Source of the DNA: Evansella cellulosilytica DSM 2522
Lineage (GTDB): Bacteria; Bacillota; Bacilli; Bacillales; Salisediminibacteriaceae
DNA: 64,000 nucleotides
Assembly: GCF_000177235.2 (NCBI RefSeq)
Contig: NC_014829.1
Coordinates: forward strand, 620,001-684,000
Reading direction: 5' to 3'
The notes beneath the pieces were generated by a model. It ran no database searches and was not told where the DNA came from. It saw only the letters and a program-made list of their open reading frames with translations. This document shows positions 1 to 64,000 of this stretch, one piece after another. Positions within the stretch are counted from its first letter, which is position 1. Every line of letters begins with the position of its first letter. Both the position numbers and the translations under genes were made by a program.

Positions 1-726
1 TTATTTACTGAACCTAGATTTTACGAAGTACTAAGAAATACACTTGCGATGAGCTTGATTAACTTAGTACTAGGGTTTATTACTGCAATAACACTAGCCA
101 TATTGTTAAATGAACTACGCAATATGACGTTTAAGAGAGTTGTACAGACAGTCAGTTATATGCCGTACTTTTTATCTTGGGTAGTAGCAGCAGGATTAGT
201 ATCTTATGCACTATCATTAGAAAACGGTATCGTGAATATCGTTTTAGTTAATTTACGAATTATTAGTGAGCCGATCGTATGGCTCGGTATTGGAGAGATA
301 TTTTGGGGTATTATCGGTGCCGCTGATGTTTGGAAAAACGTAGGGTGGAACTCTATTATTTACTTAGCTGCTATAGCGATGATCGATACGCAGCAGTATG
401 AGGCCGCACAAATTGACGGGGCATCAAGATTGCAGCGTATATGGCATATTACTTTGCCAGGTATGAAGCCAGTTATCATCATCCTATTAATTATGAACCT
501 TGGTTATATTTTAGAATCAGGCTTTGAAGCGCAATATCTATTAATGAATCCACAAAATAGAGACTTTGCAGAAAATCTAGATATTTACGTATTGCGTTAC
601 GGTATATCGATGGGGAACTTCTCCTTAGCTACGGCAGCCGGAATATTTAAAACAATAGTCAGCTTTATTTTCCTTTTCTCTGCAAATGCAATTGCGAAGA
701 AAATGGGCGAAGCTAGATTGTTCTAA
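1..726 (+). CDS. Sugar ABC transporter permease, LplB type (5' end cut off)
   Basis: The reading frame is open from base 1, so the gene begins outside the window; the ATG at 49 is internal. The visible part is a binding-protein-dependent permease with several membrane helices and the EAA loop (EAAQIDGASRLQRIWHITLP), which docks to the ATPase. LplB/YtcO-type permeases pair with an LplC/YtcP partner, and that partner follows 12 bases downstream. Position just before GH10 and GH67 genes suggests import of aldouronic acids (methylglucuronoxylo-oligosaccharides), as in the Geobacillus agu clusters; this is inferred. The binding protein should lie upstream. No ATPase gene is present, so a shared MsmX-like ATPase is expected. 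Confidence 0.9.
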   Translation, partial: LFTEPRFYEVLRNTLAMSLINLVLGFITAITLAILLNELRNMTFKRVVQTVSYMPYFLSWVVAAGLVSYALSLENGIVNIVLVNLRIISEPIVWLGIGEIFWGIIGAADVWKNVGWNSIIYLAAIAMIDTQQYEAAQIDGASRLQRIWHITLPGMKPVIIILLIMNLGYILESGFEAQYLLMNPQNRDFAENLDIYVLRYGISMGNFSLATAAGIFKTIVSFIFLFSANAIAKKMGEARLF

Positions 727-738
727 AGGAGGAACATC

Positions 739-1662
739 ATGAAATTATCTAAATTAGCAGGTAGAAGGCGTTCAGCAGATGATTTAATATTTGATTCCCT
801 AAATACAGTATTTTTACTTTTACTTTGTTTAGTGATGCTTTATCCGATGGTCAACACACTTGCGGTTTCCTTAAATGATGCTACCGACTCATTAAGGGGA
901 GGCATTTATTTGCTACCGAGAGAATTTACTTTCTTTAATTATAAACACGTTTTCGGTCAATCAGAGCTTCTACAGGCTGGGTTAATTTCTGTGCTTCGAA
1001 CAGTGATTGGAACTGCCACATCTGTGTTTTGTACAGCGATGGTTGCCTATACGATAAGTCGTCAATATTTCGTATTACGGAGATTTGTCACAATCGCATT
1101 TGTATTAACAATGTATTTAAATGGTGGACTTATACCGACTTATCTATTGATGAGAGAGCTACACTTAATCGGCACTTTCTGGATTTACATTATACCAGGA
1201 CTTATCGGTGTATTTAATTTAATTGTCGTGCGCTCTTTTATTGAAGGATTACCAGAAACAATATTTGAGTCTGCTCGAATGGATGGTGCAGGCGAGTTTA
1301 CACAATTTTTCAGAATTGCTTTACCTCTTTGTTTGCCGGTAATTGCAACCGTCTCACTATTTGTTGCTGTTTTCCAATGGAATCAGTGGTTTGATGTGTT
1401 TTTATATAACTCTTCTCAGCAACATTTAAGCACCCTGCAATACGAACTGATGAAAGTATTACAGAGCTCAAATGCATCACTGACAACAAGAAGTGCTGCT
1501 GACGCATTTGCCAATGCACCTGGACAAATGCAGGAAATAGTAACGCCAACGTCAGTACGTGCTGCAATCACAATAATAGTAAGTGTTCCTATTATTTGTG
1601 TATATCCATTTTTACAAAAGTACTTCGTTAAAGGATTAACTTTAGGTGGTGTAAAAGGATAA
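739..1662 (+). CDS. Sugar ABC transporter permease, LplC/YtcP type
   Basis: A 307-residue inner-membrane permease, second half of the importer begun by the preceding gene. About six hydrophobic helices are visible, with an EAA loop (ESARMDGAGEFTQFFRIALP) and the family C-terminus ending KYFVKGLTLGGVKG. An AAAGGAGG ribosome site lies just before the ATG. It is 18 bases from the xylanase gene and clearly cotranscribed. The substrate is inferred from the neighbours, most likely aldotetraouronic acid. Confidence 0.9.
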   Translation: MKLSKLAGRRRSADDLIFDSLNTVFLLLLCLVMLYPMVNTLAVSLNDATDSLRGGIYLLPREFTFFNYKHVFGQSELLQAGLISVLRTVIGTATSVFCTAMVAYTISRQYFVLRRFVTIAFVLTMYLNGGLIPTYLLMRELHLIGTFWIYIIPGLIGVFNLIVVRSFIEGLPETIFESARMDGAGEFTQFFRIALPLCLPVIATVSLFVAVFQWNQWFDVFLYNSSQQHLSTLQYELMKVLQSSNASLTTRSAADAFANAPGQMQEIVTPTSVRAAITIIVSVPIICVYPFLQKYFVKGLTLGGVKG

Positions 1663-1680
1663 CAGTTTGGAGGAATTACT

Positions 1681-2688
1681 ATGAAGCAAAAGCTAGAAGA
1701 AACAATACCTTCTCTTTGTGGTGTTTATAGGGACTATTTTAATATTGGAGCAGCAGTGAATAAGTACACTATCGAATCTAACAAGCATTTACTAGAAAAG
1801 CATTTTAATAGTTTAACAGCTGAAAATGAAATGAAGTTCGAAAATCTTCAACGAGAAGAAGGGGTATTCACCTTTGAGGAAACAGATCGTATGATTTCGT
1901 TTGCCGAAGCAAATGGGATGAAGGTTCGCGGACATACACTCGTTTGGCATAATCAAACACCAGATTGGGTGTTTGCTCATCCAGATGGCAAATTAGTGAA
2001 TCGCGATATGCTTCTAAATAGGATGGAAGCGCACATATTAGCTGTTGTTGGTAGATACAAAGGAAAAATAGAGAGCTGGGATGTAGTCAATGAAGCGATC
2101 TCTGATGACGCGACCGAGTATTTACGAAAATCGAAGTGGCTTGAAATAGTAGGGGAAGATTTTATTGCAAAGGCGTTTGAAAAAGCACATTTGGTTGACC
2201 CAGACGCATCGCTTTTTTATAACGACTATAATGAATCTTCGCCTGAAAAGAGGGAAAAAATTTATCGTTTAGTCAAGTCATTAAAAGAAAAGGATGTACC
2301 TATCCATGGGATCGGGCTGCAGGCGCATTGGAATATTGCAGAACCAAAAATTGACGACATACGTGCTGCTATAGAAAGGTATGCATCACTAGGCTTGCAA
2401 ATTCAAGTGACAGAGATGGATGTATCTGTATTTGAATGGAATGATAAAAGAAAAAACGTAACTGAACCTACAGCTTCCATGTTAGAGTTACAAGAAAAGC
2501 GATACGAACAATTTTTTAACTTATTTAGGGAGTATCGCCAGGTTATAACAAGTGTCACATTTTGGGGGATAAGTGACGCATATACATGGCTGAATGACTT
2601 TCCTGTGAAGGGACGACGCAATTGGCCGTTCGTATTTGATGAAGCAGGAAAACCAAAGGGTGCTTATTGGAACATTACTCGTTTTTAA
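1681..2688 (+). CDS. xynA: Intracellular endo-1,4-beta-xylanase, GH10
   Basis: A 335-residue single-domain GH10 enzyme that hydrolyses internal beta-1,4 bonds of xylo-oligosaccharides. There is no signal peptide and no binding module, so it should act in the cytoplasm on imported oligomers, like Geobacillus IXT6. The acid/base Glu is E138 in SWDVVNEAI and the nucleophile is E245 in IQVTEMDVSV. The substrate-binding motifs RGHTLVWHNQTPDW and WGISDAYTWLNDF are intact. A GGAGG site precedes the ATG. It lies between the importer permeases and alpha-glucuronidase, as expected for processing of aldouronic acids. Confidence 0.96.
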   Translation: MKQKLEETIPSLCGVYRDYFNIGAAVNKYTIESNKHLLEKHFNSLTAENEMKFENLQREEGVFTFEETDRMISFAEANGMKVRGHTLVWHNQTPDWVFAHPDGKLVNRDMLLNRMEAHILAVVGRYKGKIESWDVVNEAISDDATEYLRKSKWLEIVGEDFIAKAFEKAHLVDPDASLFYNDYNESSPEKREKIYRLVKSLKEKDVPIHGIGLQAHWNIAEPKIDDIRAAIERYASLGLQIQVTEMDVSVFEWNDKRKNVTEPTASMLELQEKRYEQFFNLFREYRQVITSVTFWGISDAYTWLNDFPVKGRRNWPFVFDEAGKPKGAYWNITRF

Positions 2689-2865
2689 TAAGGTAATAAT
2701 TAATAGTTTTTTGCACCTTGGGGGAGCTTTCTAGCTTCAGGCGTTATGCATTTTTCTAAATTTAGCATTAACAGGGGATATAAAGCTTCGTATTATGAGA
2801 GGGTTAATGCAAGTATAAAAAAATTGGTAATCCGATTTGAACAGATGGAAACTGGAGGCTATTTA

Positions 2866-4899
2866 ATGGACAGAGGATATAAAATGTGGCTCCGATATAA
2901 TCAAATTACTAATCAAGAAGTGTTAGAAGAATATCAATCTTGTTTGCAACACCTCCATTTCAGTGTAAATACTGCTACGATACTAGCTGCAGTAGATGAA
3001 CTGCAAGCGGGGCTTTCTTCTATGATAAATCATTCATTACATGTTCTAAAAACAAAAGATCAACGAGCTACGCTTTTGTTAACGATAGAGGAAAGTATTG
3101 CTAAGGAAGAAAACGTACAAGTAGAAATTGAGGATGAAGGTTACGTTATAAAGTCTATAAAGAATAATAGATTAATCATTTTCGGGAAAACAGATATTGG
3201 TGTACTATATGGTGTTTTCCATTTACTAAGATTAATGCAAACTCAATGTAGTTTGAAACATATATATATTGTTGAACAACCGAAAAACAGCCTTCGTATG
3301 TTAAATGAATGGGACAATATGGATGGTAGTATCGAACGTGGATATGCTGGTGTTTCTATTTTTTTTGAGAATAATCAATTCACCAAAGATTGGGAAAGAG
3401 TAAAAGATTATGCAAGATTATTAGCGTCTGTAGGTATAAATGGAATTGCTTTCAATAATGTAAATGTACATGAACAAGAGACGAAATTGATTACGCCTGA
3501 GTATCTACCGACTGTTGCAAAGGTAGCTAATATATTCAGAATGTACGGAATTAAAACTTTTCTAAGTATTAATTATGCTTCCCCTATTTCTCTTGGTGGA
3601 ATGGACACTGCCGATCCGTTAAACGAGGAAGTACGACAATGGTGGAAGGATAAGGCGAAGGAAATTTATCGCTTCATTCCAGATTTTGGTGGTGTTTTAG
3701 TAAAGGCGGATTCGGAGCACCGTCCAGGACCGTTTACGTATAACCGGACACACGCAGACGGAGCGAACATGCTTGCAGGCGCGTTTGCGCCATTTGATGG
3801 GATCGTGCTTTGGAGATGTTTTGTTTACGATTGTATGCAAGATTGGCGTGACCGTTCTACTGATCGTGCGAGAGCAGCTTACGATCACTTTAAGCCAATA
3901 GATGGTAAGTTTCATAAAAACGTCGTTTTACAAATAAAGAATGGTCCAATGGATTTCCAAGTCCGTGAGGCAGTGTCTCCGTTATTTGGGGCAATGCCAA
4001 ATACAAATCAAATGTTAGAATTACAAATTACACAAGAGTATACGGGGCAACAAAAACACTTGTGTTACTTAGTTCCACAGTGGAAAGAGATATTAGATTT
4101 TGATACGTATGCAAATGGTGTAAATACACCAATTAAATCGATTGTTGACGGTAGTCAATATAAGTATGATCACTGCGGGATAACAGCTGTTTCTAATGTA
4201 GGTAATGATGATAATTGGACGGGGCATACGTTAGCACAAGCGAACTTGTATGGCTATGCGCGATTGGCTTGGAATCCAGACTTATCTGCTGAGCTGATTA
4301 CTGATGAATGGGCCAAGTTAACGTTTGGAGTCGATGAACAAGTTGTCCAAGTTGTTTCGAATATGCTACTTCAGTCTTGGCATATATACGAAAAGTACAC
4401 TTCACCATTAGGTGTCGGCTGGATGGTGAATCCGGGTCATCATTACGGTCCGAATGTAGATGGATATGAATACTCTGTTTGGGGAACGTATCATTTTGCT
4501 GATAGTAAGGGAATTGGGGTTGACAGGACAGTAGCAACAGGAACAGGCTTTACAAACCAGTACTTCAAAGAAAACAAAGAACTTTACGAAACACTAAATA
4601 ATTGTCCTGACGAACTGCTACTTTTCTTTCATCACGTACCGTACACACATCAATTAAAATCAGGAGATACGGTTATTCAACATATTTATAATACACATTT
4701 CGAAGGCGTGGAGGAAGCGATTGGTCTAAAGAAGAGCTGGCTTTCTTTAGAAGCAAAAATATCCCCCTCTATCTTTAATGGGGTATCAGAACGACTACAA
4801 CATCAGATAGAGCATGCAAAGGAATGGAGAGATGTTATTAATACGTATTTTTATAGAAAGTCTGGGATCGAAGACGAAAAAAATAGAAAAATCTATTAA
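2866..4899 (+). CDS. aguA: Alpha-glucuronidase, GH67
   Basis: A 677-residue GH67 enzyme that removes (4-O-methyl)glucuronic acid from the non-reducing end of aldouronic acids in the cytoplasm. It can be followed along most of its length against the Geobacillus AguA. Catalytic residues align as E284 (VKADSE, acid), D363 (GPMDFQVRE) and E391 (ITQEYTGQ). The start is placed at 2866 because GGAGG sits 7 bases upstream and the family N-terminus begins there. The frame is open further upstream to an ATG at 2746, but those 40 residues have no family match and no good ribosome site. The released glucuronate feeds uxaC and uxuB downstream. Confidence 0.96.
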
Positions 4900-4909
4900 T
4901 GGTAGAAGG

Positions 4910-4935
4910 AAAACTTGGTCTTATAGCCAAGTTTT
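4910..4935 (+). terminator. Weak hairpin after aguA
   Basis: AAAACTTGG and CCAAGTTTT form a 9-bp stem with an 8-base loop just after the aguA stop. No clear T-run follows, so it may be a partial terminator or an mRNA-stabilising hairpin between aguA and uxuB rather than a full stop. Confidence 0.4.
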
Positions 4936-4956
4936 CTCTATATAACACCTTAAGAG

Positions 4957-4977
4957 CTTGAACAGAATAAATTCAAG
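4957..4977. promoter_or_regulatory. Inverted repeat before uxuB (possible operator)
   Basis: CTTGAA and TTCAAG are 9 bases apart, directly upstream of the uxuB ribosome site. This could be an operator for a uronate-responsive repressor or simply an RNA stem. I could not find a second copy in the window, so support is weak. Confidence 0.25.
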
Positions 4978-4992
4978 ATTGGAGGGGAGTTT

Positions 4993-5841
4993 TTGATTCC
5001 ACTGAATGAAAATTTAAAAGGAAAAGTAGCCGTTATTACTGGAGGAGGAGGCGTCCTATGTAGTGAAATGGCAAAGGAACTTGCAAGACATGGCGTCAAG
5101 GTCGCAATACTAAATAGAACACTAGAAAAGGGAGAAAAAGTCGCAGATACTATAAGGAAAGCAGGTGGCACTGCCATTGCTATCCGTTGTGATGTTGTTG
5201 ATGAAGAGAGTGTAAAGAAGGCAGAAAAAACAGTCTCAAAGGAGTTTGGAACTTGTAATATATTGATTAACGGTGCCGGTGGCAATCATCCGAAAGGCTC
5301 GACAACAAATGAAGTTTTTGCATCAGATGATACGGTTAATCCAAATGTAACTTCATTTTTCGATTTAAGCTATGAGGGGTTTAATCATGTGTTTCAGCTT
5401 AATATTATTGGTACGGTCATTCCAACGCAAGTTTTCACGAAGGGAATGGTTGATGGAAATGGAGGTTCGGTTATTAATATATCCTCAATGGCTGCGCCTT
5501 CACCGATGACAAAGGTTCCAGCCTATGGAGCTGCAAAAGCAGGCATTGATAATTTTACACAATGGCTAGCAGTACATATGGCCCCTGCTAATATTCGAGT
5601 TAATGCGATTGCTCCAGGGTTCTTTCTTACCGACCAAAACCGTAGCTTACTAACATATGAAGATGGATCCTTTACGGACAGAGCAAAAAAAATCTTACAA
5701 AACACACCGATGAAGCGATTTGGAAAACCAGAGGATTTATTAGGGACATTATTGTGGTTAGTGGATGATCAGGCATCACGATTTGTAACAGGTATATCGG
5801 TGCCAGTAGATGGTGGCTTCATGGCATACCCGGGGGTGTAA
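4993..5841 (+). CDS. uxuB: D-mannonate oxidoreductase (fructuronate reductase), SDR type
   Basis: A 282-residue short-chain dehydrogenase that interconverts D-fructuronate and D-mannonate with NAD(H). The Rossmann glycine motif VAVITGGGG is near residue 13, NGAGGNHP follows, and the catalytic Ser-Tyr-Lys set appears as ISSMAAP and YGAAKAG. It resembles the SDR-type YjmF/UxuB of Bacillus rather than the long-chain E. coli enzyme. Translation begins at a TTG, supported by GGAGGGGAG about 4-8 bases upstream. The stop is 4 bases before the uxaC start, so the two are translationally linked. The mannonate dehydratase UxuA that should follow in the pathway is not in this window. Confidence 0.88.
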
Positions 5842-5845
5842 AAGA

Positions 5846-7255
5846 ATGGGTGGATTTATTACTGAAAATTATTTGTTAACGAGTGAATCTGCAAAAATTC
5901 TCTACCACGACTATGCAAAAAAAATGCCCATTTACGATTACCATTGTCATTTAAGTCCAAAAGAAATTGCAGAAAACAAGACGTTTCGAAATATGACAGA
6001 GATTTGGTTAGATGGAGACCATTATAAATGGAGAGTGATGAGGGCACTTGGTGTTGAGGAAAAATACATTACAGGAAATGCAAGTGATTATGAAAAGTTT
6101 CGAGCTTGGGCAAAAACGGTACCACAGATTATTGGAAATCCACTATATCAATGGACACACATGGAGTTAAAACGTTATTTTCATACAGATTTATTATTGA
6201 ATGAAGATACTTGTGATATCGTTTGGGAGCATTGTAATAGCTTATTGCAAACAGCAGCCCTTTCCGCACAAAAAATAATCGAGCAATCTCAAGTCAAGAT
6301 GATTGGAACAACAGATGATCCAGTAGATGATCTTATATATCATCAAGCCATTATGAAAAATGAACGCTTTAAAACGAAGGTACTTCCAACATTTCGACCA
6401 GATCAAGCATACGAAATTAGGAAGCAAGGCTACAATGAGTATGTTGATAAGCTATCCACCGTTACTTCTACTCGTATTGATAGCTTTCAATCTTTTTTAC
6501 AAGCACTAGAATCAAGGATTCAATACTTTCATAAAATGGGGTGCCGAATATCAGACCATGGATTAGAAACCTTACCATATGAGGATGCCAGCACGGAAGA
6601 AGTCGAAAGTATTTTTTCGAGCGCTCGTCAAGGTGAAAAGGTAACCTTGCTTGAAGAATATAAGTTTAAAACATATGTACTTTCTTTTTTAGGGAGGTTA
6701 TACCATTCTTTAGGGTGGGCAATGCAGTTACATATTGGTCCACTACGTGATAATAATGAAAAAATGTTTGCACGCATAGGTGCCAATACGGGATTTGACT
6801 CAATCAATGACTACTTTTTGGCAAAACCGTTGAATGCATTTTTAAACCGATTGGAAAAATCGAGTGAACTACCAAAAATGATTATTTATTCTCTTAATCC
6901 AAATCACAATGAAGTTATTGCATCTGCTTGTGGCAATTTCCATTCAGCTAGCATGAAAGGAAAAATCCAATTTGGAGCAGGTTGGTGGTATAACGACCAT
7001 AAAGACGGCATGATAAGGCAGATGACAGACTTAGCTAATACAGGGGTGCTTAGTACTTTTATTGGTATGTTGACCGACTCCCGCAGCTTTTTATCCTATA
7101 CACGCCATGAGTACTTCCGAAGGGTACTGTGTGAAATGGTTGGTAAATGGATTGAAAGTGGTGAAGCACCACGAGATTATAAACTATTAGGTGAGATGAT
7201 TCAAAATATTAGCTATAACAATGCTGCAAATTATTTTGAAGTGCAAACTCATTAA
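5846..7255 (+). CDS. uxaC: Glucuronate isomerase
   Basis: A 469-residue member of the UxaC family (amidohydrolase-like TIM barrel) that isomerises D-glucuronate to D-fructuronate. The N-terminal metal motif is YDYHCHLSPKEI, and the C-terminal part LTDSRSFLSYTRHEYFRR is typical of the family. The frame is open back to 5810, but the family N-terminus and a GGGGGTG ribosome site favour the ATG at 5846. It is the last gene of the aguA-uxuB-uxaC block; about 270 bases without a gene separate it from xylA. Confidence 0.94.
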   Translation: MGGFITENYLLTSESAKILYHDYAKKMPIYDYHCHLSPKEIAENKTFRNMTEIWLDGDHYKWRVMRALGVEEKYITGNASDYEKFRAWAKTVPQIIGNPLYQWTHMELKRYFHTDLLLNEDTCDIVWEHCNSLLQTAALSAQKIIEQSQVKMIGTTDDPVDDLIYHQAIMKNERFKTKVLPTFRPDQAYEIRKQGYNEYVDKLSTVTSTRIDSFQSFLQALESRIQYFHKMGCRISDHGLETLPYEDASTEEVESIFSSARQGEKVTLLEEYKFKTYVLSFLGRLYHSLGWAMQLHIGPLRDNNEKMFARIGANTGFDSINDYFLAKPLNAFLNRLEKSSELPKMIIYSLNPNHNEVIASACGNFHSASMKGKIQFGAGWWYNDHKDGMIRQMTDLANTGVLSTFIGMLTDSRSFLSYTRHEYFRRVLCEMVGKWIESGEAPRDYKLLGEMIQNISYNNAANYFEVQTH

Positions 7256-7438
7256 TATAAACCGTATTACGTGCAATAATTTAGCTCGTTTTCTCGTTTA
7301 ATCATATGAGGTGTTCTACGTGTTCATATAATAGCGAAGTCTTCTGCTATTGCAGGAGACTCGCAGTATCATCGCAATTCGTGTACGTATAGAAGGGCTC
7401 TAAAATACATCGAAGTTTAAAAAATAAATTAACAAAAA

Positions 7439-7481
7439 CTTAGTATGTTCAATAGACAAACTAAGTTGATAGTGTTATAAT
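7439..7481 (+). promoter_or_regulatory. xylA promoter with overlapping XylR operator
   Basis: Bases 7439-7465 form an inverted repeat with arms CTTAGTATGTT and GACAAACTAAG (one is CTTAGTTTGTC when reversed), close to the B. subtilis xyl operator. A TAGACA -35 box (7453-7458) lies inside the right half, and a perfect TATAAT -10 box follows after 17 bases (7476-7481). Repressor binding would cover the -35 box. The same layout recurs before the binding-protein gene at 15421. Confidence 0.85.
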
Positions 7482-7487
7482 ACAACC

Positions 7488-7502
7488 ATGAAAACGGTTA
7501 CT
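7488..7502 (+). promoter_or_regulatory. cre site (CcpA) in xylA leader
   Basis: ATGAAAACGGTTACT matches the WTGNAANCGNWNNCW consensus at every position. It begins 6 bases after the -10 box, so CcpA would block the promoter or early elongation. This fits catabolite repression of xylA in Bacillus. Confidence 0.8.
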
Positions 7503-7527
7503 AAAATTAATTGTGGGGGGAATTGTA

Positions 7528-8853
7528 ATGAGTTATTTTAAAAATGTTCAGCAAGTAAAGTTTGAAGGTTCTCAATCTAGCAATCCATTCGCTTATAAAT
7601 ATTATAATCCTGAAGAAAAAATTAACGGAAAATCAATGGAAGAGCTTCTTCGTTTTGCAGTGTCTTATTGGCACACATTTACAGGGGAAGGAACGGATCC
7701 ATTCGGAGCTGGGACAGCAGTTAGACCATACAACCACTTATCTGGAATGGACCTTGCAAAAGCACGTGTAGAAGCATCGTTTGAATTTTTTGAAAAGCTA
7801 GATGTTCCTTTCTTCTGCTTCCATGATATTGATGTTGCTCCTGAATCTGATTCTTTAAGTGAGACGCTGAAAAACATTGATGAAATTGTTGCAATGATAA
7901 AAGACTATCTGAAAACAAGCAAAGTAAAGTTGCTTTGGAATACTGCTAATATGTTTACACATCCGCGTTGGTTACACGGTGCTGCAACGGCACCTAACGC
8001 TGACATCTTCGCTTATGCTGCTGCAAAAGTAAAAAAAGGCTTAGAAGTTGGTAAAGAGCTTGGTGCGGAAAACTATGTATTTTGGGGTGGACGTGAAGGA
8101 TATGAAACGCTCCTAAATACAGATATGGGTCTTGAACTAGATAATCTAGCACGCTTTTTCCATATGGCAAAAGATTATGCGAAAGAAATTGGTTTTGATG
8201 CACAATTTTTAATTGAACCAAAGCCAAAAGAGCCAACAAAGCACCAATATGATTTTGATGTTGCAACAGGCTTAGCGTTTTTACAAAAATATGATCTGCA
8301 AGATACGTTTAAATTTAATATTGAGGCAAACCATGCAACTTTAGCTGGCCATACTTTCGAGCACGAGCTAAGAACAGCACGCGTAAATGGTATGTTAGGC
8401 TCTGTTGATGCAAACCAAGGTGATACATTACTTGGATGGGATACAGATGAGTTCCCGACTGATCTATATTCTACAACATTAGCAATGTATGAAATATTGA
8501 AAAATGATGGACTTGGTAGTGGAGGCTTAAACTTCGATGCGAAGGTAAGACGACCTTCTTTTGATACAGACGACTTATTCCACGCGCATATCGCTGGTAT
8601 GGATGCTTTTGCAATCGGTACAAAAGTAGCACAACGCTTAATTGAGGATAAAGTATTAGATGACTTCGTAGCTGATCGCTACAAAAGCTACACAGAAGGA
8701 ATAGGCCTAGATATTGTTGAAGGCAAGACAGACTTCCACAAATTAGAGAAGCACGCGCTAAGTTTAACTGAAATTAACAATAAGTCTGGAAGACAAGAGT
8801 TGTTAAAGGCAACAATAAACAAATATTTATTAGAAACATTTGCTCAAAAATAA
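7528..8853 (+). CDS. xylA: Xylose isomerase
   Basis: A 441-residue class II xylose isomerase converting D-xylose to D-xylulose in the cytoplasm. Active-site and metal motifs are intact: [12 protein letters not shown] (catalytic His and Asp), [36 protein letters not shown] and [11 protein letters not shown]. The start at 7528 has GGGGGG 7 bases upstream; the five codons upstream of it in the open frame precede that ribosome site's ATG. A XylR operator and a cre site lie in the leader and a strong terminator follows, so it is probably a monocistronic xylose-induced gene. XylB is encoded about 10 kb away. Confidence 0.97.
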
Positions 8854-8870
8854 TAACTATATAAACATCA

Positions 8871-8909
8871 AAAATGCACTGAATACTTAATTGTTTCAGT
8901 GCATTTTTT
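8871..8909 (+). terminator. Rho-independent terminator of xylA
   Basis: AAAATGCACTGAA pairs with TTCAGTGCATTTT around a short AT-rich loop and runs into a T-run. It separates xylA from tkt, so tkt needs its own promoter or read-through. Confidence 0.85.
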
Positions 8910-9072
8910 GAAATGAAATCAAAAATATGTGTTAAAGAATCTTGATTTAGTAGAAAAGGGATAGATGTTTGCGAAAACAGCGTTAGCTAAAAACCTTACA
9001 ACTGACAAGCCTAATTGAAGAGACAATCAAAAGCAACGAATCATATCAAAAAAAAATAGAGGAGTGGTAACA

Positions 9073-11076
9073 ATGTCAACGGAACAATTAACAGTAAAGC
9101 AGCAAGCGATTAACACAATTAGAACACTTTCAATCGATGGGATTGAAAAAGCGAATTCAGGTCACCCTGGATTGCCGATGGGAGCAGCACCAATGGGCTT
9201 TGCTCTATTTGCAGAACAAATGAAGCATAATCCTAAAAATCCAAGCTGGTTTAATAGAGATCGTTTTGTTTTGTCTGCAGGGCATGGCTCAATGCTATTA
9301 TATAGCCTTCTTCACTTATCAGGTTATGACGTAACAATGGATGATTTAAAAAATTTCCGACAATGGGGAAGTAACACCCCAGGGCACCCAGAGTATGGAC
9401 ACACTTCTGGTGTTGATGCAACAACAGGGCCGTTAGGACAAGGGTTTGCGATGGCGGTAGGAATGGCAATGACAGAGAGACATTTAGCGGCTAAATTCAA
9501 TAGAGAGGATTTTAATATTATTGATCATTATACATATAGTATTTGCGGAGATGGCGACTTAATGGAGGGGGTAAGTGCAGAGGCAGCCTCCTTGGCCGGT
9601 CACTTAAAGTTAGGTCGACTTATTGTCCTTTACGATTCAAACGATATTTCCTTAGATGGTGACTTACATTTAGCGTTCTCAGAAAGTGTGGAAGACCGTT
9701 TTAAAGCATATAACTGGCATTATATTAGAGTCGAAGATGGAAATAATCTTCATGAGATAAATAAAGCAATTCAGCATGCTAAGGAAGATGAACGTCCATC
9801 AATAATAGAAGTAAAAACGACGATAGGATATGGTTCTCCAAATAAAGCGGGCAAATCAGCCTCTCACGGTGCGCCTCTTGGAAAGGATGAGGTGAAGCTT
9901 ACAAAGGAAAGTTATGATTGGACGCATCACGAAGAGTTTTATGTGCCAAGTGAGGTTGCACAACTATTTGCTAAAGTAATAGAAAATGGAAAAGAGTTAG
10001 AGGAAAGCTGGAATCAACTCGTAGCCCGTTATGAACAGCGCTTTCCGGAGTTAGGAATTAAATTAACAGAAGCGATAAATGGGAAATTACCCGTTGGCTG
10101 GGATAATCAGTTACCTTCATATAAAGAAGGGGATAAAGTAGCTACTCGTTCGTCTAGTGGTGAGGCAATAAATGCATTTGCAGCAAATATTCCTGCTATT
10201 ATTGGTGGCTCAGCCGATCTTGCATCATCAAATAAAACGATGCTAAAGGGCGAAGCTAATTTTTCTAGTCAAGATTATAGCGGTCGCAATGTGTGGTTCG
10301 GTGTACGAGAGTTTGCAATGGCTGCAATGATAAATGGTATGGCATTGCACGGTGGAGTTAAACCTTTTGGAGCAACCTTCTTTGTCTTTTCTGACTATTT
10401 GCGACCGGCAGTGAGGTTGTCTGCATTAATGAAGTTGCCAGTAACCTACGTCTTTACTCACGATAGCGTTGCTGTTGGGGAAGATGGTCCGACGCATGAG
10501 CCTGTTGAACAGCTTGCATCCTTCCGCGCGATGCCAGGTATCACTGTTATTCGCCCTGCTGATGGAAATGAGTCTGTTGCTGCATGGAAGCTTGCACTTG
10601 AAAGTACGAATAGACCAACGCTGCTCGTATTAAGTAGACAAGATTTAATGACACATACAAAATCAGTTGAAGAAGCGTATGATGGTGTGAAAAGAGGGGC
10701 GTATATTATTTCTGAAGCAAAAGGTAATACTGAAGGAGTTTTAATCGCAACCGGTTCAGAAGTACAGTTAGCAGTAGCAGCGCAAAGAAAATTGGAGGAA
10801 GAAGGTGTCAATGTGTCTGTCGTCAGCATGCCTAGTTGGGATTTATTTGAAAAACAAAATACTGCATATAAAAATAAAGTGCTTCCTCCAAATGTAAAAG
10901 CAAGAGTAGCTATTGAAATGGGGTCTTCTCTCGGTTGGAAGGAATATGTAGGAAACGAAGGGAAAGTCATCTCGATTGATCAATTTGGTGCATCTGCACC
11001 AGCAAACGAAATATTACAAGAGTATGGATTTACAGTTGAAAACGTTGTGAATACGATGAAAGAAGCATTAAAATAA
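9073..11076 (+). CDS. tkt: Transketolase
   Basis: A 667-residue thiamine-diphosphate enzyme that moves two-carbon units between sugar phosphates in the pentose phosphate pathway. The thiamine motif [19 protein letters not shown], the early [11 protein letters not shown] and [14 protein letters not shown] motifs, and the pyrimidine-domain [16 protein letters not shown] are all present, and length is normal. The ATG at 9073 follows GAGGAG by 8 bases. Position between xylA and the mutarotase suggests a pentose-dedicated copy; Bacilli usually have another tkt elsewhere, which cannot be seen here. Confidence 0.96.
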
Positions 11077-11113
11077 ATGTATATAGAATTTGAATAAAGC
11101 CAGGGAGGTAACA

Positions 11114-12169
11114 ATGAAAATAACAGAGCAGTTATATGGAAAATTAGAGGGAGAAACAGTTACTTCTTTTTTATTAAAGAATGATAATGGAATGGAAGTA
11201 ACTTGTATTAATTATGGTTGTATCATTACGGAAATCAATGTTCCAGATAAAAGTGGTACAGTAGAAAATGTTGTTTTAGGGTTTGATTCTTTAGATGAAT
11301 ATATTACGTCATCCCCGTTTTTTGGATCCGCAGTCGGACGAGTCGCTGGACGGATTGCTGGTGCACAATTTGAATTAGACGGCAATACGTATCACCTATT
11401 GAAAAATGATGGTGAAAATAACCTACATGGTGGAGACAACGGTAATGCAGGATTTGACAAGGTTGTTTGGAAGGCATCTACAGAAGAAGGGCCAGAAGAA
11501 GTCAAGGTGACATTTACTCACGAAAGTCCAGATGGAGCAGCGGGTTTTCCAGGTAATTTAAAAGTAAAAATAACGTATAGCTTAAATAACAAAAATGAAC
11601 TAGTTATTTCTTATTATGCAACAACAGACAAAAAGACACTCGTGAATTTAACGAATCATTCTTATTTTAATTTAAGTGGTAATGTGAAAAATGATATTTT
11701 GTCACATGAGTTAACACTCAAAAGTGACCAATTTGTTCAATTGGGTGATGGGGCGATACCTACTGGGAAGTTGTTAGATGTAGCTAATACCCCTTTTGAT
11801 TTTAGAGAAGGGAAACAATTTAAAGACGGTGTTGACTCAGAGCATCCACAAATTACGCTCGTTGGTGGAGGGTACGATCATCCATTTATTTTGAGTGAAA
11901 ACCATAATGAAGAAATATGTTTAGTTGATAATGAGAGCGGGAGAAAGCTAATAGTCGAAACAGATGAGCCTGCTGTCGTTCTATATACTTCAAATTGGAT
12001 GTCAGACGACTTAAACATGAGAGGTGTAACATCGAAAAAACATATAGGTGTTTGTCTTGAAACACAGCATCATCCAGATGCAGTACACCATGAACACTTT
12101 CCGACTATCGTGTTAAATAAGGATGAGGAGTATCGCACGGAAACGGTTTTTCGTTTTTTAGTAGAATAA
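11114..12169 (+). CDS. galM: Aldose 1-epimerase (mutarotase)
   Basis: A 351-residue galactose-mutarotase-like beta-sandwich protein that interconverts alpha and beta anomers of free aldoses. Family motifs are FFGSAVGRVAGRI, NNLHGGDNG, VNLTNHSYFNLSG (catalytic His) and GVCLETQHHPDAV (with the catalytic Glu). The start at 11114 has AGGGAGG upstream. It follows tkt by 37 bases and is probably cotranscribed. Here it likely speeds anomerisation of xylose for the anomer-specific isomerase. Confidence 0.93.
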   Translation: MKITEQLYGKLEGETVTSFLLKNDNGMEVTCINYGCIITEINVPDKSGTVENVVLGFDSLDEYITSSPFFGSAVGRVAGRIAGAQFELDGNTYHLLKNDGENNLHGGDNGNAGFDKVVWKASTEEGPEEVKVTFTHESPDGAAGFPGNLKVKITYSLNNKNELVISYYATTDKKTLVNLTNHSYFNLSGNVKNDILSHELTLKSDQFVQLGDGAIPTGKLLDVANTPFDFREGKQFKDGVDSEHPQITLVGGGYDHPFILSENHNEEICLVDNESGRKLIVETDEPAVVLYTSNWMSDDLNMRGVTSKKHIGVCLETQHHPDAVHHEHFPTIVLNKDEEYRTETVFRFLVE

Positions 12170-12174
12170 GAAAA

Positions 12175-12215
12175 AACTTAAGCTCATTATCTTAACAAAG
12201 ATAGATGCTTAAGTT
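12175..12215 (-). terminator. Terminator in the galM/xynB convergent gap
   Basis: AACTTAAGC and GCTTAAGTT enclose a smaller ATCTT/AAGAT hairpin. On the minus strand the stem is followed by TTTTTT, so it should stop transcripts from the xylR-xynB side and perhaps also galM transcripts. Confidence 0.6.
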
Positions 12216-12250
12216 ATAGAAAGTCTTGGCATCCCTACACGCGATGCTTA

Positions 12251-12295
12251 GAGGTTGACACAAAAGGTAAAAAATCGACCTTTTGTGTCAACCTC
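12251..12295. repeat. Perfect 18-bp hairpin, companion of the dispersed palindromic element
   Basis: GAGGTTGACACAAAAGGT pairs perfectly with its reverse complement around a 9-base loop. Related GTTGACTCAAAA hairpins occur at 29756 and 37068. Flanking bases (about 12226-12327: GGCATccctacacgcg... and ...CACATTG) look like a degenerate copy of the GCAATG...CATTGC element, with this hairpin nested inside. It lies between two convergent genes and could also act as a terminator. Confidence 0.7.
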
Positions 12296-12362
12296 TTTAA
12301 TTGTGATTTCAGCGATACTGCACATTGTCATCAAAAGGTAAAAAGCTCCATTTGAGTCAACA

Positions 12363-13970
12363 TTATTTTTCCTTATACACAAAGTAGTCAAAGTCAGCAG
12401 GTAAGCTAGCTCCTGAAGTGTCTTGACATTGCATACCAACAAATGCGCCAGTAAAGAATCCGCCACCTTGGATGTAGTCATCTGATAGTTTGTATGAATA
12501 AAAGTCTATATCAATCTCCACCCATTCATTTCCGTCAAAGGAATAGGAATAGCGATACGTGTTTGTAGTAACATCGACTCTCATATATACATACTCCGTA
12601 TGGTCAGGAACAACAATTTCTTTACCTTTCAATGGTTGGTCAAATGTAAAGTTGTCACATGTCGTTAAATCAAGAATTCTACCTTTTTCCTCATGCCATG
12701 TTACTTGAAGTGCTGTCCAGTTTTGAGTATTGTAATAGTTTACTAGACCTGCTGCTTGTTGGAATGTTTCAGGCTGAAAGGCTACCTTCGTTTCAGCGGT
12801 GAAATTAAAGTGCTGCCAGCGTCTTGCTACATATGCTTGTGTAAATTTAGATGTTAATGATTCCCTACCATGTATTCTTAAATGGCCAGGTTTATCTTTA
12901 AGTGATACGATTTCTTCTCCAAGAGGAATACGTAATGTTTGGAAGTGGAGATTTAAGTTTTCTCCATCGAAATCATCTTTTTCAGGAACATCCTTCTCCC
13001 AAGTTACTTCATCAATTGCTGGTCCCTCAATTTCGGCTGCTGGTTGATTACCGCCCACAACATATGGCCAATCATCTTTCCACTCTAAACGTTGAATAGC
13101 TGTTTCCCTTCCGAGTGGACAGTAACCTCGTGGATCGAGAAGGGCATGACCTTCTTTAGGTAAAGGGCGCCCAGTTAAATGGACAAGAAACCATTCGTTC
13201 GTATGTGTTTCTACAATAGACGCGTGACCTGCTTTTTGTAACGGATTTCTTGGGTATGGAAATGATGTAATTAGCGGGTTCTCTGGGTGTACTTCATATG
13301 GCCCCCATAGGTCTTTAGAACGCGCGATTGTCGCTTGGTGGTCATATTTTGTACCACCTTCAGCTGTAAGCAAGTAATAATATCCATTTACTTTATATAA
13401 GTGAGGCGCTTCAGTTAGTTTTATATCTGTGCCAGTAAATATAACTTCTTTTTTTCCTATAAGCTTTTTTTCCTCCACGCTGTACTCTTGAAGAACAATA
13501 CCGTAAAAATTGTGGTGGGAAACGCGATGGTCCCAAACCATATTCACAAAATATTTTTTTCCATCATCGTTATGGAACAAGGATGGATCAAAGCCAGAGG
13601 AATTCATATAAATTGGTTCTGACCACTCACCGTCAATCGTATCACAAGTGACAAGGTAGTTATGACTATCCTTCCATTGCCCTTCAGTAACCTTTACATC
13701 TGTATAAATAAGCCAGAATTTCCCGTCACTGTACGATAGTGCTGGAGCCCAAATTCCGCCTGAGTCAGGGTTACCCATCATATTTAATTGACTTAGGCGA
13801 TTTAAAGGTCTTGAAACGAGACGCCAATTTTTTAAATCCTTAGAGTGATAAATACCTACGCCAGGAAACCATTCAAATGTAGAAACAGCAATATAATAAT
13901 CTTCTCCTGCACGACAAATACTTGGATCTGGATTAAAGCCTGTTAAAATGGGATTTTGAATCTTTGCCAT
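12363..13970 (-). CDS. xynB: Beta-xylosidase, GH43
   Basis: A 535-residue GH43 enzyme that releases xylose from xylo-oligosaccharides. The catalytic triad sits exactly as in Geobacillus XynB3: D15 in GFNPD, D128 in [11 protein letters not shown] and E187 in KLTEAPHLY. An N-terminal five-bladed propeller is followed by the C-terminal beta-sandwich typical of the XynB3 group. There is no signal peptide, so it acts in the cytoplasm on imported products. An AGAGGTGAT ribosome site precedes the ATG. It lies 28 bases after xylR on the same strand and is cotranscribed with it. Confidence 0.96.
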
Positions 13971-13998
13971 TAGTAATCACCTCTAATTATTTTTTATG

Positions 13999-15195
13999 TT
14001 ATCCTTCTGCTATGTTTGTCGCTAAAAATTTCTCAGTAGAGAAGGCAGAAACACCTAAAGCTGCAGAGCGCTTTTCTAATAATGAAAAATGAAGTTCTAA
14101 ATCTTTTTGATGAGCTGTCATTACTTGTTTACTCAGTTGATTCTTTAGTTTCTCTTCAAGCCAATGTTGTAGTGCTGCTAATCGGTTACCGATAATAATT
14201 TGTTCAGGATTAAATGTGTTGATAATATTGTTCATACCTACGACAAGATAATCTGCAAGTTTTTCAATAATAGCAATCGTCTTTTCATTACCTTCTTCTG
14301 CAAGCTTAACGAGTTGTTCCAAAGTTACATCACCATCATCGAAAATACGACTTTCATCGGCCATTTTGATCAGTGCTTGTTCAGAAGCATATAGCTCCCA
14401 ACAGCCTTTGTTACCACAGTTGCATTCTGGTCCATCTATATTAATAGTCATATGACCGAGCTCACCAGAAAGCCCATTATGGCCCTTAAACAGCTTTCCG
14501 TTAAGGATGAGACCTACACCAATCCCGATTCCTCCACTAATATAGACGATGTTATGAAACTCTTTTCCTGCACCAAATTTCTTCTCACCATATGCACCCG
14601 CATTTGCTTCGTTTTCAATTTGCACAGGTACTTTATACTTTTCTTCTATTACACCCTTCAAGTCAATATCCTTCCACTTTAAATTTGGAGCAAGTAAGAT
14701 TTTACCAGAGGTGCTAACAGTACCTGGAACTCCAACCCCTATGCCAACTACGCCATACGCGCTACTAGGCATGCTCTCAATCAATTCATCAATGACTTGA
14801 AAAAGCATGCTAGTTGTTTCTGAGAAGGTTAATTTTTTCACCTTCACTAGCTTTTCATTACATATACTTCCCTGTAGGTCAGTTAGTGTAGCTAAAATGT
14901 AATTGACCCCAATGTCAATCCCAATCGAATACCCAGCTGATTGGTTGAATAAAAGCATCACTGGTCTTCTACCACCGCTTGAGACGCCAGGACCTGATTC
15001 TAGGATTAGTTGTTCTTCAAGCAATTCGTTGACAAGGGAAGAGACTGTCCCTTTATTAAGTCCTGTTTTACTAGCGAGGTCAGCTCGTGAAACAGGTGAT
15101 AATTCCTTAATAGAGTGTAGGATTAGGGACTTGTTCCGCCTTTTTACTACATGTTGATTGAACGTTTCTGTCATTTTCATCGTTTGCGCCGCCAC
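13999..15195 (-). CDS. xylR: Xylose-responsive repressor XylR, ROK family
   Basis: A 398-residue ROK-family regulator. The N-terminal winged helix (PVSRADLASKTGLNKGTVSS) binds DNA and the ROK domain binds sugar. The ATP-like motif IGIDIGVNYI and the zinc motif CNCGNKGCWE are intact. The longest frame begins at GTG 15195; ATG codons at 15180 and 15174 are alternatives, and the ribosome site does not decide between them. It shares a divergent regulatory region with the importer genes and is first in an operon with xynB. XylR-like operators at three places in this window are its likely targets. Confidence 0.93.
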   Translation of the reverse strand: MAAQTMKMTETFNQHVVKRRNKSLILHSIKELSPVSRADLASKTGLNKGTVSSLVNELLEEQLILESGPGVSSGGRRPVMLLFNQSAGYSIGIDIGVNYILATLTDLQGSICNEKLVKVKKLTFSETTSMLFQVIDELIESMPSSAYGVVGIGVGVPGTVSTSGKILLAPNLKWKDIDLKGVIEEKYKVPVQIENEANAGAYGEKKFGAGKEFHNIVYISGGIGIGVGLILNGKLFKGHNGLSGELGHMTINIDGPECNCGNKGCWELYASEQALIKMADESRIFDDGDVTLEQLVKLAEEGNEKTIAIIEKLADYLVVGMNNIINTFNPEQIIIGNRLAALQHWLEEKLKNQLSKQVMTAHQKDLELHFSLLEKRSAALGVSAFSTEKFLATNIAEG

Positions 15196-15272
15196 TCTTT
15201 CTTTCTAGTTTTACATAGAGTAACAAAGTAAAAAGAAAATATCCATACATTGTAGATTAAAAGAAAAAAATA

Positions 15273-15287
15273 ATGCAAGCGCTTCCT
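15273..15287. promoter_or_regulatory. cre site between xylR and the importer operon
   Basis: ATGCAAGCGCTTCCT fits WTGNAANCGNWNNCW at all positions. It lies downstream of the inferred minus-strand promoter, in the xylR-xynB leader, where bound CcpA would act as a roadblock. It may also act on the divergent importer promoter. Confidence 0.75.
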
Positions 15288-15316
15288 TTTGTACCAGTAA
15301 TGCAACTCATATTTTT

Positions 15317-15367
15317 ATTATACACTTAGTTTATCCACTAGACAAACAATGTTTTACATGATATTCT
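15317..15367. promoter_or_regulatory. Divergent xylR / importer promoters sharing one XylR operator
   Basis: Bases 15325-15351 match the xylA operator at 21 of 27 positions. On the plus strand TAGACA (15339-15344), 17 bases, TATTCT (15362-15367) serve the binding-protein gene. On the minus strand TTGTCT (15345-15340), 17 bases, TATAAT (15322-15317) serve xylR-xynB. One bound repressor would cover both -35 boxes, giving autoregulation and control of transport together. Confidence 0.78.
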
Positions 15368-15420
15368 AATTTTGAAGTTAGCAATGTCTAACTTTTCCAA
15401 AAAATAAAGGGGGTTTCATT

Positions 15421-16737
15421 ATGTTTAAGAAGAAAGCGATTACATCTTTGGTTGCGCTAATGGCAAGTGCAGTAGTTATTGCTGGGTGTTCTGACGACTC
15501 TAGTACAGAAGGGGATTCAAACGGAGCTAGTGGAGATTCAGGAGATTCAAAGACTATTAGTTTTATGCATTTATGGCCACAAGGAAGTTCTGCAGAACAT
15601 CATCGTATCGTAAATGAAATTATTGCAGATTACGAAGCAGAAAATAATGTGACGATTGATTTGTCAGTATTAAGTAATGAACAGTATAAAGACCAAATTA
15701 CTGTTTTATCTGCAACGAATGAACTACCTGATGTCGGTATGACTTGGGCAGCAGGATACTTAGATCCATTTGTTGATGGAAATAAGTTCACACCGTTAGA
15801 CGACTTACTTGAAGACGGATTAAGAGATGAGTTTGTTGCAGGTACGCTAGAAGCTTATGAAAAAGACGGAAACACATATGGACTACCTTTAGAATTAAAC
15901 ACAGTTTATGTTTATTATAATAAAGCAATTTTTGGTGAGTACGGTTTAGAAGCTCCTTCTACTTACGACGAGCTTGAGCAAGTAATAGCAACGTTAAATG
16001 AAAACAATGTAGAACCGATCGCACTAGGAAATAGAGATCGTTGGACTGGATCAATGTGGTACATGTATTTTGCTGATAGAATCGGTGGAAGTGATGTACT
16101 AACAAATGCAATTGATCGATCTGGTTCTTTTGAAGACCCTGCATTAGTTGAAGCGGCAGCTAAAGTACAGGAAATGGTGGAAGCTGACTCTTTTGCAAGC
16201 GGTTTCAATGGATTGGCTGATGAAGAAGCGAAAAGTATGTTCATGAATGACCAGGCTGCAATGTATATGATTGCAACTTGGGACCTACCAAACTATACAA
16301 CAAATGAAGATGTACCACAGGAGTTTAGAGACAACGTAGGATACTTTAAGTTCCCTACAGTTGATGGTTCAGGAGATAGAAATAGCTTTGTCGGTGGACC
16401 GGGTGTTGGTCTATTCGTAGCGGAAGACTCTGACGTTAAAGATGAAGCAAAAGAATTCGCAGCTTACTTTGTAAGAGAGTGGGGCGAAAGATCTGTTAGT
16501 GAAGCTGGGGTTATTCCAGCCACTATTGTTGACGGTGAGGGACTTGATTTACCTGATATGTATGTAGAAGTATTACAAGATTTAGAAGATGCTACAAACT
16601 TAACTCTTTATGCTGACGTACAAATGAGTGCATCGGTAGCTGATACTCACTTAGATTTAATTCAAGCACTTTTTGGATTGTCTATTACACCTGAAGAGTT
16701 TGCTAAGCAGCACGAAGAAGCTCTTTCAGCTGAATAA
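15421..16737 (+). CDS. Xylo-oligosaccharide/xyloside ABC transporter binding lipoprotein
   Basis: A 438-residue family 1 solute-binding protein. The N-terminus is a lipoprotein signal with lipobox VIAGC, followed by a Ser/Asp/Gly-rich linker, so the mature protein is anchored outside the membrane. The body has the usual binding-protein pattern (NTVYVYYNKAIFGEYGLEAP). It heads a three-gene importer operon under XylR and cre control. Substrate is inferred to be xylo-oligosaccharides or xylosides because GH43 xylosidase and XylR are encoded next door. Confidence 0.9.
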   Translation: MFKKKAITSLVALMASAVVIAGCSDDSSTEGDSNGASGDSGDSKTISFMHLWPQGSSAEHHRIVNEIIADYEAENNVTIDLSVLSNEQYKDQITVLSATNELPDVGMTWAAGYLDPFVDGNKFTPLDDLLEDGLRDEFVAGTLEAYEKDGNTYGLPLELNTVYVYYNKAIFGEYGLEAPSTYDELEQVIATLNENNVEPIALGNRDRWTGSMWYMYFADRIGGSDVLTNAIDRSGSFEDPALVEAAAKVQEMVEADSFASGFNGLADEEAKSMFMNDQAAMYMIATWDLPNYTTNEDVPQEFRDNVGYFKFPTVDGSGDRNSFVGGPGVGLFVAEDSDVKDEAKEFAAYFVREWGERSVSEAGVIPATIVDGEGLDLPDMYVEVLQDLEDATNLTLYADVQMSASVADTHLDLIQALFGLSITPEEFAKQHEEALSAE

Positions 16738-16776
16738 TTGATGTTGAAGAAAAGCGAATCATCAACGTAATCTTCG

Positions 16777-16809
16777 AAAAGGATGAATCCTTTACGGATT
16801 CTCCTTTTC
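16777..16809 (+). promoter_or_regulatory. Intercistronic hairpin after the binding-protein gene
   Basis: AAAAGGATGAATCC pairs with GGATTCTCCTTTT around a 5-base loop, between the binding-protein gene and the first permease gene. Such hairpins often shield the 3' end of the binding-protein mRNA and raise its level over the permeases; it may also act as a partial terminator. Confidence 0.55.
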
Positions 16810-16836
16810 CATTCTCTTAATATGGGGTTGAGTAGC

Positions 16837-17715
16837 ATGAACAAAGTAATGTCGAATAAGTGGTTTATTACTTTATATGTTTTTCCAGCGTTATTTTTAG
16901 TTAGTGTTCTTATTTTTATCCCATTAATCTTGACTGGATATTATGGGCTGATGAAGTGGGATGGCATTGGCGCAATGGAGTTCATCGGTTTAGAAAACTA
17001 TTTGAGGGTCATTCAAGACGATAAGTTTTGGCAAAGTGCGACTCATTCATTTCTATTAGCTCTTTTTTCAACGCTAAGTCTCGCTATCTATTTGGCAGTT
17101 TCTATGATACTAGCTTCTAAGATTAAAGGTGCTAATCTTCTACGAAAAATATATTTGATCCCGATGCTTTTATCATCAGTAGCTATTGCGCAATTGTGGA
17201 TTAAAATATATAACCCTTCAAATGGAATGTTAAATACGATTCTAGGATATTTAGGAGTACAAAATCCACCACTATGGCTTGCTGATACAAACATTGTTCT
17301 ATATTCCATTTTCATACCGATTTTGTGGCAATATGCAGGTTTTTACATTTTGATTTATTATGCTGCCTTAAAAGGAATTCCAGAGTCAATTATGGAGGCG
17401 GCTCGTATTGACGGAGCGTCACCGATCCAAATAGCTTACAAAATTAAATTGCCATTAATTATGGGGATCGTAAAAGTGACGATAGTACTCGCGATAGTAG
17501 GATCCCTTAAATATTTCGATTTAATTTATGTCATGACTGGTGGTGGCCCAAATGGAGCTAGTGAAGTAATGGCCTCCTACATGTATAAGCTTGCATTTGG
17601 AAATTACAACTTTGGTTACGGAAGTGCAGTAGGTTTCATGTTACTTCTTATAACATTGATTGTTACGATTATTATCCGCAAGCTGACAGCTGACAAAGAT
17701 GAGATTCAATATTAA
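16837..17715 (+). CDS. ABC transporter permease (MalF-like)
   Basis: A 292-residue permease with about six membrane helices and the EAA loop EAARIDGASPIQIAYKIKLP. The ATG at 16837 is preferred because GGGG lies 9 bases upstream; the frame is open to 16783, but that part overlaps the hairpin. It pairs with the next gene to form the membrane channel of the XylR-controlled importer. No ATPase gene is nearby. Confidence 0.9.
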   Translation: MNKVMSNKWFITLYVFPALFLVSVLIFIPLILTGYYGLMKWDGIGAMEFIGLENYLRVIQDDKFWQSATHSFLLALFSTLSLAIYLAVSMILASKIKGANLLRKIYLIPMLLSSVAIAQLWIKIYNPSNGMLNTILGYLGVQNPPLWLADTNIVLYSIFIPILWQYAGFYILIYYAALKGIPESIMEAARIDGASPIQIAYKIKLPLIMGIVKVTIVLAIVGSLKYFDLIYVMTGGGPNGASEVMASYMYKLAFGNYNFGYGSAVGFMLLLITLIVTIIIRKLTADKDEIQY

Positions 17716-17730
17716 AGGGAGGTTAACTTA

Positions 17731-18552
17731 ATGGGGCGTATAGGATATATATTCCTTTATGTATGTTTAGGTTTTGTAGCATTATTTCAAATTTTCCCTA
17801 TCGTATGGTTATTCCTTTTCTCCTTAAAGGATAATAGAGAAATATTCGCAGGTTCACCATTTGCACTTCCTGAACAAATTAAATGGCAAAACTATTTAAC
17901 TGTTTGGGAAGGTGGAATAGGTAACTACTTTTGGAACAGTATTTGGATTACAGGCGTATCGATCTTCTTAACATTGCTATTTGCAAGTATGGCTGTTTTT
18001 GTTATTACTCGAATGTCTTGGAAGTTAAATAAACTAGTTTTAGGATTATTTATGGTAGGTTTGATGATCCCAATTCATTCTGCCTTAATTCCGTTATTTA
18101 GTATGTTTTTAGGAGTAGGGTTAATCGATAATCCTTTATCTATTGTCATTACGTATACAGCATATAACTTACCAATCACGATGATGATTTTACTTGGCTT
18201 TTACTATACTATTCCTAAAGAAATTGAAGAAGCGGCAATTATTGATGGCGCATCTCTGCACAAACTATTCTTTAGAATCATTTTACCGATTACATCACCA
18301 GTGCTTGCGACAACGGCGATCATTAATATGATTTACAATTGGAATGAATTCGTATTCGTTAATACATTTATTAGTTCAGACCGTTATAGAACATTGACAG
18401 TGGGAATTAATAATTTTGTTGGTCAGTACATGACAGATTGGGGAGCCATAGGTGCTACACTCGTCATTAGTGTGCTACCAATTATCGTTGCATTCTTATT
18501 CTTTAGTAATAAAATTGTTGAAGGAATTTCTTCAAGTGCGGTGAAAGGGTAA
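17731..18552 (+). CDS. ABC transporter permease (MalG-like)
   Basis: A 273-residue permease, the second channel subunit, with EAA loop EEAAIIDGASLHKLFFRIILP and the typical C-terminus (EGISSSAVKG). A GGGAGG ribosome site precedes the ATG. It is 15 bases after the first permease and ends the operon; a convergent gene follows. Confidence 0.9.
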   Translation: MGRIGYIFLYVCLGFVALFQIFPIVWLFLFSLKDNREIFAGSPFALPEQIKWQNYLTVWEGGIGNYFWNSIWITGVSIFLTLLFASMAVFVITRMSWKLNKLVLGLFMVGLMIPIHSALIPLFSMFLGVGLIDNPLSIVITYTAYNLPITMMILLGFYYTIPKEIEEAAIIDGASLHKLFFRIILPITSPVLATTAIINMIYNWNEFVFVNTFISSDRYRTLTVGINNFVGQYMTDWGAIGATLVISVLPIIVAFLFFSNKIVEGISSSAVKG

Positions 18553-18557
18553 AAGAA

Positions 18558-18585
18558 CCACCCTTCTTCGTGAAAAGACGGGTGG
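18558..18585. terminator. Possible convergent hairpin
   Basis: CCACCC and GGGTGG frame a 16-base loop between the importer operon and the convergent yesL gene. T-runs are poor on both sides, so terminator strength is doubtful. Confidence 0.35.
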
Positions 18586-18589
18586 GGAT

Positions 18590-19198
18590 TTACGCCTTTT
18601 GTTTTTGACGAATCTTTTCAAAAGCATGTAATGAAAACCACATTGCAATAAAACTATAAAAGCTAGCGCCAAAAATGATTCCCAATGCTGGAACAACAGT
18701 AACGATAATATAAAAGGCAATAAGGGAAATGAGAATACAAAACATATGAATTGGTGTGACAAGTAAAGTCAAAAATGCATTTTTAAAGATTTGAAATACC
18801 TTTAAATCATAATGAACATAGATTGGGAACGTATAGATGAAAATCATTATGAATAAAAGTAAGCCAGCTAGCAACGGTGCTGAAGTCCATGTTAATAATT
18901 CTCCAATATTAGCATGAAGGAAAAATACATTAAATATGAATATAATTGAAATGAGATAAATAAAGATCCCAAGCAGGTTGCTCTTTAAGAACTCTTTCTT
19001 GTAGTACTGCCAGAATGATTTAAAAACAGGCAAATCAGTACTTCCTCTTAACCACTGCCGAACAACAGCAAACATGGCGACAGTTGAAGGGAATAAGCCT
19101 AGAAGAAAGCCACCTACTAACGTAAAAAAGATCCAGAGTAAATTAATATATGCAAAGCGTGTAATCCATTCCATCATGCTATAAAGTACGCGACTCAT
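18590..19198 (-). CDS. yesL: YesL/DUF624 family membrane protein
   Basis: A 202-residue integral membrane protein with about five hydrophobic helices and the family start WITRFAYINLLWIFFTLVGG, then GLFPSTVAMFAVVRQWL. The function is not established; DUF624 proteins are repeatedly found beside sugar ABC importers of Firmicutes, as here. The start at 19198 has AGGAGG 7 bases upstream, better than the upstream in-frame ATG at 19228. It is divergent from xylB and shares the intergenic XylR-like operator. Confidence 0.8.
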   Translation of the reverse strand: MSRVLYSMMEWITRFAYINLLWIFFTLVGGFLLGLFPSTVAMFAVVRQWLRGSTDLPVFKSFWQYYKKEFLKSNLLGIFIYLISIIFIFNVFFLHANIGELLTWTSAPLLAGLLLFIMIFIYTFPIYVHYDLKVFQIFKNAFLTLLVTPIHMFCILISLIAFYIIVTVVPALGIIFGASFYSFIAMWFSLHAFEKIRQKQKA

Positions 19199-19262
19199 CG
19201 ATGTGCCTCCTATTAAAAAATATATCATTTTCTAGTATAAGGGATATATATCATAATTAACA

Positions 19263-19289
19263 CACTTTGTTTAATAGATAGACAAAGTG
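19263..19289. promoter_or_regulatory. XylR-like operator between yesL and xylB
   Basis: CACTTTGT (19263-19270) and ACAAAGTG (19282-19289) are perfect 8-bp arms, with the same overall length and the same central ATAGACAAA-like half as the xylA operator. A TAGACA with a poor TGCAAT 16 bases later could be the xylB promoter, less convincing than at the other two sites. A minus-strand TATACT before yesL lies close by. Confidence 0.65.
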
Positions 19290-19371
19290 GTGTGAGGAAG
19301 TGCAATGTATCAATGCTTTCAGAAGCACTAATATAAGTTTTAAAGAAATGATGAACGGGGAGGGAATAAGG

Positions 19372-20871
19372 ATGAAATATGTAATTGGAGTAGACTTAGG
19401 TACAAGTGCAGTGAAGATCATACTTGTGAATCAAAGTGGTGAAGTTGTAAATGAAATTTCAAAAGAATATGCCCTCATTCATGAGAAAACCGGTTATAGT
19501 GAGCAAAGGCCCGATGATTGGTTAACGAACACGATTAATGGCATATCGGATCTATTAAATGATTTTGGTGGAAACAAGAATGACATTGAAGGAATAAGCT
19601 TCTCTGGTCAAATGCATGGTCTTGTTTTGCTTGATGAAAATGAGGAGCCTTTACGTAATGCAATATTATGGAACGATACACGTACGACGGCTGAATGTGA
19701 AGAAATATATGAAGCAGTTGGCGAAGAAAAGCTTCTACAGCTAACGAAAAATCCAGCACTAGAAGGGTTTACATTACCGAAAATATTATGGGTGAAAAAA
19801 AATGAGCCAGAAATATTTACTAAAGTGAAAACATTTGTTTTACCGAAAGATTATGTCCGGCTTAAGCTTACTGGACAGCTTCATATGGACTATTCAGATG
19901 CAGCAGGAACATTGCTATTTAATGTATCTACAAAAAAATGGAGTAATGAAATTCTAAATATATTTGGTTTATCTAATGATTTCTGTCCACCGCTAGTAGG
20001 CTCTCATGAACAGGTAGGTACGATTTCATCTGATGTTGCGGAAAAGACAGGCCTTTCTCCACATACACGCGTTTTTGCAGGTGGTGCGGACAATGCTTGT
20101 GGTGCAATAGGTGCTGGTATTCTTGAGGAAGGAAGCACACTCGCTAGTATTGGAACTTCAGGAGTTGTTCTATCATATGAGGATAGTGATGATAAGGATT
20201 TCAAAGGCACTGTCCACTATTTTAATCATGGTGCACCTGATGCATATTATACGATGGGAGTGACGCTCTCAGCAGGACATAGTCTAAGCTGGTTTAAAGA
20301 AGTATTTGCAAAAGAGGAGGACTTCAATGAGTTACTAGCTGAAGTCGATACAATCCCTCCAGGTGCAAACGGACTATTATTTACACCTTACCTTGTTGGT
20401 GAACGAACGCCACATGTAGATTCAACAATACGTGCTAGCTTTATTGGAATAGATAGTGCCCATGAACGAAAGGATTTTGTTCGAGCGGTGCTTGAAGGAA
20501 TTACTTTCTCTTTAAATGAATCAGTAGAAATCTTTAGAAATCAGGGTAAAAGAATAGATACCGTCGTTTCTATTGGCGGAGGTGCAAAAAATGAAGTATG
20601 GCTTCAAATGCAAGCAGATATTTTTAATGCAAAAATTGTGAAGCATGCAAGCGAACAAGGACCAGGAATGGGAGCTGCTATGCTAGCAGCATATGGATGT
20701 GGCTGGTTTTCATCCATGAAGGAATGTGCCGATACATTCTTAAAGGTAGATAAGGAATTCTTGCCTATTGAAGAGAATGTGAAGCAGTATGAAGAACTGT
20801 TCCAATTATATAAGAAAGTATATACAGAGACGAAGGAACTGAATATGGATCTAGTGAAATTTAGAAAATAG
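19372..20871 (+). CDS. xylB: Xylulokinase
   Basis: A 499-residue FGGY-family kinase that phosphorylates D-xylulose to xylulose 5-phosphate, feeding the transketolase encoded upstream. Key motifs are GVDLGTSAVK (phosphate loop), SFSGQMHGLVLLD, WNDTRTTAE, FAGGADNACGAIGAG (catalytic Asp) and SIGGGAKNEVWLQMQADI. The ATG at 19372 has GGGGAGGG upstream; an open frame back to 19300 crosses the promoter region. A strong terminator follows. Confidence 0.96.
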   Translation: MKYVIGVDLGTSAVKIILVNQSGEVVNEISKEYALIHEKTGYSEQRPDDWLTNTINGISDLLNDFGGNKNDIEGISFSGQMHGLVLLDENEEPLRNAILWNDTRTTAECEEIYEAVGEEKLLQLTKNPALEGFTLPKILWVKKNEPEIFTKVKTFVLPKDYVRLKLTGQLHMDYSDAAGTLLFNVSTKKWSNEILNIFGLSNDFCPPLVGSHEQVGTISSDVAEKTGLSPHTRVFAGGADNACGAIGAGILEEGSTLASIGTSGVVLSYEDSDDKDFKGTVHYFNHGAPDAYYTMGVTLSAGHSLSWFKEVFAKEEDFNELLAEVDTIPPGANGLLFTPYLVGERTPHVDSTIRASFIGIDSAHERKDFVRAVLEGITFSLNESVEIFRNQGKRIDTVVSIGGGAKNEVWLQMQADIFNAKIVKHASEQGPGMGAAMLAAYGCGWFSSMKECADTFLKVDKEFLPIEENVKQYEELFQLYKKVYTETKELNMDLVKFRK

Positions 20872-20872
20872 G

Positions 20873-20920
20873 AAAAAGACTTAAAACTAGGCTTCATAAA
20901 GCTAGTTTTAAGTCTTTTTT
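20873..20920 (+). terminator. Strong terminator of xylB
   Basis: ACTTAAAACTAG pairs with CTAGTTTTAAGT between an A-run and a T-run, so it can work on both strands. The same stem sequence, with one change, recurs at 32601-32634. Confidence 0.9.
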
Positions 20921-20982
20921 ATTTTTATAAACAATATTATCGATCATTGCGTAGATGGTACTTTTAAAGTCTCTCCCACCTC

Positions 20983-21294
20983 TTAAAGCCATTCACTTGA
21001 GATAGTATTCACCTCTGCTAATGAGTAGGCTGCGTTAGTAATGGCAAGAGCAAGTGTATCACCAGACGAACACTCTTTTACATATGCATTACTAAAGCAA
21101 GCTTCCGTTTCGGATTGTTTTGTATAATGAAAGCCAAACCGTTCTAGTCTTGAAACAATAAGCATCGCATGCTCCATATTTTCATAAGGATTAAAGTTTT
21201 CGATAAAAAGTCCTTCTTCGTGGTTATACCATTTATGAAGGCTATTTTGCTTCCAACCTAAGATTCTCCGAGCGATCACATCAATCTTATCCAT
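20983..21294 (-). CDS. Small protein, possible BC1872/phage ABA-sandwich family
   Basis: A 103-residue soluble protein. The pattern IARRILGW, then FNPYENMEHAMLIVSRLERFGF and a C-terminal ALAITNAAYSLAE resembles the ABA-sandwich (BC1872-like) proteins found in phages and Bacillus chromosomes; I make this match from memory of the pattern only. Function unknown. It lies 87 bases downstream of the histidine kinase on the same strand and may be cotranscribed with it. No other phage genes are near. Confidence 0.55.
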   Translation of the reverse strand: MDKIDVIARRILGWKQNSLHKWYNHEEGLFIENFNPYENMEHAMLIVSRLERFGFHYTKQSETEACFSNAYVKECSSGDTLALAITNAAYSLAEVNTISSEWL

Positions 21295-21381
21295 TGTTAA
21301 GTAGCTCTCCTTACAATCTGATTTACAGATATTTTAACATAAACGATAATGGAACTTCTTGAAAGATGCTTACACAGTAAG

Positions 21382-23115
21382 CTATTGTGATTGTGTTGAT
21401 AGGCTCTTAACTAATGCAGGTAGTGTGATTGTAAACGTTGTTCCAATGTTGACTTTACTATCAAAATGAATGGTACCACCATGACTTTCAATAATTTGAT
21501 AGCAAACCATTAACCCAATTCCAGTTCCTTTTTCTTTTGTAGTATAAAAAGGTTCACCAATTTTACTTAATAGCTCTTCTGGGATACCACTTCCGTGATC
21601 TATCACTTTCGCTTGAATAATGTTACCTATTCTCTCTACTTTTATTTTAATATTTCCGCCCTCTTGCATCGCCTCTATAGCATTTTTCACTAAATTGATA
21701 AACACCTGCTTAATCTTAGTAACCTCACAATTTACGTATAATTCATTACTGCTTACTTCAAGTATCACTTCTATACACTTCATGTTAGATTGAGAGCTCA
21801 GTAAAAATTTCACTTCTTCAATAAGATTGACGATATTTTGATCTTGACGCTTCTCAGTATGGGGCTTTGCTAACGTTAGTAATTCACTAGAGATTTGCTC
21901 GATTCGTGAAAGCTCATCTTCAATAATTTGAAAATACCTCTCTTTATATTTCTCTGTGTCTCTTAACATTTTGAAAAAACCTTTAATAGCAGTTAGTGGA
22001 TTTCGTAATTCATGAGCAATACTAGCGGCCAATTCACCAGCAATGTTCATTTTTTCAGATCTAATCATTAAGTTTTCATTTTCCTTTTCTTTCGTAACAT
22101 CAACAAATGAATGTAGTACTGCAGGTTCACCTTCGAAGGAAATATTGATAGACTTAACGAGGTAATATTTTTTCTTCTCGTTTTTTAATATAAACATTTG
22201 TTCTTGTACTTCATGTTGATGTTTAATATTTCTTGCATAATTTTCAAAAAAGGAGGATAAAAGATTTTCCGCCACTACATGTTGATTGTCAATGGAGAAC
22301 TGTGCTTCTGCTTCTGAGTTATAAAAAATAATATATTTATTATTTCTAATGATGATTGGAATAGGTAATTCGTTTATAACGGTTCGAAGCTTCGATTCGT
22401 TTTGCTTAATTACTTCATTATTTAATTTCACTAAATTATTTTCAAAGATTAAATGGGTATTTCTATCTAATAAATCTTTATTTTGTTCTTCCATTCGACG
22501 TAATCGGTCCACTTCTTCGACGGAAGCGGTTTTACTATGTTTCCGATTATAAAAAGGAGAAAGGTTGTAATCGTCATCAGTCATAAAATATGTATGTGTT
22601 TTTAAAAGAACATTTTGCATAAATGATGGGGTTGTAATGGCGTTATAGGCACAGACAGACTTTGTTTTTCTCTTGCTCGTAAAGTCATCACAATGACACT
22701 CATACCCATTTAATTGGTCAAGTATTGCATCTTGGTTGATTATAGGTACTTGTCCCCACGTGCGAATGTTATACCCTTGATCAATAAAGGGTTGTAGTAA
22801 ATGAATTAATTTTTTTCCAGCTCCGTTAGCATCAAATTGATTCTCATTTATGTAAAATTCATTAGCAAACACCCATTTTATATTTTCTATTTGAGCGTTT
22901 GTTAATCCCTTTTTTTCTAATTCCTTTTTTGAGAGGTTAATGGTATTTTTGTATTCAACAATGAGAATAATCTCATTTTCTATAAGTCCTTCATGAATAA
23001 AACTAACTAAATTTTGGACATATTTTTTGTATTCATTATACATATATAGAATATGTGCACCACTACTTTTAACAGTTTGACTACTGGTAATTTTATTAAT
23101 TGGTAGTACTAGCAT
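21382..23115 (-). CDS. Sensor histidine kinase with MEDS and PAS domains
   Basis: A 577-residue cytoplasmic kinase with no membrane helix. Residues about 18-185 look like a MEDS sensory domain (HILYMYNEYKKYVQNLVSFI; NIRTWGQVP; HCDDF), followed by a short coiled coil, a PAS domain (about 240-345), a HisKA domain with phosphoacceptor H368 (SIAHELRNPLTAIKGF), and an ATPase domain (NLVKNAIEAM; DHGSGIP; TGIGLMVCYQIIESHGG). No response regulator is adjacent, so it is an orphan, like the sporulation phosphorelay kinases. MEDS domains are thought to sense small molecules; the ligand is unknown. Confidence 0.88.
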   Translation of the reverse strand: MLVLPINKITSSQTVKSSGAHILYMYNEYKKYVQNLVSFIHEGLIENEIILIVEYKNTINLSKKELEKKGLTNAQIENIKWVFANEFYINENQFDANGAGKKLIHLLQPFIDQGYNIRTWGQVPIINQDAILDQLNGYECHCDDFTSKRKTKSVCAYNAITTPSFMQNVLLKTHTYFMTDDDYNLSPFYNRKHSKTASVEEVDRLRRMEEQNKDLLDRNTHLIFENNLVKLNNEVIKQNESKLRTVINELPIPIIIRNNKYIIFYNSEAEAQFSIDNQHVVAENLLSSFFENYARNIKHQHEVQEQMFILKNEKKKYYLVKSINISFEGEPAVLHSFVDVTKEKENENLMIRSEKMNIAGELAASIAHELRNPLTAIKGFFKMLRDTEKYKERYFQIIEDELSRIEQISSELLTLAKPHTEKRQDQNIVNLIEEVKFLLSSQSNMKCIEVILEVSSNELYVNCEVTKIKQVFINLVKNAIEAMQEGGNIKIKVERIGNIIQAKVIDHGSGIPEELLSKIGEPFYTTKEKGTGIGLMVCYQIIESHGGTIHFDSKVNIGTTFTITLPALVKSLSTQSQ

Positions 23116-23373
23116 GTTTTATCTCTCCGTTTCTAGTCGTTGTGATTAACCGACTAATAATATAAACAAAATACTATATATAGTAGAAAAATAACCACAT
23201 ATACAACTTTATCACAGGTAGATGTGTTAAAGGAATCAGAGGTACTGTCGTTATTCTTTCCTTTTTGTCGAAAACGAAATATAAATTATTTATAAATTGG
23301 TAATGTTTATTATCATGGTGATGATGTGCATTAGTAATAAATATATGGTACCTTTACTGCTGAGGTGAATGAA

Positions 23374-23703
23374 GTGAGCTTGATATTATATGATTTGATA
23401 TTGGTCGTTTTTGGGATGATACTTGGTGTGATGATAAAAGATCCACTAAAGAATATTTTTACGGGAAAATATAAAGAGAATGCGAGACAAAAAAAGCGAG
23501 TGAAGCTTTTAGTGAGTATTCGGGGGAGTGAAAAACCATTAACAACGGAGGAATTAGCACAAAATGTTTTCAATAGTAAACTGAAAATAGTGGAAGTACA
23601 CCAACTTTTACGAGACATAGAGGAAATTGGATTTATTAAAGGAATAACTAGTAAAGATAAAGATACTAGAAAAACAAAGTGGAGATATATTAAAGAAAAG
23701 TAG
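23374..23703 (+). CDS. Small membrane-anchored winged-helix-like protein
   Basis: About 109 residues: one N-terminal membrane helix (LILYDLILVVFGMILGVMI), a basic stretch, then a region that reads like a winged helix (KPLTTEELAQNVFNSKLKIV... LLRDIEEIGFI... KTKWRYIKEK). GTG 23374 follows GAGGTG by 6 bases and is preferred over GTG 23365, which overlaps the ribosome site. I do not recognise a named family. Membrane tethering of a DNA-binding fold would be unusual; this is inference. Confidence 0.6.
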   Translation: MSLILYDLILVVFGMILGVMIKDPLKNIFTGKYKENARQKKRVKLLVSIRGSEKPLTTEELAQNVFNSKLKIVEVHQLLRDIEEIGFIKGITSKDKDTRKTKWRYIKEK

Positions 23704-23744
23704 TATATATTATTTTTTGGAATGTATTCATCAGGAGGAATTTC

Positions 23745-24599
23745 ATGGATTTTAAACCAAAAGCAATTTTTTTAGATATGGATGGAACAATACTTAATCA
23801 TGATAATAAAGTTACTATCCGAACGAAGGAGATCATAGACGAGATTCGTAAGAGTGGGATATATGTTTTTGTTGCAACAGGGCGAGCATTAAATGAAATA
23901 CCAGGTGTTATTCCTGATGGATTTGAAGTGGACGCTTATATTACCTCTAACGGAATGGCCGGGTATGTTGGTGATGAAGCTGTATTTGAGCATTCTTTAT
24001 CTCGTGAACTTGTAGAACTGATTATTGAAAAGGCAAGAGAAAACAAGATGTATTATGAGCTCTTCCCATATGAAGCAGATCGTATTACTTTAAAACAAGA
24101 TAAAGTCTATGTTGTAAATGAGATTAGAGAACCAAAGCCACATAGTGTAGGGATTAATGAATGGTCTTCTCGTAAGCAAGCAGTTAAAAGTGAAATTGCT
24201 TGGAAGGATCAAGTTGAAGGGGAGAAGTTCTCTAAATTTTATTTTTTTTCTAGATCAAAAGATCATATTAATCGTTGGAAAGAAGTACTTGAAGAATTAA
24301 AAAAGCAGGTGGATTTTAGTACGTCAATTTCCTCTAAACATAACGTAGAGCTTATGGTAGCAAATGTAAATAAGGCAACTGGAATTAAACAAATGCTAAA
24401 ACACTTTCAATTAACTGAAGAGGATACAATAGCTATGGGTGACAGTAACAATGACCTACCAATGTTCGATTTCGTTAGTTATGCTGTCGCGATGAAAAAT
24501 GCGCCAAGCGAAATAAAAGAAAAAGCCCAGGACGTAACGCAATTTACTTGTGATGAGGATGGGGTTTATCACTATTTAAAGTCGATGTTAGTGTTATAA
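23745..24599 (+). CDS. HAD-superfamily hydrolase, Cof type
   Basis: A 284-residue Cof/IIB subfamily phosphatase. Motif I is FLDMDGTILNHDN, motif II lies in VFVATGR, and motif IV is MGDSNNDLPMF. It should dephosphorylate small phosphorylated metabolites such as sugar phosphates or FMN; the exact substrate cannot be read from sequence. It has its own GGAGG site and follows a small gene by 41 bases, so cotranscription is possible. Confidence 0.92.
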   Translation: MDFKPKAIFLDMDGTILNHDNKVTIRTKEIIDEIRKSGIYVFVATGRALNEIPGVIPDGFEVDAYITSNGMAGYVGDEAVFEHSLSRELVELIIEKARENKMYYELFPYEADRITLKQDKVYVVNEIREPKPHSVGINEWSSRKQAVKSEIAWKDQVEGEKFSKFYFFSRSKDHINRWKEVLEELKKQVDFSTSISSKHNVELMVANVNKATGIKQMLKHFQLTEEDTIAMGDSNNDLPMFDFVSYAVAMKNAPSEIKEKAQDVTQFTCDEDGVYHYLKSMLVL

Positions 24600-24609
24600 T
24601 GAGCAAGCT

Positions 24610-24641
24610 CATGCCTGACACACCAGGTTACGTCAGGCATG
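24610..24641. terminator. Hairpin after the HAD gene
   Basis: CATGCCTGAC and GTCAGGCATG form a perfect 10-bp stem with a 12-base loop, 10 bases after the stop codon. There is no T-run, so it may be a repeat hairpin rather than a true terminator. A sequence resembling part of the repeat cluster at 36879-36902 follows at 24671-24694. Confidence 0.45.
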
Positions 24642-24699
24642 ACTTCAACTTAGGCGTTGTAAATTATACCACGCGTAGTAGCAAGAAGTGCACTTAATA

Positions 24700-25230
24700 C
24701 TATTCAAAGTTTTTCTCAATATATTGTCTTTCTTCCTCAGGCGTCAACAGTCTTGTTGCTTCACCAATCGTTCCGTTTTGAAGCCTCCAAATAGTATTAT
24801 GATCTTCAACAGCCTGGCTAAAGTCACCAACCTGCCAACGAGTTAAAATACTTGTATAAACATCTTCGTGATCATAGTTGTTCGCTTCAATCACCTCTAT
24901 TATTCTAGTAATTCGTTCGTCGGTAATGAGCATTTTACCCCATTTTTGATCAGCTGCAACCTTTTGATGAGACATCCAATGAATGAAATTTTGCACAGCA
25001 TGCTCGGGAAGATTTAACGGAAACTCTTCTTCAACCTCTTCCTTAGTAGGAACATTACCTACGATAACTTCTTCCTCTGCGGGTTCAGATATGATGATTT
25101 CTTCTACATCCTCATTCTTATCGCTAACATGTACGTCGTTACGATCCTCATTACCTAGAAAACTATAAGCTGCAACGGCTATTAAAACAATCACTAAAAG
25201 AACGATGGAAACAACCTGCATTCTATTCAT
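24700..25230 (-). CDS. Membrane-anchored protein with DUF6241-like domain
   Basis: A 176-residue protein with one N-terminal membrane helix (VSIVLLVIVLIAVAAYSFLG), an acidic linker rich in Glu, and a C-terminal domain with VQNFIHWMSHQKVAADQKWG, ITDERI and RWQVGDFSQAVEDHNTIWR. This pattern recalls DUF6241 proteins of Bacillus; no function is known. The globular part should face outside the cell. It stands alone. Confidence 0.65.
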   Translation of the reverse strand: MNRMQVVSIVLLVIVLIAVAAYSFLGNEDRNDVHVSDKNEDVEEIIISEPAEEEVIVGNVPTKEEVEEEFPLNLPEHAVQNFIHWMSHQKVAADQKWGKMLITDERITRIIEVIEANNYDHEDVYTSILTRWQVGDFSQAVEDHNTIWRLQNGTIGEATRLLTPEEERQYIEKNFE

Positions 25231-25535
25231 AGTACTCCTCCTATAAAGGCTTTCAATAATGGATTGTGTTTTAATGATTTTATTTACTACAAAAATTTTA
25301 TGTAGTGGACTACTTGTCTCTATTGTATCAAATATTTGTAAAAAATCCCTTTTATTGTATTAGAAAGAGAGCTAATCATAAATAAAAAAGTGATAATGAC
25401 AAAAACGCATTGTTGCGTATAAAAAGTTATATTTTAATTGAAAAATATTGAAGTAGTAAGTAAATTCGTTTCGCCTATCTAAATAAAAATTGTATAATAA
25501 AGCAAAAGTGATGGTAAGAGAGAGGAGTAAGTGAA
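25231..25535. other. AT-rich gap between divergent genes
   Basis: About 305 bases separate the DUF6241-like gene (minus) from the M42 peptidase gene (plus). A short CTACA/TGTAG hairpin near 25289-25307 is the only structure I noticed. It must hold both promoters, but I could not assign them with confidence. Confidence 0.4.
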
Positions 25536-26606
25536 GTGCAAAAATTACTAGAGCAGTTAACGGCTTTACATGGGCCATGCGGATACGAGCAACCAGTAAG
25601 TGAATGGATAAGAGATACGATACAACCTTTCGTTGACGAGGTGACTATTGATCCATTAGGAAATGTTATTGGTACAAAAAAAGGGAGTAAACCTGGTCCA
25701 AAGGTGATCATGACGGCGCATATGGATGAAATTGGTTTTATCGTTAAAAAGATTGAGAAAAATGGGTTGATTCGCTTTGAAAAGCTAGGTGGACATGATG
25801 ACCGTATTTTACTTACACAAAAAGTACAGGTACGTACAAAATCTAGTTATTTGACTGGAGTGATAGGTAGTATTTCGGCACATTACGCAAAATTTGATGA
25901 TGCTACTAAGGTTCGCAATCATCGTCAGCTATATATTGATATTGGTGCTAAAAATGTTGAAGACGCCAAAAGGTTAGGCGTTACGGTCGGTGCACCTATT
26001 ACATGGCTACCGAGTATAGATTACCTTGGAGATGATTCGACTGGTCGTTTCGTGGGGAAAGGATTTGATGATAGAGCAGGCTGTGCGGTCATTATTAAAA
26101 CATTGCAAGAGCTAGAAGGGAAAAGTTTTTCAGGTGAGGTATCAGCTATATTTACCGTTCAAGAGGAAGTTGGCTTAAGAGGTGCACAGGTTGCAACTCG
26201 CCAAGTTGATGCTGATGTTGGGATAGCTATTGACACAACGGCTGTCAGTGACACACCGGAAGAGACGATGGATCAAACGCTAGCACTGGGAGCGGGTACA
26301 GGAATTAAAGTGCTTGATATGAGTTTGATTTCTCATCCAACTGTGAAAGAGTATTTAATCGATTTGGCGGAGGAAAAACAAATTCCGTATCAGCTTGAAG
26401 TTTTTCCCGGTATTGGAACAGATGGTGGAGCAATGAGTTTAACAAATAGGGGCATTCCAACTGGGGTTTTATCGATACCTTCTAGATACGCTCATTCTCC
26501 AGTAGAAGTAATAGACATAAATGACCTTCATGCTACTAAAAATCTATTAAAAGAATTTATTTTATCATTGTCTGAGCAGTCACAGTTTCCGTTTATAAAA
26601 AAATAA
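25536..26606 (+). CDS. M42 family aminopeptidase (YsdC-like)
   Basis: A 356-residue M42 metallopeptidase, annotated in relatives as glutamyl aminopeptidase or endoglucanase-like. Metal and catalytic motifs are AHMDEIGFI, GKGFDDRAGC, TVQEEVGLRGA (Glu pair), AIDTTAVSDTP and RYAHSPVE. It is cytoplasmic and expected to trim N-terminal residues from peptides. Translation starts at GTG 25536 behind GAGAGGAG. A strong bidirectional terminator follows. Confidence 0.92.
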   Translation: MQKLLEQLTALHGPCGYEQPVSEWIRDTIQPFVDEVTIDPLGNVIGTKKGSKPGPKVIMTAHMDEIGFIVKKIEKNGLIRFEKLGGHDDRILLTQKVQVRTKSSYLTGVIGSISAHYAKFDDATKVRNHRQLYIDIGAKNVEDAKRLGVTVGAPITWLPSIDYLGDDSTGRFVGKGFDDRAGCAVIIKTLQELEGKSFSGEVSAIFTVQEEVGLRGAQVATRQVDADVGIAIDTTAVSDTPEETMDQTLALGAGTGIKVLDMSLISHPTVKEYLIDLAEEKQIPYQLEVFPGIGTDGGAMSLTNRGIPTGVLSIPSRYAHSPVEVIDINDLHATKNLLKEFILSLSEQSQFPFIKK

Positions 26607-26640
26607 AAAAAGGAGCAGAAATCTAGGCTTCTGCTCCTAA
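26600..26640. terminator. Bidirectional terminator between M42 and Gly-rich genes
   Basis: AGGAGCAGAA and TTCTGCTCCT form a perfect 10-bp stem. The A-run on the left gives a T-run for the minus-strand gene; the right side has a weaker T content for the plus strand. Confidence 0.8.
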
Positions 26641-26683
26641 TAGGTAAAAAGGAATGGTTAGAAACATCCTCTAGTCATCACGT

Positions 26684-27004
26684 TTAGAAGAAAAACGGTC
26701 TAGGGCGTACTCCAGGTACTGGTCCTGGATGTCCCCAACCAGGGTGACCGAATCCAGTGCCAGCATGGGGTACTCCATGCTGTGGTGCAAATCCTCCGTG
26801 TACACCAGGACCAAATGCTCCAGGTGTTGCAGGAGCACCAAAACCACCAACTGCTCCAGGTGCTGCAGGTGCGCCGAAACCACCAAATCCTCCTGGAGTT
26901 GTCATTGCTCCCCCTAAATAACCTAAACCTGCTCCTAAAAGACCTGCACCAAGTGGACTAATTCCAGCACCAGGCACTTGCCTTTGAAATCCAGTTCCAT
27001 ACAT
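26684..27004 (-). CDS. Gly/Pro/Ala-rich low-complexity protein, spore-coat-like
   Basis: A 106-residue protein made of Gly, Pro, Ala and Phe-rich repeats (GGFGAPAAPGA, GGFGAPATPGA) with a His-containing tail (GFGHPGWGHPGPVPG) and a terminal RPRPFFF. Composition resembles spore coat or exosporium proteins of Bacillaceae, but no family motif is recognised. AAAGGAG precedes the ATG by 10 bases. Open frames on the other strand here arise from the biased composition. Confidence 0.7.
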   Translation of the reverse strand: MYGTGFQRQVPGAGISPLGAGLLGAGLGYLGGAMTTPGGFGGFGAPAAPGAVGGFGAPATPGAFGPGVHGGFAPQHGVPHAGTGFGHPGWGHPGPVPGVRPRPFFF

Positions 27005-27167
27005 ATGTCAAAAACTCCTTTCGATGTTCCGATTGGACATAAGTCATCATTTTCTCTACAACATATGTACGAAAGGCTATATTCGGACTAGGCAATGAAC
27101 CTTGTTCTACTTGATTAGTTTTATGCCTAGGTATAGTCGGTGTCCCATAAGCTAGTAAAAATTCCTG

Positions 27168-27293
27168 GCAATGGCTACACGCGCGTTAACTATAAGAGCA
27201 ACGATAATTGTGGGCATTTTAGTGACTGCTGGGTTCCGCACATTGCATATGGGAGACTCAATAGGTAAAAAACCAACCTTTTTGTCTCCCTCT
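27168..27293 (-). repeat. Dispersed palindromic element (diverged copy) with companion hairpin
   Basis: Bases 27168-27246 run from GCAATGGCTAC to CCGCACATTGC, matching the ends of the copies at 36981, 38999 and 47193, in reversed orientation. A hairpin follows at 27251-27293 (GGGAGACTCAATAGG pairing imperfectly with ACCTTTTTGTCTCCC), mirroring the hairpin beside the copy at 36981. It fills most of the 310-base gap after yihY. Confidence 0.65.
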
Positions 27294-27314
27294 AAGTATA
27301 TTTGTAGTGCTAGG

Positions 27315-28100
27315 CTAACCTTTTTCTTTCAGCTCAGCATTTATCTCACCACCGAGAAGGATGATAACTGATGATAAGTGAAACCAAACCATAAGTGCGA
27401 TAACTGCACCAATTGTGCCATACGTTGCTGTATAGTTTGCGAAATTATCAAGATAAAATGTAAACATGGAAGTTGTTAATAACCAACCGAGCGTTGCAAA
27501 AATTGCCCCGATGTACACATCACGCAGCTTTAAGCGAATATTAGGTCCCACTAAATAAAGGAGCATAAAGACAATGAACAACACTAATGAGCTTATTCCC
27601 CATCGAAGTAAATTAAATTTAAATATATTAAAGTCAAAGGGAAGTACATCTTTTAGTGTTGCTCCAATAACTTGTAAACCTAACGCAACTAATACGACGG
27701 CAAACATTCCTATTGTTAAAAAAATGGAGATGAGCCTACCCTTTAACATTTTTCTTTCTTCTGTTACATGATAAGCCCTATTTAGTAATCTTAATATTGT
27801 ATTTAATGCTAATGAAGCAGTCCAGATGGTAAAAATAATACTGAAGGATAGTAACCCTGTATTATGCTGTGAAGTAATACGTGTCCATTGACCTTCAATA
27901 AATTGAAAAATCTCTGCAGGGACAACATCTTGAATAACGTTAATATCGAATTCTAAAGTAAGAGGCAAAAATGAAAATAACGTTAAAATAAATATAAGAA
28001 ATGGAAAAATAGAAAGCAATAAATAATAGGAGCACTGTGCAGCCAGTTCAATAAGCCGATGCTCTTTAAATCGTAGATAAAGTGAAATAGCCAATTCCAT
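27315..28100 (-). CDS. YihY/BrkB family membrane protein
   Basis: A 261-residue integral membrane protein with about six helices, family start LRFKEHRLIELAAQCSYYLLLSIFPFLI, and later TWTASLALNTILRLLNRAYHV and LMVWFHLSSVIILLGGEINA. The family (once called ribonuclease BN by mistake) has no settled function. A GGAGG site precedes the ATG. It stands alone. Confidence 0.9.
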   Translation of the reverse strand: MELAISLYLRFKEHRLIELAAQCSYYLLLSIFPFLIFILTLFSFLPLTLEFDINVIQDVVPAEIFQFIEGQWTRITSQHNTGLLSFSIIFTIWTASLALNTILRLLNRAYHVTEERKMLKGRLISIFLTIGMFAVVLVALGLQVIGATLKDVLPFDFNIFKFNLLRWGISSLVLFIVFMLLYLVGPNIRLKLRDVYIGAIFATLGWLLTTSMFTFYLDNFANYTATYGTIGAVIALMVWFHLSSVIILLGGEINAELKEKG

Positions 28101-28429
28101 ATGTATTCCTCCATTCCTTTTAATTAGGATAATACATTCTTTCCTTTATATTACCAAATCCTTGTCCTATATAAACATGAATATGGCTACATTATTACAT
28201 CGTTAGTAAGGCTATTCTTAAAAAAGTTATGTCAGCGTGCACTGAAAAAGGACGATATTGAATTTATGGTCACTGAAAAAGTAACCCTGTACTTCTTCAG
28301 TGGCCGCCGTTATTTACCTTTGTCAGTCCTATTTAGTGCATATAGTTCTTTTTTTAGTTATGATTATGGAATACTGCAAACAGTAAATGAACTTATTTTT
28401 ATATCAAATGTAAAGTGAAGGGTATGCCT
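28101..28429. other. Gap with half copies of the CACTGAAAAAG hairpin
   Basis: Between yihY and the MFS gene. At 28240-28312 there are two GTCACTGAAAAAG/GCACTGAAAAAG copies and a reversed CTTCTTCAGTGG, so imperfect hairpins form; this is the same motif family as at 36592, 38954 and 47148. The promoters of both flanking genes must also be here. Confidence 0.5.
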
Positions 28430-29650
28430 ATGTCACAAAACACTATCAACAGTTCTTCTGAAAATAGCTACAGACATATAAAAAAATTATTATTGTTGTC
28501 TGTTGCTATGGTTTGGACAATGACAACATGGTTTTCTATGACGGCAGTTTTACCTGAGCTTACTGAGCTATGGTCTTTAACGAGCACACAAGGAAGCTTA
28601 GTTACGATTATGGTCCAAGCCGGCTTTGTTGTTGGTTCACTCCTTTCTGCCTTTTTGAACTTACCAGACCGCTTAGATTTGTCTCGAATGTTTTTTGGAG
28701 CAGCACTAGTAGCAGGGTTTGCTACCATCGCAACAGCATTATTCTCTAGTAGCTATGCGAGCGCCCTTATATTTCGTTTTCTAACAGGTGTTGCGTTAGC
28801 GGGAGTATATGGTCCAGGGCTGAAGCTAATGGCGACATGGTTTAAGGTTCGAAGAGGAATGGCTCTAGGATTCGTTGTGGGCGCACTTACACTCGGTTCT
28901 GCAAGTCCACATTTATTCAGAGGCTTCTCAGTAGGCTCATGGGAGATTGTGTTAATGGTTTCAGGACTTGCTTCTATATTAGCAGGATTACTCGTTGTTT
29001 TTACTGTTAATAACGGTCCATACCCATTGCCCAAAGCGCCGTTTGATCCGGCAGCAATTCCACGAGCGCTTCGTCACACGCCCGTTCGTCTAGCAAACTA
29101 CGGTTACTTTGGACATATGTGGGAGCTTTACGCAATGTGGGCATGGTTCGGATTATTTTTATTAAATAGCTTGCAAACAAGTGGTGTTGAAAATCCTTCG
29201 TCACTTGCTTCGTTTTTAACTTTTATCGTAATTGCTGCAGGTTTTTTCGGTGCATGGTTTGGTGGGATGATTGCTGACAAATTCGGAAGAGAACGCTTAA
29301 CTCTCTGGTCTCTAGCAACATCAGGGAGTATTGCGCTATTAATAGGCTTTTTTTACGGTAAGTCAATTTGGATCATCGTCATCCTAGGGATCATTTGGGG
29401 GATAAGTATTATTGCGGATTCTGCACAGTTCTCTGCGCTCATTACAGAACACGCAGATCAACGTTTTGTAGGATCTGTGCTTACCTTTCAATTAGCAGTT
29501 GGATTTGCAATTACGATGATCGTCATATTACTAGTCCCAGTTTTGGAGGCAATAGTAGGCTGGCAGTACGCATTTTTACTTTTAGTCCCTGGCCCAGTGT
29601 TAGGTTTTCTTGCTATGCTACGTCTGCACAAGGTTACTTCAAAAGTATAA
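28430..29650 (+). CDS. MFS transporter
   Basis: A 406-residue major facilitator protein with about twelve membrane helices. The cytoplasmic loop GMIADKFGRERLTLWSL is the typical mid-protein MFS motif and FRFLTGVALAGVYGPGLKLMA is in the first half. It resembles the CynX/nitrate-nitrite or Bcr-like branches; the substrate is unknown. AAGGGT lies 6 bases before ATG 28430, preferred to GTG 28415. It stands alone. Confidence 0.88.
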   Translation: MSQNTINSSSENSYRHIKKLLLLSVAMVWTMTTWFSMTAVLPELTELWSLTSTQGSLVTIMVQAGFVVGSLLSAFLNLPDRLDLSRMFFGAALVAGFATIATALFSSSYASALIFRFLTGVALAGVYGPGLKLMATWFKVRRGMALGFVVGALTLGSASPHLFRGFSVGSWEIVLMVSGLASILAGLLVVFTVNNGPYPLPKAPFDPAAIPRALRHTPVRLANYGYFGHMWELYAMWAWFGLFLLNSLQTSGVENPSSLASFLTFIVIAAGFFGAWFGGMIADKFGRERLTLWSLATSGSIALLIGFFYGKSIWIIVILGIIWGISIIADSAQFSALITEHADQRFVGSVLTFQLAVGFAITMIVILLVPVLEAIVGWQYAFLLLVPGPVLGFLAMLRLHKVTSKV

Positions 29651-29755
29651 AGATGCGTGCTGTCTCAGAACAGTAGATAATTCAAGAAAAATTCCTTTTC
29701 TGTGAGCTAAAAAAATCCTAAAGTAGTGACTACGGGTGATCCGCTCATTGATTGA

Positions 29756-29793
29756 GGTTGACTCAAAAGATAAAATCAACTGTTGAGTCAACC
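29756..29793. repeat. GGTTGACTCAA hairpin between convergent genes
   Basis: GGTTGACTCAA and TTGAGTCAACC form a perfect 11-bp stem with a 16-base loop, followed by a T-run toward the plus strand. It belongs to the same hairpin family as 37068-37110 and could serve as terminator for the MFS gene. Confidence 0.7.
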
Positions 29794-29803
29794 ATTTTTT
29801 ATC

Positions 29804-30721
29804 TTAAGGAAGTACGTTTCCTGCAGCACGATAAATGCTATACCATTCCTCACGAGTCAAGTTTATTTCACTCGCTTTAATACAATCCTTTAGACGCTCC
29901 TCGTTCGTCGTTCCAATGACAGGCTGCATTTTTGCAGGATGACGTAATATCCAAGCGATGGCAATTGTTGTATTGCTTACCTCATACTTCACAGCAATCT
30001 CATTAATTTTTTGATTCAGCTCCGGGAACTTCTCGTTATTTAAGAACACACCTTCAAAGAAGCCATATTGGAAGGGAGACCATGGTTGAATTGTAATATC
30101 GTGTAGTCTGCAATAATCTAATATACTGCCATCACGATTCACTGCTGCATCATTTTCCATATTTACATTAAAGCCACTATCCATCATTGTAGTGTTTGTA
30201 ATACTCAATTGTAGCTGATTTGCTACGATAGGTTGTTTTACATATTTTTTCAACAGCTCTATTTGCATCGGATTTTGATTTGACACACCGAAATGACGTA
30301 CTTTTCCAGCACTTTCAAGCTGATCAAACGCTTCAGCAACTTCTTCTGGCTCCACTAAAGTGTCTGGACGGTGAAGAAGAAGAATGTCTAAGTAATCTGT
30401 ATTAAGGCGTTTTAAAATGCCATCAACAGAGTGTAAGATGTGTTCTTTTGAAAAATCAAACATGCCGTCACGAATACCACATTTTGATTGCAGTATCATT
30501 TTTTCACGGACATCGTCGCTCATACTAACAGCATCGGCAAAGATCTCCTCACAGCTACCACCACCATATATATCGGCGTGATCAAAAAAGTTTGCACCAT
30601 GCTCTATCGCTGTTTGTACAAAGCGTTCTGCCGCAGGTTTTTCAAGTGAATTAATACGCATGCAGCCAACAGAAATAACTGGCACCTCTAACGAACTACT
30701 TCCGAGCTTCATCTTTCTCAT
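29804..30721 (-). CDS. Aldo/keto reductase (YdhF/YcsN-like)
   Basis: A 305-residue NADPH-dependent aldo/keto reductase with a TIM barrel. The catalytic Asp and Tyr are in FDHADIYGGGSCEE, the Lys in LQSKCGIRDG and the His in LLLHRPD. The closest Bacillus relatives are general oxidoreductases without a firm substrate. An AGGAGG site lies before the ATG. The large tandem repeat lies upstream of it. Confidence 0.9.
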   Translation of the reverse strand: MRKMKLGSSSLEVPVISVGCMRINSLEKPAAERFVQTAIEHGANFFDHADIYGGGSCEEIFADAVSMSDDVREKMILQSKCGIRDGMFDFSKEHILHSVDGILKRLNTDYLDILLLHRPDTLVEPEEVAEAFDQLESAGKVRHFGVSNQNPMQIELLKKYVKQPIVANQLQLSITNTTMMDSGFNVNMENDAAVNRDGSILDYCRLHDITIQPWSPFQYGFFEGVFLNNEKFPELNQKINEIAVKYEVSNTTIAIAWILRHPAKMQPVIGTTNEERLKDCIKASEINLTREEWYSIYRAAGNVLP

Positions 30722-30834
30722 ATGTATCCTCCTTAGAATTGTAATTGAACGCCTAAATTCTCATCCGTATTATAGCAATAATGAAACGGCTTGTCTCGTT
30801 ATGTAAGATGCATGAATTATTTGAGTATTATTCT

Positions 30835-31445
30835 CGTGTTACATTGGATTGTATGACGCATCTTATATTGAATATTTAGCGATGTTGTGTATCATAGCGG
30901 ATGTATGATGCACCTTATTTTAAGATTCTATTTATTTGGCGTGTCATAGCACTCGTATGACGCATTTTATATTGAATCTTTAGCTAAGTCGTGTGTCATA
31001 GCGGATGTATGATACACCTTATTTTAAGATTCTATTTATTTGGCGTGTCATAGCACTCGTATGACGCATTTTATATTGTATCTCTAGCGATGTTGTGTGT
31101 CATAGCGGATGTATGATGCACCTTATTTTGAAATTCTATCTATTTCACGTTGCATAGTGCTCGTATGATACATCTTGAATGGAATATTTAGCAATGTTGT
31201 GTGTCATAGCGGATGTATGATACACCTTATTTTAAGATTCTATTTATTTGGCGTGTCATAGTACTCGTATGACGCATCTTATATTGAATCTTTAGCTAAG
31301 TCGTGTGTCATAGCGGATGTATGATACACCATATTTTAAGATTCTATTTATTTGGCGTGTCATAGCACTCGTATGACGCATCTTATATTGTATCTCTAGC
31401 GATGTTGTGTGTCATAGCGGATGTATGATGCACCTTATTTTGTAT
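30835..31445. repeat. Nested tandem repeat: 52-bp half units, 104-bp units, 312-bp super-unit
   Basis: The core CATAGCGGATGTATGAT occurs at 30893, 30997, 31101, 31205, 31309 and 31413, always exactly 104 bases apart. Midway (for example 30945) a related core CATAGCACTCGTATGAC occurs, so the true unit is 52 bases with two alternating types. The spacer text also repeats every 312 bases (copies 2-3 match copies 5-6). Each half unit carries an inverted repeat such as GTCATA/TATGAC with a 7-base loop. 52 and 104 are not multiples of three and no long frame crosses it, so it is non-coding. Confidence 0.92.
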
Positions 31446-31534
31446 TTTCATGTGTCAATGTCCTCATATGGACCACCTTCGTTTAGCTAGCTAGAATCTT
31501 GAGTTCTTTACGTGACAATATTTGATTCGCGCAT

Positions 31535-31652
31535 AAAAAAAGACGCCCAATAGGACGTCTTTTTTGACATATTTGCGGCGAGAGACAACACTCCACATTG
31601 TGCTTGCCGATTAAGGCGAGTCAATCTCGTCTTACGCAAATTAGCTCATCGC
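31535..31652 (-). ncRNA. Candidate small structured RNA with own promoter and terminator
   Basis: On the minus strand an extended -10 box TGTTATACT (31667-31659) is followed by about 118 bases that fold well. ATTTGCG pairs with CGCAAAT, an inner ACGAGA stem pairs with TCTCGC, and two small hairpins (GCC/GGC; CAAGCAC/GTG.TTG) lie inside. A terminator closes it: GACGTCC/GGGCGTC flanked by A and T runs (31535-31566). No coding frame is visible, and the terminator stops it before the repeat array. I do not recognise a known RNA family. Confidence 0.5.
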
Positions 31653-31820
31653 TAGATTAGTATAACATGTCTTTTTTAGAAAAAAAAGATGTAAAAATTA
31701 CCACCAGGAAAGTACAGACCAACTTTATCAGTTGCCTCGACATTACCAAACTTTTTTTAGGAAAAACGAGTGATTCTTCATACTTTCTTCATTAAATTGT
31801 TGTAAATTGAAAAAAGTAAT

Positions 31821-31841
31821 ATGCTTAATAGCATGTATAAT
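31821..31841 (+). promoter_or_regulatory. cueP promoter -10 with adjacent palindrome
   Basis: ATGCT-TAAT-AGCAT (31821-31834) is a perfect inverted repeat immediately before TATAAT (31836-31841), about 70 bases upstream of the CueP-like gene. It is a plausible repressor site; the regulator is unknown. No well-spaced -35 box is visible. Confidence 0.4.
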
Positions 31842-31912
31842 AGACATATTCTCTGAACTAAACATTAATAACAGTTTAAAATAGAGGTTAATAGATGATT
31901 GGAGGAAAAGTC

Positions 31913-32449
31913 ATGAAAAGGAATTTTTACTTTGTATTTATAGGGATAATTGTGGTTGGATTAGTGTCTTATTTTTCACTTAATAATGGTGAAAGTACTA
32001 CGGAAGGTGAGGCGTCTAACATAAAGGAGTTAGTTCATGATTACAGCACTGGAAACGTAGGGGGAAATGAGGTAGCATCGATTACTTCTCATGAATTGAT
32101 CGTAACGGATAGCGATCAAAAAGAAACCATTTATGATCTGCCGGCCGATGAATTTTTTGTTTCGATTGCACCTTATGTTACAGAAACTCACCCATGTGCA
32201 ATTCACAGCTTAACTGGATGCCAAGGTGAACTTGCAAATGCTGAATTTGACATATACATTGAGGATGAGGAAGGGAACGTTATTTTGGATGAAGCGGTAA
32301 CTTCTCTTGAAAATGGATTTATTGATCTTTGGCTTCCGAGAGACAAAACGTATCACTCCATCATTACATTTGATGGGAAAACTGTTGAATCTGAATTTTC
32401 TACTTTTGAAGGCGATAATACGTGTATTACAACGATGCAATTAATGTAA
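31913..32449 (+). CDS. cueP: CueP family metal-binding protein, membrane-anchored
   Basis: A 178-residue protein with an N-terminal membrane helix and an external domain. The family signatures THPCAIHSLTGCQGE, NGFIDLWLPRDKTY and TCITTMQL are present. CueP in Salmonella is a periplasmic copper-binding protein; Gram-positive homologues are less studied. The Cys and His residues of the signatures are the likely metal ligands. GGAGG lies just before ATG 31913, preferred over ATG 31895. It is monocistronic. Confidence 0.88.
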   Translation: MKRNFYFVFIGIIVVGLVSYFSLNNGESTTEGEASNIKELVHDYSTGNVGGNEVASITSHELIVTDSDQKETIYDLPADEFFVSIAPYVTETHPCAIHSLTGCQGELANAEFDIYIEDEEGNVILDEAVTSLENGFIDLWLPRDKTYHSIITFDGKTVESEFSTFEGDNTCITTMQLM

Positions 32450-32460
32450 CTAGCGTTAAA

Positions 32461-32481
32461 AACGCCCTGTTAAAGGGCGTT
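32461..32481 (+). terminator. Terminator of cueP
   Basis: AACGCCC and GGGCGTT form a 7-bp GC-rich stem with a 7-base loop, 12 bases after the stop. The T-run is short. Confidence 0.6.
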
Positions 32482-32526
32482 ACTTCTTAGAAAATAAGAC
32501 TATAAGCCTTAGTCGTTGAAAATTAA

Positions 32527-32643
32527 ACACTCTTTGTAGCGAGGAGATCACCCACAGATCCTTAAGATGAAGACGGCAAAAATTTTGGCTACAAAAAAAG
32601 ATTTAAAACTAGCTATGCGAATCTAGTTTTAAGTCTTTTTTTA
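32527..32643 (+). other. Possible structured transcript ending in a strong terminator
   Basis: CTTTGTAGC (near 32532) pairs with GCTACAAA (near 32587) across about 47 bases, and a strong terminator follows (32598-32643: ATTTAAAACTAG/CTAGTTTTAAGT then T-run). No coding frame ends here, so the terminator needs another explanation: a small RNA, a leader, or read-through from cueP. I could not assign a family or a clear promoter. Confidence 0.35.
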
Positions 32644-32683
32644 TTGAATATGAACTACCAATAATTTCATCAATACTCATATG

Positions 32684-32712
32684 GTGACATGTAACAAGTT
32701 ACGCACTATAAT
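32684..32712 (+). promoter_or_regulatory. Promoter of the sodium channel gene with palindromic spacer
   Basis: GTGACA (32684-32689), 17 bases, then a perfect TATAAT (32707-32712). The spacer contains GTAAC-AA-GTTAC (32691-32702), a perfect inverted repeat placed where a repressor or a MerR-like activator would act. The regulator is unknown. Confidence 0.65.
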
Positions 32713-32753
32713 AGATCTTTAGGGACATGATCACTTAACACTTTGAAGGAGAA

Positions 32754-33560
32754 ATGTGGGTTGATACAATGGGGGTTTTAGGCACACTTAGAACGAACGT
32801 AGGTAAAATGGTAGAACATAAGCACTTCCAAATGTTAATCATCGGTATAATCTTATTAAATGGATTAATTATTATTGTGGAAACTTATGCTAGGGGAAAC
32901 GATTTACTTCTAATTTTTGATCAAATTATAGTCTGGATTTTTGTACTTGAAATGGTTTTAAAGCTATTTGGACTTGGTACAAAGCGTTATTTCTCGGATG
33001 GTTGGAATATTTTCGATTTTAGTATAGTCGTAGCAAGTATTGCGTTTTATGCAACGCCATTCGTAAGTGTGTTGAGACTAATTAGAGTGTTACGTCTAAT
33101 TAGGATGATTCCGGCAATTCCTGCACTTAGAAAAATCATAGATGCACTTATGAAATCAATTCCTGCTTTAACAGGCGTTTTAGGACTATGTATGCTCATA
33201 TTTACTATATATGCAATTATCGGGACAACTTTTTTTAGTGATGTATTAGATTACGAGTTCTTCGGAAGCTTTCATACATCCTTATTCACATTAATGCAGG
33301 TAGTAACTTTTGAATCATGGGCAAGTCAAGTGGCAAGGCCAATTATTAACGAAGTTCCATGGGCATGGTTTTACTTTGTATCATTCATCATCATTGGAGC
33401 ACTTGTTATCTTGAACCTTGTGGTTGCGGTAATATTGAACTATTTAGGTCAAGAGGACGAAGAGGTTCGTGAAGAACAAATGGAGCGCCTTTATAAGGAA
33501 AACCGTGAGTTAAAAGAAGATATTCAAGAAATTAAGCAAATGCTTTTAAGTAAAAAATAA
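32754..33560 (+). CDS. Voltage-gated sodium channel, NaChBac family
   Basis: A 268-residue six-helix channel subunit that assembles as a tetramer. The S4 voltage sensor has arginines every third residue (R108, R111, R114, R117 in VLRLIRVLRLIRM). The selectivity filter is TFESWAS (185-191), compared with TLESWAS in B. halodurans NaChBac. A C-terminal coiled coil ends the protein. In alkaliphiles this channel returns Na+ for pH control and motility. The ATG at 32754 lies very near AAGGAG; ATG 32769 is an alternative. Confidence 0.95.
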   Translation: MWVDTMGVLGTLRTNVGKMVEHKHFQMLIIGIILLNGLIIIVETYARGNDLLLIFDQIIVWIFVLEMVLKLFGLGTKRYFSDGWNIFDFSIVVASIAFYATPFVSVLRLIRVLRLIRMIPAIPALRKIIDALMKSIPALTGVLGLCMLIFTIYAIIGTTFFSDVLDYEFFGSFHTSLFTLMQVVTFESWASQVARPIINEVPWAWFYFVSFIIIGALVILNLVVAVILNYLGQEDEEVREEQMERLYKENRELKEDIQEIKQMLLSKK

Positions 33561-33571
33561 ATATATTCTAC

Positions 33572-33610
33572 GGGACAAGGAGTGAGCTTTATCAGCCCCT
33601 TGTCTTTTTT
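33572..33610 (+). terminator. Terminator of the channel gene
   Basis: GACAAGG pairs with CCTTGTC and is followed by six T residues. A second bidirectional hairpin (AAAGGCTA/TAGCCTTT, about 33710-33748) lies further on, before the convergent SLC13 gene. Confidence 0.8.
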
Positions 33611-33848
33611 ACTGATTAAAAAATGTTGTTGCAGTTGCCCCTTTAGTAGTTGCTGATAGAGAGTTGCTCAAACCACATAGCATAAGAAACATAAAAGCAT
33701 AAACCGATAAAAAAGGCTATTTTGCTTAAAAAGAGCAAAACTAGCCTTTCAACATTATGGTATACGATCTTCGTGCCAAACTCTCTATGCCTAGGCATGG
33801 CAAGAGTGGACGAGAGATTACAACTCAACCATTCTACAATCTATACAC

Positions 33849-35693
33849 TTAAAATGGAAAAAACATTGGAAGCAGTAGTATAGCGACTAATGCAATTAGT
33901 ATTTGAAGTGGAATACCTACTTTAATAAAGTCAAGGAAGGTATATTTTCCTGCTGCCATAACCATTGCATTTGGTGGTGTCGCAACTGGTGTTGCAAATG
34001 CCATGCTTGATGAAAACGCAACTGCCATCACCATAGGTATAGGGCTAACGCCCATTTGCTCCGCAGTTAAGATAGCTACAGGGAATAGCAAAACAGCTGT
34101 GGCAGTATTACTAATAAATTGACTGAATAAAGAAGTGATTGCGTATAGTCCAGCTAGTACAGCTAGTGGTCCGATGACACCGAGACTTCCTATGAGCCCT
34201 TCTGATATGAAGGTAACTCCACCTGTGTTTTCTAAAGCGGTGGCCATCGGGAGCATACAGGCGATCAAAATAACCGTTTGCCAGTTAATTGATTGATAAG
34301 CTTGATCAGTTTGGCGTACACAGTCGGTTAATACCATGAGTACAGCAGCAACAACAATAGCAACAACTGCAGGTACCCATTCAAAAACCATTGCCAGTAA
34401 CATTCCTAACAAAATAAATCCTGCAATCCAGCTTTTATGCGTTTGATTTGTAAGCTCCGTATCTTCTGCAGCAGACTTTAAAACGACAGTGTCATTTTTT
34501 TCGGCAGATAAAAGGTTGATTTCTTTCCAATTACCATGAACAAGGATAGCATCTCCATATAATAACGTTTCTTCATCCGAAAACCTTCTGGCATCTTCAA
34601 ACTGATGCTTCATTGCCAATACGGTCAATCCATACTTTTCTCTAAAGTTAACTTCTCTTATCGTTTTATTAATTAATCGCGATTGTGGTGTTAGAATAAC
34701 TTCAGCGAGATGAGATTCTTCAATTTTATGTGTCGCGTTTTTCACAGGAAGTGCACCAGTATCAGACATTAACCTTTCAACCGCTTCTCCTTCTCCATAA
34801 ACAACAAATATGTCGTCAGCTTCGATGACATAAGTAGGTTCAACGGATATAGGGTGAGCTTGTCTACTTCCTGTAAGGCGTTTGAAAGATTTTGATTCTT
34901 TTTTTATTACTTCTAACATCATTAAACTGTAAGTACTTGGTAATCGGAGTTCTTTAATTGATTTACCAATTAACTCATTTCCTTCAGGTATTTTGACTGA
35001 AAAAATATGATCTGTAAGACCATATTGATCAACAAGTTCACCAGCATTAAACTTCTCGGACTCTCCTGCTCTTTTATCGATTGGCTTATCGAGCATTTTG
35101 CGTCCAACAAACCATAAGTAAATGATACCTACTAAAAGCATGATAAGCCCAATAGGCGTAAATGTGAAAAAGTTAAGCGCACCGTACCCAGCATCCTGTA
35201 AACTTTCGCTTGCGATTAAGTTAGGAGCTGTACCGATTAGTGTTAAAGCTCCCCCCATACTACTGGCAAAAGCTAAAGGTATTAATAGCTTACCAGGGTG
35301 AAGCTGCATTTGCCTGCACAAGCTAACGACAACTGGAAGAAGAATTGCTACTGTTCCAGTATTACTAATAAATCCACTCAGAACGGCGACTAATATGAGC
35401 ATAAACACCGTTAATTTCCACTCACTATTTTTCGTCGTTTTAATGAGTAAATTACCAGCCTTTTGTGCTAGTCCACTTTGAAAAACCCCTTCACCAACGA
35501 TAAATAATGCGGCTACCATAATTACGACAGTATTGGAAAACCCAGCAAATGCTTCTGGAACTGTAATAAGTCCAGTTAGCAGTAAAGAAAGTAGGGCAAT
35601 TGCTGCAACAAGGTCAGCCCTAAATCGTGGCACTAAAAAGCATATTGTAGTAATTGCTAATATGAGAAAAACTAATTGCATTTCTGAAATCAT
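33849..35693 (-). CDS. SLC13-type anion permease with two RCK_C domains
   Basis: A 614-residue transporter. Two membrane halves each carry an SNT motif (SNTGTVAILLPV and SNTATAVLLFPV), typical of divalent anion/sodium symporters. Between them, about residues 210-395, lie two cytoplasmic TrkA-C (RCK_C) domains (IPEGNELIGKSIKELRLP; LTPQSRLINKTIREVNF) that bind regulatory ligands. Likely substrates are sulfate or dicarboxylates, probably with Na+; this is inferred from the family. It is monocistronic. Confidence 0.9.
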   Translation of the reverse strand: MISEMQLVFLILAITTICFLVPRFRADLVAAIALLSLLLTGLITVPEAFAGFSNTVVIMVAALFIVGEGVFQSGLAQKAGNLLIKTTKNSEWKLTVFMLILVAVLSGFISNTGTVAILLPVVVSLCRQMQLHPGKLLIPLAFASSMGGALTLIGTAPNLIASESLQDAGYGALNFFTFTPIGLIMLLVGIIYLWFVGRKMLDKPIDKRAGESEKFNAGELVDQYGLTDHIFSVKIPEGNELIGKSIKELRLPSTYSLMMLEVIKKESKSFKRLTGSRQAHPISVEPTYVIEADDIFVVYGEGEAVERLMSDTGALPVKNATHKIEESHLAEVILTPQSRLINKTIREVNFREKYGLTVLAMKHQFEDARRFSDEETLLYGDAILVHGNWKEINLLSAEKNDTVVLKSAAEDTELTNQTHKSWIAGFILLGMLLAMVFEWVPAVVAIVVAAVLMVLTDCVRQTDQAYQSINWQTVILIACMLPMATALENTGGVTFISEGLIGSLGVIGPLAVLAGLYAITSLFSQFISNTATAVLLFPVAILTAEQMGVSPIPMVMAVAFSSSMAFATPVATPPNAMVMAAGKYTFLDFIKVGIPLQILIALVAILLLPMFFPF

Positions 35694-36164
35694 ATCACTT
35701 ATCCTTTCAATAGCTTATCCTTTTATTTTACACGTCAGCATAGATATTATAAGCATAATGTGGGAAATTTTACATATTAAATTTTTGTTTTAGTGGAAAC
35801 TAAGAGGATAGAGTTAAAGTTTTTATACCTCCGATGAGGACAAAATAAACCAAATTGGAGAAAAACGATGACATTACATCTAAAGGTAATCATACAAGCG
35901 CAATGCTGCCCGTCAGTGAAAAAAACATATGATTTCAGTCATCATAGAATAGCTATGCTACCCGAAAAACGCTCACACTATTTCTAAAGGTAATCATACA
36001 AGCGCAATGCTGCCCGTCAGTGAAAAAAACAAACACTGAAGGTCATCATAGAGAAGCTATGCTACCCGTGTGTCCCCAAGCTTACACCACGGTCAGTATC
36101 GAATAGCCTTGATGACTAGAATAAAAAGCTCTACGAGATTGATTATCCAACCATTATTACATTA
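35694..36164. repeat. Two tandem 104-bp direct repeats in an intergenic gap
   Basis: Copies start at 35881 and 35985. The first 47 bases are identical (beginning TAAAGGTAATCATACAAGCG), then the middle diverges and GTCATCATAGA..AGCTATGCTACCCG returns. The second copy contains TCAGTG/CACTGA, a possible hairpin. The rest of this 470-base gap holds the SLC13 promoter side and no gene I can support. The sequence is unrelated to the array at 30835, although the unit length is the same. Confidence 0.75.
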
Positions 36165-36434
36165 CTACTTCGTTTCTTTATATGTGATTCCAATAATAAT
36201 GAAGTAGACACCGACTACTGCAAATGAGATAGCTAGCGTAAGAGGGAGTGTCCCAACTTCTCGCAGTGCAGAACCATAAAGCCCAAACTCGGAATTCCAG
36301 CTACCAATATCAATGAGCACTATTGAGTAGATGGAGGCTGTGATAAGTGTTGCTGCATATAGTACTGCACTAATTACCATTATTGTTAGGCCGATTTTTA
36401 AACTATGAACTTTAATAGTAAACACCTCATCCAT
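36165..36434 (-). CDS. Small two-helix membrane protein, unknown
   Basis: An 89-residue protein with two hydrophobic segments (LTIMVISAVLYAATLITASIY and LPLTLAISFAVVGVYFIIIG) and a short polar loop. No family is recognised. The start is uncertain: ATG 36434 has no good ribosome site, and a GGATGAGGTG stretch lies just inside the frame with no ordinary start codon after it. It sits alone between repeat-rich gaps. Confidence 0.5.
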   Translation of the reverse strand: MDEVFTIKVHSLKIGLTIMVISAVLYAATLITASIYSIVLIDIGSWNSEFGLYGSALREVGTLPLTLAISFAVVGVYFIIIGITYKETK

Positions 36435-36591
36435 TAATAGACTTAATCTATTAAACTCTATGCATCTAGTAGATAATTATGCTAGAGACCTTTTTTTGTT
36501 CAAGATGAAAGTATAAACTAGGCTGTGGAATTTCTCCGCTGTACGTACTAGAGAAGAGCAGAGCGCACTGGTAAAGGACGGTATTTGAGGG

Positions 36592-36770
36592 CACTGAAAA
36601 AGTATAAAACAACTTTTTCCACTCCTCAAAGCAATGAGATTAGTCCTCGCAATCTTTTGGAAGGTTACTACGAGTGGGTTTCTCCTAGTAGTCGTGCAAC
36701 GAACGGAGTCATTGCCATTTAAATTTTAGGAGTTGAAAAAAATTGCTCTCTACTTTTTCATTTCAGTGTT
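36592..36770 (+). repeat. Dispersed palindromic element, copy with flanking CACTGAAAAAG arms
   Basis: The core 36631-36715 is 85 bases, from GCAATGAGATTAGTCCTCGC to CGAACGGAGTCATTGC, with an inner hairpin (TACTACGAG / CTCCTAGTA). GGGCACTGAAAAAGT on the left and ACTTTTTCATTTCAGTG on the right face each other as outer arms. Same length and layout as the copies at 38999 and 47193. Confidence 0.75.
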
Positions 36771-36980
36771 AACCGAAGAGCACTCACTAGTACTTTAAGA
36801 GCTACGGCAAAATTCCGCAGCTTTAAAGAAAAGACTAAAAAGGTAAGATAGTATAAATTTGGCGGTGGAAATGATGTCACGCGCAGTAGCGAGAAGAGCG
36901 CTCACTACTAATTTAAAGACATGTGGCACTATTTCTTCACCGCTTCTAAGAGGTTGTCCCAAAAGCGATTAAAAGTTTTG

Positions 36981-37110
36981 GCAATGGCGCCACTCACCGC
37001 GCGACCAATATAAAAAACCACTTATGTGGTCTTTAACGGATTACGGTGGCTACGCACATTGCTTATAGGGTTGACTCAAAACTTAAAAAATCGACCTTTT
37101 GAGTCAACCC
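36981..37110 (-). repeat. Dispersed palindromic element (reversed copy) with GTTGACTCAAAA hairpin
   Basis: The core 36981-37062 (82 bases) reads, on the minus strand, GCAATGTGCGTAGCCACCG... to ...GGCGCCATTGC. It carries a central ACCAC/GTGGT hairpin. A perfect 14-bp hairpin follows: GGGTTGACTCAAAA with its reverse complement (37068-37110). Confidence 0.78.
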
Positions 37111-37186
37111 CTTATAAAAACAACTTTCATATTAGGATCAGACATGGAATATAACATAATAAGAGCTTTTAAAAGGAGGGATACTC

Positions 37187-37396
37187 GTTAAATTCGCAGC
37201 TTTTCTTTTTGGTCTAACAATCATTACTTTTTTGAACACAAGATCAGGTGAAAAACCGAATGAGGCGTATGGCTTTCTCAAATTTTTAGACTTTAAGCAA
37301 AACGACAAGACATCGGAAAAAAACGTAAAAGGATCGGAGCAATATGATGGCTCTCATGACGCTAGTAGCTTTGACGGCATAGGTGGAGGGGAGTAA
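37187..37396 (+). pseudogene. 69-codon membrane-anchored small ORF with no legal start codon
   Basis: An open frame of 69 sense codons ends at TAA 37394. It encodes a hydrophobic start (FAAFLFGLTIITFL), a basic/polar middle and an acidic Gly-rich tail (SFDGIGGGE). AAAAGGAGGG lies 7 bases before codon GTT (37187), exactly where a GTG start would be expected (GTTAAATTC for GTGAAATTC). The frame upstream closes at TAA 37160 with no ATG, GTG or TTG between. A good terminator follows. Either the start was lost, a non-standard start (GTT or ATA 37181) is used, or there is a sequencing error. Confidence 0.5.
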
Positions 37397-37423
37397 GTGT
37401 GAAAAAAATGAATAAAAAGTGAG

Positions 37424-37470
37424 AACGATTAAAGTGTAGCTATTGCGGTGCTCTTTAGTCGTTTTTTTTT
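37424..37470 (+). terminator. Terminator after the small ORF
   Basis: AACGATTAAAG and CTTTAGTCGTT form an 11-bp stem followed by nine T residues. Its presence 28 bases after the small ORF supports a transcript there. Confidence 0.85.
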
Positions 37471-37598
37471 ATGACAATAGAAAAAAATGAGTTGTAAATT
37501 AGAGCGATTCCCCTATGACTTTTCACCCACGACCAACTGAAGCCACCTTGCTATAATAAGTTGGAATAAATAAACCAAAAAATGGGAGAGAGACAGAG

Positions 37599-38912
37599 TT
37601 GAAAAAATTATTTGTGTACTTACTTATTACTTGTATTTTTACAATAGGATGTAGTGCTGAAGAAACGGAGAGTCAAGATGAAATTGATGAGGTTATAGAA
37701 AATGAAGAACAAGAATTTGAGCAATTATCTAAGGAGGAGTATGTCGAAACAATAGGTGAGCTGCAGCAAAAAATGCAGAAGGAACTTGAGGAATGGGTTG
37801 TTATTTCCCATGACTATTCATCTAATACGTATGTCGAGCAAAATCAGCAACAAATAGATGTCCTTTTATCGGTTGTAGAAAAATATAAGGAACTAGCGGC
37901 TCCAGAGGAATTTGCTGAAGTGCAATCTTATTATGTAAAAGGCATGAATTTGTTTGAAGAAGGGTTTGGCTTATATATGGATATGCTAAGAAATCGTGAT
38001 GAGAGCCTTGAAGAAACAACTAATACTACCTTGAAGGATGGCCAGGACCATTGGAACTATGCTTTTCTATTACTTTCTTTAAAGGAACCTATCCCTATGG
38101 GAGATGGAACAATTACGACTGATGATATGATGAGTTTAGATAGACTTGCTGGAATGGATATAGAAAGTGTAATAAATAATATATCGAAAGACGGTAGTGA
38201 GTTAGTTGGTAAATGGGGCTTTTATTATGATGATGAATCATTTAATGTCTCTATTATTTTACATAGTGATGGTTCGTATGAAGGCTATCCAAATGATGCG
38301 TACCCAGATGATAGTAATGCAATGAAAGGGACATGGTACTACAACTACTTAGTACAGGAATTAGTGATTAGTAACGATGAGTATTTCGAGGATGGAGAAT
38401 CTATAGAACCACCAAGACCTAATATGATAATGGAAATCCAATCGTTTGTAGATGGGGAATTACTTATGATGGATAAAGAATCACTTAATAGTTTCCTTTA
38501 CGTTCAAGAAGGAGAAATACGACAAGATAGACCAACTAGTGAAAAAGAGAGTGATGAATCTATAGTAAATAGTGATGGAGAAATTGCACGTGACAGTTCT
38601 TATGAGACGCTCATCGGAACATGGAGCTACATGAATCTTGATCATGACGAATATCGTGCCATTTATATTCCTGATAGAGGGGACGGATACTATATGATAA
38701 GGACACCAGACTTAAATGTTAATTTTTTTGGAGAGTGGAATTATGATGAAGAGAGCAGTATCCTGACTTTTAGTATAAACAATTATGATTTAGAAAGAGG
38801 AGAGTTTTCCGGACAAACCGATCAACTTACATTTCATATTCATTCTCAGGGTGAGTCTGAATTAGAGGTTGAGGAGAGCGGGAACACATTTATTTTGGAA
38901 AAAGATTTTTAA
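37599..38912 (+). CDS. Large surface lipoprotein with two internal lipocalin-like repeats
   Basis: A 437-residue protein with a lipoprotein signal ending in the lipobox TIGC. Residues about 25-200 are helical and acidic. Two similar beta-rich segments follow (LVGKWGFYYDDESFNVSIILHSDGSYEG and, about 140 residues later, LIGTWSYMNLDHDEYRAIYIPDRGDGYY), each starting with a G-x-W lipocalin-like signature. Very low in basic residues, fitting an external protein of an alkaliphile. No named family is recognised and the function is unknown. GAGAGAG precedes the TTG start at 37599. It is monocistronic. Confidence 0.8.
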   Translation: MKKLFVYLLITCIFTIGCSAEETESQDEIDEVIENEEQEFEQLSKEEYVETIGELQQKMQKELEEWVVISHDYSSNTYVEQNQQQIDVLLSVVEKYKELAAPEEFAEVQSYYVKGMNLFEEGFGLYMDMLRNRDESLEETTNTTLKDGQDHWNYAFLLLSLKEPIPMGDGTITTDDMMSLDRLAGMDIESVINNISKDGSELVGKWGFYYDDESFNVSIILHSDGSYEGYPNDAYPDDSNAMKGTWYYNYLVQELVISNDEYFEDGESIEPPRPNMIMEIQSFVDGELLMMDKESLNSFLYVQEGEIRQDRPTSEKESDESIVNSDGEIARDSSYETLIGTWSYMNLDHDEYRAIYIPDRGDGYYMIRTPDLNVNFFGEWNYDEESSILTFSINNYDLERGEFSGQTDQLTFHIHSQGESELEVEESGNTFILEKDF

Positions 38913-38953
38913 ATGTAAAGAAGGGACTTAAAGGTAAAATGAACCTTTTTAGA

Positions 38954-39083
38954 AGGGCAGTGAAAAAGTGGTGTTCTTTCACTTTTTCACTGCCCTAAGC
39001 AATGTGCGTAGCCGTCGCAATCGTTTAAAAGCCTGATAGGAGTGTGTTTCTCCTATCAGGCGAGCGACGAGCGAAGCTATTGC
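38954..39083 (+). repeat. Dispersed palindromic element, best-preserved copy
   Basis: AGGGCAGTGAAAAAGTG (38954-38970) pairs perfectly over 17 bp with 38980-38996 around a 9-base loop. Three bases later the 85-base core begins (38999-39083): GCAATGTGCGTAGCCGTCGC on the left, a perfect 11-bp inner stem (GCCTGATAGGA/TCCTATCAGGC), and GCGACGAGCGAAGCTATTGC on the right, which is roughly the reverse complement of the left end. Confidence 0.88.
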
Positions 39084-39104
39084 AATACAAATAATATAAT
39101 GTCA

Positions 39105-40232
39105 TTAGCCTAATCGCATTTTAAAATCTTGATAGCCAAATTGTTGGACGATGTGACAATCGCCGTCTTTCGCTTTAATTGCAATAGCTGGAAGCGGCAT
39201 ACCGTTAAAAGTAGTATTTTTGACCATTGAATAAATAGCCATATCTCCAAAGACTAATCGGTCGCCACTTTGTAAAGGCTTATCAAAAGAATAATCACCT
39301 ATCACGTCTCCTGCAAGACATGTCTGCCCACCAAGACGATATGTGAACGGTTTTTCCCCAGTCTCTCCTGAATTAAATAGAGGAGGTCGGTACGGCATTT
39401 CTAACACGTCTGGCATGTGACACGATGCGGAAGTGTCTAAAATAGCAATATCCATTCCATTTTGATGTGTATCAAGCACGGTAGTAATCATGTAACCAGC
39501 ATCAAGTGCTACTGCTTCTCCTGGTTCAAGGTATACGGATAAACCGTAATTTTCTTGCATTCTTTTTATACATTTTTCTAGTAATGGAATATCATAATCT
39601 TCTCTCGTAATGTGGTGACCGCCACCAAAGTTGATCCATTCCATTTGTGGTAGCCACTCCCCAAATTTTTCTTCGACTGCGTGAAGTGTAGTTTCTAAGT
39701 CGTCAGAGTTTTGCTGACAAAGCGTGTGAAAGTGTAGCCCTGATACGCCATCAAGTAAATCGGGACGAAAATGCTTCTTAGTTACACCAAAGCGGGAACC
39801 AGAAGCACAAGGGTCATATATTTCATGACCGACTTGTGTTGAACATTCAGGGTTAATGCGTAAGCCTACTTTTTTTCCAGCTTGAAGTGCTTTATCTTTA
39901 AACTTGTCTAACTGTGAAAAAGAATTAAAAATAATATGGTCACAGATGGAGATGATCTCATCTATTTCATCATCCCGATAGGCAGGGGCAAAGACATGAT
40001 TTTCTTTGCCCATTTCTTCATGCCCGAGACGAGCTTCAAATAGACCACTAGCAGTAGTGCCATTTAAATATTCTCCGATTAACGGATACATAGCAGTCAT
40101 GGAGAATGCTTTTTGTGCTAACACAATTTTACAGCCAGTTCGTGCCATAACACCATTTAGTATCTTTAAGTTTTTTTCCACTAGTGCTTCGTCTACTACA
40201 TAACACGGTGTCGGTAATTCCTCAAAACGCAT
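39105..40232 (-). CDS. nspC: Carboxynorspermidine/carboxyspermidine decarboxylase
   Basis: A 375-residue PLP-dependent decarboxylase of the alanine-racemase fold, related to diaminopimelate decarboxylase. VLAQKAFSMTAMYP carries the PLP lysine, SGLHFHTLCQQ and WINFGGGHHITREDYD bind PLP phosphate, and LDTSASCHMPDVLEMPYRP carries the active-site Cys/Asp. It makes the final step to (nor)spermidine. Its ATG directly abuts the stop of the upstream dehydrogenase gene with no spacer, so the pair is translationally coupled. Confidence 0.93.
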   Translation of the reverse strand: MRFEELPTPCYVVDEALVEKNLKILNGVMARTGCKIVLAQKAFSMTAMYPLIGEYLNGTTASGLFEARLGHEEMGKENHVFAPAYRDDEIDEIISICDHIIFNSFSQLDKFKDKALQAGKKVGLRINPECSTQVGHEIYDPCASGSRFGVTKKHFRPDLLDGVSGLHFHTLCQQNSDDLETTLHAVEEKFGEWLPQMEWINFGGGHHITREDYDIPLLEKCIKRMQENYGLSVYLEPGEAVALDAGYMITTVLDTHQNGMDIAILDTSASCHMPDVLEMPYRPPLFNSGETGEKPFTYRLGGQTCLAGDVIGDYSFDKPLQSGDRLVFGDMAIYSMVKNTTFNGMPLPAIAIKAKDGDCHIVQQFGYQDFKMRLG

Positions 40233-41465
40233 TTATTTACTATACTCCGGCTCTTTAATAGGCTCTGCATCAACAAGCTCTGGATCAAAACTTTCTTGCC
40301 AAGGTAGGCCCCATTTATTTAGTGCTTCCATGAATGGATCTGGATCGAATTCTTCAATGTTGTATACGCCAGGTTTATTCCAAGTGCCATTCATGAGCAT
40401 CATTGCACCGATCATTGCTGGTACACCAGTCGTATAAGAAACTGCTTGAGAGCCAACCTCTTGGAAGCATGCCTCATGGTCGCATACATTATAGACATAA
40501 TACGTTTTGTCTTTTCCGTCCTTTTTCCCTTTAAAAATACAACCGATGTTCGTTTTCCCTTTCGTACGTGGACCTAATGAAGCTGGATCAGGAAGTAACG
40601 CTTTTAAAAATTGAAGTGGAATGATTTCTTTTCCTTCATACTCAATTGGCTCGATAGATGTTAAGCCAACATTTTCGAGACACTTTAAATGTGTGAGGTA
40701 GCTCTCACCGAATGTCATAAAGAAACGAATTCTCTTGATACCAGGAATATTTACTGCTAAAGATTCAAGCTCTTCATGATACAGAAGATACATATCCTTT
40801 TCGCCGACTTCAGGGAAGTTGTACGTACGCTTAATTTCCATAGGCTTTGTTTCAATCCATTCACCATTTTCCCAGTAACGTCCATTGGCAGATACTTCGC
40901 GAATGTTGATTTCAGGATTGAAGTTTGTTGCAAAAGGATAGCCGTGATCGCCCGCATTACAATCGAGAATATCTATATATTCAATCTCATCAAAATGATG
41001 TTTTAACGCATAGGCAGAGAATACGCCAGTAACACCTGGATCAAAGCCTGAACCTAGAAGAGCTGTAATCCCAGCTTTTTCGAAGCGTTCGCGATAATCC
41101 CACTGCCATTTGTATTCAAACTTCGCTGTATCTTCTGGCTCGTAATTAGCAGTATCTAAATAATTTGTTTTCGTTGCTAAGCACGCATCCATAATTGTTA
41201 AATCTTGATAAGGTAAAGCTAAGTTCATCACAACATCAGGCTTCACTTCTTCGATTAATGCAATTAACTCGTCTACATTATTCGCATCTACCTGTGCCGT
41301 TGTAATTTTTGTTTTTCCACCGTCTAGTTTCGCTTTTAGGTCATCACATTTTGATTTCGTACGACTTGCAATACAAATCTCCTCGAAAACCTCACTGTTT
41401 TGAACGCATTTGTGGATCGCAACTGTTGCTACGCCACCACAACCAATAATAAGTGCTTTTCCCAT
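40233..41465 (-). CDS. Carboxynorspermidine/carboxyspermidine dehydrogenase
   Basis: A 410-residue saccharopine-dehydrogenase-like enzyme with an N-terminal Rossmann fold (LIIGCGGVATVAIHKC) and the family motifs LDTANYEPED, ALLGSGFDPGVTGVF and DILDCNAGDHGYPFATNF. It condenses aspartate semialdehyde with a diamine (putrescine or 1,3-diaminopropane) to the carboxy-polyamine. Together with nspC it forms the alternative spermidine route, distinct from SpeD/SpeE. AAGGAG precedes the ATG. A possible attenuator lies in its leader. Confidence 0.92.
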   Translation of the reverse strand: MGKALIIGCGGVATVAIHKCVQNSEVFEEICIASRTKSKCDDLKAKLDGGKTKITTAQVDANNVDELIALIEEVKPDVVMNLALPYQDLTIMDACLATKTNYLDTANYEPEDTAKFEYKWQWDYRERFEKAGITALLGSGFDPGVTGVFSAYALKHHFDEIEYIDILDCNAGDHGYPFATNFNPEINIREVSANGRYWENGEWIETKPMEIKRTYNFPEVGEKDMYLLYHEELESLAVNIPGIKRIRFFMTFGESYLTHLKCLENVGLTSIEPIEYEGKEIIPLQFLKALLPDPASLGPRTKGKTNIGCIFKGKKDGKDKTYYVYNVCDHEACFQEVGSQAVSYTTGVPAMIGAMMLMNGTWNKPGVYNIEEFDPDPFMEALNKWGLPWQESFDPELVDAEPIKEPEYSK

Positions 41466-41576
41466 TCATATCTCTCCTTACAATTAGATTTTCTAAGAGG
41501 TATTACTTAACAACCTAACTAGCGTGATTGAAACTACTTAGGATATTATTGCAAAACCCCTTCATTCTTTTCCCAA

Positions 41577-41617
41577 CAAAAAAACAAGTGTAAACGCATT
41601 TGCGCACAACACTTGTT
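41577..41617 (-). terminator. Terminator-like hairpin upstream of the polyamine operon
   Basis: On the minus strand AACAAGTGT and ACACTTGTT (9 bp) enclose a 17-base loop with GCGCAAATGC and are followed by TTTTTG. It points toward the dehydrogenase gene, about 110 bases before its ATG, so it is either an attenuator in the leader or the end of an unseen minus-strand transcript. Confidence 0.6.
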
Positions 41618-42170
41618 ATAGATATATTAGTCATATTAATAGAGCTTAAATTACATGACAATAGTCATCATTACTACCATAAAAACTATGTTAGTTTATG
41701 ATAGAAAGCTCTTTAATATTCAATATACCATTGTTGGATCAGAGTCTATACAGCAGTTAATTACTTTTAGTACTCTTATTGACCGTTTCACAAGTTGATG
41801 TGCGTAAGCACTGGTTGTAAAGTAACCAACTTATAAAATTTGAGCTTCTAACTCAATCAATAAGGCAAACTAGTTGCCAATCGGCATTTGACCCGGCTGT
41901 CCGCATGGCCTAGACTTCCTAAGAAAGGAGTGGTCAAAATTATCTGCTAGGAAAGACCTGTTATGTCGAATATTAGCTTTCCATTTTAACGCCCCTTAAG
42001 ATTATCAACATCTATTAAAAATAGCAATAGAAAATTTAAAATTAAGAAAAAAAATTGACTACAGCTAATGGGGACGGATCTCGTTTGCCAAATAAGGATA
42101 AATCATATTAGTTATTAAAGTATTAAAATTTATAGTAGGATTTTTATAATATGTATGGAACTCTATATAG
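41618..42170. other. Long gap with unexplained GC-richer structured patch
   Basis: No coding frame over 60 codons. Bases about 41862-41960 are richer in G+C than the flanks and contain several short complements (GGCAAAC.., GACCCGG..., ACTTCCT/AGGAGT, GACC/GGTC). This hints at a folded RNA or a decayed element. I compared it by eye with c-di-GMP, T-box and SAM riboswitch patterns and found no match. A GGGGACGG near 42068 resembles the repeat flank at 52273. Confidence 0.35.
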
Positions 42171-42206
42171 TGAGAGCGCTTTCCTCATAAACCGAAAGCG
42201 CTTCGG
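42171..42206 (+). promoter_or_regulatory. Two cre-like / LacI-type operators before the reductase gene
   Basis: TGAGAGCGCTTTCC (42171-42184) and CCGAAAGCGCTTCGG (42192-42206) share AGCGCTT cores of the LacI/CcpA type, 21 bases apart. Each differs from the cre consensus at two to four outer positions, so a dedicated LacI-family regulator is as likely as CcpA. A TATAAT lies upstream at 42145-42150. Confidence 0.55.
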
Positions 42207-42281
42207 ATGAAATGGAAAGACCTTCACTATGAAATACTGTATTTGGTTGCAAAAGAAAAAAGAAGGGAGAATCAATACAGA

Positions 42282-43217
42282 ATGAAACAACGGGTACTCG
42301 GAAGCACTGGCAAGACAATTTCTGAAATTGGACTAGGTTCTTGGCAGCTAGGGAATGCGAAAGATTGGGATGTCATGTCTGAAAAGGAGGGCATCGAACT
42401 TGTACACCATGCATTAAGCCTAGGGTGTAACTTTTTCGATACCGCGCCAAATTATGGTTTAGGAAAGAGCGAAGAAATACTCGGAAAAGCATTAAAAGGT
42501 AAACGGAATGAGGTAATCATTAGTAGTAAATTCGGTCATCAAGATGATGGCAGCATTAATTTTGATCCTCATGAAATAGAAAACTCTGTTCATAAAAGTT
42601 TAAAAAGACTCCAAACAGATTATCTGGATACACTTCTTTTACATAATCCACCGTTTGAATACTTAAATGGAGGTAGTCATCATTTTGAGGTGCTTGAGAA
42701 GTTAAAAAGGGAAGGGAAGATACTATCTTACGGTGCCTCTGTAGATTCGAGCAAAGAGATGTTTCAAGTAATCGAAACGACAAACAGTCAAGTGATGGAA
42801 GTCATGTTCAATATTTTTCACCAAGAGACGAGTGAAGCGTTTAAAGCTGCAAAGGAAAATGGGATTGGTCTCATTATTAAGGTGCCGTTAGACTCTGGAT
42901 GGCTCTCTGGTAAATATGGATCAAATAGCACCTTTACTGATATAAGAAGAAGGTGGAGCAAAGATATTATTGAAAGAAGAACAAACATGCTTAAGGAGAT
43001 AAAGAAAATCGTAGATCCGAGCCAAAGTCTGACACAAAGCGCACTCCAATTTATCCTTGCTCATGAGGAGGTATCAACCATTATTCCAGGAGCAAAAAAT
43101 ATCATACAGTTAAATGAAAATGTTTCAGCAAGCCAAGGTATGATGGACGAAACTAAAGTGGAACAGCTAAAATCACTTTGGAAAAAGCACTTACAAAATA
43201 ATAGCCTTCCATGGTAA
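42282..43217 (+). CDS. Aldo/keto reductase
   Basis: A 311-residue aldo/keto reductase: IGLGSWQLG, catalytic Asp/Tyr in FFDTAPNYGLGKSEE, Lys in ISSKFGHQ and His in LLLHNPP; the NADP-binding end IIPGAKNIIQLNENV is intact. ATG 42282 with GAAGGGAGA upstream is preferred; an open frame back to 42207 overlaps the operators. It is followed after 45 bases by the beta-helix gene, so the pair looks like an operon for an unknown sugar. Confidence 0.88.
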   Translation: MKQRVLGSTGKTISEIGLGSWQLGNAKDWDVMSEKEGIELVHHALSLGCNFFDTAPNYGLGKSEEILGKALKGKRNEVIISSKFGHQDDGSINFDPHEIENSVHKSLKRLQTDYLDTLLLHNPPFEYLNGGSHHFEVLEKLKREGKILSYGASVDSSKEMFQVIETTNSQVMEVMFNIFHQETSEAFKAAKENGIGLIIKVPLDSGWLSGKYGSNSTFTDIRRRWSKDIIERRTNMLKEIKKIVDPSQSLTQSALQFILAHEEVSTIIPGAKNIIQLNENVSASQGMMDETKVEQLKSLWKKHLQNNSLPW

Positions 43218-43262
43218 AAATCATAAGCATCAAAATTGTCATGTCGAAAAGGAGGAACGACC

Positions 43263-46235
43263 ATGTCTAAAACTGATATAGTACATAGCTATTCTTTTTA
43301 TCAAGACCGATTAGAAGATGATCAAGCCGTATACCTTACAAGTGAAAACTTTGAGGTGAAAGGAGATGGCCAAGCTGATGATACGTCAGCAATTCAAGCG
43401 GCAATTAATCAAGTAAAGGATACGTTTAATTTTGGAATTGTTTTTGTTCCAGAAGGAATTTATCGCATAAGTGAGACAATATATATTCCGAAAGCGGTAC
43501 GTTTAATAGGTTATGGTAAGAAACGACCTACATTCATTCTCGGTGAGAATACTCCAGGCTTCCAAGAGGAGGTGCCGAGCGATAAAGGGCGAGCAAATTA
43601 TATGTTTTGGTTCACTGACACTGTTCCAAAAGAAGGTGAAGAGGTAAAGGATGCAAATGCGGGCACTTTTTATAGTGCACTGTCCAATATTGATATTAAA
43701 ATAAGCAAGGGGAATCCCTCAGCTGTTGCACTTAGAACACATTTTGCCCAGCATTCTTTTATTGCGCATGTAGACATTCATATCGGAGATGGTAAGGCAG
43801 GTATTTTTGATGTTGGAAATGAAATTGAAGATGTACGATTTTTTGGTGGTGATTATGGTATTTATACGACAAAAACTTCACCAGCATGGCCGTTTATGAT
43901 GGTAGATACATATTTTGAAGGACAGCGTAAAGCTGCTATTCAATCCAAGGAAGCAGGATTAACGATTACACGGATGGTTGCCAAGAATACACCGACAGTC
44001 ATTGAAACGACGGAAGGTTTTTATGAGAAATTATATATTGAAGATAGTCGATTTGAAAACATTAGTGGGCCTGCATTAGTAATCAGTAATGAGCATAATT
44101 CATTTACCCAAGTTAATGTACGCAACGTATCGTGCAGTAGGGTGGCAATGTTTGCACAATTTCGAGAAAGTGAGAAAAAAGTGGAAGGGCGAATCACAGA
44201 TTACAAAGTAAGGACATTGACTCATGGTGTTTGTATGGAAGATATAGATGCAGCAGCGGATATACAAACGATATACGATTTCAAAGAATTAGACCATTTT
44301 TCATTAAACATACAATCTAATATCCCATCGTTACCGCCAATGAGCACGTGGGTAAATATTAAGACACTAGGGGCTATTGGTGACGGAGAATGTAACGATA
44401 CGGAGGCAATCCAAAAAGCGATAGATACGTATCGGACCATTTATCTCCCGCAAGGCTGTTATGTCGTAAATGATACGATCACGTTAAGAGAGGATACAGT
44501 ACTCATTGGCTTAAACCCTATCTCTACCCAAATAATCGTGAAAGACAATACAGAAAGCTTTAGTGGCTTTGGAGCACCAAAACCATTACTTGAGGCACCA
44601 AAAGGCGGAGCAAATATCGTATTCGGAATTGGTTTGGATACTGGAGCGAGAAATACGCGAGCTGTCGGTTGTAAATGGATGGCTGGAGCAGAGTCCTATA
44701 TGAATGATGTGAAATTTATGGGCGGTCATGGAGCGATGAGCAAGGACTTATCTTATGTGCCTTTATACAATGACAGCCGTACAGCTGATTATAACCCCGA
44801 CCTCAGATGGGACTCACAATATTGGAGTCTTTGGGTAACTAATGGTGGAGGCGGTGTATTCAAGGATATTTGGACAGCAAGCCCATACGCTTCGGCAGGA
44901 TTGTATGTTTCTCATACCGATACGCCTGGATATATTTATGCAATGTCCGTAGAGCATCACGTGCGGAATGAAGTGAAGTTTAAGGATGTAGAAAATTGGC
45001 AGGCACTAGCTTTACAATTTGAAGAGGAAGCAGCTGAAAGTACAAATTGCTTGCCGCTTGAATTACAAAATTGTAAGAATATCACTTTCGCAAATTTATA
45101 TTTCTTTAGGACGATTTGGCTAGATACTCCATATCCATATGCGATGAAAACGTGGGACTGCGAAAGTTTAGAACTTTTAAATGTGCATAATTTTACTCAA
45201 GTGAAGTACACGATGGACAATGTATTGTTTGATGTGAATACAAGCACAGAAGTTCGACCTTGGCAAATTAGTAGACTATTCTTGAGTGGAAAACAAAATA
45301 AAACGAATAAAAATAGGATATCAGAAAGACATGACTCCTTTGAGAAGCTAGCAGGTGGTTTTGAGTTTGTTGATGCGATGTGTCAGGATAGTAAAGGGAA
45401 TTTATTCTTTGTTGATTCGCGCTTGAAGCGGATATATAAGTGGTCTGCTAAAGAAGAATGTTTAAGCTTGGTAACAGATATTCATCACCGCCCTAGGTCG
45501 ATTGCATGTGATGAAGAAGATCGTCTTCTTGTTGTTGTGGAGTATTTCCCATCAAAAGGTGCAACGATAAATGGAAAGCCTGAAGTTTATTCGAAAACAG
45601 AGGATGCTAAAGGATCCTCCTATAGCTTCTGGTATAATACCGGCTCAACAATAAAAGTATACTCTATTGACCCTAATAAACCAGAAGAAAGCATGCAAGT
45701 GTTAGAGACGAGGCCACTAGCTTCTGTAGAAACTGTGAAAAAGGCCTTATACCCTGCAAACCGCTGGAGGGATAGTGGTGACTTCCTAACCGCAACTGTG
45801 GAAGAGCCGCAAGAGTGTTATGTAGCTGAGGACGGCGTGACAATCATACCTGTAACATATGATTTAATGAGGGCATGCTCTTTACTTGAAGCATATCCAG
45901 AAAAGCATTTTTATGGAGTAGATGAATATTATAAACGCACCGTAAAATATGATGTAACAGCTAACGGACTTTTGACTAACCCTAGAATATTGATAGAAAA
46001 GGGCGAATTTAACGTCGCTACTGACATAAAAGGGAACATTTATGTTCCAGACGGAGAAATATATGTCTTTAATAAAGACGGGGAAATACTAAAAGAGTTA
46101 AAAGTGCCTGAAAGGCCAGCGTGTATCCTATTTAGTAACCAGCAAGAAAATGACCTTTTCCTTTACATGACAGCACGCTCATCCTTATATAAGACAAGGA
46201 TCTCGTTAGCTAACAATAAGGATAATGAAGAATAA
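43263..46235 (+). CDS. Large double beta-helix carbohydrate-active protein (GH55/pectate-lyase-3-like)
   Basis: A 990-residue protein without a signal peptide. Two Pectate_lyase_3-type repeats start with GDGQADDTSAIQAAINQ (about 30) and IGDGECNDTEAIQKAIDTYR (about 375), the layout of GH55-like right-handed beta-helix pairs. Residues from about 700 read like propeller blades (FVDAMCQDSKGNLFFVDSRLKRIYKWS; NVATDIKGNIYVPDGEIYVFNKDGEI). Activity could be a beta-glucanase, pectate lyase or epimerase; I cannot choose. AAAAGGAGG precedes ATG 43263. Absence of a signal suggests cytoplasmic action on an imported oligosaccharide. Confidence 0.78.
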   Translation: MSKTDIVHSYSFYQDRLEDDQAVYLTSENFEVKGDGQADDTSAIQAAINQVKDTFNFGIVFVPEGIYRISETIYIPKAVRLIGYGKKRPTFILGENTPGFQEEVPSDKGRANYMFWFTDTVPKEGEEVKDANAGTFYSALSNIDIKISKGNPSAVALRTHFAQHSFIAHVDIHIGDGKAGIFDVGNEIEDVRFFGGDYGIYTTKTSPAWPFMMVDTYFEGQRKAAIQSKEAGLTITRMVAKNTPTVIETTEGFYEKLYIEDSRFENISGPALVISNEHNSFTQVNVRNVSCSRVAMFAQFRESEKKVEGRITDYKVRTLTHGVCMEDIDAAADIQTIYDFKELDHFSLNIQSNIPSLPPMSTWVNIKTLGAIGDGECNDTEAIQKAIDTYRTIYLPQGCYVVNDTITLREDTVLIGLNPISTQIIVKDNTESFSGFGAPKPLLEAPKGGANIVFGIGLDTGARNTRAVGCKWMAGAESYMNDVKFMGGHGAMSKDLSYVPLYNDSRTADYNPDLRWDSQYWSLWVTNGGGGVFKDIWTASPYASAGLYVSHTDTPGYIYAMSVEHHVRNEVKFKDVENWQALALQFEEEAAESTNCLPLELQNCKNITFANLYFFRTIWLDTPYPYAMKTWDCESLELLNVHNFTQVKYTMDNVLFDVNTSTEVRPWQISRLFLSGKQNKTNKNRISERHDSFEKLAGGFEFVDAMCQDSKGNLFFVDSRLKRIYKWSAKEECLSLVTDIHHRPRSIACDEEDRLLVVVEYFPSKGATINGKPEVYSKTEDAKGSSYSFWYNTGSTIKVYSIDPNKPEESMQVLETRPLASVETVKKALYPANRWRDSGDFLTATVEEPQECYVAEDGVTIIPVTYDLMRACSLLEAYPEKHFYGVDEYYKRTVKYDVTANGLLTNPRILIEKGEFNVATDIKGNIYVPDGEIYVFNKDGEILKELKVPERPACILFSNQQENDLFLYMTARSSLYKTRISLANNKDNEE

Positions 46236-46340
46236 TAGAGCACGTTGTACATGTGAGAAGGTGCCTTAAATATTAGTGGTAAAAACTAAGGAAGCACGGA
46301 ATGCTAGATTTAAAACAGAGGGAGAATTTACGGTTTAAAG

Positions 46341-46388
46341 AAAAAAACGTTAGTAACAGCTTGATAAAGCTGCTATTAACGTTTTTTC
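46341..46388 (+). terminator. Strong terminator between the beta-helix and DUF3267 genes
   Basis: AAAAAACGTTA and TTAACGTTTTTT form the base of a hairpin with an inner CAGC/GCTG stem; A-run left and T-run right make it active on both strands. Confidence 0.85.
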
Positions 46389-46448
46389 TTATATGTTGTA
46401 AAATTAGATATGAATTGACTTATACACAAATGAAAAGAGGAGAAGTGT

Positions 46449-47069
46449 ATGAACCTAGTATGGAAAGGAATTTATAAAAGTGTTGACCAACTTCCGAAAG
46501 GAGATTTACCTGAACGAGCGGTGAAATTTAAGGAACCTGATAATTTGGTGCAATTAAACATAATCGCTTCATTATTTGTTATACCTGTTTTAATACTCAT
46601 TGCTATTGCAGTTTTTCTTAAATTTGTAATAGCGGGAGGAGAAGTTACTTTTACGGTCTTTAATCTTTGGGGATTTCTTTTAGCCTTTTTAATGATATTG
46701 CCTCATGAAATGCTGCACGCAATGCTATTTCCAAAAGGTAAAGAGGTAGAGTTATGGGTAAGTCCAAAAGCGATGGCGGCATTTGTCGTATGTACGGCTC
46801 CCATATCAAAAGGGAGATTTATTTTCCTGAGTCTATTACCTAATATAGTATTTGGTTTTATTCCATTAGTAGTGTGGATAGTTCTTCCTGTAGGAGGCGC
46901 AATAGAAAATATATTATTTTCATTTGCAACATTAAGCTTATTATTTGGGGTCGGGGATTATTTAAATGTTTTCAATGCAGCACGCCAAATGCCAAATGGA
47001 GCACTCACACAATTGTCCGGAATGAATTCTTATTGGTTTATGCCTGAAGAAGAACAAAAAGCACAGTAA
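46449..47069 (+). CDS. DUF3267 zincin-like membrane protein
   Basis: A 206-residue protein with about four membrane helices and an HExxH motif in LPHEMLHAMLFPKG, typical of DUF3267 (putative metalloprotease-like membrane proteins). A further family feature is the end FNAARQMPNGALTQLSGMNSYWF. Proteolytic activity has not been shown for this family to my knowledge. AGAGGAG precedes the ATG. Monocistronic. Confidence 0.82.
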   Translation: MNLVWKGIYKSVDQLPKGDLPERAVKFKEPDNLVQLNIIASLFVIPVLILIAIAVFLKFVIAGGEVTFTVFNLWGFLLAFLMILPHEMLHAMLFPKGKEVELWVSPKAMAAFVVCTAPISKGRFIFLSLLPNIVFGFIPLVVWIVLPVGGAIENILFSFATLSLLFGVGDYLNVFNAARQMPNGALTQLSGMNSYWFMPEEEQKAQ

Positions 47070-47147
47070 GGAAAAAATAATTATTCATACATAGCATGAA
47101 GCGGTTCTTCATCTTTTGATTGATAAAGAAAAAGAACCGTATTTGGA

Positions 47148-47331
47148 GGGCACTGAAAAAGTGGTGTTCTTTCACTTTTCCAGTGTCCCCAAGCAATGTG
47201 CGTAGCCGTCGCAATCTTTTAAAAGCCTGATAGGAGTGGGTTTATCCTATAAGGCGCGCGACGAACGTAGCCATTGCAACACAAATAAAAGGCACTGAAA
47301 AAGTGGTGTTCTTTCACTTATCCAGTGTCCT
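47148..47331 (+). repeat. Dispersed palindromic element flanked by two CACTGAAAAAG hairpins
   Basis: The 85-base core (47193-47277) matches the copy at 38999 at most positions, including GCAATGTGCGTAGCCGTCGC and the inner GCCTGATAGGA stem. A hairpin (GGGCACTGAAAAAGTG...CACTTTTCCAGTGTCC) lies before it and a near-identical hairpin after it (47291-47331). It occupies most of the 470-base gap between DUF3267 and the GyrI-like gene. Confidence 0.88.
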
Positions 47332-47538
47332 CCCGTTTTTGTGTTTTCTTAAGTCTAAAACTATGTCTATCTTCCCGTGTAATGATTATTTATAGCCATA
47401 ATTCCTCCGCCAAATCTCCTATTTAAGTCATCTTACTATATATACACTTGCTATTAGAAAAGTAATAAATTAACATGAGAATATACGTTCGATTCGTGTT
47501 TTGCCTTATATGAAAATTTTATAAAGGAGAGTTAAACA

Positions 47539-48030
47539 ATGGAAAAATATAAAGTCGTGAAGATACCTGCTTACCGTGCAATAGGATTAAAGTGGGAAGG
47601 GTCTTGGTCTGAAATAAGTGGGTTAAAAGAGGTAATTCAAGAGGCTGGCGATCGGCGGGAAGAATTAAGTCATATCGTTGCCCCCGTTGTTCAGTTAGGG
47701 CTATCCTATCACACTAGACAAGACGGATTTACCCATTATTCAGCTTATGAGGTTACGAGAGAGCAAGAAGTACCAGATGGAATGATAGAAATCGATATTC
47801 CAGAAATGACATACTTAGTTACGAATCATAAAAAAGGCGGAAATATCGGAAAAACATATGACGATATCGCTCAATATTTAAAGGAAAGTAATTATGAACC
47901 ATATCGAGACGAAACAGTTCCATTTGAAAACTTACCAATTAAACATGAAAAGTATCCACTCGATAGGGATTTAGACGATCCCCATTTTGAGATTTTGATT
48001 CCTATAGAAAAGAAAGAGAAGGATATGTAA
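47539..48030 (+). CDS. GyrI-like / AraC effector-binding domain protein
   Basis: A 163-residue stand-alone small-molecule-binding domain: KYKVVKIPAYRAIGLKWEGSW at the start, then QLGLSYHTR and EIDIPEMTYLVTNHKKG, ending with FEILIPIEKK. The SHS2-type fold binds hydrophobic cations in relatives and sometimes inhibits gyrase or acts as an effector sensor. No DNA-binding domain is present. AAAGGAGAG precedes the ATG. Confidence 0.82.
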   Translation: MEKYKVVKIPAYRAIGLKWEGSWSEISGLKEVIQEAGDRREELSHIVAPVVQLGLSYHTRQDGFTHYSAYEVTREQEVPDGMIEIDIPEMTYLVTNHKKGGNIGKTYDDIAQYLKESNYEPYRDETVPFENLPIKHEKYPLDRDLDDPHFEILIPIEKKEKDM

Positions 48031-48252
48031 TACGTGTGACCGTAAAAAAAGCTAGAATATTTATGTTTAACGGTGTAATATATTCTAAATATCATTTTTA
48101 CAAGTTGATGAATGCAAGGGGGAAGGATCCATCCACAGAGAGGAAGAAAGGATACTTGTTCTACTCTCGCTAGATAAAGAAGGATTAATGCTTTCAAAGA
48201 AACGAAGCCTTTAAGTTTTTTGAATATTACAACGAATAGAGGTTGATGAAAG

Positions 48253-48942
48253 TTGACAATGGATGCGAAAAACCTTCCAATGAATGAATTACCTGTGAAA
48301 GAACCGACAATTTTTGATCATGTAGGGAATAAAATAATCACAGACGATCGAAAAATTGACATTATTGCCAGAATTAAAGAGCCACTAATCGTCCTTCTCG
48401 GTAATGTGTTAAGCGAAGAAGAGTGTGATCAACTCATAAGCTTGTCAAAGGATAGAATTGAGCGATCTAAAATTAGTAATAAAAGTGTTCATGACTTGAG
48501 AACGAGTAGTAGCATGTTCTTCGATGATGCAGAAAATGATGTTGTGTCGACAGTCGAAAAAAGAGTTTCACAAATTATGAAAATTCCAGTAGACCACGGA
48601 GAGGGAATCCAAATTTTAAATTATGCAATTGGGCAGGAGTATAAGGCACACTACGATTATTTTTCGTCAGGTAATAGTAAAGTCAATAACCCAAGAATTA
48701 GTACACTTGTGATGTACTTAAATGATGTAGAAGCTGGTGGAGAAACATACTTTCCAAAGCTGAATTTTTATGTTGCACCGAAAAAAGGGATGGCTGTATA
48801 TTTCGAATACTTCTACAATGACACAACTTTAAACGAGCTAACATTACATGGGGGAGCACCAGTTGTTATTGGAGATAAATGGGCAGCAACACAGTGGATG
48901 AGAAGAAAGGCAACTAGCAATGTTTCAAGTTTTACTATATAA
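48253..48942 (+). CDS. 2-oxoglutarate/Fe(II) oxygenase, prolyl 4-hydroxylase-like
   Basis: A 229-residue oxygenase with the jelly-roll motif set: HYDYF (iron His and Asp), RISTLVMYLNDVEAGGETYFP, then LHGGAPVVIGDKWAATQW (second His, 2-oxoglutarate Lys). It is related to the bacterial P4H of B. anthracis, which hydroxylates proline residues. The TTG at 48253 lies 9 bases after GAGGT; ATG 48259 is an alternative. The substrate is unknown; collagen-like proteins are not seen nearby. Confidence 0.88.
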   Translation: MTMDAKNLPMNELPVKEPTIFDHVGNKIITDDRKIDIIARIKEPLIVLLGNVLSEEECDQLISLSKDRIERSKISNKSVHDLRTSSSMFFDDAENDVVSTVEKRVSQIMKIPVDHGEGIQILNYAIGQEYKAHYDYFSSGNSKVNNPRISTLVMYLNDVEAGGETYFPKLNFYVAPKKGMAVYFEYFYNDTTLNELTLHGGAPVVIGDKWAATQWMRRKATSNVSSFTI

Positions 48943-49094
48943 AACTATTTTTTTAAGAGTATGACTTAACAGGTGGAATTTTTACCTTTTGAGTTATACT
49001 CCTTATTTGTATAAAAAACGTGCAACTTAAATTGCTGAAAAATCGTATGTAATAGTATTCAAGTAGGTTGCAAAGGAAAGAGGCTGTTGTCATT

Positions 49095-49223
49095 GTGAAA
49101 AATATTATTCATTACAGCATCACTAAAAAGCCTTTACAAATCATCATTTTAACTTTGCTTGGAGTAGCACTATTTTTTTACATGAATCATTTTTTAACTC
49201 GGGAGTTTTTCAATAGACTATAA
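49095..49223 (+). CDS. Possible 42-residue single-helix membrane protein
   Basis: A GTG-started frame encodes a basic N-terminus (KNIIHYSITKKP), one membrane helix (LQIIILTLLGVALFFYM) and a short tail. GAGG lies about 12 bases upstream, which is far. The helix/charge layout looks real, but the length and ribosome site leave doubt. Confidence 0.35.
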   Translation: MKNIIHYSITKKPLQIIILTLLGVALFFYMNHFLTREFFNRL

Positions 49224-49666
49224 GTTTCCATTATTGTTTTTTACAGCGAAACACATGTTAAGTGTTAGGAATCCTGAAAGGACTGACCTTTATATTTTCA
49301 TGCAACGAATATCATGGGGTGTGTTCCTGAATATCGGATGCATTCTATTAATTGCGGCTATTCTATAAGTTTCAGTGGGTGCGTTCTCATATAGGACTAC
49401 TCCCATTTCTTTGTCTACCATTCTAATCTTCATATAAGGGGGAACAAAAACACCACCTTTTGACCTAAATTGTCGGGGAAATATAGGCATTAACTCCCTT
49501 AATATGAGTAGGTCTTTTCGTTTTAACCATCAGTTCACTTCAATCAATCGCATACGTTTCCATCGTGCTCTTCTAATATCCATATTTCTTTTCTATCATT
49601 TATGTAATTCGTACCGTAAGCTTTTATAATTTTTCATTTTTTTACTTTTATTTTTGGGGGTGATTT

Positions 49667-49707
49667 ATTAGAATATATTTTTAATTCTAATAACTAGTTG
49701 TTATACT
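49667..49707 (+). promoter_or_regulatory. ilvD promoter with inverted repeat
   Basis: ATTAGAAT and ATTCTAAT (49667-49691, 9 bases apart) overlap the expected -35 position of an extended -10 box TGTTATACT (49699-49707), 32 bases before the ilvD ATG. A repressor site is likely; no T-box is visible. Confidence 0.5.
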
Positions 49708-49739
49708 TATGAAATAAATAATAGAGAGGAGAGTTAATT

Positions 49740-51407
49740 ATGGCAAACCATTCAAAAAGCCGCAGTAATGTTTTTAATGATATTAACAAGGCTCCAAATC
49801 GTGCAATGATACGTGCGATGGGCATAACCGACGAAGATTTCGAAAAACCTTTTATAGGAGTTGCTAGTACGTGGAGTGAGGTAACACCATGTAATATGCA
49901 TATTGATGAATTAGCTAGGAAAGCGAAACAGGGAGCTAAAGAAGGTGGAGGGACGCCGTTCATCTTTAATACAATTACCGTCTCCGATGGTATTTCGATG
50001 GGAACAGAGGGGATGCGTTTTTCGTTACCTAGTAGAGAAGTGATTGCTGATTCTATAGAAACAGTCGTTGGAGCCCAAAACTACGATGGTGTTGTAGCTA
50101 TCGGTGGCTGTGATAAAAACATGCCTGGCTGTATGATAGCAATTGGCCGCCTAAATCTGCCATCTGTGTTCGTTTATGGCGGGACGATTCGTCCAGGCAA
50201 AAATGATGGAGAGGACATTGATATTGTTTCTGCCTTCGAAGCAGTAGGGAAATACAACAATGGAGATATAGATAGTGACGGGTTAAACAAGATTGAATGT
50301 AATGCATGTCCAGGTGCAGGGGCATGTGGTGGTATGTATACTGCTAATACAATGGCATCAGCTATCGAAGCAATGGGGATGAGTTTACCGGGGAGTTCAT
50401 CAAATCCAGCAGAATCCCCTGAAAAAATGGAAGATTGTATTGAGGCAGGAAAAGCAGTTTTAAATCTTGCGAATCAAGGGATACTTCCAAAGGATATTAT
50501 GACTAAAAAAGCATTTGAAAATGCGATCACTGTTGTCATGGCATTGGGGGGATCAACAAATGCTGTACTTCATTTATTAGCATTAGCTCATACTGTTGAT
50601 GTCGAACTCGATTTAGATGACTTTGAACGAATTCGTCAGCGTGTCCCTCATATTGCCGATTTAAAACCAAGTGGCAAATATGTTATGGAAGAATTATCAA
50701 AGGTTGGTGGGGTACCTGCTGTAATGAAACTGCTTCTTGAAAAAGGGCTACTTCACGGTGAATGCTTAACTGTTACCGGTAAGACGGTTGCTGAGAATCT
50801 TGCTGAGGTTGATCATTTAAAAGAAGGACAAAACATTGTTTCTTTTGAAAAACCGAAACGAGAAAATGGTCCCCTAGTAATATTAAAGGGAAATCTTGCT
50901 CCAGAAGGTGCAGTAGCAAAAATGTCAGGGTTAAAAATAAAAAATATCACTGGACCAGCCCGTGTGTTTGATTCTGAGAAAGAAGCAACCGAAGCTGTGT
51001 TAAATAATAAAATTAACGCTGGAGATGTAATTGTTATTCGTTATGTTGGTCCAAAAGGTGGACCTGGCATGGCTGAAATGTTATCTATTACAGCTATTGT
51101 TGTCGGGAAGGGGCTTGGAGAAAAGGTTGGTTTAATCACAGATGGCCGTTTTTCCGGAGGTACTCATGGGCTTGTAGTAGGACACATTTCTCCAGAAGCA
51201 CAAGTAGGTGGGCCGATTGCATTAATTACAGAGGGAGACTTAATTACAATTGATAGTGAGACACAGGAGTTGACTGTTAATATTACAGAAGAGGAATTTG
51301 CTGAAAGACTAAAGGATTGGACAGCACCAGAGCAAAATATACGCGGAACATTAAAGAAATATGCTCGTTTAGTATCTTCAGCATCCAAAGGAGCAATTAC
51401 AGATTAA
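49740..51407 (+). CDS. ilvD: Dihydroxy-acid dehydratase
   Basis: A 555-residue Fe-S enzyme converting 2,3-dihydroxy-3-methylbutanoate (and the isoleucine analogue) to the 2-oxo acid in branched-chain amino acid synthesis. Cluster and active-site motifs: [41 protein letters not shown] and [16 protein letters not shown]. Length is normal. GAGAGGAGAG precedes the ATG. It is separate from other ilv genes and ends at a strong terminator, so it is a single-gene unit. Confidence 0.96.
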
Positions 51408-51482
51408 AAATAGAGGGGATGCCAGAGGTTGATTGTTGAGGTTACTGAAAAAGTAAAGAGCAACTTTTTCGCCGAAATTTCC

Positions 51483-51522
51483 GGGACTGGAAATAGTAAA
51501 TATACTATTTCCAGTCCCCTTT
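51483..51522 (+). terminator. Terminator after ilvD
   Basis: A perfect 16-bp stem (GGGACTGGAAATAGTA) with a 4-base loop, followed by CTTTT. Just upstream (51437-51472) is another degenerate ACTGAAAAAGT/ACTTTTTC pair of the dispersed hairpin family. Confidence 0.8.
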
Positions 51523-51554
51523 TAAACATGTAGGATATCCTCAAAAAAGTAAGC

Positions 51555-52106
51555 TTAATAACGATGGTTTTCGGCAGCCATTGCAATGGCTTTCGTTTCA
51601 TGTACGGTACCAAATGGATGCTCTGGTGGAGCATAGATCGAGTATAGTTTTAGTGGCTGATGACCTGTATTGATAAGGTTGTGCCACTTTCCAGCTGGTA
51701 CAAATATCGCATAATCCTTATACGCTTGCTGTTGGAAATTTAGGTACTCTTTTCTATCGCCCATTTGCACTAATCCTTGCCCCTCTTCGATTCGAAGGAA
51801 CTGATCAAGGTGAGGATGAACCTCCAAGCCGATGTCTTCACCTACGTCGATACTCATCAAAGTTAATTGCAAATGTTTACCTGTCCATAAAGCTGTCCGG
51901 AAATTTTGATTATTCTTCGTGACTGTCTCCATATCAACTACAAAAGGGTTTGATCCGTAATCAACAAGATTCGTGTCTCGGTATTTAGGATTAATACTCC
52001 TATAGTTAGGATTGTTAAGCCATGTGTCATAGCCTCCGTTGCTATAGTTCCACTGAGTGTTCACCGCATTAGGCCAATGGGATGGTCGGTATGGTGGATA
52101 ATACAT
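51555..52106 (-). CDS. Cupin domain protein with Tyr/Pro/Asn-rich N-terminus
   Basis: A 183-residue protein. The N-terminal 60 residues are rich in Tyr, Pro, Asn and Trp (MYYPPYRPSHWPNAVNTQWN), like spore coat proteins, and a cupin barrel follows with metal motif HPHLDQFLRIEEGQG and second His in VPAGKWHNLINTG. Relatives are annotated as mannose-6-phosphate isomerase-like cupins. ATG 52106 with GAGAGGAG is preferred over the ATG at 52130. Coat localisation is inference. Confidence 0.8.
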   Translation of the reverse strand: MYYPPYRPSHWPNAVNTQWNYSNGGYDTWLNNPNYRSINPKYRDTNLVDYGSNPFVVDMETVTKNNQNFRTALWTGKHLQLTLMSIDVGEDIGLEVHPHLDQFLRIEEGQGLVQMGDRKEYLNFQQQAYKDYAIFVPAGKWHNLINTGHQPLKLYSIYAPPEHPFGTVHETKAIAMAAENHRY

Positions 52107-52272
52107 TTTCTTCTCCTCTCGAAAGTCCATTTTCCTTTTATCCTATGCAGATGTCTATTTATAAGTAAGTAAAAAAATAAAAATGGGCGAGAGGTTTATG
52201 CTGGTCAAATGATGTATATTAAGTCATGTAAGTTAATAAAGGGATGGTTTGATAGGTAAAAAGTATGCAAAG

Positions 52273-52456
52273 GAGAACCGTCCCTATTAGCCTAATTAAA
52301 GTGTTTTTCCAGTTGGTTTCCAAATCGCGTGAAACTCGTGTTAAATCGCACATAACTCGATCAAAATCGTTTGTAACTTGAAAGGAATCGCACATAACTT
52401 TGACCAAATCATGCAAAACTATCAAACTGGCGAGTGAGAACCGTCCCTGTTAGCCT
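52273..52456. repeat. Five 21-bp tandem repeats between two 21-bp direct repeats
   Basis: Units begin at 52321, 52342, 52363, 52384 and 52405 and share AATCGC....AACT. The block is framed by nearly identical flanks starting GAGAACCGTCCCT (52273-52293 and 52436-52456, one difference). A minus-strand frame through the block gives 7-residue repeats (CDLTRVS-like) because 21 is a multiple of three; I treat that frame as a by-product. Similar GGGACGGTTCTC segments are common in Firmicute intergenic DNA. Confidence 0.8.
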
Positions 52457-52459
52457 CTG

Positions 52460-52717
52460 TTAGCCTTCTTGCTTTTTTTTCATCAGTTCCACTTCTACAT
52501 GGTACACATTCCTATATTTATTTTTTACAGTAAGTACTTTTCCTTTACGGCCTTTTAGCTTAATTCCTTCCTCTTCCTGAGGTACAACATCTCTAATTTG
52601 ACTTAACAAAAGGTCATTGTCTTCAAAAAATATAACATGATTCATCGTATCACCCATTTCTTTTAAGCTTTGATTATTCTCTGTATGAAATATATGATGA
52701 ATGTCATCATTCATCAC
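52460..52717 (-). CDS. Hypothetical 85-residue protein
   Basis: A small soluble protein: acidic N-terminal half (MNDDIHHIFHTENNQSLKEMG), VPQEEEGIKLKGRKGKVLTVKNKYRNVYHVEVELMKKK at the end. The C-terminal half reads like a small beta-barrel or SH3-like segment. No family recognised. The ribosome site is weak. Codon use looks like its neighbours. Confidence 0.5.
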   Translation of the reverse strand: MMNDDIHHIFHTENNQSLKEMGDTMNHVIFFEDNDLLLSQIRDVVPQEEEGIKLKGRKGKVLTVKNKYRNVYHVEVELMKKKQEG

Positions 52718-52816
52718 TAACTTTTTTACTTAGGGACTCATCATTTAACCAGATATTTTATCACTACATTTTTAGTGTTAAAATAAACATGTTATTAACT
52801 GATGAAGGAGCATACT

Positions 52817-53467
52817 ATGGAAATTATTAGGAAATTAAAGCTAGATAAATATAGTAATATGGCTGTGTTAAATGAACCAGAGGATTATCGCGTATTTGCT
52901 GATTATCCAAATACTTTGACGAAGGAACACGACGCTATATTTGTTTTTGTTGAAACAATAGAGGAAATGATGGAAAACATAGATCATATAATAAAAGAAA
53001 ATAAGCTGTCCGAAAAAGGGTATATTTATATTGCATATCCGAAAAAAGGAAATAAAAGATATCAAACCTTTGTACACAGAGACGAGATTTTTCCTAAGTT
53101 GAAGGTTGGAGAAGATGGTTATGTTGGCAATAGCGATGTAAAGTTTTCACGTATGGTTAGTATGGATGATGTATTCACTGTTGTTGGGTTAAAACGTGAA
53201 AAAAAGAAAGTACAAAAATCAATTCCATCAAGCCAATGTGTTGCAGATTACGAAGGAATGGTGAAGGATGTTGAGGAATTGCTTCAAAATAATAAAGACG
53301 AATTTGATTTTTATCAAAAGCTAACACCAGGATACAAGAAAGATTGGGCGCGATTTATATTTTCTGCTAAGCAGCAAAAAACAAGAGATAAGCGAAAAGA
53401 GCAAATGATTGAGGTGCTTTCACAAGGGTATAAAACAATGGACTTGTACCGTCAAAAGAAGAAATGA
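52817..53467 (+). CDS. YdeI/OmpD-associated family protein
   Basis: A 216-residue cytoplasmic protein. The N-terminal half resembles DUF3052-like or small alpha/beta domains; the C-terminal part has the family end LTPGYKKDWARFIFSAKQQKTRDKRKEQM and GYKTMDLYR. Function is unknown; relatives are linked to stress responses. The ATG at 52817 has AAGGAG 6 bases upstream, so the upstream ATG at 52802 is rejected. Confidence 0.78.
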   Translation: MEIIRKLKLDKYSNMAVLNEPEDYRVFADYPNTLTKEHDAIFVFVETIEEMMENIDHIIKENKLSEKGYIYIAYPKKGNKRYQTFVHRDEIFPKLKVGEDGYVGNSDVKFSRMVSMDDVFTVVGLKREKKKVQKSIPSSQCVADYEGMVKDVEELLQNNKDEFDFYQKLTPGYKKDWARFIFSAKQQKTRDKRKEQMIEVLSQGYKTMDLYRQKKK

Positions 53468-53585
53468 CTATAGGAGGTGAAGGATACTTCTCGTGGATAT
53501 TTCAGAAGCATGGTATTCTTCAAAAATTGAAGAGGAGGATGGCTTTTAAGACATCCTCCCTTCGTTTATAGGTAAAAAACAAAGA

Positions 53586-53627
53586 AAAAATAAAAACGAG
53601 CTTCACTAAGCTCGTTTTTATTTTTTC
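53586..53627. terminator. Bidirectional terminator
   Basis: AAAAACGAGCTT pairs with AGCTCGTTTTT, with A-run left and T-run right. It serves the YdeI-like gene and the convergent DoxX gene. A GGAGGATG/CATCCTCC hairpin lies just before it. Confidence 0.9.
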
Positions 53628-53653
53628 TTATGAGTTTGATTTATGTCGTGTAT

Positions 53654-54157
53654 CTATGCTGCATTCGTTACTGTTTTATCAAGTTTCCCTCTGAATATTA
53701 CAGAGCGAAGGTAAGGGATAACCCAACGGTCTCCACCGAATTTACCTGCATTGTAGCCAGCAGCTAAGATGAAGATTGTAATAAGGATCATCCATGGGTT
53801 AGTAGACACTGTACCTGCAAACATAAATGCGAAGTTCATGACGATACCGAAGAACGCTGCCGCTGTTGTTAATACACCTAATATTAATCCTAATCCTACA
53901 AGAAGCTCTCCCCAAGCGACCATAAAGCTAAATGTTCCTGCAAATGGAAGTGCAAAATTCTCAATGAAGGCATGGTACGTTGGGTAAGTAGCTGCAACAG
54001 TTTCATTAGCAACAACACCGTTTAAATATCCGCCTGCATCAAATCCACCTGTTACTTTTCCCCATCCTGCTGTTAACCAAGACCATCCTAAGTAAAGACG
54101 TAAAACTGTTAAAAGACCAGCTGCAATTTTGTTGTTTCGTAAAAAATCCATAAACAT
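53654..54157 (-). CDS. DoxX family membrane protein, copy 1
   Basis: A 167-residue membrane protein with about four helices: LLTVLRLYLGWSWLTAGWGK, a loop, FMVAWGELLVGLGLILGVLT, and MILITIFILAAGYNAGKFGG. DoxX proteins are linked to quinone or thiosulfate redox chemistry and oxidative stress. It differs from the copy at 58572 at 7 of 167 residues. GGGGAGG lies 8 bases before the ATG. The upstream region carries two TGTGA-N6-TCACA boxes and a palindrome. Confidence 0.88.
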   Translation of the reverse strand: MFMDFLRNNKIAAGLLTVLRLYLGWSWLTAGWGKVTGGFDAGGYLNGVVANETVAATYPTYHAFIENFALPFAGTFSFMVAWGELLVGLGLILGVLTTAAAFFGIVMNFAFMFAGTVSTNPWMILITIFILAAGYNAGKFGGDRWVIPYLRSVIFRGKLDKTVTNAA

Positions 54158-54274
54158 GAATAATTCCTCCCCTAAAGGTTTTTATTTTATTTTTCGAAGA
54201 TCGTCTGTGATCTGTTCTTCTAATAAGTTAATAATAATAGCTTTTGTTAAGGTGATTGACTTTGCGTCGCTCTT

Positions 54275-54395
54275 GTTAGTGACCACTAACTATCTTCACT
54301 TGTAGTATATAACGGATAAAGGTGTGATGAACGTCACACTTATGAACGTTATGTTGCAAACTAGTGACGAAAATGTGAATGTGATTATTTTCACA
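54275..54395 (-). promoter_or_regulatory. Regulatory region of DoxX copy 1 (two Fnr/Rex-type boxes, one palindrome)
   Basis: Two perfect TGTGA-N6-TCACA boxes lie at 54323-54338 and 54380-54395. A TATACT -10 box (54309-54304, minus strand) follows the nearer one. GTTAGTGACCACTAAC (54275-54290), a 16-bp palindrome, lies just after the expected start site, where a repressor would act. Fnr and Rex both bind such TGTGA/TCACA boxes, so the factor is undecided. Confidence 0.7.
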
Positions 54396-54463
54396 AGGGA
54401 GAGGAGACGATTGAGAGGATAACTCGAAAGGCCGAATTTTTGCCTTCTGAATCATCCTCTAAA

Positions 54464-54545
54464 CAATGTGCGGAACCGACGTAATCTCTAAGAGCCATTA
54501 TAAGTGGATTTCTTATAATGGACGCGCGGCGAATGGGGTCGTTGC
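54464..54545 (+). repeat. Dispersed palindromic element, diverged copy
   Basis: About 82 bases from CAATGTGCGGAACCGACG to GGCGAATGGGGTCGTTGC, with an inner CCATTATAAG/CTTATAATGG stem. It keeps the end sequences and layout of the copies at 38999 and 47193. A GAGGAT/ATCCTC hairpin lies on its left. A 65-codon minus-strand frame through it is not a gene. Confidence 0.7.
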
Positions 54546-54610
54546 CAGAAACTGAAATAGCTTTTTCAACAGCCTCTTTCCACTTCAAAATTGCCTTAAT
54601 AATGGAGTAA

Positions 54611-55561
54611 TTAATCCTTTATGAAAACTTCTAATTGAAACGTAAGTGATGACAAGCTATCAAATATTTTTCGAGCTTCTTCACTCTCTTCGTTTAATGG
54701 TTTTCCATTCAAGAGTGGTGTTTTATTGTAAACTTTTCGGATACTTATAGGCAAACCAATCCCTTGTTCTTTTGTAATAATAATCTTGTGTGGAGCGTAT
54801 AAAATCGTATGAATCAAACGTCTTGCTTTACTAGAAGGAGACTCTTTTAGCATCTCTATAACAGCTGAGTCAGTCAGTGTAGGGAATAGCTTTTTATCGT
54901 TTTGAGCAGTTGCATTCCAGTGACACTTAATTGCTTCTGCAAGTAATCTATCAACAGCAACCATAATCGGATCGAGAAAAACTTGATGGTCGCGTTTTAT
55001 TAGTTTCAATAAGTAAATACCTGTTTCTTCATCTGTAGCAATTCCTTTTGATGTACAAGATAATTGAGGTAACAAGTGCTTTGGAAGAAAATCAATTTTT
55101 CCCATCATGTATGTATCTCTGAGAAAACTGTCTAGGTGGTCAATGCCTAAAATATACTCATTACCATTCAAGGGAGAAGTGTGTCTAAGAAATTGAATAA
55201 CTTCGCTCGGACAAATGTTAACTTTATGTAAAATGTCGCTAATTTCTTTTTCTTTAATCATTTGTTCTGTGAGGTGGTGGTGATTGAAGCCTAATGTTTT
55301 TTCTACTGAATGTGAAAATGGTAGGTGACCAACATCATGAAGAATGGCAGCAATTCTTAATATATTGTCGTTTGGAAAGAAATATGAAGCTAATTTCCAA
55401 ACGCCAATTGTATGTTCGTATCTAGAATGAACTACTGATGATAAGAGTGCGCCTGCTCCAAAGTGTGCTAAGTGCTTGAGCCGTCTTACTGGAGTGCTTA
55501 GTAATAGCTCTTTTTCCCACTCATAGGGCTCTATTGTTGGATATAAAGGTTCGGTTATCAT
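54611..55561 (-). CDS. HD-domain phosphohydrolase (YwfO/dGTPase-like)
   Basis: A 316-residue HD-superfamily protein. The metal ligands appear in SRYEHTIGVW (His), AAILHDVGHLPFSHSVE (His-Asp) and LGIDHLDSFLRD (Asp). Related Bacillus YwfO proteins hydrolyse (d)NTPs; here the substrate is not known. A GGAGG site precedes the ATG. It stands alone between DoxX copy 1 and metE. Confidence 0.85.
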   Translation of the reverse strand: MITEPLYPTIEPYEWEKELLLSTPVRRLKHLAHFGAGALLSSVVHSRYEHTIGVWKLASYFFPNDNILRIAAILHDVGHLPFSHSVEKTLGFNHHHLTEQMIKEKEISDILHKVNICPSEVIQFLRHTSPLNGNEYILGIDHLDSFLRDTYMMGKIDFLPKHLLPQLSCTSKGIATDEETGIYLLKLIKRDHQVFLDPIMVAVDRLLAEAIKCHWNATAQNDKKLFPTLTDSAVIEMLKESPSSKARRLIHTILYAPHKIIITKEQGIGLPISIRKVYNKTPLLNGKPLNEESEEARKIFDSLSSLTFQLEVFIKD

Positions 55562-55733
55562 ATTTCAAAAAACCTCCTAAATAAAAAATATTGCAATCTC
55601 TAGTACTAAAGATAACGCTAGAGACTGCAATCATGGAAATTATTATCATACTCTTTTAGAGGAAGTTGTCAATACTCTTAGCCTATTAATTCTCTAAAAT
55701 AGTATAATTAATTGTCATTTAGTAGATTTTGTT

Positions 55734-58028
55734 TCATTGAACTGGATATGATTGAAGCTTGCGAAGCTTATGTGTAGCCTTAACCATATTTTTAAGAGAA
55801 GCTATTGTCTCCTCTTCATTTCGTGTCTTCAATCCACAGTCGGGATTGACCCAAAATTGTTCTTTAGGTATGACTTGTATACTATCTTTTAATATTGTAT
55901 CTATTTCTTCGACACTAGGGATGCGTGGACTATGAATATCATACACCCCTAGTCCGATACCTAAATCATATGGATCTTGTTTAAGCGACTCGATTAGTTC
56001 GCCATGACTTCTAGAAGTCTCAATAGAAATAACATCAGCATCAAGTGCACGAATCGGTTCAATAAAGTCATTAAATTCACAATAGCACATATGCGTATGA
56101 ATCTGAGTCGTATTTTTAACTCTTGATGTTGCTAGTTTAAATGCGTTTATTGCCCAAGCTAAATATGCATCTCTATTCTCGATACGTAGTGGCAAGCCTT
56201 CACGTAATGCAGGTTCATCAACTTGAATAATTTTAATTCCAGCATCCTCTAAAGCGGTAATTTCTTTTCTTAGTGCTAATGCAATTTGATTCGCTACTTG
56301 TTCATGTGAAATATCATCACGAACGAAGGACCAATTTAGAATAGTCACAGGTCCTGTTAGCATTCCTTTTACAGGTTTAGAAGTTAATTTTTGTGCTTGC
56401 ACAACTTCTTTTACAGTCATTGGAGAAGTCCACTCAATGTCACCGTATATCACTGGTGGTTTTACACAGCGGGAACCGTATGAGACAACCCATGCTTTTT
56501 CAGTAAATGCAAAGCCACTTAATTTTTCTCCAAAGTATTCAACCATATCTGTACGTTCAAATTCTCCGTGCACTAAAACATCCAGTCCAATATCCTCTTG
56601 AAGGGAGATCCAACGTGCCGTCTCTTTTTCTAGAAAATCTCTATAAGTATCATCACTAATTTCTTGCTGTCTCCATGCCTTACGTGTTTCTTTTACTATT
56701 TTAGATTGAGGGAAGCTGCCGATAGTCGTTGTTGGATAATCGGGTAATTGCAGTACTTCTTTTTGTAAAGATTGTCGTTCTTTAAAAGCCATTGGTCTTG
56801 AAAAATGATTTTGCTCGAGTAAAGAAAGTTCTTCTCTCACTTTTTCATTTTTTCTCATTTTATGCTGACTTAATGTTTCAATAGCTTTCATACTGTCAGA
56901 TACGCGCTTGTTCCCGTACCAAGCATCATCTCGCACATAGGAAGTTACACTTGTTATTTCAACTATTTTTTCATCAGCAAAAGCTAATGCGTTTATTAGT
57001 GTTGACTCAAGCTTCGTTTCTGATTTTGTAGTCACAGGAACATGCTGTAAGCTACATGACGATTGGATCCATGCTTTAGTAGCACCGCTGATGGATAATA
57101 CAGCATGAACATCTGTTGCTTTTTCTGCTAAATTAGCACGCCAAATGTCTCGCCCATTAATCACCCCAATTCCTAACACTTTATCCTTTGGAAAACCATA
57201 CTGGCGAATGGAGGATGTATTTTGCTCTTTACCGTGTACAAAGTCTAATCCAATTCCTGCGACAGGGATGTCACAAATGTCCTCATATGCTGATAAACCT
57301 TCAAAGTATGTTTGCAGCATAATTTTAGCTGATGGTACACTTTCGACTAATTGTCTGTATATTTGTTGAACGAGTTTAATATCGTCCTTATCTAGAGATA
57401 GTACTAATGAAGGTTCTTCGATTTGTATCCACTCTGCACCAGCGTCAACAAGCTCCTGCAACACTTTTACATACAATGGTAATAGTTTTAAGTAAAACGA
57501 TGCTTTCGTTTTTTCATCATATCCTTTAGATAATTGCACAAAAGTGTACGGACCAATGATAGTTGGTTTTGTAATAAGACCCAATTTTTCCTTTGCTTCT
57601 ATAAAATACTCTAAAATATAGTTTTCAGTTAATTGTAACGGTCTGTCTTCATATTCGGGTACAATGTAGTGATAGTTCGTGTTGAACCACTTTGTCATTT
57701 CACATGCGATAACATCACTTTTCCCACGTGCCATTGCATAATATGTTGAAAACTCGACCTTCCCACCTATCCAACTATAACGTTCAGGTATGATACCAAA
57801 CATTGTTGCATGATCTAGCATACGATCATATAGGGTGAAATCACCAACAGTGATAAAATCTAAACCTAATTCTTGCTGGCGCTTCAGATGATTTAAGCGA
57901 ATTGCTTCCATTTTTGAGTTAAATTGCTCCTCTGTTATTTCTTTCTTCCAAAAGGCTTCTAAACATTTCTTCCATTCTCTGTTATCACCGATGTAAGGAT
58001 AACCATGTACTGTACTAATTAAATTCAT
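55734..58028 (-). CDS. metE: Cobalamin-independent methionine synthase
   Basis: A 764-residue MetE that moves a methyl group from 5-methyltetrahydropteroyl-triglutamate to homocysteine. Zinc ligands are in THMCYCEF and NPDCGLKTRN; QVDEPALREG is the C-terminal barrel motif and IQIEEPSLV the matching N-terminal one, showing the internal duplication of this family. ATG 58028 has GGGAGGG upstream; the frame extends to 58106 only by crossing the leader terminator. A cobalamin riboswitch controls it, which implies that a B12-dependent MetH or B12 uptake exists elsewhere. Confidence 0.96.
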   Translation of the reverse strand: MNLISTVHGYPYIGDNREWKKCLEAFWKKEITEEQFNSKMEAIRLNHLKRQQELGLDFITVGDFTLYDRMLDHATMFGIIPERYSWIGGKVEFSTYYAMARGKSDVIACEMTKWFNTNYHYIVPEYEDRPLQLTENYILEYFIEAKEKLGLITKPTIIGPYTFVQLSKGYDEKTKASFYLKLLPLYVKVLQELVDAGAEWIQIEEPSLVLSLDKDDIKLVQQIYRQLVESVPSAKIMLQTYFEGLSAYEDICDIPVAGIGLDFVHGKEQNTSSIRQYGFPKDKVLGIGVINGRDIWRANLAEKATDVHAVLSISGATKAWIQSSCSLQHVPVTTKSETKLESTLINALAFADEKIVEITSVTSYVRDDAWYGNKRVSDSMKAIETLSQHKMRKNEKVREELSLLEQNHFSRPMAFKERQSLQKEVLQLPDYPTTTIGSFPQSKIVKETRKAWRQQEISDDTYRDFLEKETARWISLQEDIGLDVLVHGEFERTDMVEYFGEKLSGFAFTEKAWVVSYGSRCVKPPVIYGDIEWTSPMTVKEVVQAQKLTSKPVKGMLTGPVTILNWSFVRDDISHEQVANQIALALRKEITALEDAGIKIIQVDEPALREGLPLRIENRDAYLAWAINAFKLATSRVKNTTQIHTHMCYCEFNDFIEPIRALDADVISIETSRSHGELIESLKQDPYDLGIGLGVYDIHSPRIPSVEEIDTILKDSIQVIPKEQFWVNPDCGLKTRNEEETIASLKNMVKATHKLRKLQSYPVQ

Positions 58029-58069
58029 TTCGGACCCTCCCATAAATGTTTTACATATCTCCAAATAAC

Positions 58070-58100
58070 AAAAAGGCCATCCCCGCGTTAGGAGATGGCT
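58070..58100 (-). terminator. Riboswitch-controlled terminator in the metE leader
   Basis: On the minus strand GCCATCTCC pairs with GGGGATGGC and is followed by TTTTT, about 45 bases before the metE start and about 120 bases after the riboswitch core. Confidence 0.85.
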
Positions 58101-58218
58101 TAACAATCAAGTTTGATAAGTAGAAAAAACATGCTAAATGAGCATCCTCATCACTCGTTTGTCGTACAAATTGAATGTCACCACCTATTTCCACGTAGGT
58201 ATTTGGTGTGTACTAGGA

Positions 58219-58392
58219 ATTGGCAGGTCTCCTGGCTTATCATCAATGCTTCTCACACCTTCCCATCATCAAAGACAGTGGTAACTGTGAGTTACTCCGA
58301 TTTACAGTTGCGGGACAGCGACGGAATTACACCGTTCTTCCCTTTTAAGCCAAACCGCAGTTTGGCACCAATTCTTACACGATATGTAATTG
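58219..58392 (-). promoter_or_regulatory. Cobalamin riboswitch (metE leader)
   Basis: On the minus strand the order is an extended -10 box TGTTATAGT (58407-58399), then GGGAAGAACGGTGTAATTCC, GCTGTCCCGCAACTGTAA, GAGTAAC, the ACCACTG box, GGGAAGG, and AAGCCAGGAGACCTGCC at the end. These are the conserved blocks of the AdoCbl riboswitch in the correct order. With cobalamin bound, the downstream terminator should form and shut off metE. Confidence 0.96.
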
Positions 58393-58571
58393 CTAATAAC
58401 TATAACATAAAAAAATTGGAAAGCATATACTATTGTTTGAAAACTCAGTTAAAGGCTGGTGTTAATATTCACAACAGGTGCAAGCGTCCTGAAGTGATAA
58501 TCAACAGCAAACTTTTACTTTAACTATAAATAAAGGAGAACTCAATTGGTTATTGAGTCCTCCTCATATCA

Positions 58572-59075
58572 TCATGCAATTTCCGTTGCTGTTTTATCAA
58601 GTTTTCCTCTGAAAATTACAGTGCGAAGGTAAGGGATAACCCAACGGTCTCCACCGAATTTACCTGCATTGTAGCCAGCTGCTAAGATGAAAATGGTAAT
58701 GAGAACCATCCAAGGATTAGTAGACACAGTACCTGCAAACATAAATGCGAAGTTCATAACGATACCAAAGAACGCTGCAGCTGTTGTTAATACACCTAAT
58801 ATTAATCCTAATCCTACAAGAAGCTCTCCCCAAGCGACCATAAAGCTAAATGTTCCTGCAAATGGAAGTGCAAAGTTCTCAATGAAGGCATGGTACGTTG
58901 GGTAAGTAGCTGCAACAGTTTCATTAGCAACAACACCGTTTAAATATCCACTAGCATCAAATCCCCCTGTCACTTTTCCCCATCCTGCTGTTAACCAAGA
59001 CCAACCTAAGTAAAGACGTAAAACTGTTAAAAGACCAGCTGCAATTTTGTTGTTTCGTAAGAAATCGATAAACAT
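58572..59075 (-). CDS. DoxX family membrane protein, copy 2
   Basis: A 167-residue near-copy of the protein at 53654 (160 identical residues), with the same four-helix layout. DNA identity extends over the coding region and about 240 bases upstream, then stops at 59314; at the 3' end it stops a few codons before the stop. The two copies are in the same orientation with the HD and metE genes between them, so this is a recent duplication rather than an old paralogue. Confidence 0.88.
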   Translation of the reverse strand: MFIDFLRNNKIAAGLLTVLRLYLGWSWLTAGWGKVTGGFDASGYLNGVVANETVAATYPTYHAFIENFALPFAGTFSFMVAWGELLVGLGLILGVLTTAAAFFGIVMNFAFMFAGTVSTNPWMVLITIFILAAGYNAGKFGGDRWVIPYLRTVIFRGKLDKTATEIA

Positions 59076-59193
59076 GAATAATTCCTCCCCTAAAGGTTTT
59101 TATTTTATTTTTCGAAGATCGTTTGTGATCTGTTCTTTTTAATAAGTTAATAATAATAGCTTTTGTTAAGGTGATTGACTTTGCGTCGCTCTT

Positions 59194-59314
59194 GTTAGTG
59201 ACCACTAACTATCTTCACTTGTAGTATATAACGGATAAAGGTGTGATGAACGTCACACTTATGAACGTTATGTTGCAAACTAGTGACGAAAATGTGAATG
59301 TGAGTATTTTCACA
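59194..59314 (-). promoter_or_regulatory. Regulatory region of DoxX copy 2
   Basis: The palindrome GTTAGTGACCACTAAC (59194-59209) and two TGTGA-N6-TCACA boxes (59242-59257 and 59299-59314) are kept at the same spacings as in copy 1. In the distal box only the six-base spacer has changed, while both half sites are untouched. Confidence 0.7.
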
Positions 59315-59444
59315 AAAACTCTATCATTTATTAAATATGATCATTTTTTTCAAAGACTTCCAAACAATATTAGTTTAAAATAAAGCTACTAATTGGAGTG
59401 GCTAATAAGGTTTGTAAATACACGAGCTAATGGTGGTGAGTCTA

Positions 59445-60299
59445 TTGAAAAAATTATATAGGAGAAAGTATATGTATCTATTATTACTGTTAATGGCAAT
59501 TATTTATTTTTTCTATTACGAAAATAATGCCCTGACTTTGACAGATTACACAATTCAATCACATAAAATACCTGCTAGCTTTGAAGACTTTAAAATTGTT
59601 CAGCTTTCAGATTTGCATGGGAAAAAGTTTGGAGATGACCAAAATAGATTAATGGAGGTAGTGAAAGAGGAAAGGCCAGATATCATCGTATTTACTGGCG
59701 ATTTAATAGATTCCAGAAGAGGTGGCGAAGAGAATAGTTTACTTTTAATGGAACGTTTAATTGAAGTTGCACCAGTTTATTATGTGACTGGTAATCATGA
59801 ATGGCGTTCTGGAATCTATGATTCTCTAGAGAGTAAACTACTTCAATTAGGGGTCGTAGTTCTTAGAAATCGTTCTGAAGAAATTCGTATTGATAACGAC
59901 TCTATAATGATTGCAGGTATTGACGATCCACAACAGGATACAACGGGTCGCTCCGACTATGATGTAGTGAACGAGTTTATGAACGACGCAATCACTAATG
60001 AAACGGAGGAAGATTATTTCCATATTTTACTTTCTCATCGACCAGAATTGTTTCCAGTATACTCGAAGTTCCATATGGATTTGATCTTTTCAGGACATGC
60101 TCATGGTGGTCAGTTTAGGCTGCCTTTCGTTGGAGGAGTATTAGCACCGAATCAAGGTTTATTTCCGAAGTACGCATCAGGGAAGCAAACCCAAGAAGTT
60201 TCTACAATGATTGTAAATAGAGGACTTGGGAATAGTTTGTTTCCAGTAAGGTTATTTAATCGACCGGAAATTGTAGTGGTTACGTTGGAAGTGGATTAA
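59445..60299 (+). CDS. Membrane-anchored metallophosphoesterase (YkuE-like)
   Basis: A 284-residue calcineurin-like phosphoesterase with an N-terminal membrane helix (KYMYLLLLLMAIIYFFYY) after a basic start (KKLYRRK). Motifs are LSDLHGKKFG, FTGDLID, TGNHEW, LLSHRPE and FSGHAHGGQFRLP, the complete two-metal set. YkuE relatives act on UDP-linked lipids or the wall. The TTG at 59445, with GGTGGTGAG upstream, is preferred over ATG 59430, which overlaps that site. The domain faces outside. Confidence 0.9.
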   Translation: MKKLYRRKYMYLLLLLMAIIYFFYYENNALTLTDYTIQSHKIPASFEDFKIVQLSDLHGKKFGDDQNRLMEVVKEERPDIIVFTGDLIDSRRGGEENSLLLMERLIEVAPVYYVTGNHEWRSGIYDSLESKLLQLGVVVLRNRSEEIRIDNDSIMIAGIDDPQQDTTGRSDYDVVNEFMNDAITNETEEDYFHILLSHRPELFPVYSKFHMDLIFSGHAHGGQFRLPFVGGVLAPNQGLFPKYASGKQTQEVSTMIVNRGLGNSLFPVRLFNRPEIVVVTLEVD

Positions 60300-60502
60300 T
60301 TAATACCTTTGTACTATTACAATGATTAATAAGTTGTTTTAATGGGTCGATTGTAATGATGAGAGAATATAGAAACGATTCGAAAGTATCAGGAAATTTT
60401 TGGTTTATAGACAGAAATTTATTGTATAATTTTTTTGGGCCGCTTTTTTCGTGCGGTAAAAAAAAATATCATTCCGAATTTCGAAAGGTAGGTAAAGTAC
60501 AA

Positions 60503-60979
60503 TTGAACAACGAAATGCAAACGCATAATCAGCAAGGTTTTACTTCTGAGCACCATGAGCAAGGAAATCAAAAGAAACATTCAGTATTAGGAATAATTTC
60601 TTTCATTATCTTTGGTGTCATGTTTTTATTAGCTATAGTAGCAGTTATCCTTGTACAATCTTCAATTAACGATTACTATACGATTGCGGATAATACACCT
60701 TATACATTCGATGAGTTAACAGAAATGATGACTCTCGAAACGGCAGCACCTGAGTATGCTGATTTAATGGATCGTGCTGACATCAGGTTAGGAATTGCTA
60801 TTATGCTAGCATTTGGAATTGCAGTTGGTCATGTGATTGGAGTCGTTCTAGGAATTATAGGTGTAGCAACGGCAAAAGGAAAGAAGCTATTTGCTACTCT
60901 TGGATTAATACTTAATATCGTTTCACCAATTGTTTTCTTCTTTATCGGTCTTACGCTAATAATGGTTCCATTTATATAA
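60503..60979 (+). CDS. DUF4190-type membrane protein
   Basis: About 158 residues: a polar N-terminus (NNEMQTHNQQGFTSEHHEQG), one membrane helix (LGIISFIIFGVMFLLAIVAVIL), an external acidic loop, then two more helices (HVIGVVLGIIGVATAKGKK; LFATLGLILNIVSPIVFFFIGLTLIM). It resembles DUF4190 proteins without known role. The TTG at 60503 with GGTAGG upstream is preferred; the frame upstream to 60356 crosses a hairpin (GCCGC/GCGGT at about 60439-60460) and looks non-coding. Confidence 0.6.
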   Translation: MNNEMQTHNQQGFTSEHHEQGNQKKHSVLGIISFIIFGVMFLLAIVAVILVQSSINDYYTIADNTPYTFDELTEMMTLETAAPEYADLMDRADIRLGIAIMLAFGIAVGHVIGVVLGIIGVATAKGKKLFATLGLILNIVSPIVFFFIGLTLIMVPFI

Positions 60980-61000
60980 TAGAAAACAGTGTTAAACATA

Positions 61001-61040
61001 AAAGCCAGCAAAAAGGTTTCTACCTCTTTTGCTGGCTTTT
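61001..61040. terminator. Bidirectional terminator
   Basis: AAAGCCAGCAAAA pairs with TTTTGCTGGCTTT, with a T-run to the right. It ends the DUF4190-like transcript. Confidence 0.88.
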
Positions 61041-61228
61041 GTGAAACGTACGCTAATTTATATCGTATATATTATTATAGTAGAGATGAATTTTTTTCAA
61101 ATGCTTTGTTAAGTTATGTCTTGGATTTCCACAAAAGGTTATTTTCTTAAGTTTGCTACAAATCAATACCTGTATTACCATTCAAAAATTATTTACTAAA
61201 TTAAACGAAGTAGAGAGAGTGATGACTG

Positions 61229-62848
61229 ATGAAGGTAAAAAGTAAGGTTCGGCGTATGGCTATAGTTTTAAAGATGGCTTTCGTCATTTTTTTACAGGTG
61301 TATTGGTACAAGCTTAGAAAAAAACCTGAGTCTGACTGGGAACTGTTATGGATAAAAATTGGGAAACGATTTCGGAACACATTGTTTGAGCTAGAGGGGT
61401 TACTTATTAAAATTGGCCAATTATTAAGTATTAGGGCAGACCTATTGCCTCATGGATTTATCAATCAAATTCAAGATCTAACAGACCATGTTCCGCCATC
61501 GGAGTGGGGCGAAATTAAGGAGATACTTGAGAGGGAATGGGGCACTTCTATAGAGGAACATTTTTTATCTATTGAGGAAAAGGCTGTTGCTTCAGCTTCG
61601 ATAGGCGAAGTGTATAAAGCGGTGTTAAAAAGTGGTGAGGAGGTAGCCATTAAAGTTCAGCGTCCTGACATCCAATCTATTATTAAAACAGACTTCCGTA
61701 CTTTAAGAGTGATTATATGGTTTGCTGACCACCTAGTACCTTTACCAAAAGGCTTTATCAATTTTAAAGTTTTGTTTAAAGAGTTAAAAGAGGTCATTGA
61801 GCGGGAACTTGATTTTTCTCAGGAGAAAAATGTTTTGCTTTCTTTTAAAGAACGATTTAAAGAGAATGAATCTGTTATTATTCCAGGCGTCTATGATGAA
61901 CTGAGCACTTCTAGTGTACTAGTAATGGACTGGCTCGACGGAATAAAGGTTACGGATAAGGTAAGGTTAAACGAGCTTGGGATAAACCGTGGTGATCTTG
62001 TAGAGGGTATAATGAAAGTCTTTCTGCCACAATGGCTAGAACCCGGAGTCTTCCACGCAGACCCTCATTCAGGAAATATGCTCGTATCAAGGGAAGGAAA
62101 AATTATATTATTAGATTTCGGTATGGTAGGGGAAATATCAAACAGTGACGCTATTTATTTTCAAAAGTTAATTGAAGGGTTACTTTCAAAGAATTATGTG
62201 AAAGCAGTAGATAGTCTCGTCCATTTAGGTTTTTTACTTCCAGAGGCTGACCCGAGAATTATGGAAAAACTTTTGGCTGAGATGATGACAATTCAACCAA
62301 ATCAGCTAAAAAATATGGATCTTGTTGCAATGAAGCTAGAAATGAATGACATGATTCAAGCACTGCCCATCCAAGTGCCGACACGTTTTGTATTTCTTGG
62401 ACGCTCCTTCGTAACGATAGAAGGTGTATTGAGAGGATTAGCAACAGATGAAGAACTAATGGCTTTATTTAAGCCAATATTTATGAATTGGTTAAAACAA
62501 AAAGGAAATAATAAATGGTCCTTTATATCATACTGGTTACAATCACAGCCTGTGTTTAAATTCTTCTACTCTATAGCAGAATTTTTAAAGCTCCCAAAAA
62601 CGTTGGAGGAACTAAAAGAAACCGAACAAAGAAGAGAATTTCAATTTACATTATATGAAAATAGCAAACAACGACTTTTCTATTTATCAGCTAGCAGTGC
62701 TATTGGTATATTGGTAGGAATATACACAGAGCATGACTTCATCATGCAGCTATGTATTGGGGTTACTGCATTGTCATCTTTTGGATATTTAGTGTTTAGC
62801 TATAAGCTGCGGAAATGGATGAAGTTTATGCATGAAAAAAGAAGGTGA
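61229..62848 (+). CDS. ABC1/UbiB family atypical kinase
   Basis: A 539-residue UbiB/ADCK-type protein. The family KxGQ motif is in LLIKIGQLLSIRADLLP, the Ala-rich loop in ASASIGEVYKA, the ATP lysine in VAIKVQRP, and the catalytic part in FHADPHSGNMLV and LLDFGMVGE. Two C-terminal membrane helices end it. Homologues help ubiquinone or isoprenoid-lipid metabolism; in a menaquinone-using Bacillus the role is unclear. Monocistronic; a GAGAGAGTG region precedes the ATG. Confidence 0.92.
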   Translation: MKVKSKVRRMAIVLKMAFVIFLQVYWYKLRKKPESDWELLWIKIGKRFRNTLFELEGLLIKIGQLLSIRADLLPHGFINQIQDLTDHVPPSEWGEIKEILEREWGTSIEEHFLSIEEKAVASASIGEVYKAVLKSGEEVAIKVQRPDIQSIIKTDFRTLRVIIWFADHLVPLPKGFINFKVLFKELKEVIERELDFSQEKNVLLSFKERFKENESVIIPGVYDELSTSSVLVMDWLDGIKVTDKVRLNELGINRGDLVEGIMKVFLPQWLEPGVFHADPHSGNMLVSREGKIILLDFGMVGEISNSDAIYFQKLIEGLLSKNYVKAVDSLVHLGFLLPEADPRIMEKLLAEMMTIQPNQLKNMDLVAMKLEMNDMIQALPIQVPTRFVFLGRSFVTIEGVLRGLATDEELMALFKPIFMNWLKQKGNNKWSFISYWLQSQPVFKFFYSIAEFLKLPKTLEELKETEQRREFQFTLYENSKQRLFYLSASSAIGILVGIYTEHDFIMQLCIGVTALSSFGYLVFSYKLRKWMKFMHEKRR

Positions 62849-62856
62849 AAAAAAGT

Positions 62857-62886
62857 ATGGACAGGGAAGTATTGCGCTCTGTCCAT
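62857..62886. terminator. Terminator between convergent genes
   Basis: ATGGACAG and CTGTCCAT form an 8-bp stem with a 14-base loop. On the minus strand a seven-T run follows, which suits the LLM gene; for the plus strand the T content is lower. Confidence 0.6.
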
Positions 62887-62947
62887 TTATATCTGTAATG
62901 ATATATCACTTGTAGAGAAAAAGAAGAGAATGTGTTTAGTTTAAAAA

Positions 62948-63934
62948 TTACAAAAGTTCATTTGCAATTAATTCGTAGGACTTCAGTTTGTCTTCAAGGG
63001 AATGTGTAATCGTGACGATCATGATTTCGTCGGCTTGGTACATTTTTTTGATGTCTCGGAGCTTCTCTGCTACTTCTTTTCGATTCCCAATCACCATGTT
63101 TGCTTGCATTTTCTTTACCGTATCTTTTTCCTCTAAGCTCAACGATATTTTAGTAGCTTTTTCAATAGAAGGAACTCCTTCCTGTCCTTCCCCACGCGCT
63201 TTTTGAATAGACCAAATAAGACTACTAGATGCTTGCTCAAATGCTTTTTCAGTTGTTTCAGCACAAATAGCTGAAATGGTAAGGATGGTGTATGGTTTTT
63301 CGTTATGTTTTTGAATATTAAACGTTTGAATGTATTCGTTAATAATGCCCCTGCCATCATTATCAGTCATAAATTGACCAAATGCATATGGTAATCCTTG
63401 TTTTGCAGCGAGCTGGGCACTTTTTTTGCTCGTTCCTAAAAGCCATACATGAGGGGCTATATCAGGGATAGGAGCGGCAACCGGTTTATTTTCTTCTGAA
63501 AAGACGTTATAAACATAATGTAGGAGAGCCTCTAACGATTTTGGCATATCGTAAACTTGTTGAAGAAAGTTAGTAGAAAGAGCATTCGTGACTTCTGCTG
63601 AACCACCTGGCGCACGGCCAATGCCAATGTCAATTCTTCCAGGGAATAAAGTTGCAAGCATATTGGAAATCTCAGCAACTTTATATGGTTTATAGTGAGG
63701 TAGTAAAATAGCGCCGGAGCCAATTCGAATGCTTTTTGTTTGTGCACCGATATAGCTAAGCATAATTTCAGGAGCAGAGCAGGCAAGTCCCCCTAAATCG
63801 TGGTGTTCGGCTATCCAATAGCGTGTATAGCCATACTTTTCAGCTGATTGTGCTACTGTTAATGATGCTTGTAACGCTTGGTGTACTGTTTGATTTGTAG
63901 AAATAGGTGATTGGTCTAAAATGCTAAGCTTCAT
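62948..63934 (-). CDS. Luciferase-like flavin-dependent monooxygenase (LLM class)
   Basis: A 328-residue bacterial-luciferase-like TIM-barrel protein using FMN. Family features: LSILDQSPIS at the start, YTRYWIAEHHDLGGLACSAPE, RIGSGAILLPHYKPYKVAE, FPGRIDIGIGRAPGG and the C-terminal GNRKEVAEKLRDI. It belongs to the group typified by B. subtilis YceB/YwcH-type proteins, whose substrates are mostly unknown. ATG 63934 is chosen; TTG 63937 directly before it is also possible behind GGGGAGAG. Confidence 0.9.
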   Translation of the reverse strand: MKLSILDQSPISTNQTVHQALQASLTVAQSAEKYGYTRYWIAEHHDLGGLACSAPEIMLSYIGAQTKSIRIGSGAILLPHYKPYKVAEISNMLATLFPGRIDIGIGRAPGGSAEVTNALSTNFLQQVYDMPKSLEALLHYVYNVFSEENKPVAAPIPDIAPHVWLLGTSKKSAQLAAKQGLPYAFGQFMTDNDGRGIINEYIQTFNIQKHNEKPYTILTISAICAETTEKAFEQASSSLIWSIQKARGEGQEGVPSIEKATKISLSLEEKDTVKKMQANMVIGNRKEVAEKLRDIKKMYQADEIMIVTITHSLEDKLKSYELIANELL

Positions 63935-64000
63935 CAATGTGTTAGCTCTCCCCTTATCTGTACATTTTAAAAGTTCGTTAAAAAATATGGTCTAGTATGT

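Follow-up and report, generated by a model that had tools for sequence, protein, structure and literature searches.

Folded palindromes in the window

The window analysed here is a 64,000-nucleotide stretch of the Evansella cellulosilytica DSM 2522 chromosome. Of the seven copies of an imperfect palindrome that the first-pass annotation had named in it, six proved to be genuine; three are exactly 85 bp long, as had been stated, and the other three are 79, 82 and 83 bp. The seventh, described as a degenerate copy near 12226, is not a full palindrome but a lone hairpin of the type that flanks the others, with a short remnant beside it. The palindrome had also been taken for the whole unit, which it is not. 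Usually a hairpin of about 45 bp lies upstream, and often an arm of the same hairpin is found downstream. We therefore refer to the palindrome as the core. The parts in the window are as follows.

12250-12296, strand not assigned: solo type II hairpin, with a short core remnant at 12226-12244
27135-27152, minus strand: right-end arm, type II pattern, of the 27168 unit
27168-27246, minus strand: folded core, degenerate
27251-27290, minus strand: flanking hairpin A, type II-like, of the 27168 unit (by eye)
36587-36627, plus strand: flanking hairpin A, type I degenerate, of the 36631 unit
36631-36715, plus strand: folded core, type III-like inner stem
36861-36943, strand not assigned: third-kind palindromic unit that shares the layout of outer stem, TTTAAA strand and inner stem (by eye)
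36949-36966, minus strand: right-end arm, type II, of the 36981 unit
36981-37062, minus strand: folded core, type II inner stem
37068-37111, minus strand: flanking hairpin A, type II arms, of the 36981 unit
38954-38996, plus strand: flanking hairpin A, type I arms, directly upstream of the 38999 core
38999-39083, plus strand: folded core, type I inner stem, 85 bp
47146-47190, plus strand: flanking hairpin A, type I, of the 47193 unit
47193-47277, plus strand: folded core, type I
47288-47332, plus strand: type I hairpin, the second of the 47193 unit, at its right end
54414-54460, plus strand: flanking hairpin A, type II, of the 54463 unit
54463-54545, plus strand: folded core, type II-like
54560-54577, plus strand: right-end arm, type II, of the 54463 unit

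A full unit consists of hairpin A (arm-loop-arm'), a link of 2-3 nt, the core of about 85 nt, a short spacer and, often, arm' again at the far end. Folded as DNA, the hairpin at 38953-38996 has an energy of -19.3 kcal/mol (z -8.75).

Copy number and distribution

The first-pass annotation had named few or no further copies as a refutation; a genome-wide profile count found many. A model of hairpin plus core (R1) gave at least 149 matches at E≤0.001; this count is a lower bound, with 150 of 2629 candidates scored, and cores without a flanking hairpin may escape R1 because the model includes that hairpin. Inspection of all 149 matches revealed about 8 without a recognisable core and others that are truncated. 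The 4.68-Mb genome has 96 occurrences of a 20-mer when up to 3 mismatches are allowed (reversed control, 0); with 1 mismatch at most, the type I arm is found 298 times (reversed control, 1). The family is therefore more extensive than had been stated. Among the titles listed by literature searches, none was recognised as describing it.

Gene context, hairpin types and the number of solo hairpins were derived from the best 140 of the 149 matches. The claim that copies lie only between genes holds for nearly all of them; 14 of these 140 overlap predicted open reading frames of 80 aa or more, and these are without exception small (84-132 aa). Hairpin-arm sequence lies directly upstream of the core in 125 of the 140. 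Both type II end patterns, with at most 4 mismatches each, are found in 27 matches, mostly 153-167 bp long. Their short size, repetition and lack of coding capacity, and the terminal inverted repeats in the 27 type II matches and in units whose third arm matches arm', are features expected of a MITE.

Matches were also found in 10 of 59 other genomes. The same-genus genomes G001, G006, G007 and G008, together with G023, hold at least 50 each, G033 holds 29 and G026 holds 15; the same-genus genomes G002-G005 gave zero matches. The distribution among species is patchy.

Fold and covariation of the core

The first-pass annotation had proposed that the inner stem changes from copy to copy with pairing kept, and that structure is conserved beyond sequence. 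Both proposals were confirmed by compensatory change in an alignment of 111 distinct copies, which takes 58 of 75 unique full-length cores of this genome and 53 of 68 from relatives (111 of 143 available rows). Two out-of-register rows from relatives (L327:1498 and L332:3420) and 30 near-duplicate or doubtful rows were left out by eye, and cores of this genome outside 80-89 nt (a 12-nt deletion class and truncated copies) had been excluded beforehand. In the 111 copies, 94.7% of cells are paired and 368 cells are changed on both sides, against 124 in shuffles. Changes on either side are seen at the long-range pairs 8-91, 13-86 and 14-85. The imperfections have a pattern of their own: a GNA/GNA internal loop is present in 90 of the 111 copies, and a strand of 11-12 nt faces one of 2 nt. 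One strand seems to fold, because G-U cells exceed A-C cells two to one (98 vs 49).

Two more local folds were considered. DNA mini-hairpins of the form d(GCGNAGC) are stable. A pair of them flanking the core found no support, with 88.7% of cells paired against 88.3% in shuffles and no covariation beyond shuffles. Two local hairpins at the core ends reach 81.0% pairing, a level attained by 1 of 500 shuffles; this model has only 11 double-changed cells, one of its pairs is unpaired in 93 of the 111 copies, and it is weaker than the long-range fold.

Placement at gene ends

Copies prefer convergent gaps and gene 3' ends. Among the 123 classified of the best 140 matches, 61 lie in tandem, 54 in convergent and 8 in divergent gaps, compared with 115, 45 and 49 unoccupied gaps (p 2e-6). 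Restricted to the same contiguous stretches, the comparison has 15, 19 and 1 occupied gaps, respectively (p 6e-5). T-rich sequence follows the 27 type II units: T accounts for 100 of the 162 bases in positions +1 to +6 and makes up 31% of the window.

This placement and the T-tract would also suit a domesticated RNA element, in line with the RNA-active alternative of the first-pass annotation: its copies would serve as terminators, as stabilisers of 3' ends or as small RNAs, and would have been retained for this role in transcripts. The stable fold of hairpin plus core as RNA (z -11, one copy) and the G-U excess point the same way. However, the 25 copies in the same orientation as the upstream gene and the 36 in the opposite one reveal no clear bias, the family is patchy among congeners, and there are truncated and nested copies. 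In scans with Rfam covariance models, the copies matched nothing at gathering score in the 64-kb window, nor at E≤1 in 36500-39200. We regard such a role as possible but doubtful.

Unit arms and IS1182-family elements

Ends close to the unit arms are carried by IS1182-family elements in congeners: L125 and L119 in G008 are type I-like, and L143, L151, L156 and L163 in G003 and G004 are type II. The type II ends in G003 and G004 are hairpins themselves. Five of the six transposases tested exceed the NCBIfam IS1182 cut-off. The first-pass annotation had seen no transposase. This stands for the E. cellulosilytica genome, where two Pfam searches found no IS1182-family element with unit arms, and fails for G008, G003 and G004, which supply the autonomous elements with close ends expected if the units are MITEs of this family. 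The six intact IS1182 copies of E. cellulosilytica itself end in GAATCAATTTCATAATT and were rejected as the parent; its other DDE_Tnp_1 gene (L138) has no matching pair of ends.

Besides the lack of such an element among the search results for this genome, several observations argue against a derivation from IS1182. The arms differ from the insertion sequence ends by 0-3 of 16-18 bases, which is close but not always exact, and none of the autonomous elements was seen to contain a core. In a strict test, an intact flanking hairpin is present at just 29 of 74 cores of this genome and 31 of 64 from relatives. In Halalkalibacter and Alkalihalobacillus the arms differ from copy to copy, which would be odd for a transposase site.

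Nesting and orthologous sites

Many of the readings of nests and orthologous gaps were made by eye on printed sequence. At L108:3484-3800 a unit is nested in a hairpin loop with an exact 9-bp loop repeat and both target arms kept (by eye). The nests at L097, L099, L108:13606 and L096 also lie in hairpin loops, with imperfect repeats (by eye); loop repeats of 6-9 bp are seen in several nested copies. Third-kind units occupy the inner loops of cores of type II or III; one example, o2331181m, is flanked by TATA on each side within a type II core. Solo hairpins have a flanking direct repeat (at least 8 of 9) in 3 of 61 cases, compared with 3 of 1200 shuffled, and half-hairpins are found beside inserted hairpins at 1702846, 2749708, 530332 and 2000714 (by eye). 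The 27 type II units have no uniform target duplication, which also counts against an IS1182-derived MITE.

What occupies the orthologous sites varies: a plain terminator, a solo hairpin or another element with hairpin ends. At two of the three sites in L020, the unit of E. cellulosilytica corresponds to a solo type II hairpin in G008, and plain hairpins are found elsewhere (by eye); G002 and G005 have no clear hairpin at site 2 (by eye), which argues against the takeover of a terminator there. At the 3' end of a thioredoxin-like gene, two species have a plus-strand unit, Halalkalibacter oceani P106 has a minus-strand unit whose arms differ, G023 has another kind of element, about 140 bp long with inverted ends, and G033 has a plain terminator (by eye). 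Together with the nests and the gene-end bias, these sites provide indirect evidence for insertion into stem-loops and terminators. Site 38999 was weakened as a candidate clean empty site: its right gene is conserved and its left gene (DUF3994 in this genome) is not. For sites 47193 and 54463, a match table of five congeners gave no clean orthologous gap.

The arms at the far end of the units could be read differently. The core could be the element proper, inserting into an arm-loop-arm' hairpin, duplicating the loop plus arm' (20-27 nt) and being moved by another agent, for example through ssDNA or RNA. The third arm indeed matches arm' (at least 12 of 16) in 17 of 31 copies from relatives and 14 of 29 copies of this genome with a detectable hairpin, compared with 97 of 930 when arms are mismatched. 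Arrays at L308, L015, L003 and L009 read arm-(loop-arm'-core-spacer)n-loop-arm', arms vary within one genome (L332 vs L334), and the G-U excess looks as though one strand folds. However, the same arms recur at dozens of sites in Evansella and resemble IS1182 ends, and no coreless site with the same hairpin arms was found as an empty allele. In an orthologous unit of A. deserti (L308) and H. alkalisediminis (L334), moreover, 4 arm positions have changed in concert in each of the three arm copies (by eye), so differences between arms need not stem from the targets. We consider this reading unlikely.

When replication switches templates at a quasi-palindrome, the sequence of one arm is copied onto the other. 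Covariation could then be a mutational by-product, in a fold without function. The near-perfectly palindromic arms would fit this, and the concerted change of the three arm copies in L308 and L334 is what template switching and repeat conversion would produce. We consider it improbable: switching would perfect the palindromes, yet the core imperfections are conserved, G-U exceeds A-C and the loop is conserved while the stems diverge.

A model for the family

We think it fairly probable that the palindromes are the folded cores of MITE-like elements, moved into terminators by hairpin-targeting IS1182 transposases. The first-pass suggestion of a MITE/REP/BOX-like family was right in kind: the copies are dispersed and patchy, have inverted terminal arms and no real open reading frame, and have ends close to those of IS1182-family elements in congeners. 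The unit arms would be the counterpart of IS1182-family terminal inverted repeats, and the transposases may move both units and bare hairpins in trans. As with IS1272, stem-loops, above all transcription terminators, would be the targets. Units landing at gene 3' ends would take over the place of the terminator, and those landing in the loops of older copies would give nests. The core may be retained as a single-strand fold needed for mobilisation.

A further proposal, which we hold with little confidence, is that these are self-nesting elements addressed by structure. Core and hairpin ends would be read as shapes in ssDNA, arms and stems could drift as long as their pairs drift together, and the hairpins of about 45 bp would be mobile, portable terminators.

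If the IS1182 model is true, intrinsic terminators in Evansella and its relatives have repeatedly been replaced by mobile hairpins, and terminator sequence is partly mobile-element sequence. The family also offers more than 100 naturally occurring variants with compensatory change, a set suited to asking whether a hairpin-targeting IS1182-type transposase reads sequence or shape.

Comparison with known systems

IS1272, a member of the IS1182 family, is reported to insert into terminator hairpins without target duplication and with deletion of part of the hairpin (PMC4923244; PMC5678879). The likeness to IS1272/TnSha1 lies in an IS1182-family transposase, inverted ends, insertion into stem-loops, terminators among them, and the lack of a fixed target sequence (same sources). 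In contrast, the units here are non-autonomous, from about 45 to about 190 bp, and many have a conserved folded core; in some nests both target arms remain and 6-9 bp of the loop are repeated, which counts against an IS1182-derived MITE.

The other comparisons are by description. Pneumococcal BOX, RUP and SPRITE are likewise numerous folded intergenic repeats inserted in one another, and SPRITE lies near gene 3' ends and is terminator-like, as here (PMC3049150). They differ in that the units here combine hairpin and folded core, with arms resembling IS1182 ends. The Bacillus cereus elements bcr1-bcr18 are interspersed Firmicute repeats, 100-400 bp long, that show features of mobility, with up to 130 copies of bcr1; they share this mobile-like character and differ in their link to a TTTAT motif and to the B. 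cereus group (PMC6542083). REP/RAYT systems have dispersed intergenic palindromes in common with this family, whereas REPs are set apart by their size of 20-40 bp and their GTAG or CGTC tags (PMC3733652).

Results

Anatomy of the unit

A complete unit begins with hairpin A (~45 bp: arm, short loop, arm'), followed by AA or GAA, the folded core and a spacer; at the right end the loop and arm' are often repeated, or a second hairpin is found. Two arm types dominate in the E. cellulosilytica genome, type I (AGGGCACTGAAAAAGT) and type II (AGAGGTTGACTCAAAAGG). One of them lies within 75 bp upstream in 125 of the best 140 matches, the other 15 having neither by these patterns. Under a stricter test, an intact hairpin adjoins 29 of 74 cores in this genome and 31 of 64 in relatives. 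Among the best 140 matches, core type mostly tracks hairpin type: type I hairpins carry GCCTGATAGGA (43) or GACTACTATGA (21) cores, type II hairpins GACCACTATAA (19) or GCCCAYTATAA (19). Exchanges are few, for example a type II hairpin with a GACTACTATGA core (copy o294869m). Bare hairpins are common. In the 855 kb examined, none of the best 140 matches lies within 60 bp of 61 of the 168 type I/II hairpins, and genome-wide the type I arm is found 298 times when one mismatch is allowed (reversed control, 1). Tandem arrays occur at extracted loci L003 (two copies), L009, L011 and L015 (three each) and, without cores, L096 (four).

The array at L015:9500-9880 is made of three copies of a GC-rich relative with arms GAGTAACCAGCAAAAGGG; two matches in it have 53% G+C, compared with 37% in the window. 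Some type I cores form a subclass in which one and the same 12-nt stretch is missing from the outer 3' strand, and this subclass recurs at many sites (e.g. L002, L005, L006). Of the 149 extracted cores of this genome, 25 are 72-74 nt long, most of them of this deletion class.

Core fold

A 27-pair fold is supported on 111 distinct core copies from this genome and relatives. Pairing holds in 94.7% of cells, compared with 83.6% in shuffles, and falls to 25-48% when the partner is slid by 1-3 columns. Changes on both sides are seen in 21 of the 27 pairs. Double-changed cells number 368 against 123.7 in shuffles, which leave the relatedness of the copies in place, and none of 500 shuffles was as high. 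The 3x3 internal loop is GNA/GNA in 90 of 111 copies, with N free, and a strand of 11-12 nt (AATCNTTTAAA) lies opposite 2 nt. G-U cells exceed A-C cells (98 and 49; G-U is ahead in 15 of the 27 pairs, A-C in 5), suggesting that the folding strand is the one with hairpin A upstream, a test that is not clean as the copies are related. Single copies fold well both as DNA and as RNA: z ranges from -2.65 to -6.8 over six core strands and is about -11 in the one case of a hairpin taken together with its core. As a candidate function for the core we prefer a mobilisation signal recognised as single-stranded DNA; the alternatives are that the core would act as RNA, or that it would be a by-product left when templates switch at palindromes.

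Copy number and distribution

The window covers positions 620001-684000 of C1, a chromosome of 4,681,672 bases. The cores named in the first-pass annotation are present as described, except that the degenerate one near 12226 proved to be a lone hairpin with a remnant and no full core. Genome-wide, the 20-base core start was found 96 times at up to three mismatches (reversed control, 0). A profile built from 13 hairpin-plus-core sequences gave at least 149 matches at E<=0.001 (best 150 of 2629 candidates scored), about 8 of which have no recognisable core. With the stricter filters that apply to sets of over 40 genomes, and up to 50 candidates per genome scored, 10 of 59 other genomes had matches: at least 50 each in congeners G001, G006, G007 and G008 and in G023, then 29 in G033, 15 in G026, 2 each in G036 and G039, and 1 in G025. 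Congeners G002-G005 gave no matches under these settings. A pattern scan of GTDB contigs returned at least 120 stretches, with repeated matches in Evansella, Alkalihalobacillus deserti, Halalkalibacter and one Bacillus MAG; among the matches listed, Evansella tamaricis, E. vedderi and E. caseinilytica carry the motif. Single matches in unrelated phyla are probably chance.

Placement at gene ends

With genes taken from ORF predictions only, 61 of the best 140 copies lie between tandem genes, 54 between convergent and 8 between divergent genes; 14 overlap small ORFs and 3 are unclassified. The median distance is 73 bp to a 3' end and 178 bp to a 5' end. In the contiguous stretches examined, tandem, convergent and divergent gaps number 115, 45 and 49 when unoccupied and 15, 19 and 1 when occupied (p 6e-5). 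Of the 61 solo hairpins, 24 lie between convergent genes, 23 between tandem genes and 2 between divergent genes; 2 are classed as inside and 10 are unclassified. Relative to the upstream tandem gene, 25 copies have the same orientation and 36 the opposite. T occupies 100 of the 162 bases at +1 to +6 after 27 type II units (31% window-wide), and upstream of them A is found in 19/27 at -2 and 16/27 at -3.

Rfam matches in the window
31540-31652 (-), BsrF, 71 bits
41881-41936 (-), SpF59_sRNA, 62.5 bits
58205-58387 (-), Cobalamin riboswitch RF00174, 123 bits

Orthologous sites

Three sites at locus L020 were compared among congeners (neighbouring genes are missing in some of G001-G006 at site 3).

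Occupants of orthologous sites at L020
Site 1: type II unit in E. cellulosilytica; solo type II hairpin in G008; short AGAGGGT...ACCCTCT hairpin in G005
Site 2: type I unit; plain terminator in G008; other hairpins in G006 and G007; no clear hairpin in G002 and G005
Site 3: type II unit; solo type II hairpin in G008; terminator-like hairpins in G001-G006

The 3' end of a gene judged by eye to be thioredoxin-like carries a common unit in A. deserti (L308) and H. alkalisediminis (L334). H. oceani P106 has a reversed unit with other arms, together with extra inserted sequence; H. oceani 214.1.1 matches it except that the core is shortened. The site is occupied in G023 by a ~140-bp element whose AGGCTGGGACA ends resemble those of a DDE_Tnp_1 element of G004 (L141/L146), in G026 by other sequence and in G033 by a plain terminator. 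The arms of the unit shared by A. deserti and H. alkalisediminis differ at 4 positions, the three arm copies being altered in concert.

Nesting and flanking repeats

At five places, judged by eye, a type I hairpin or a type I MITE of ~250-350 bp lies inside a second hairpin's loop, 6-9 bp of which are repeated (L097:17714, L099:2499, L108:3484, L108:13580, L096:1160); the repeat at L108:3484 is exact over 9 bp (GAAGAACAC). Elsewhere the older hairpin survives as its left half only. Direct repeats that agree at 8/9 positions or better flank 3 of 61 solo hairpins, compared with 3 of 1200 shuffled pairs; at 7/9 or better the counts are 10 of 61 and 53 of 1200. Duplication thus appears real for some elements and is not general. 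At six loci the inner loop of the core is interrupted by units of a third kind, which share the layout, or their remnants, mostly with loss of the inner stem's second half. Copy o2331181m is complete, TATA flanking the interruption on either side, and o743772m holds a short remnant.

Type I arms are also found on a MITE of ~250-450 bp, most copies of which have a core with CTTTCCGTGGGCGGCTGGTGAGCC in it; several copies adjoin or lie within hairpin halves.

Copies of the type I-arm MITE
L016:5494-5860
L024:6978-7325
L099:2528-2875
L108:3511-3770
L109:2365-2640
L115:2336-2790

Proposed link to IS1182-family transposases

The ends of IS1182-family elements in congeners match the unit arms, with 0-3 differences per 16-18 bases. 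All four such elements examined in G003 and G004 have a hairpin at both ends.

IS1182-family elements of congeners and their ends
G008, L125 and L159: GAGGCCACTGAAAAACT / AAGGCCACTGAAAAAGT
G008, L119 and L166: GAGACCACTGAAAAA
G003, L143, L151 and L157, and G004, L156 and L163: AGAGGCTGTCCCAAAAGG / AGAGGGTGTCCCAAAAGC

The transposases of L125, L119, L143, L156 and L130 score above the NCBIfam IS1182 cut-off; that of L030, from E. cellulosilytica, is just under it (262 vs 270 bits), and the copies that it represents have ends other than the unit arms. Two Pfam searches of this genome found no cognate element with unit arms, and one further DDE_Tnp_1 gene (L138) has no matching pair of ends.

The six IS1182-like copies of this genome, L029-L034, are nearly identical and ~1.75 kb long; their ends are GAATCAATTTCATAATT, and short AT-rich repeats flank them.

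Discussion

IS1272 is reported to have an IS1182-family transposase and to insert into stem-loops, several of them confirmed terminators (PMC4923244, PMC5678879). Our elements fit an IS1272-like kind minus the transposase gene and plus a folded core. Hairpin-inserting elements of this type would have lost the transposase gene and come to carry the core, for which a single-stranded DNA mobilisation signal is our preferred candidate function. In several ways the elements behave similarly to the BOX, RUP and SPRITE repeats of pneumococci (PMC3049150; review PMC10969869).
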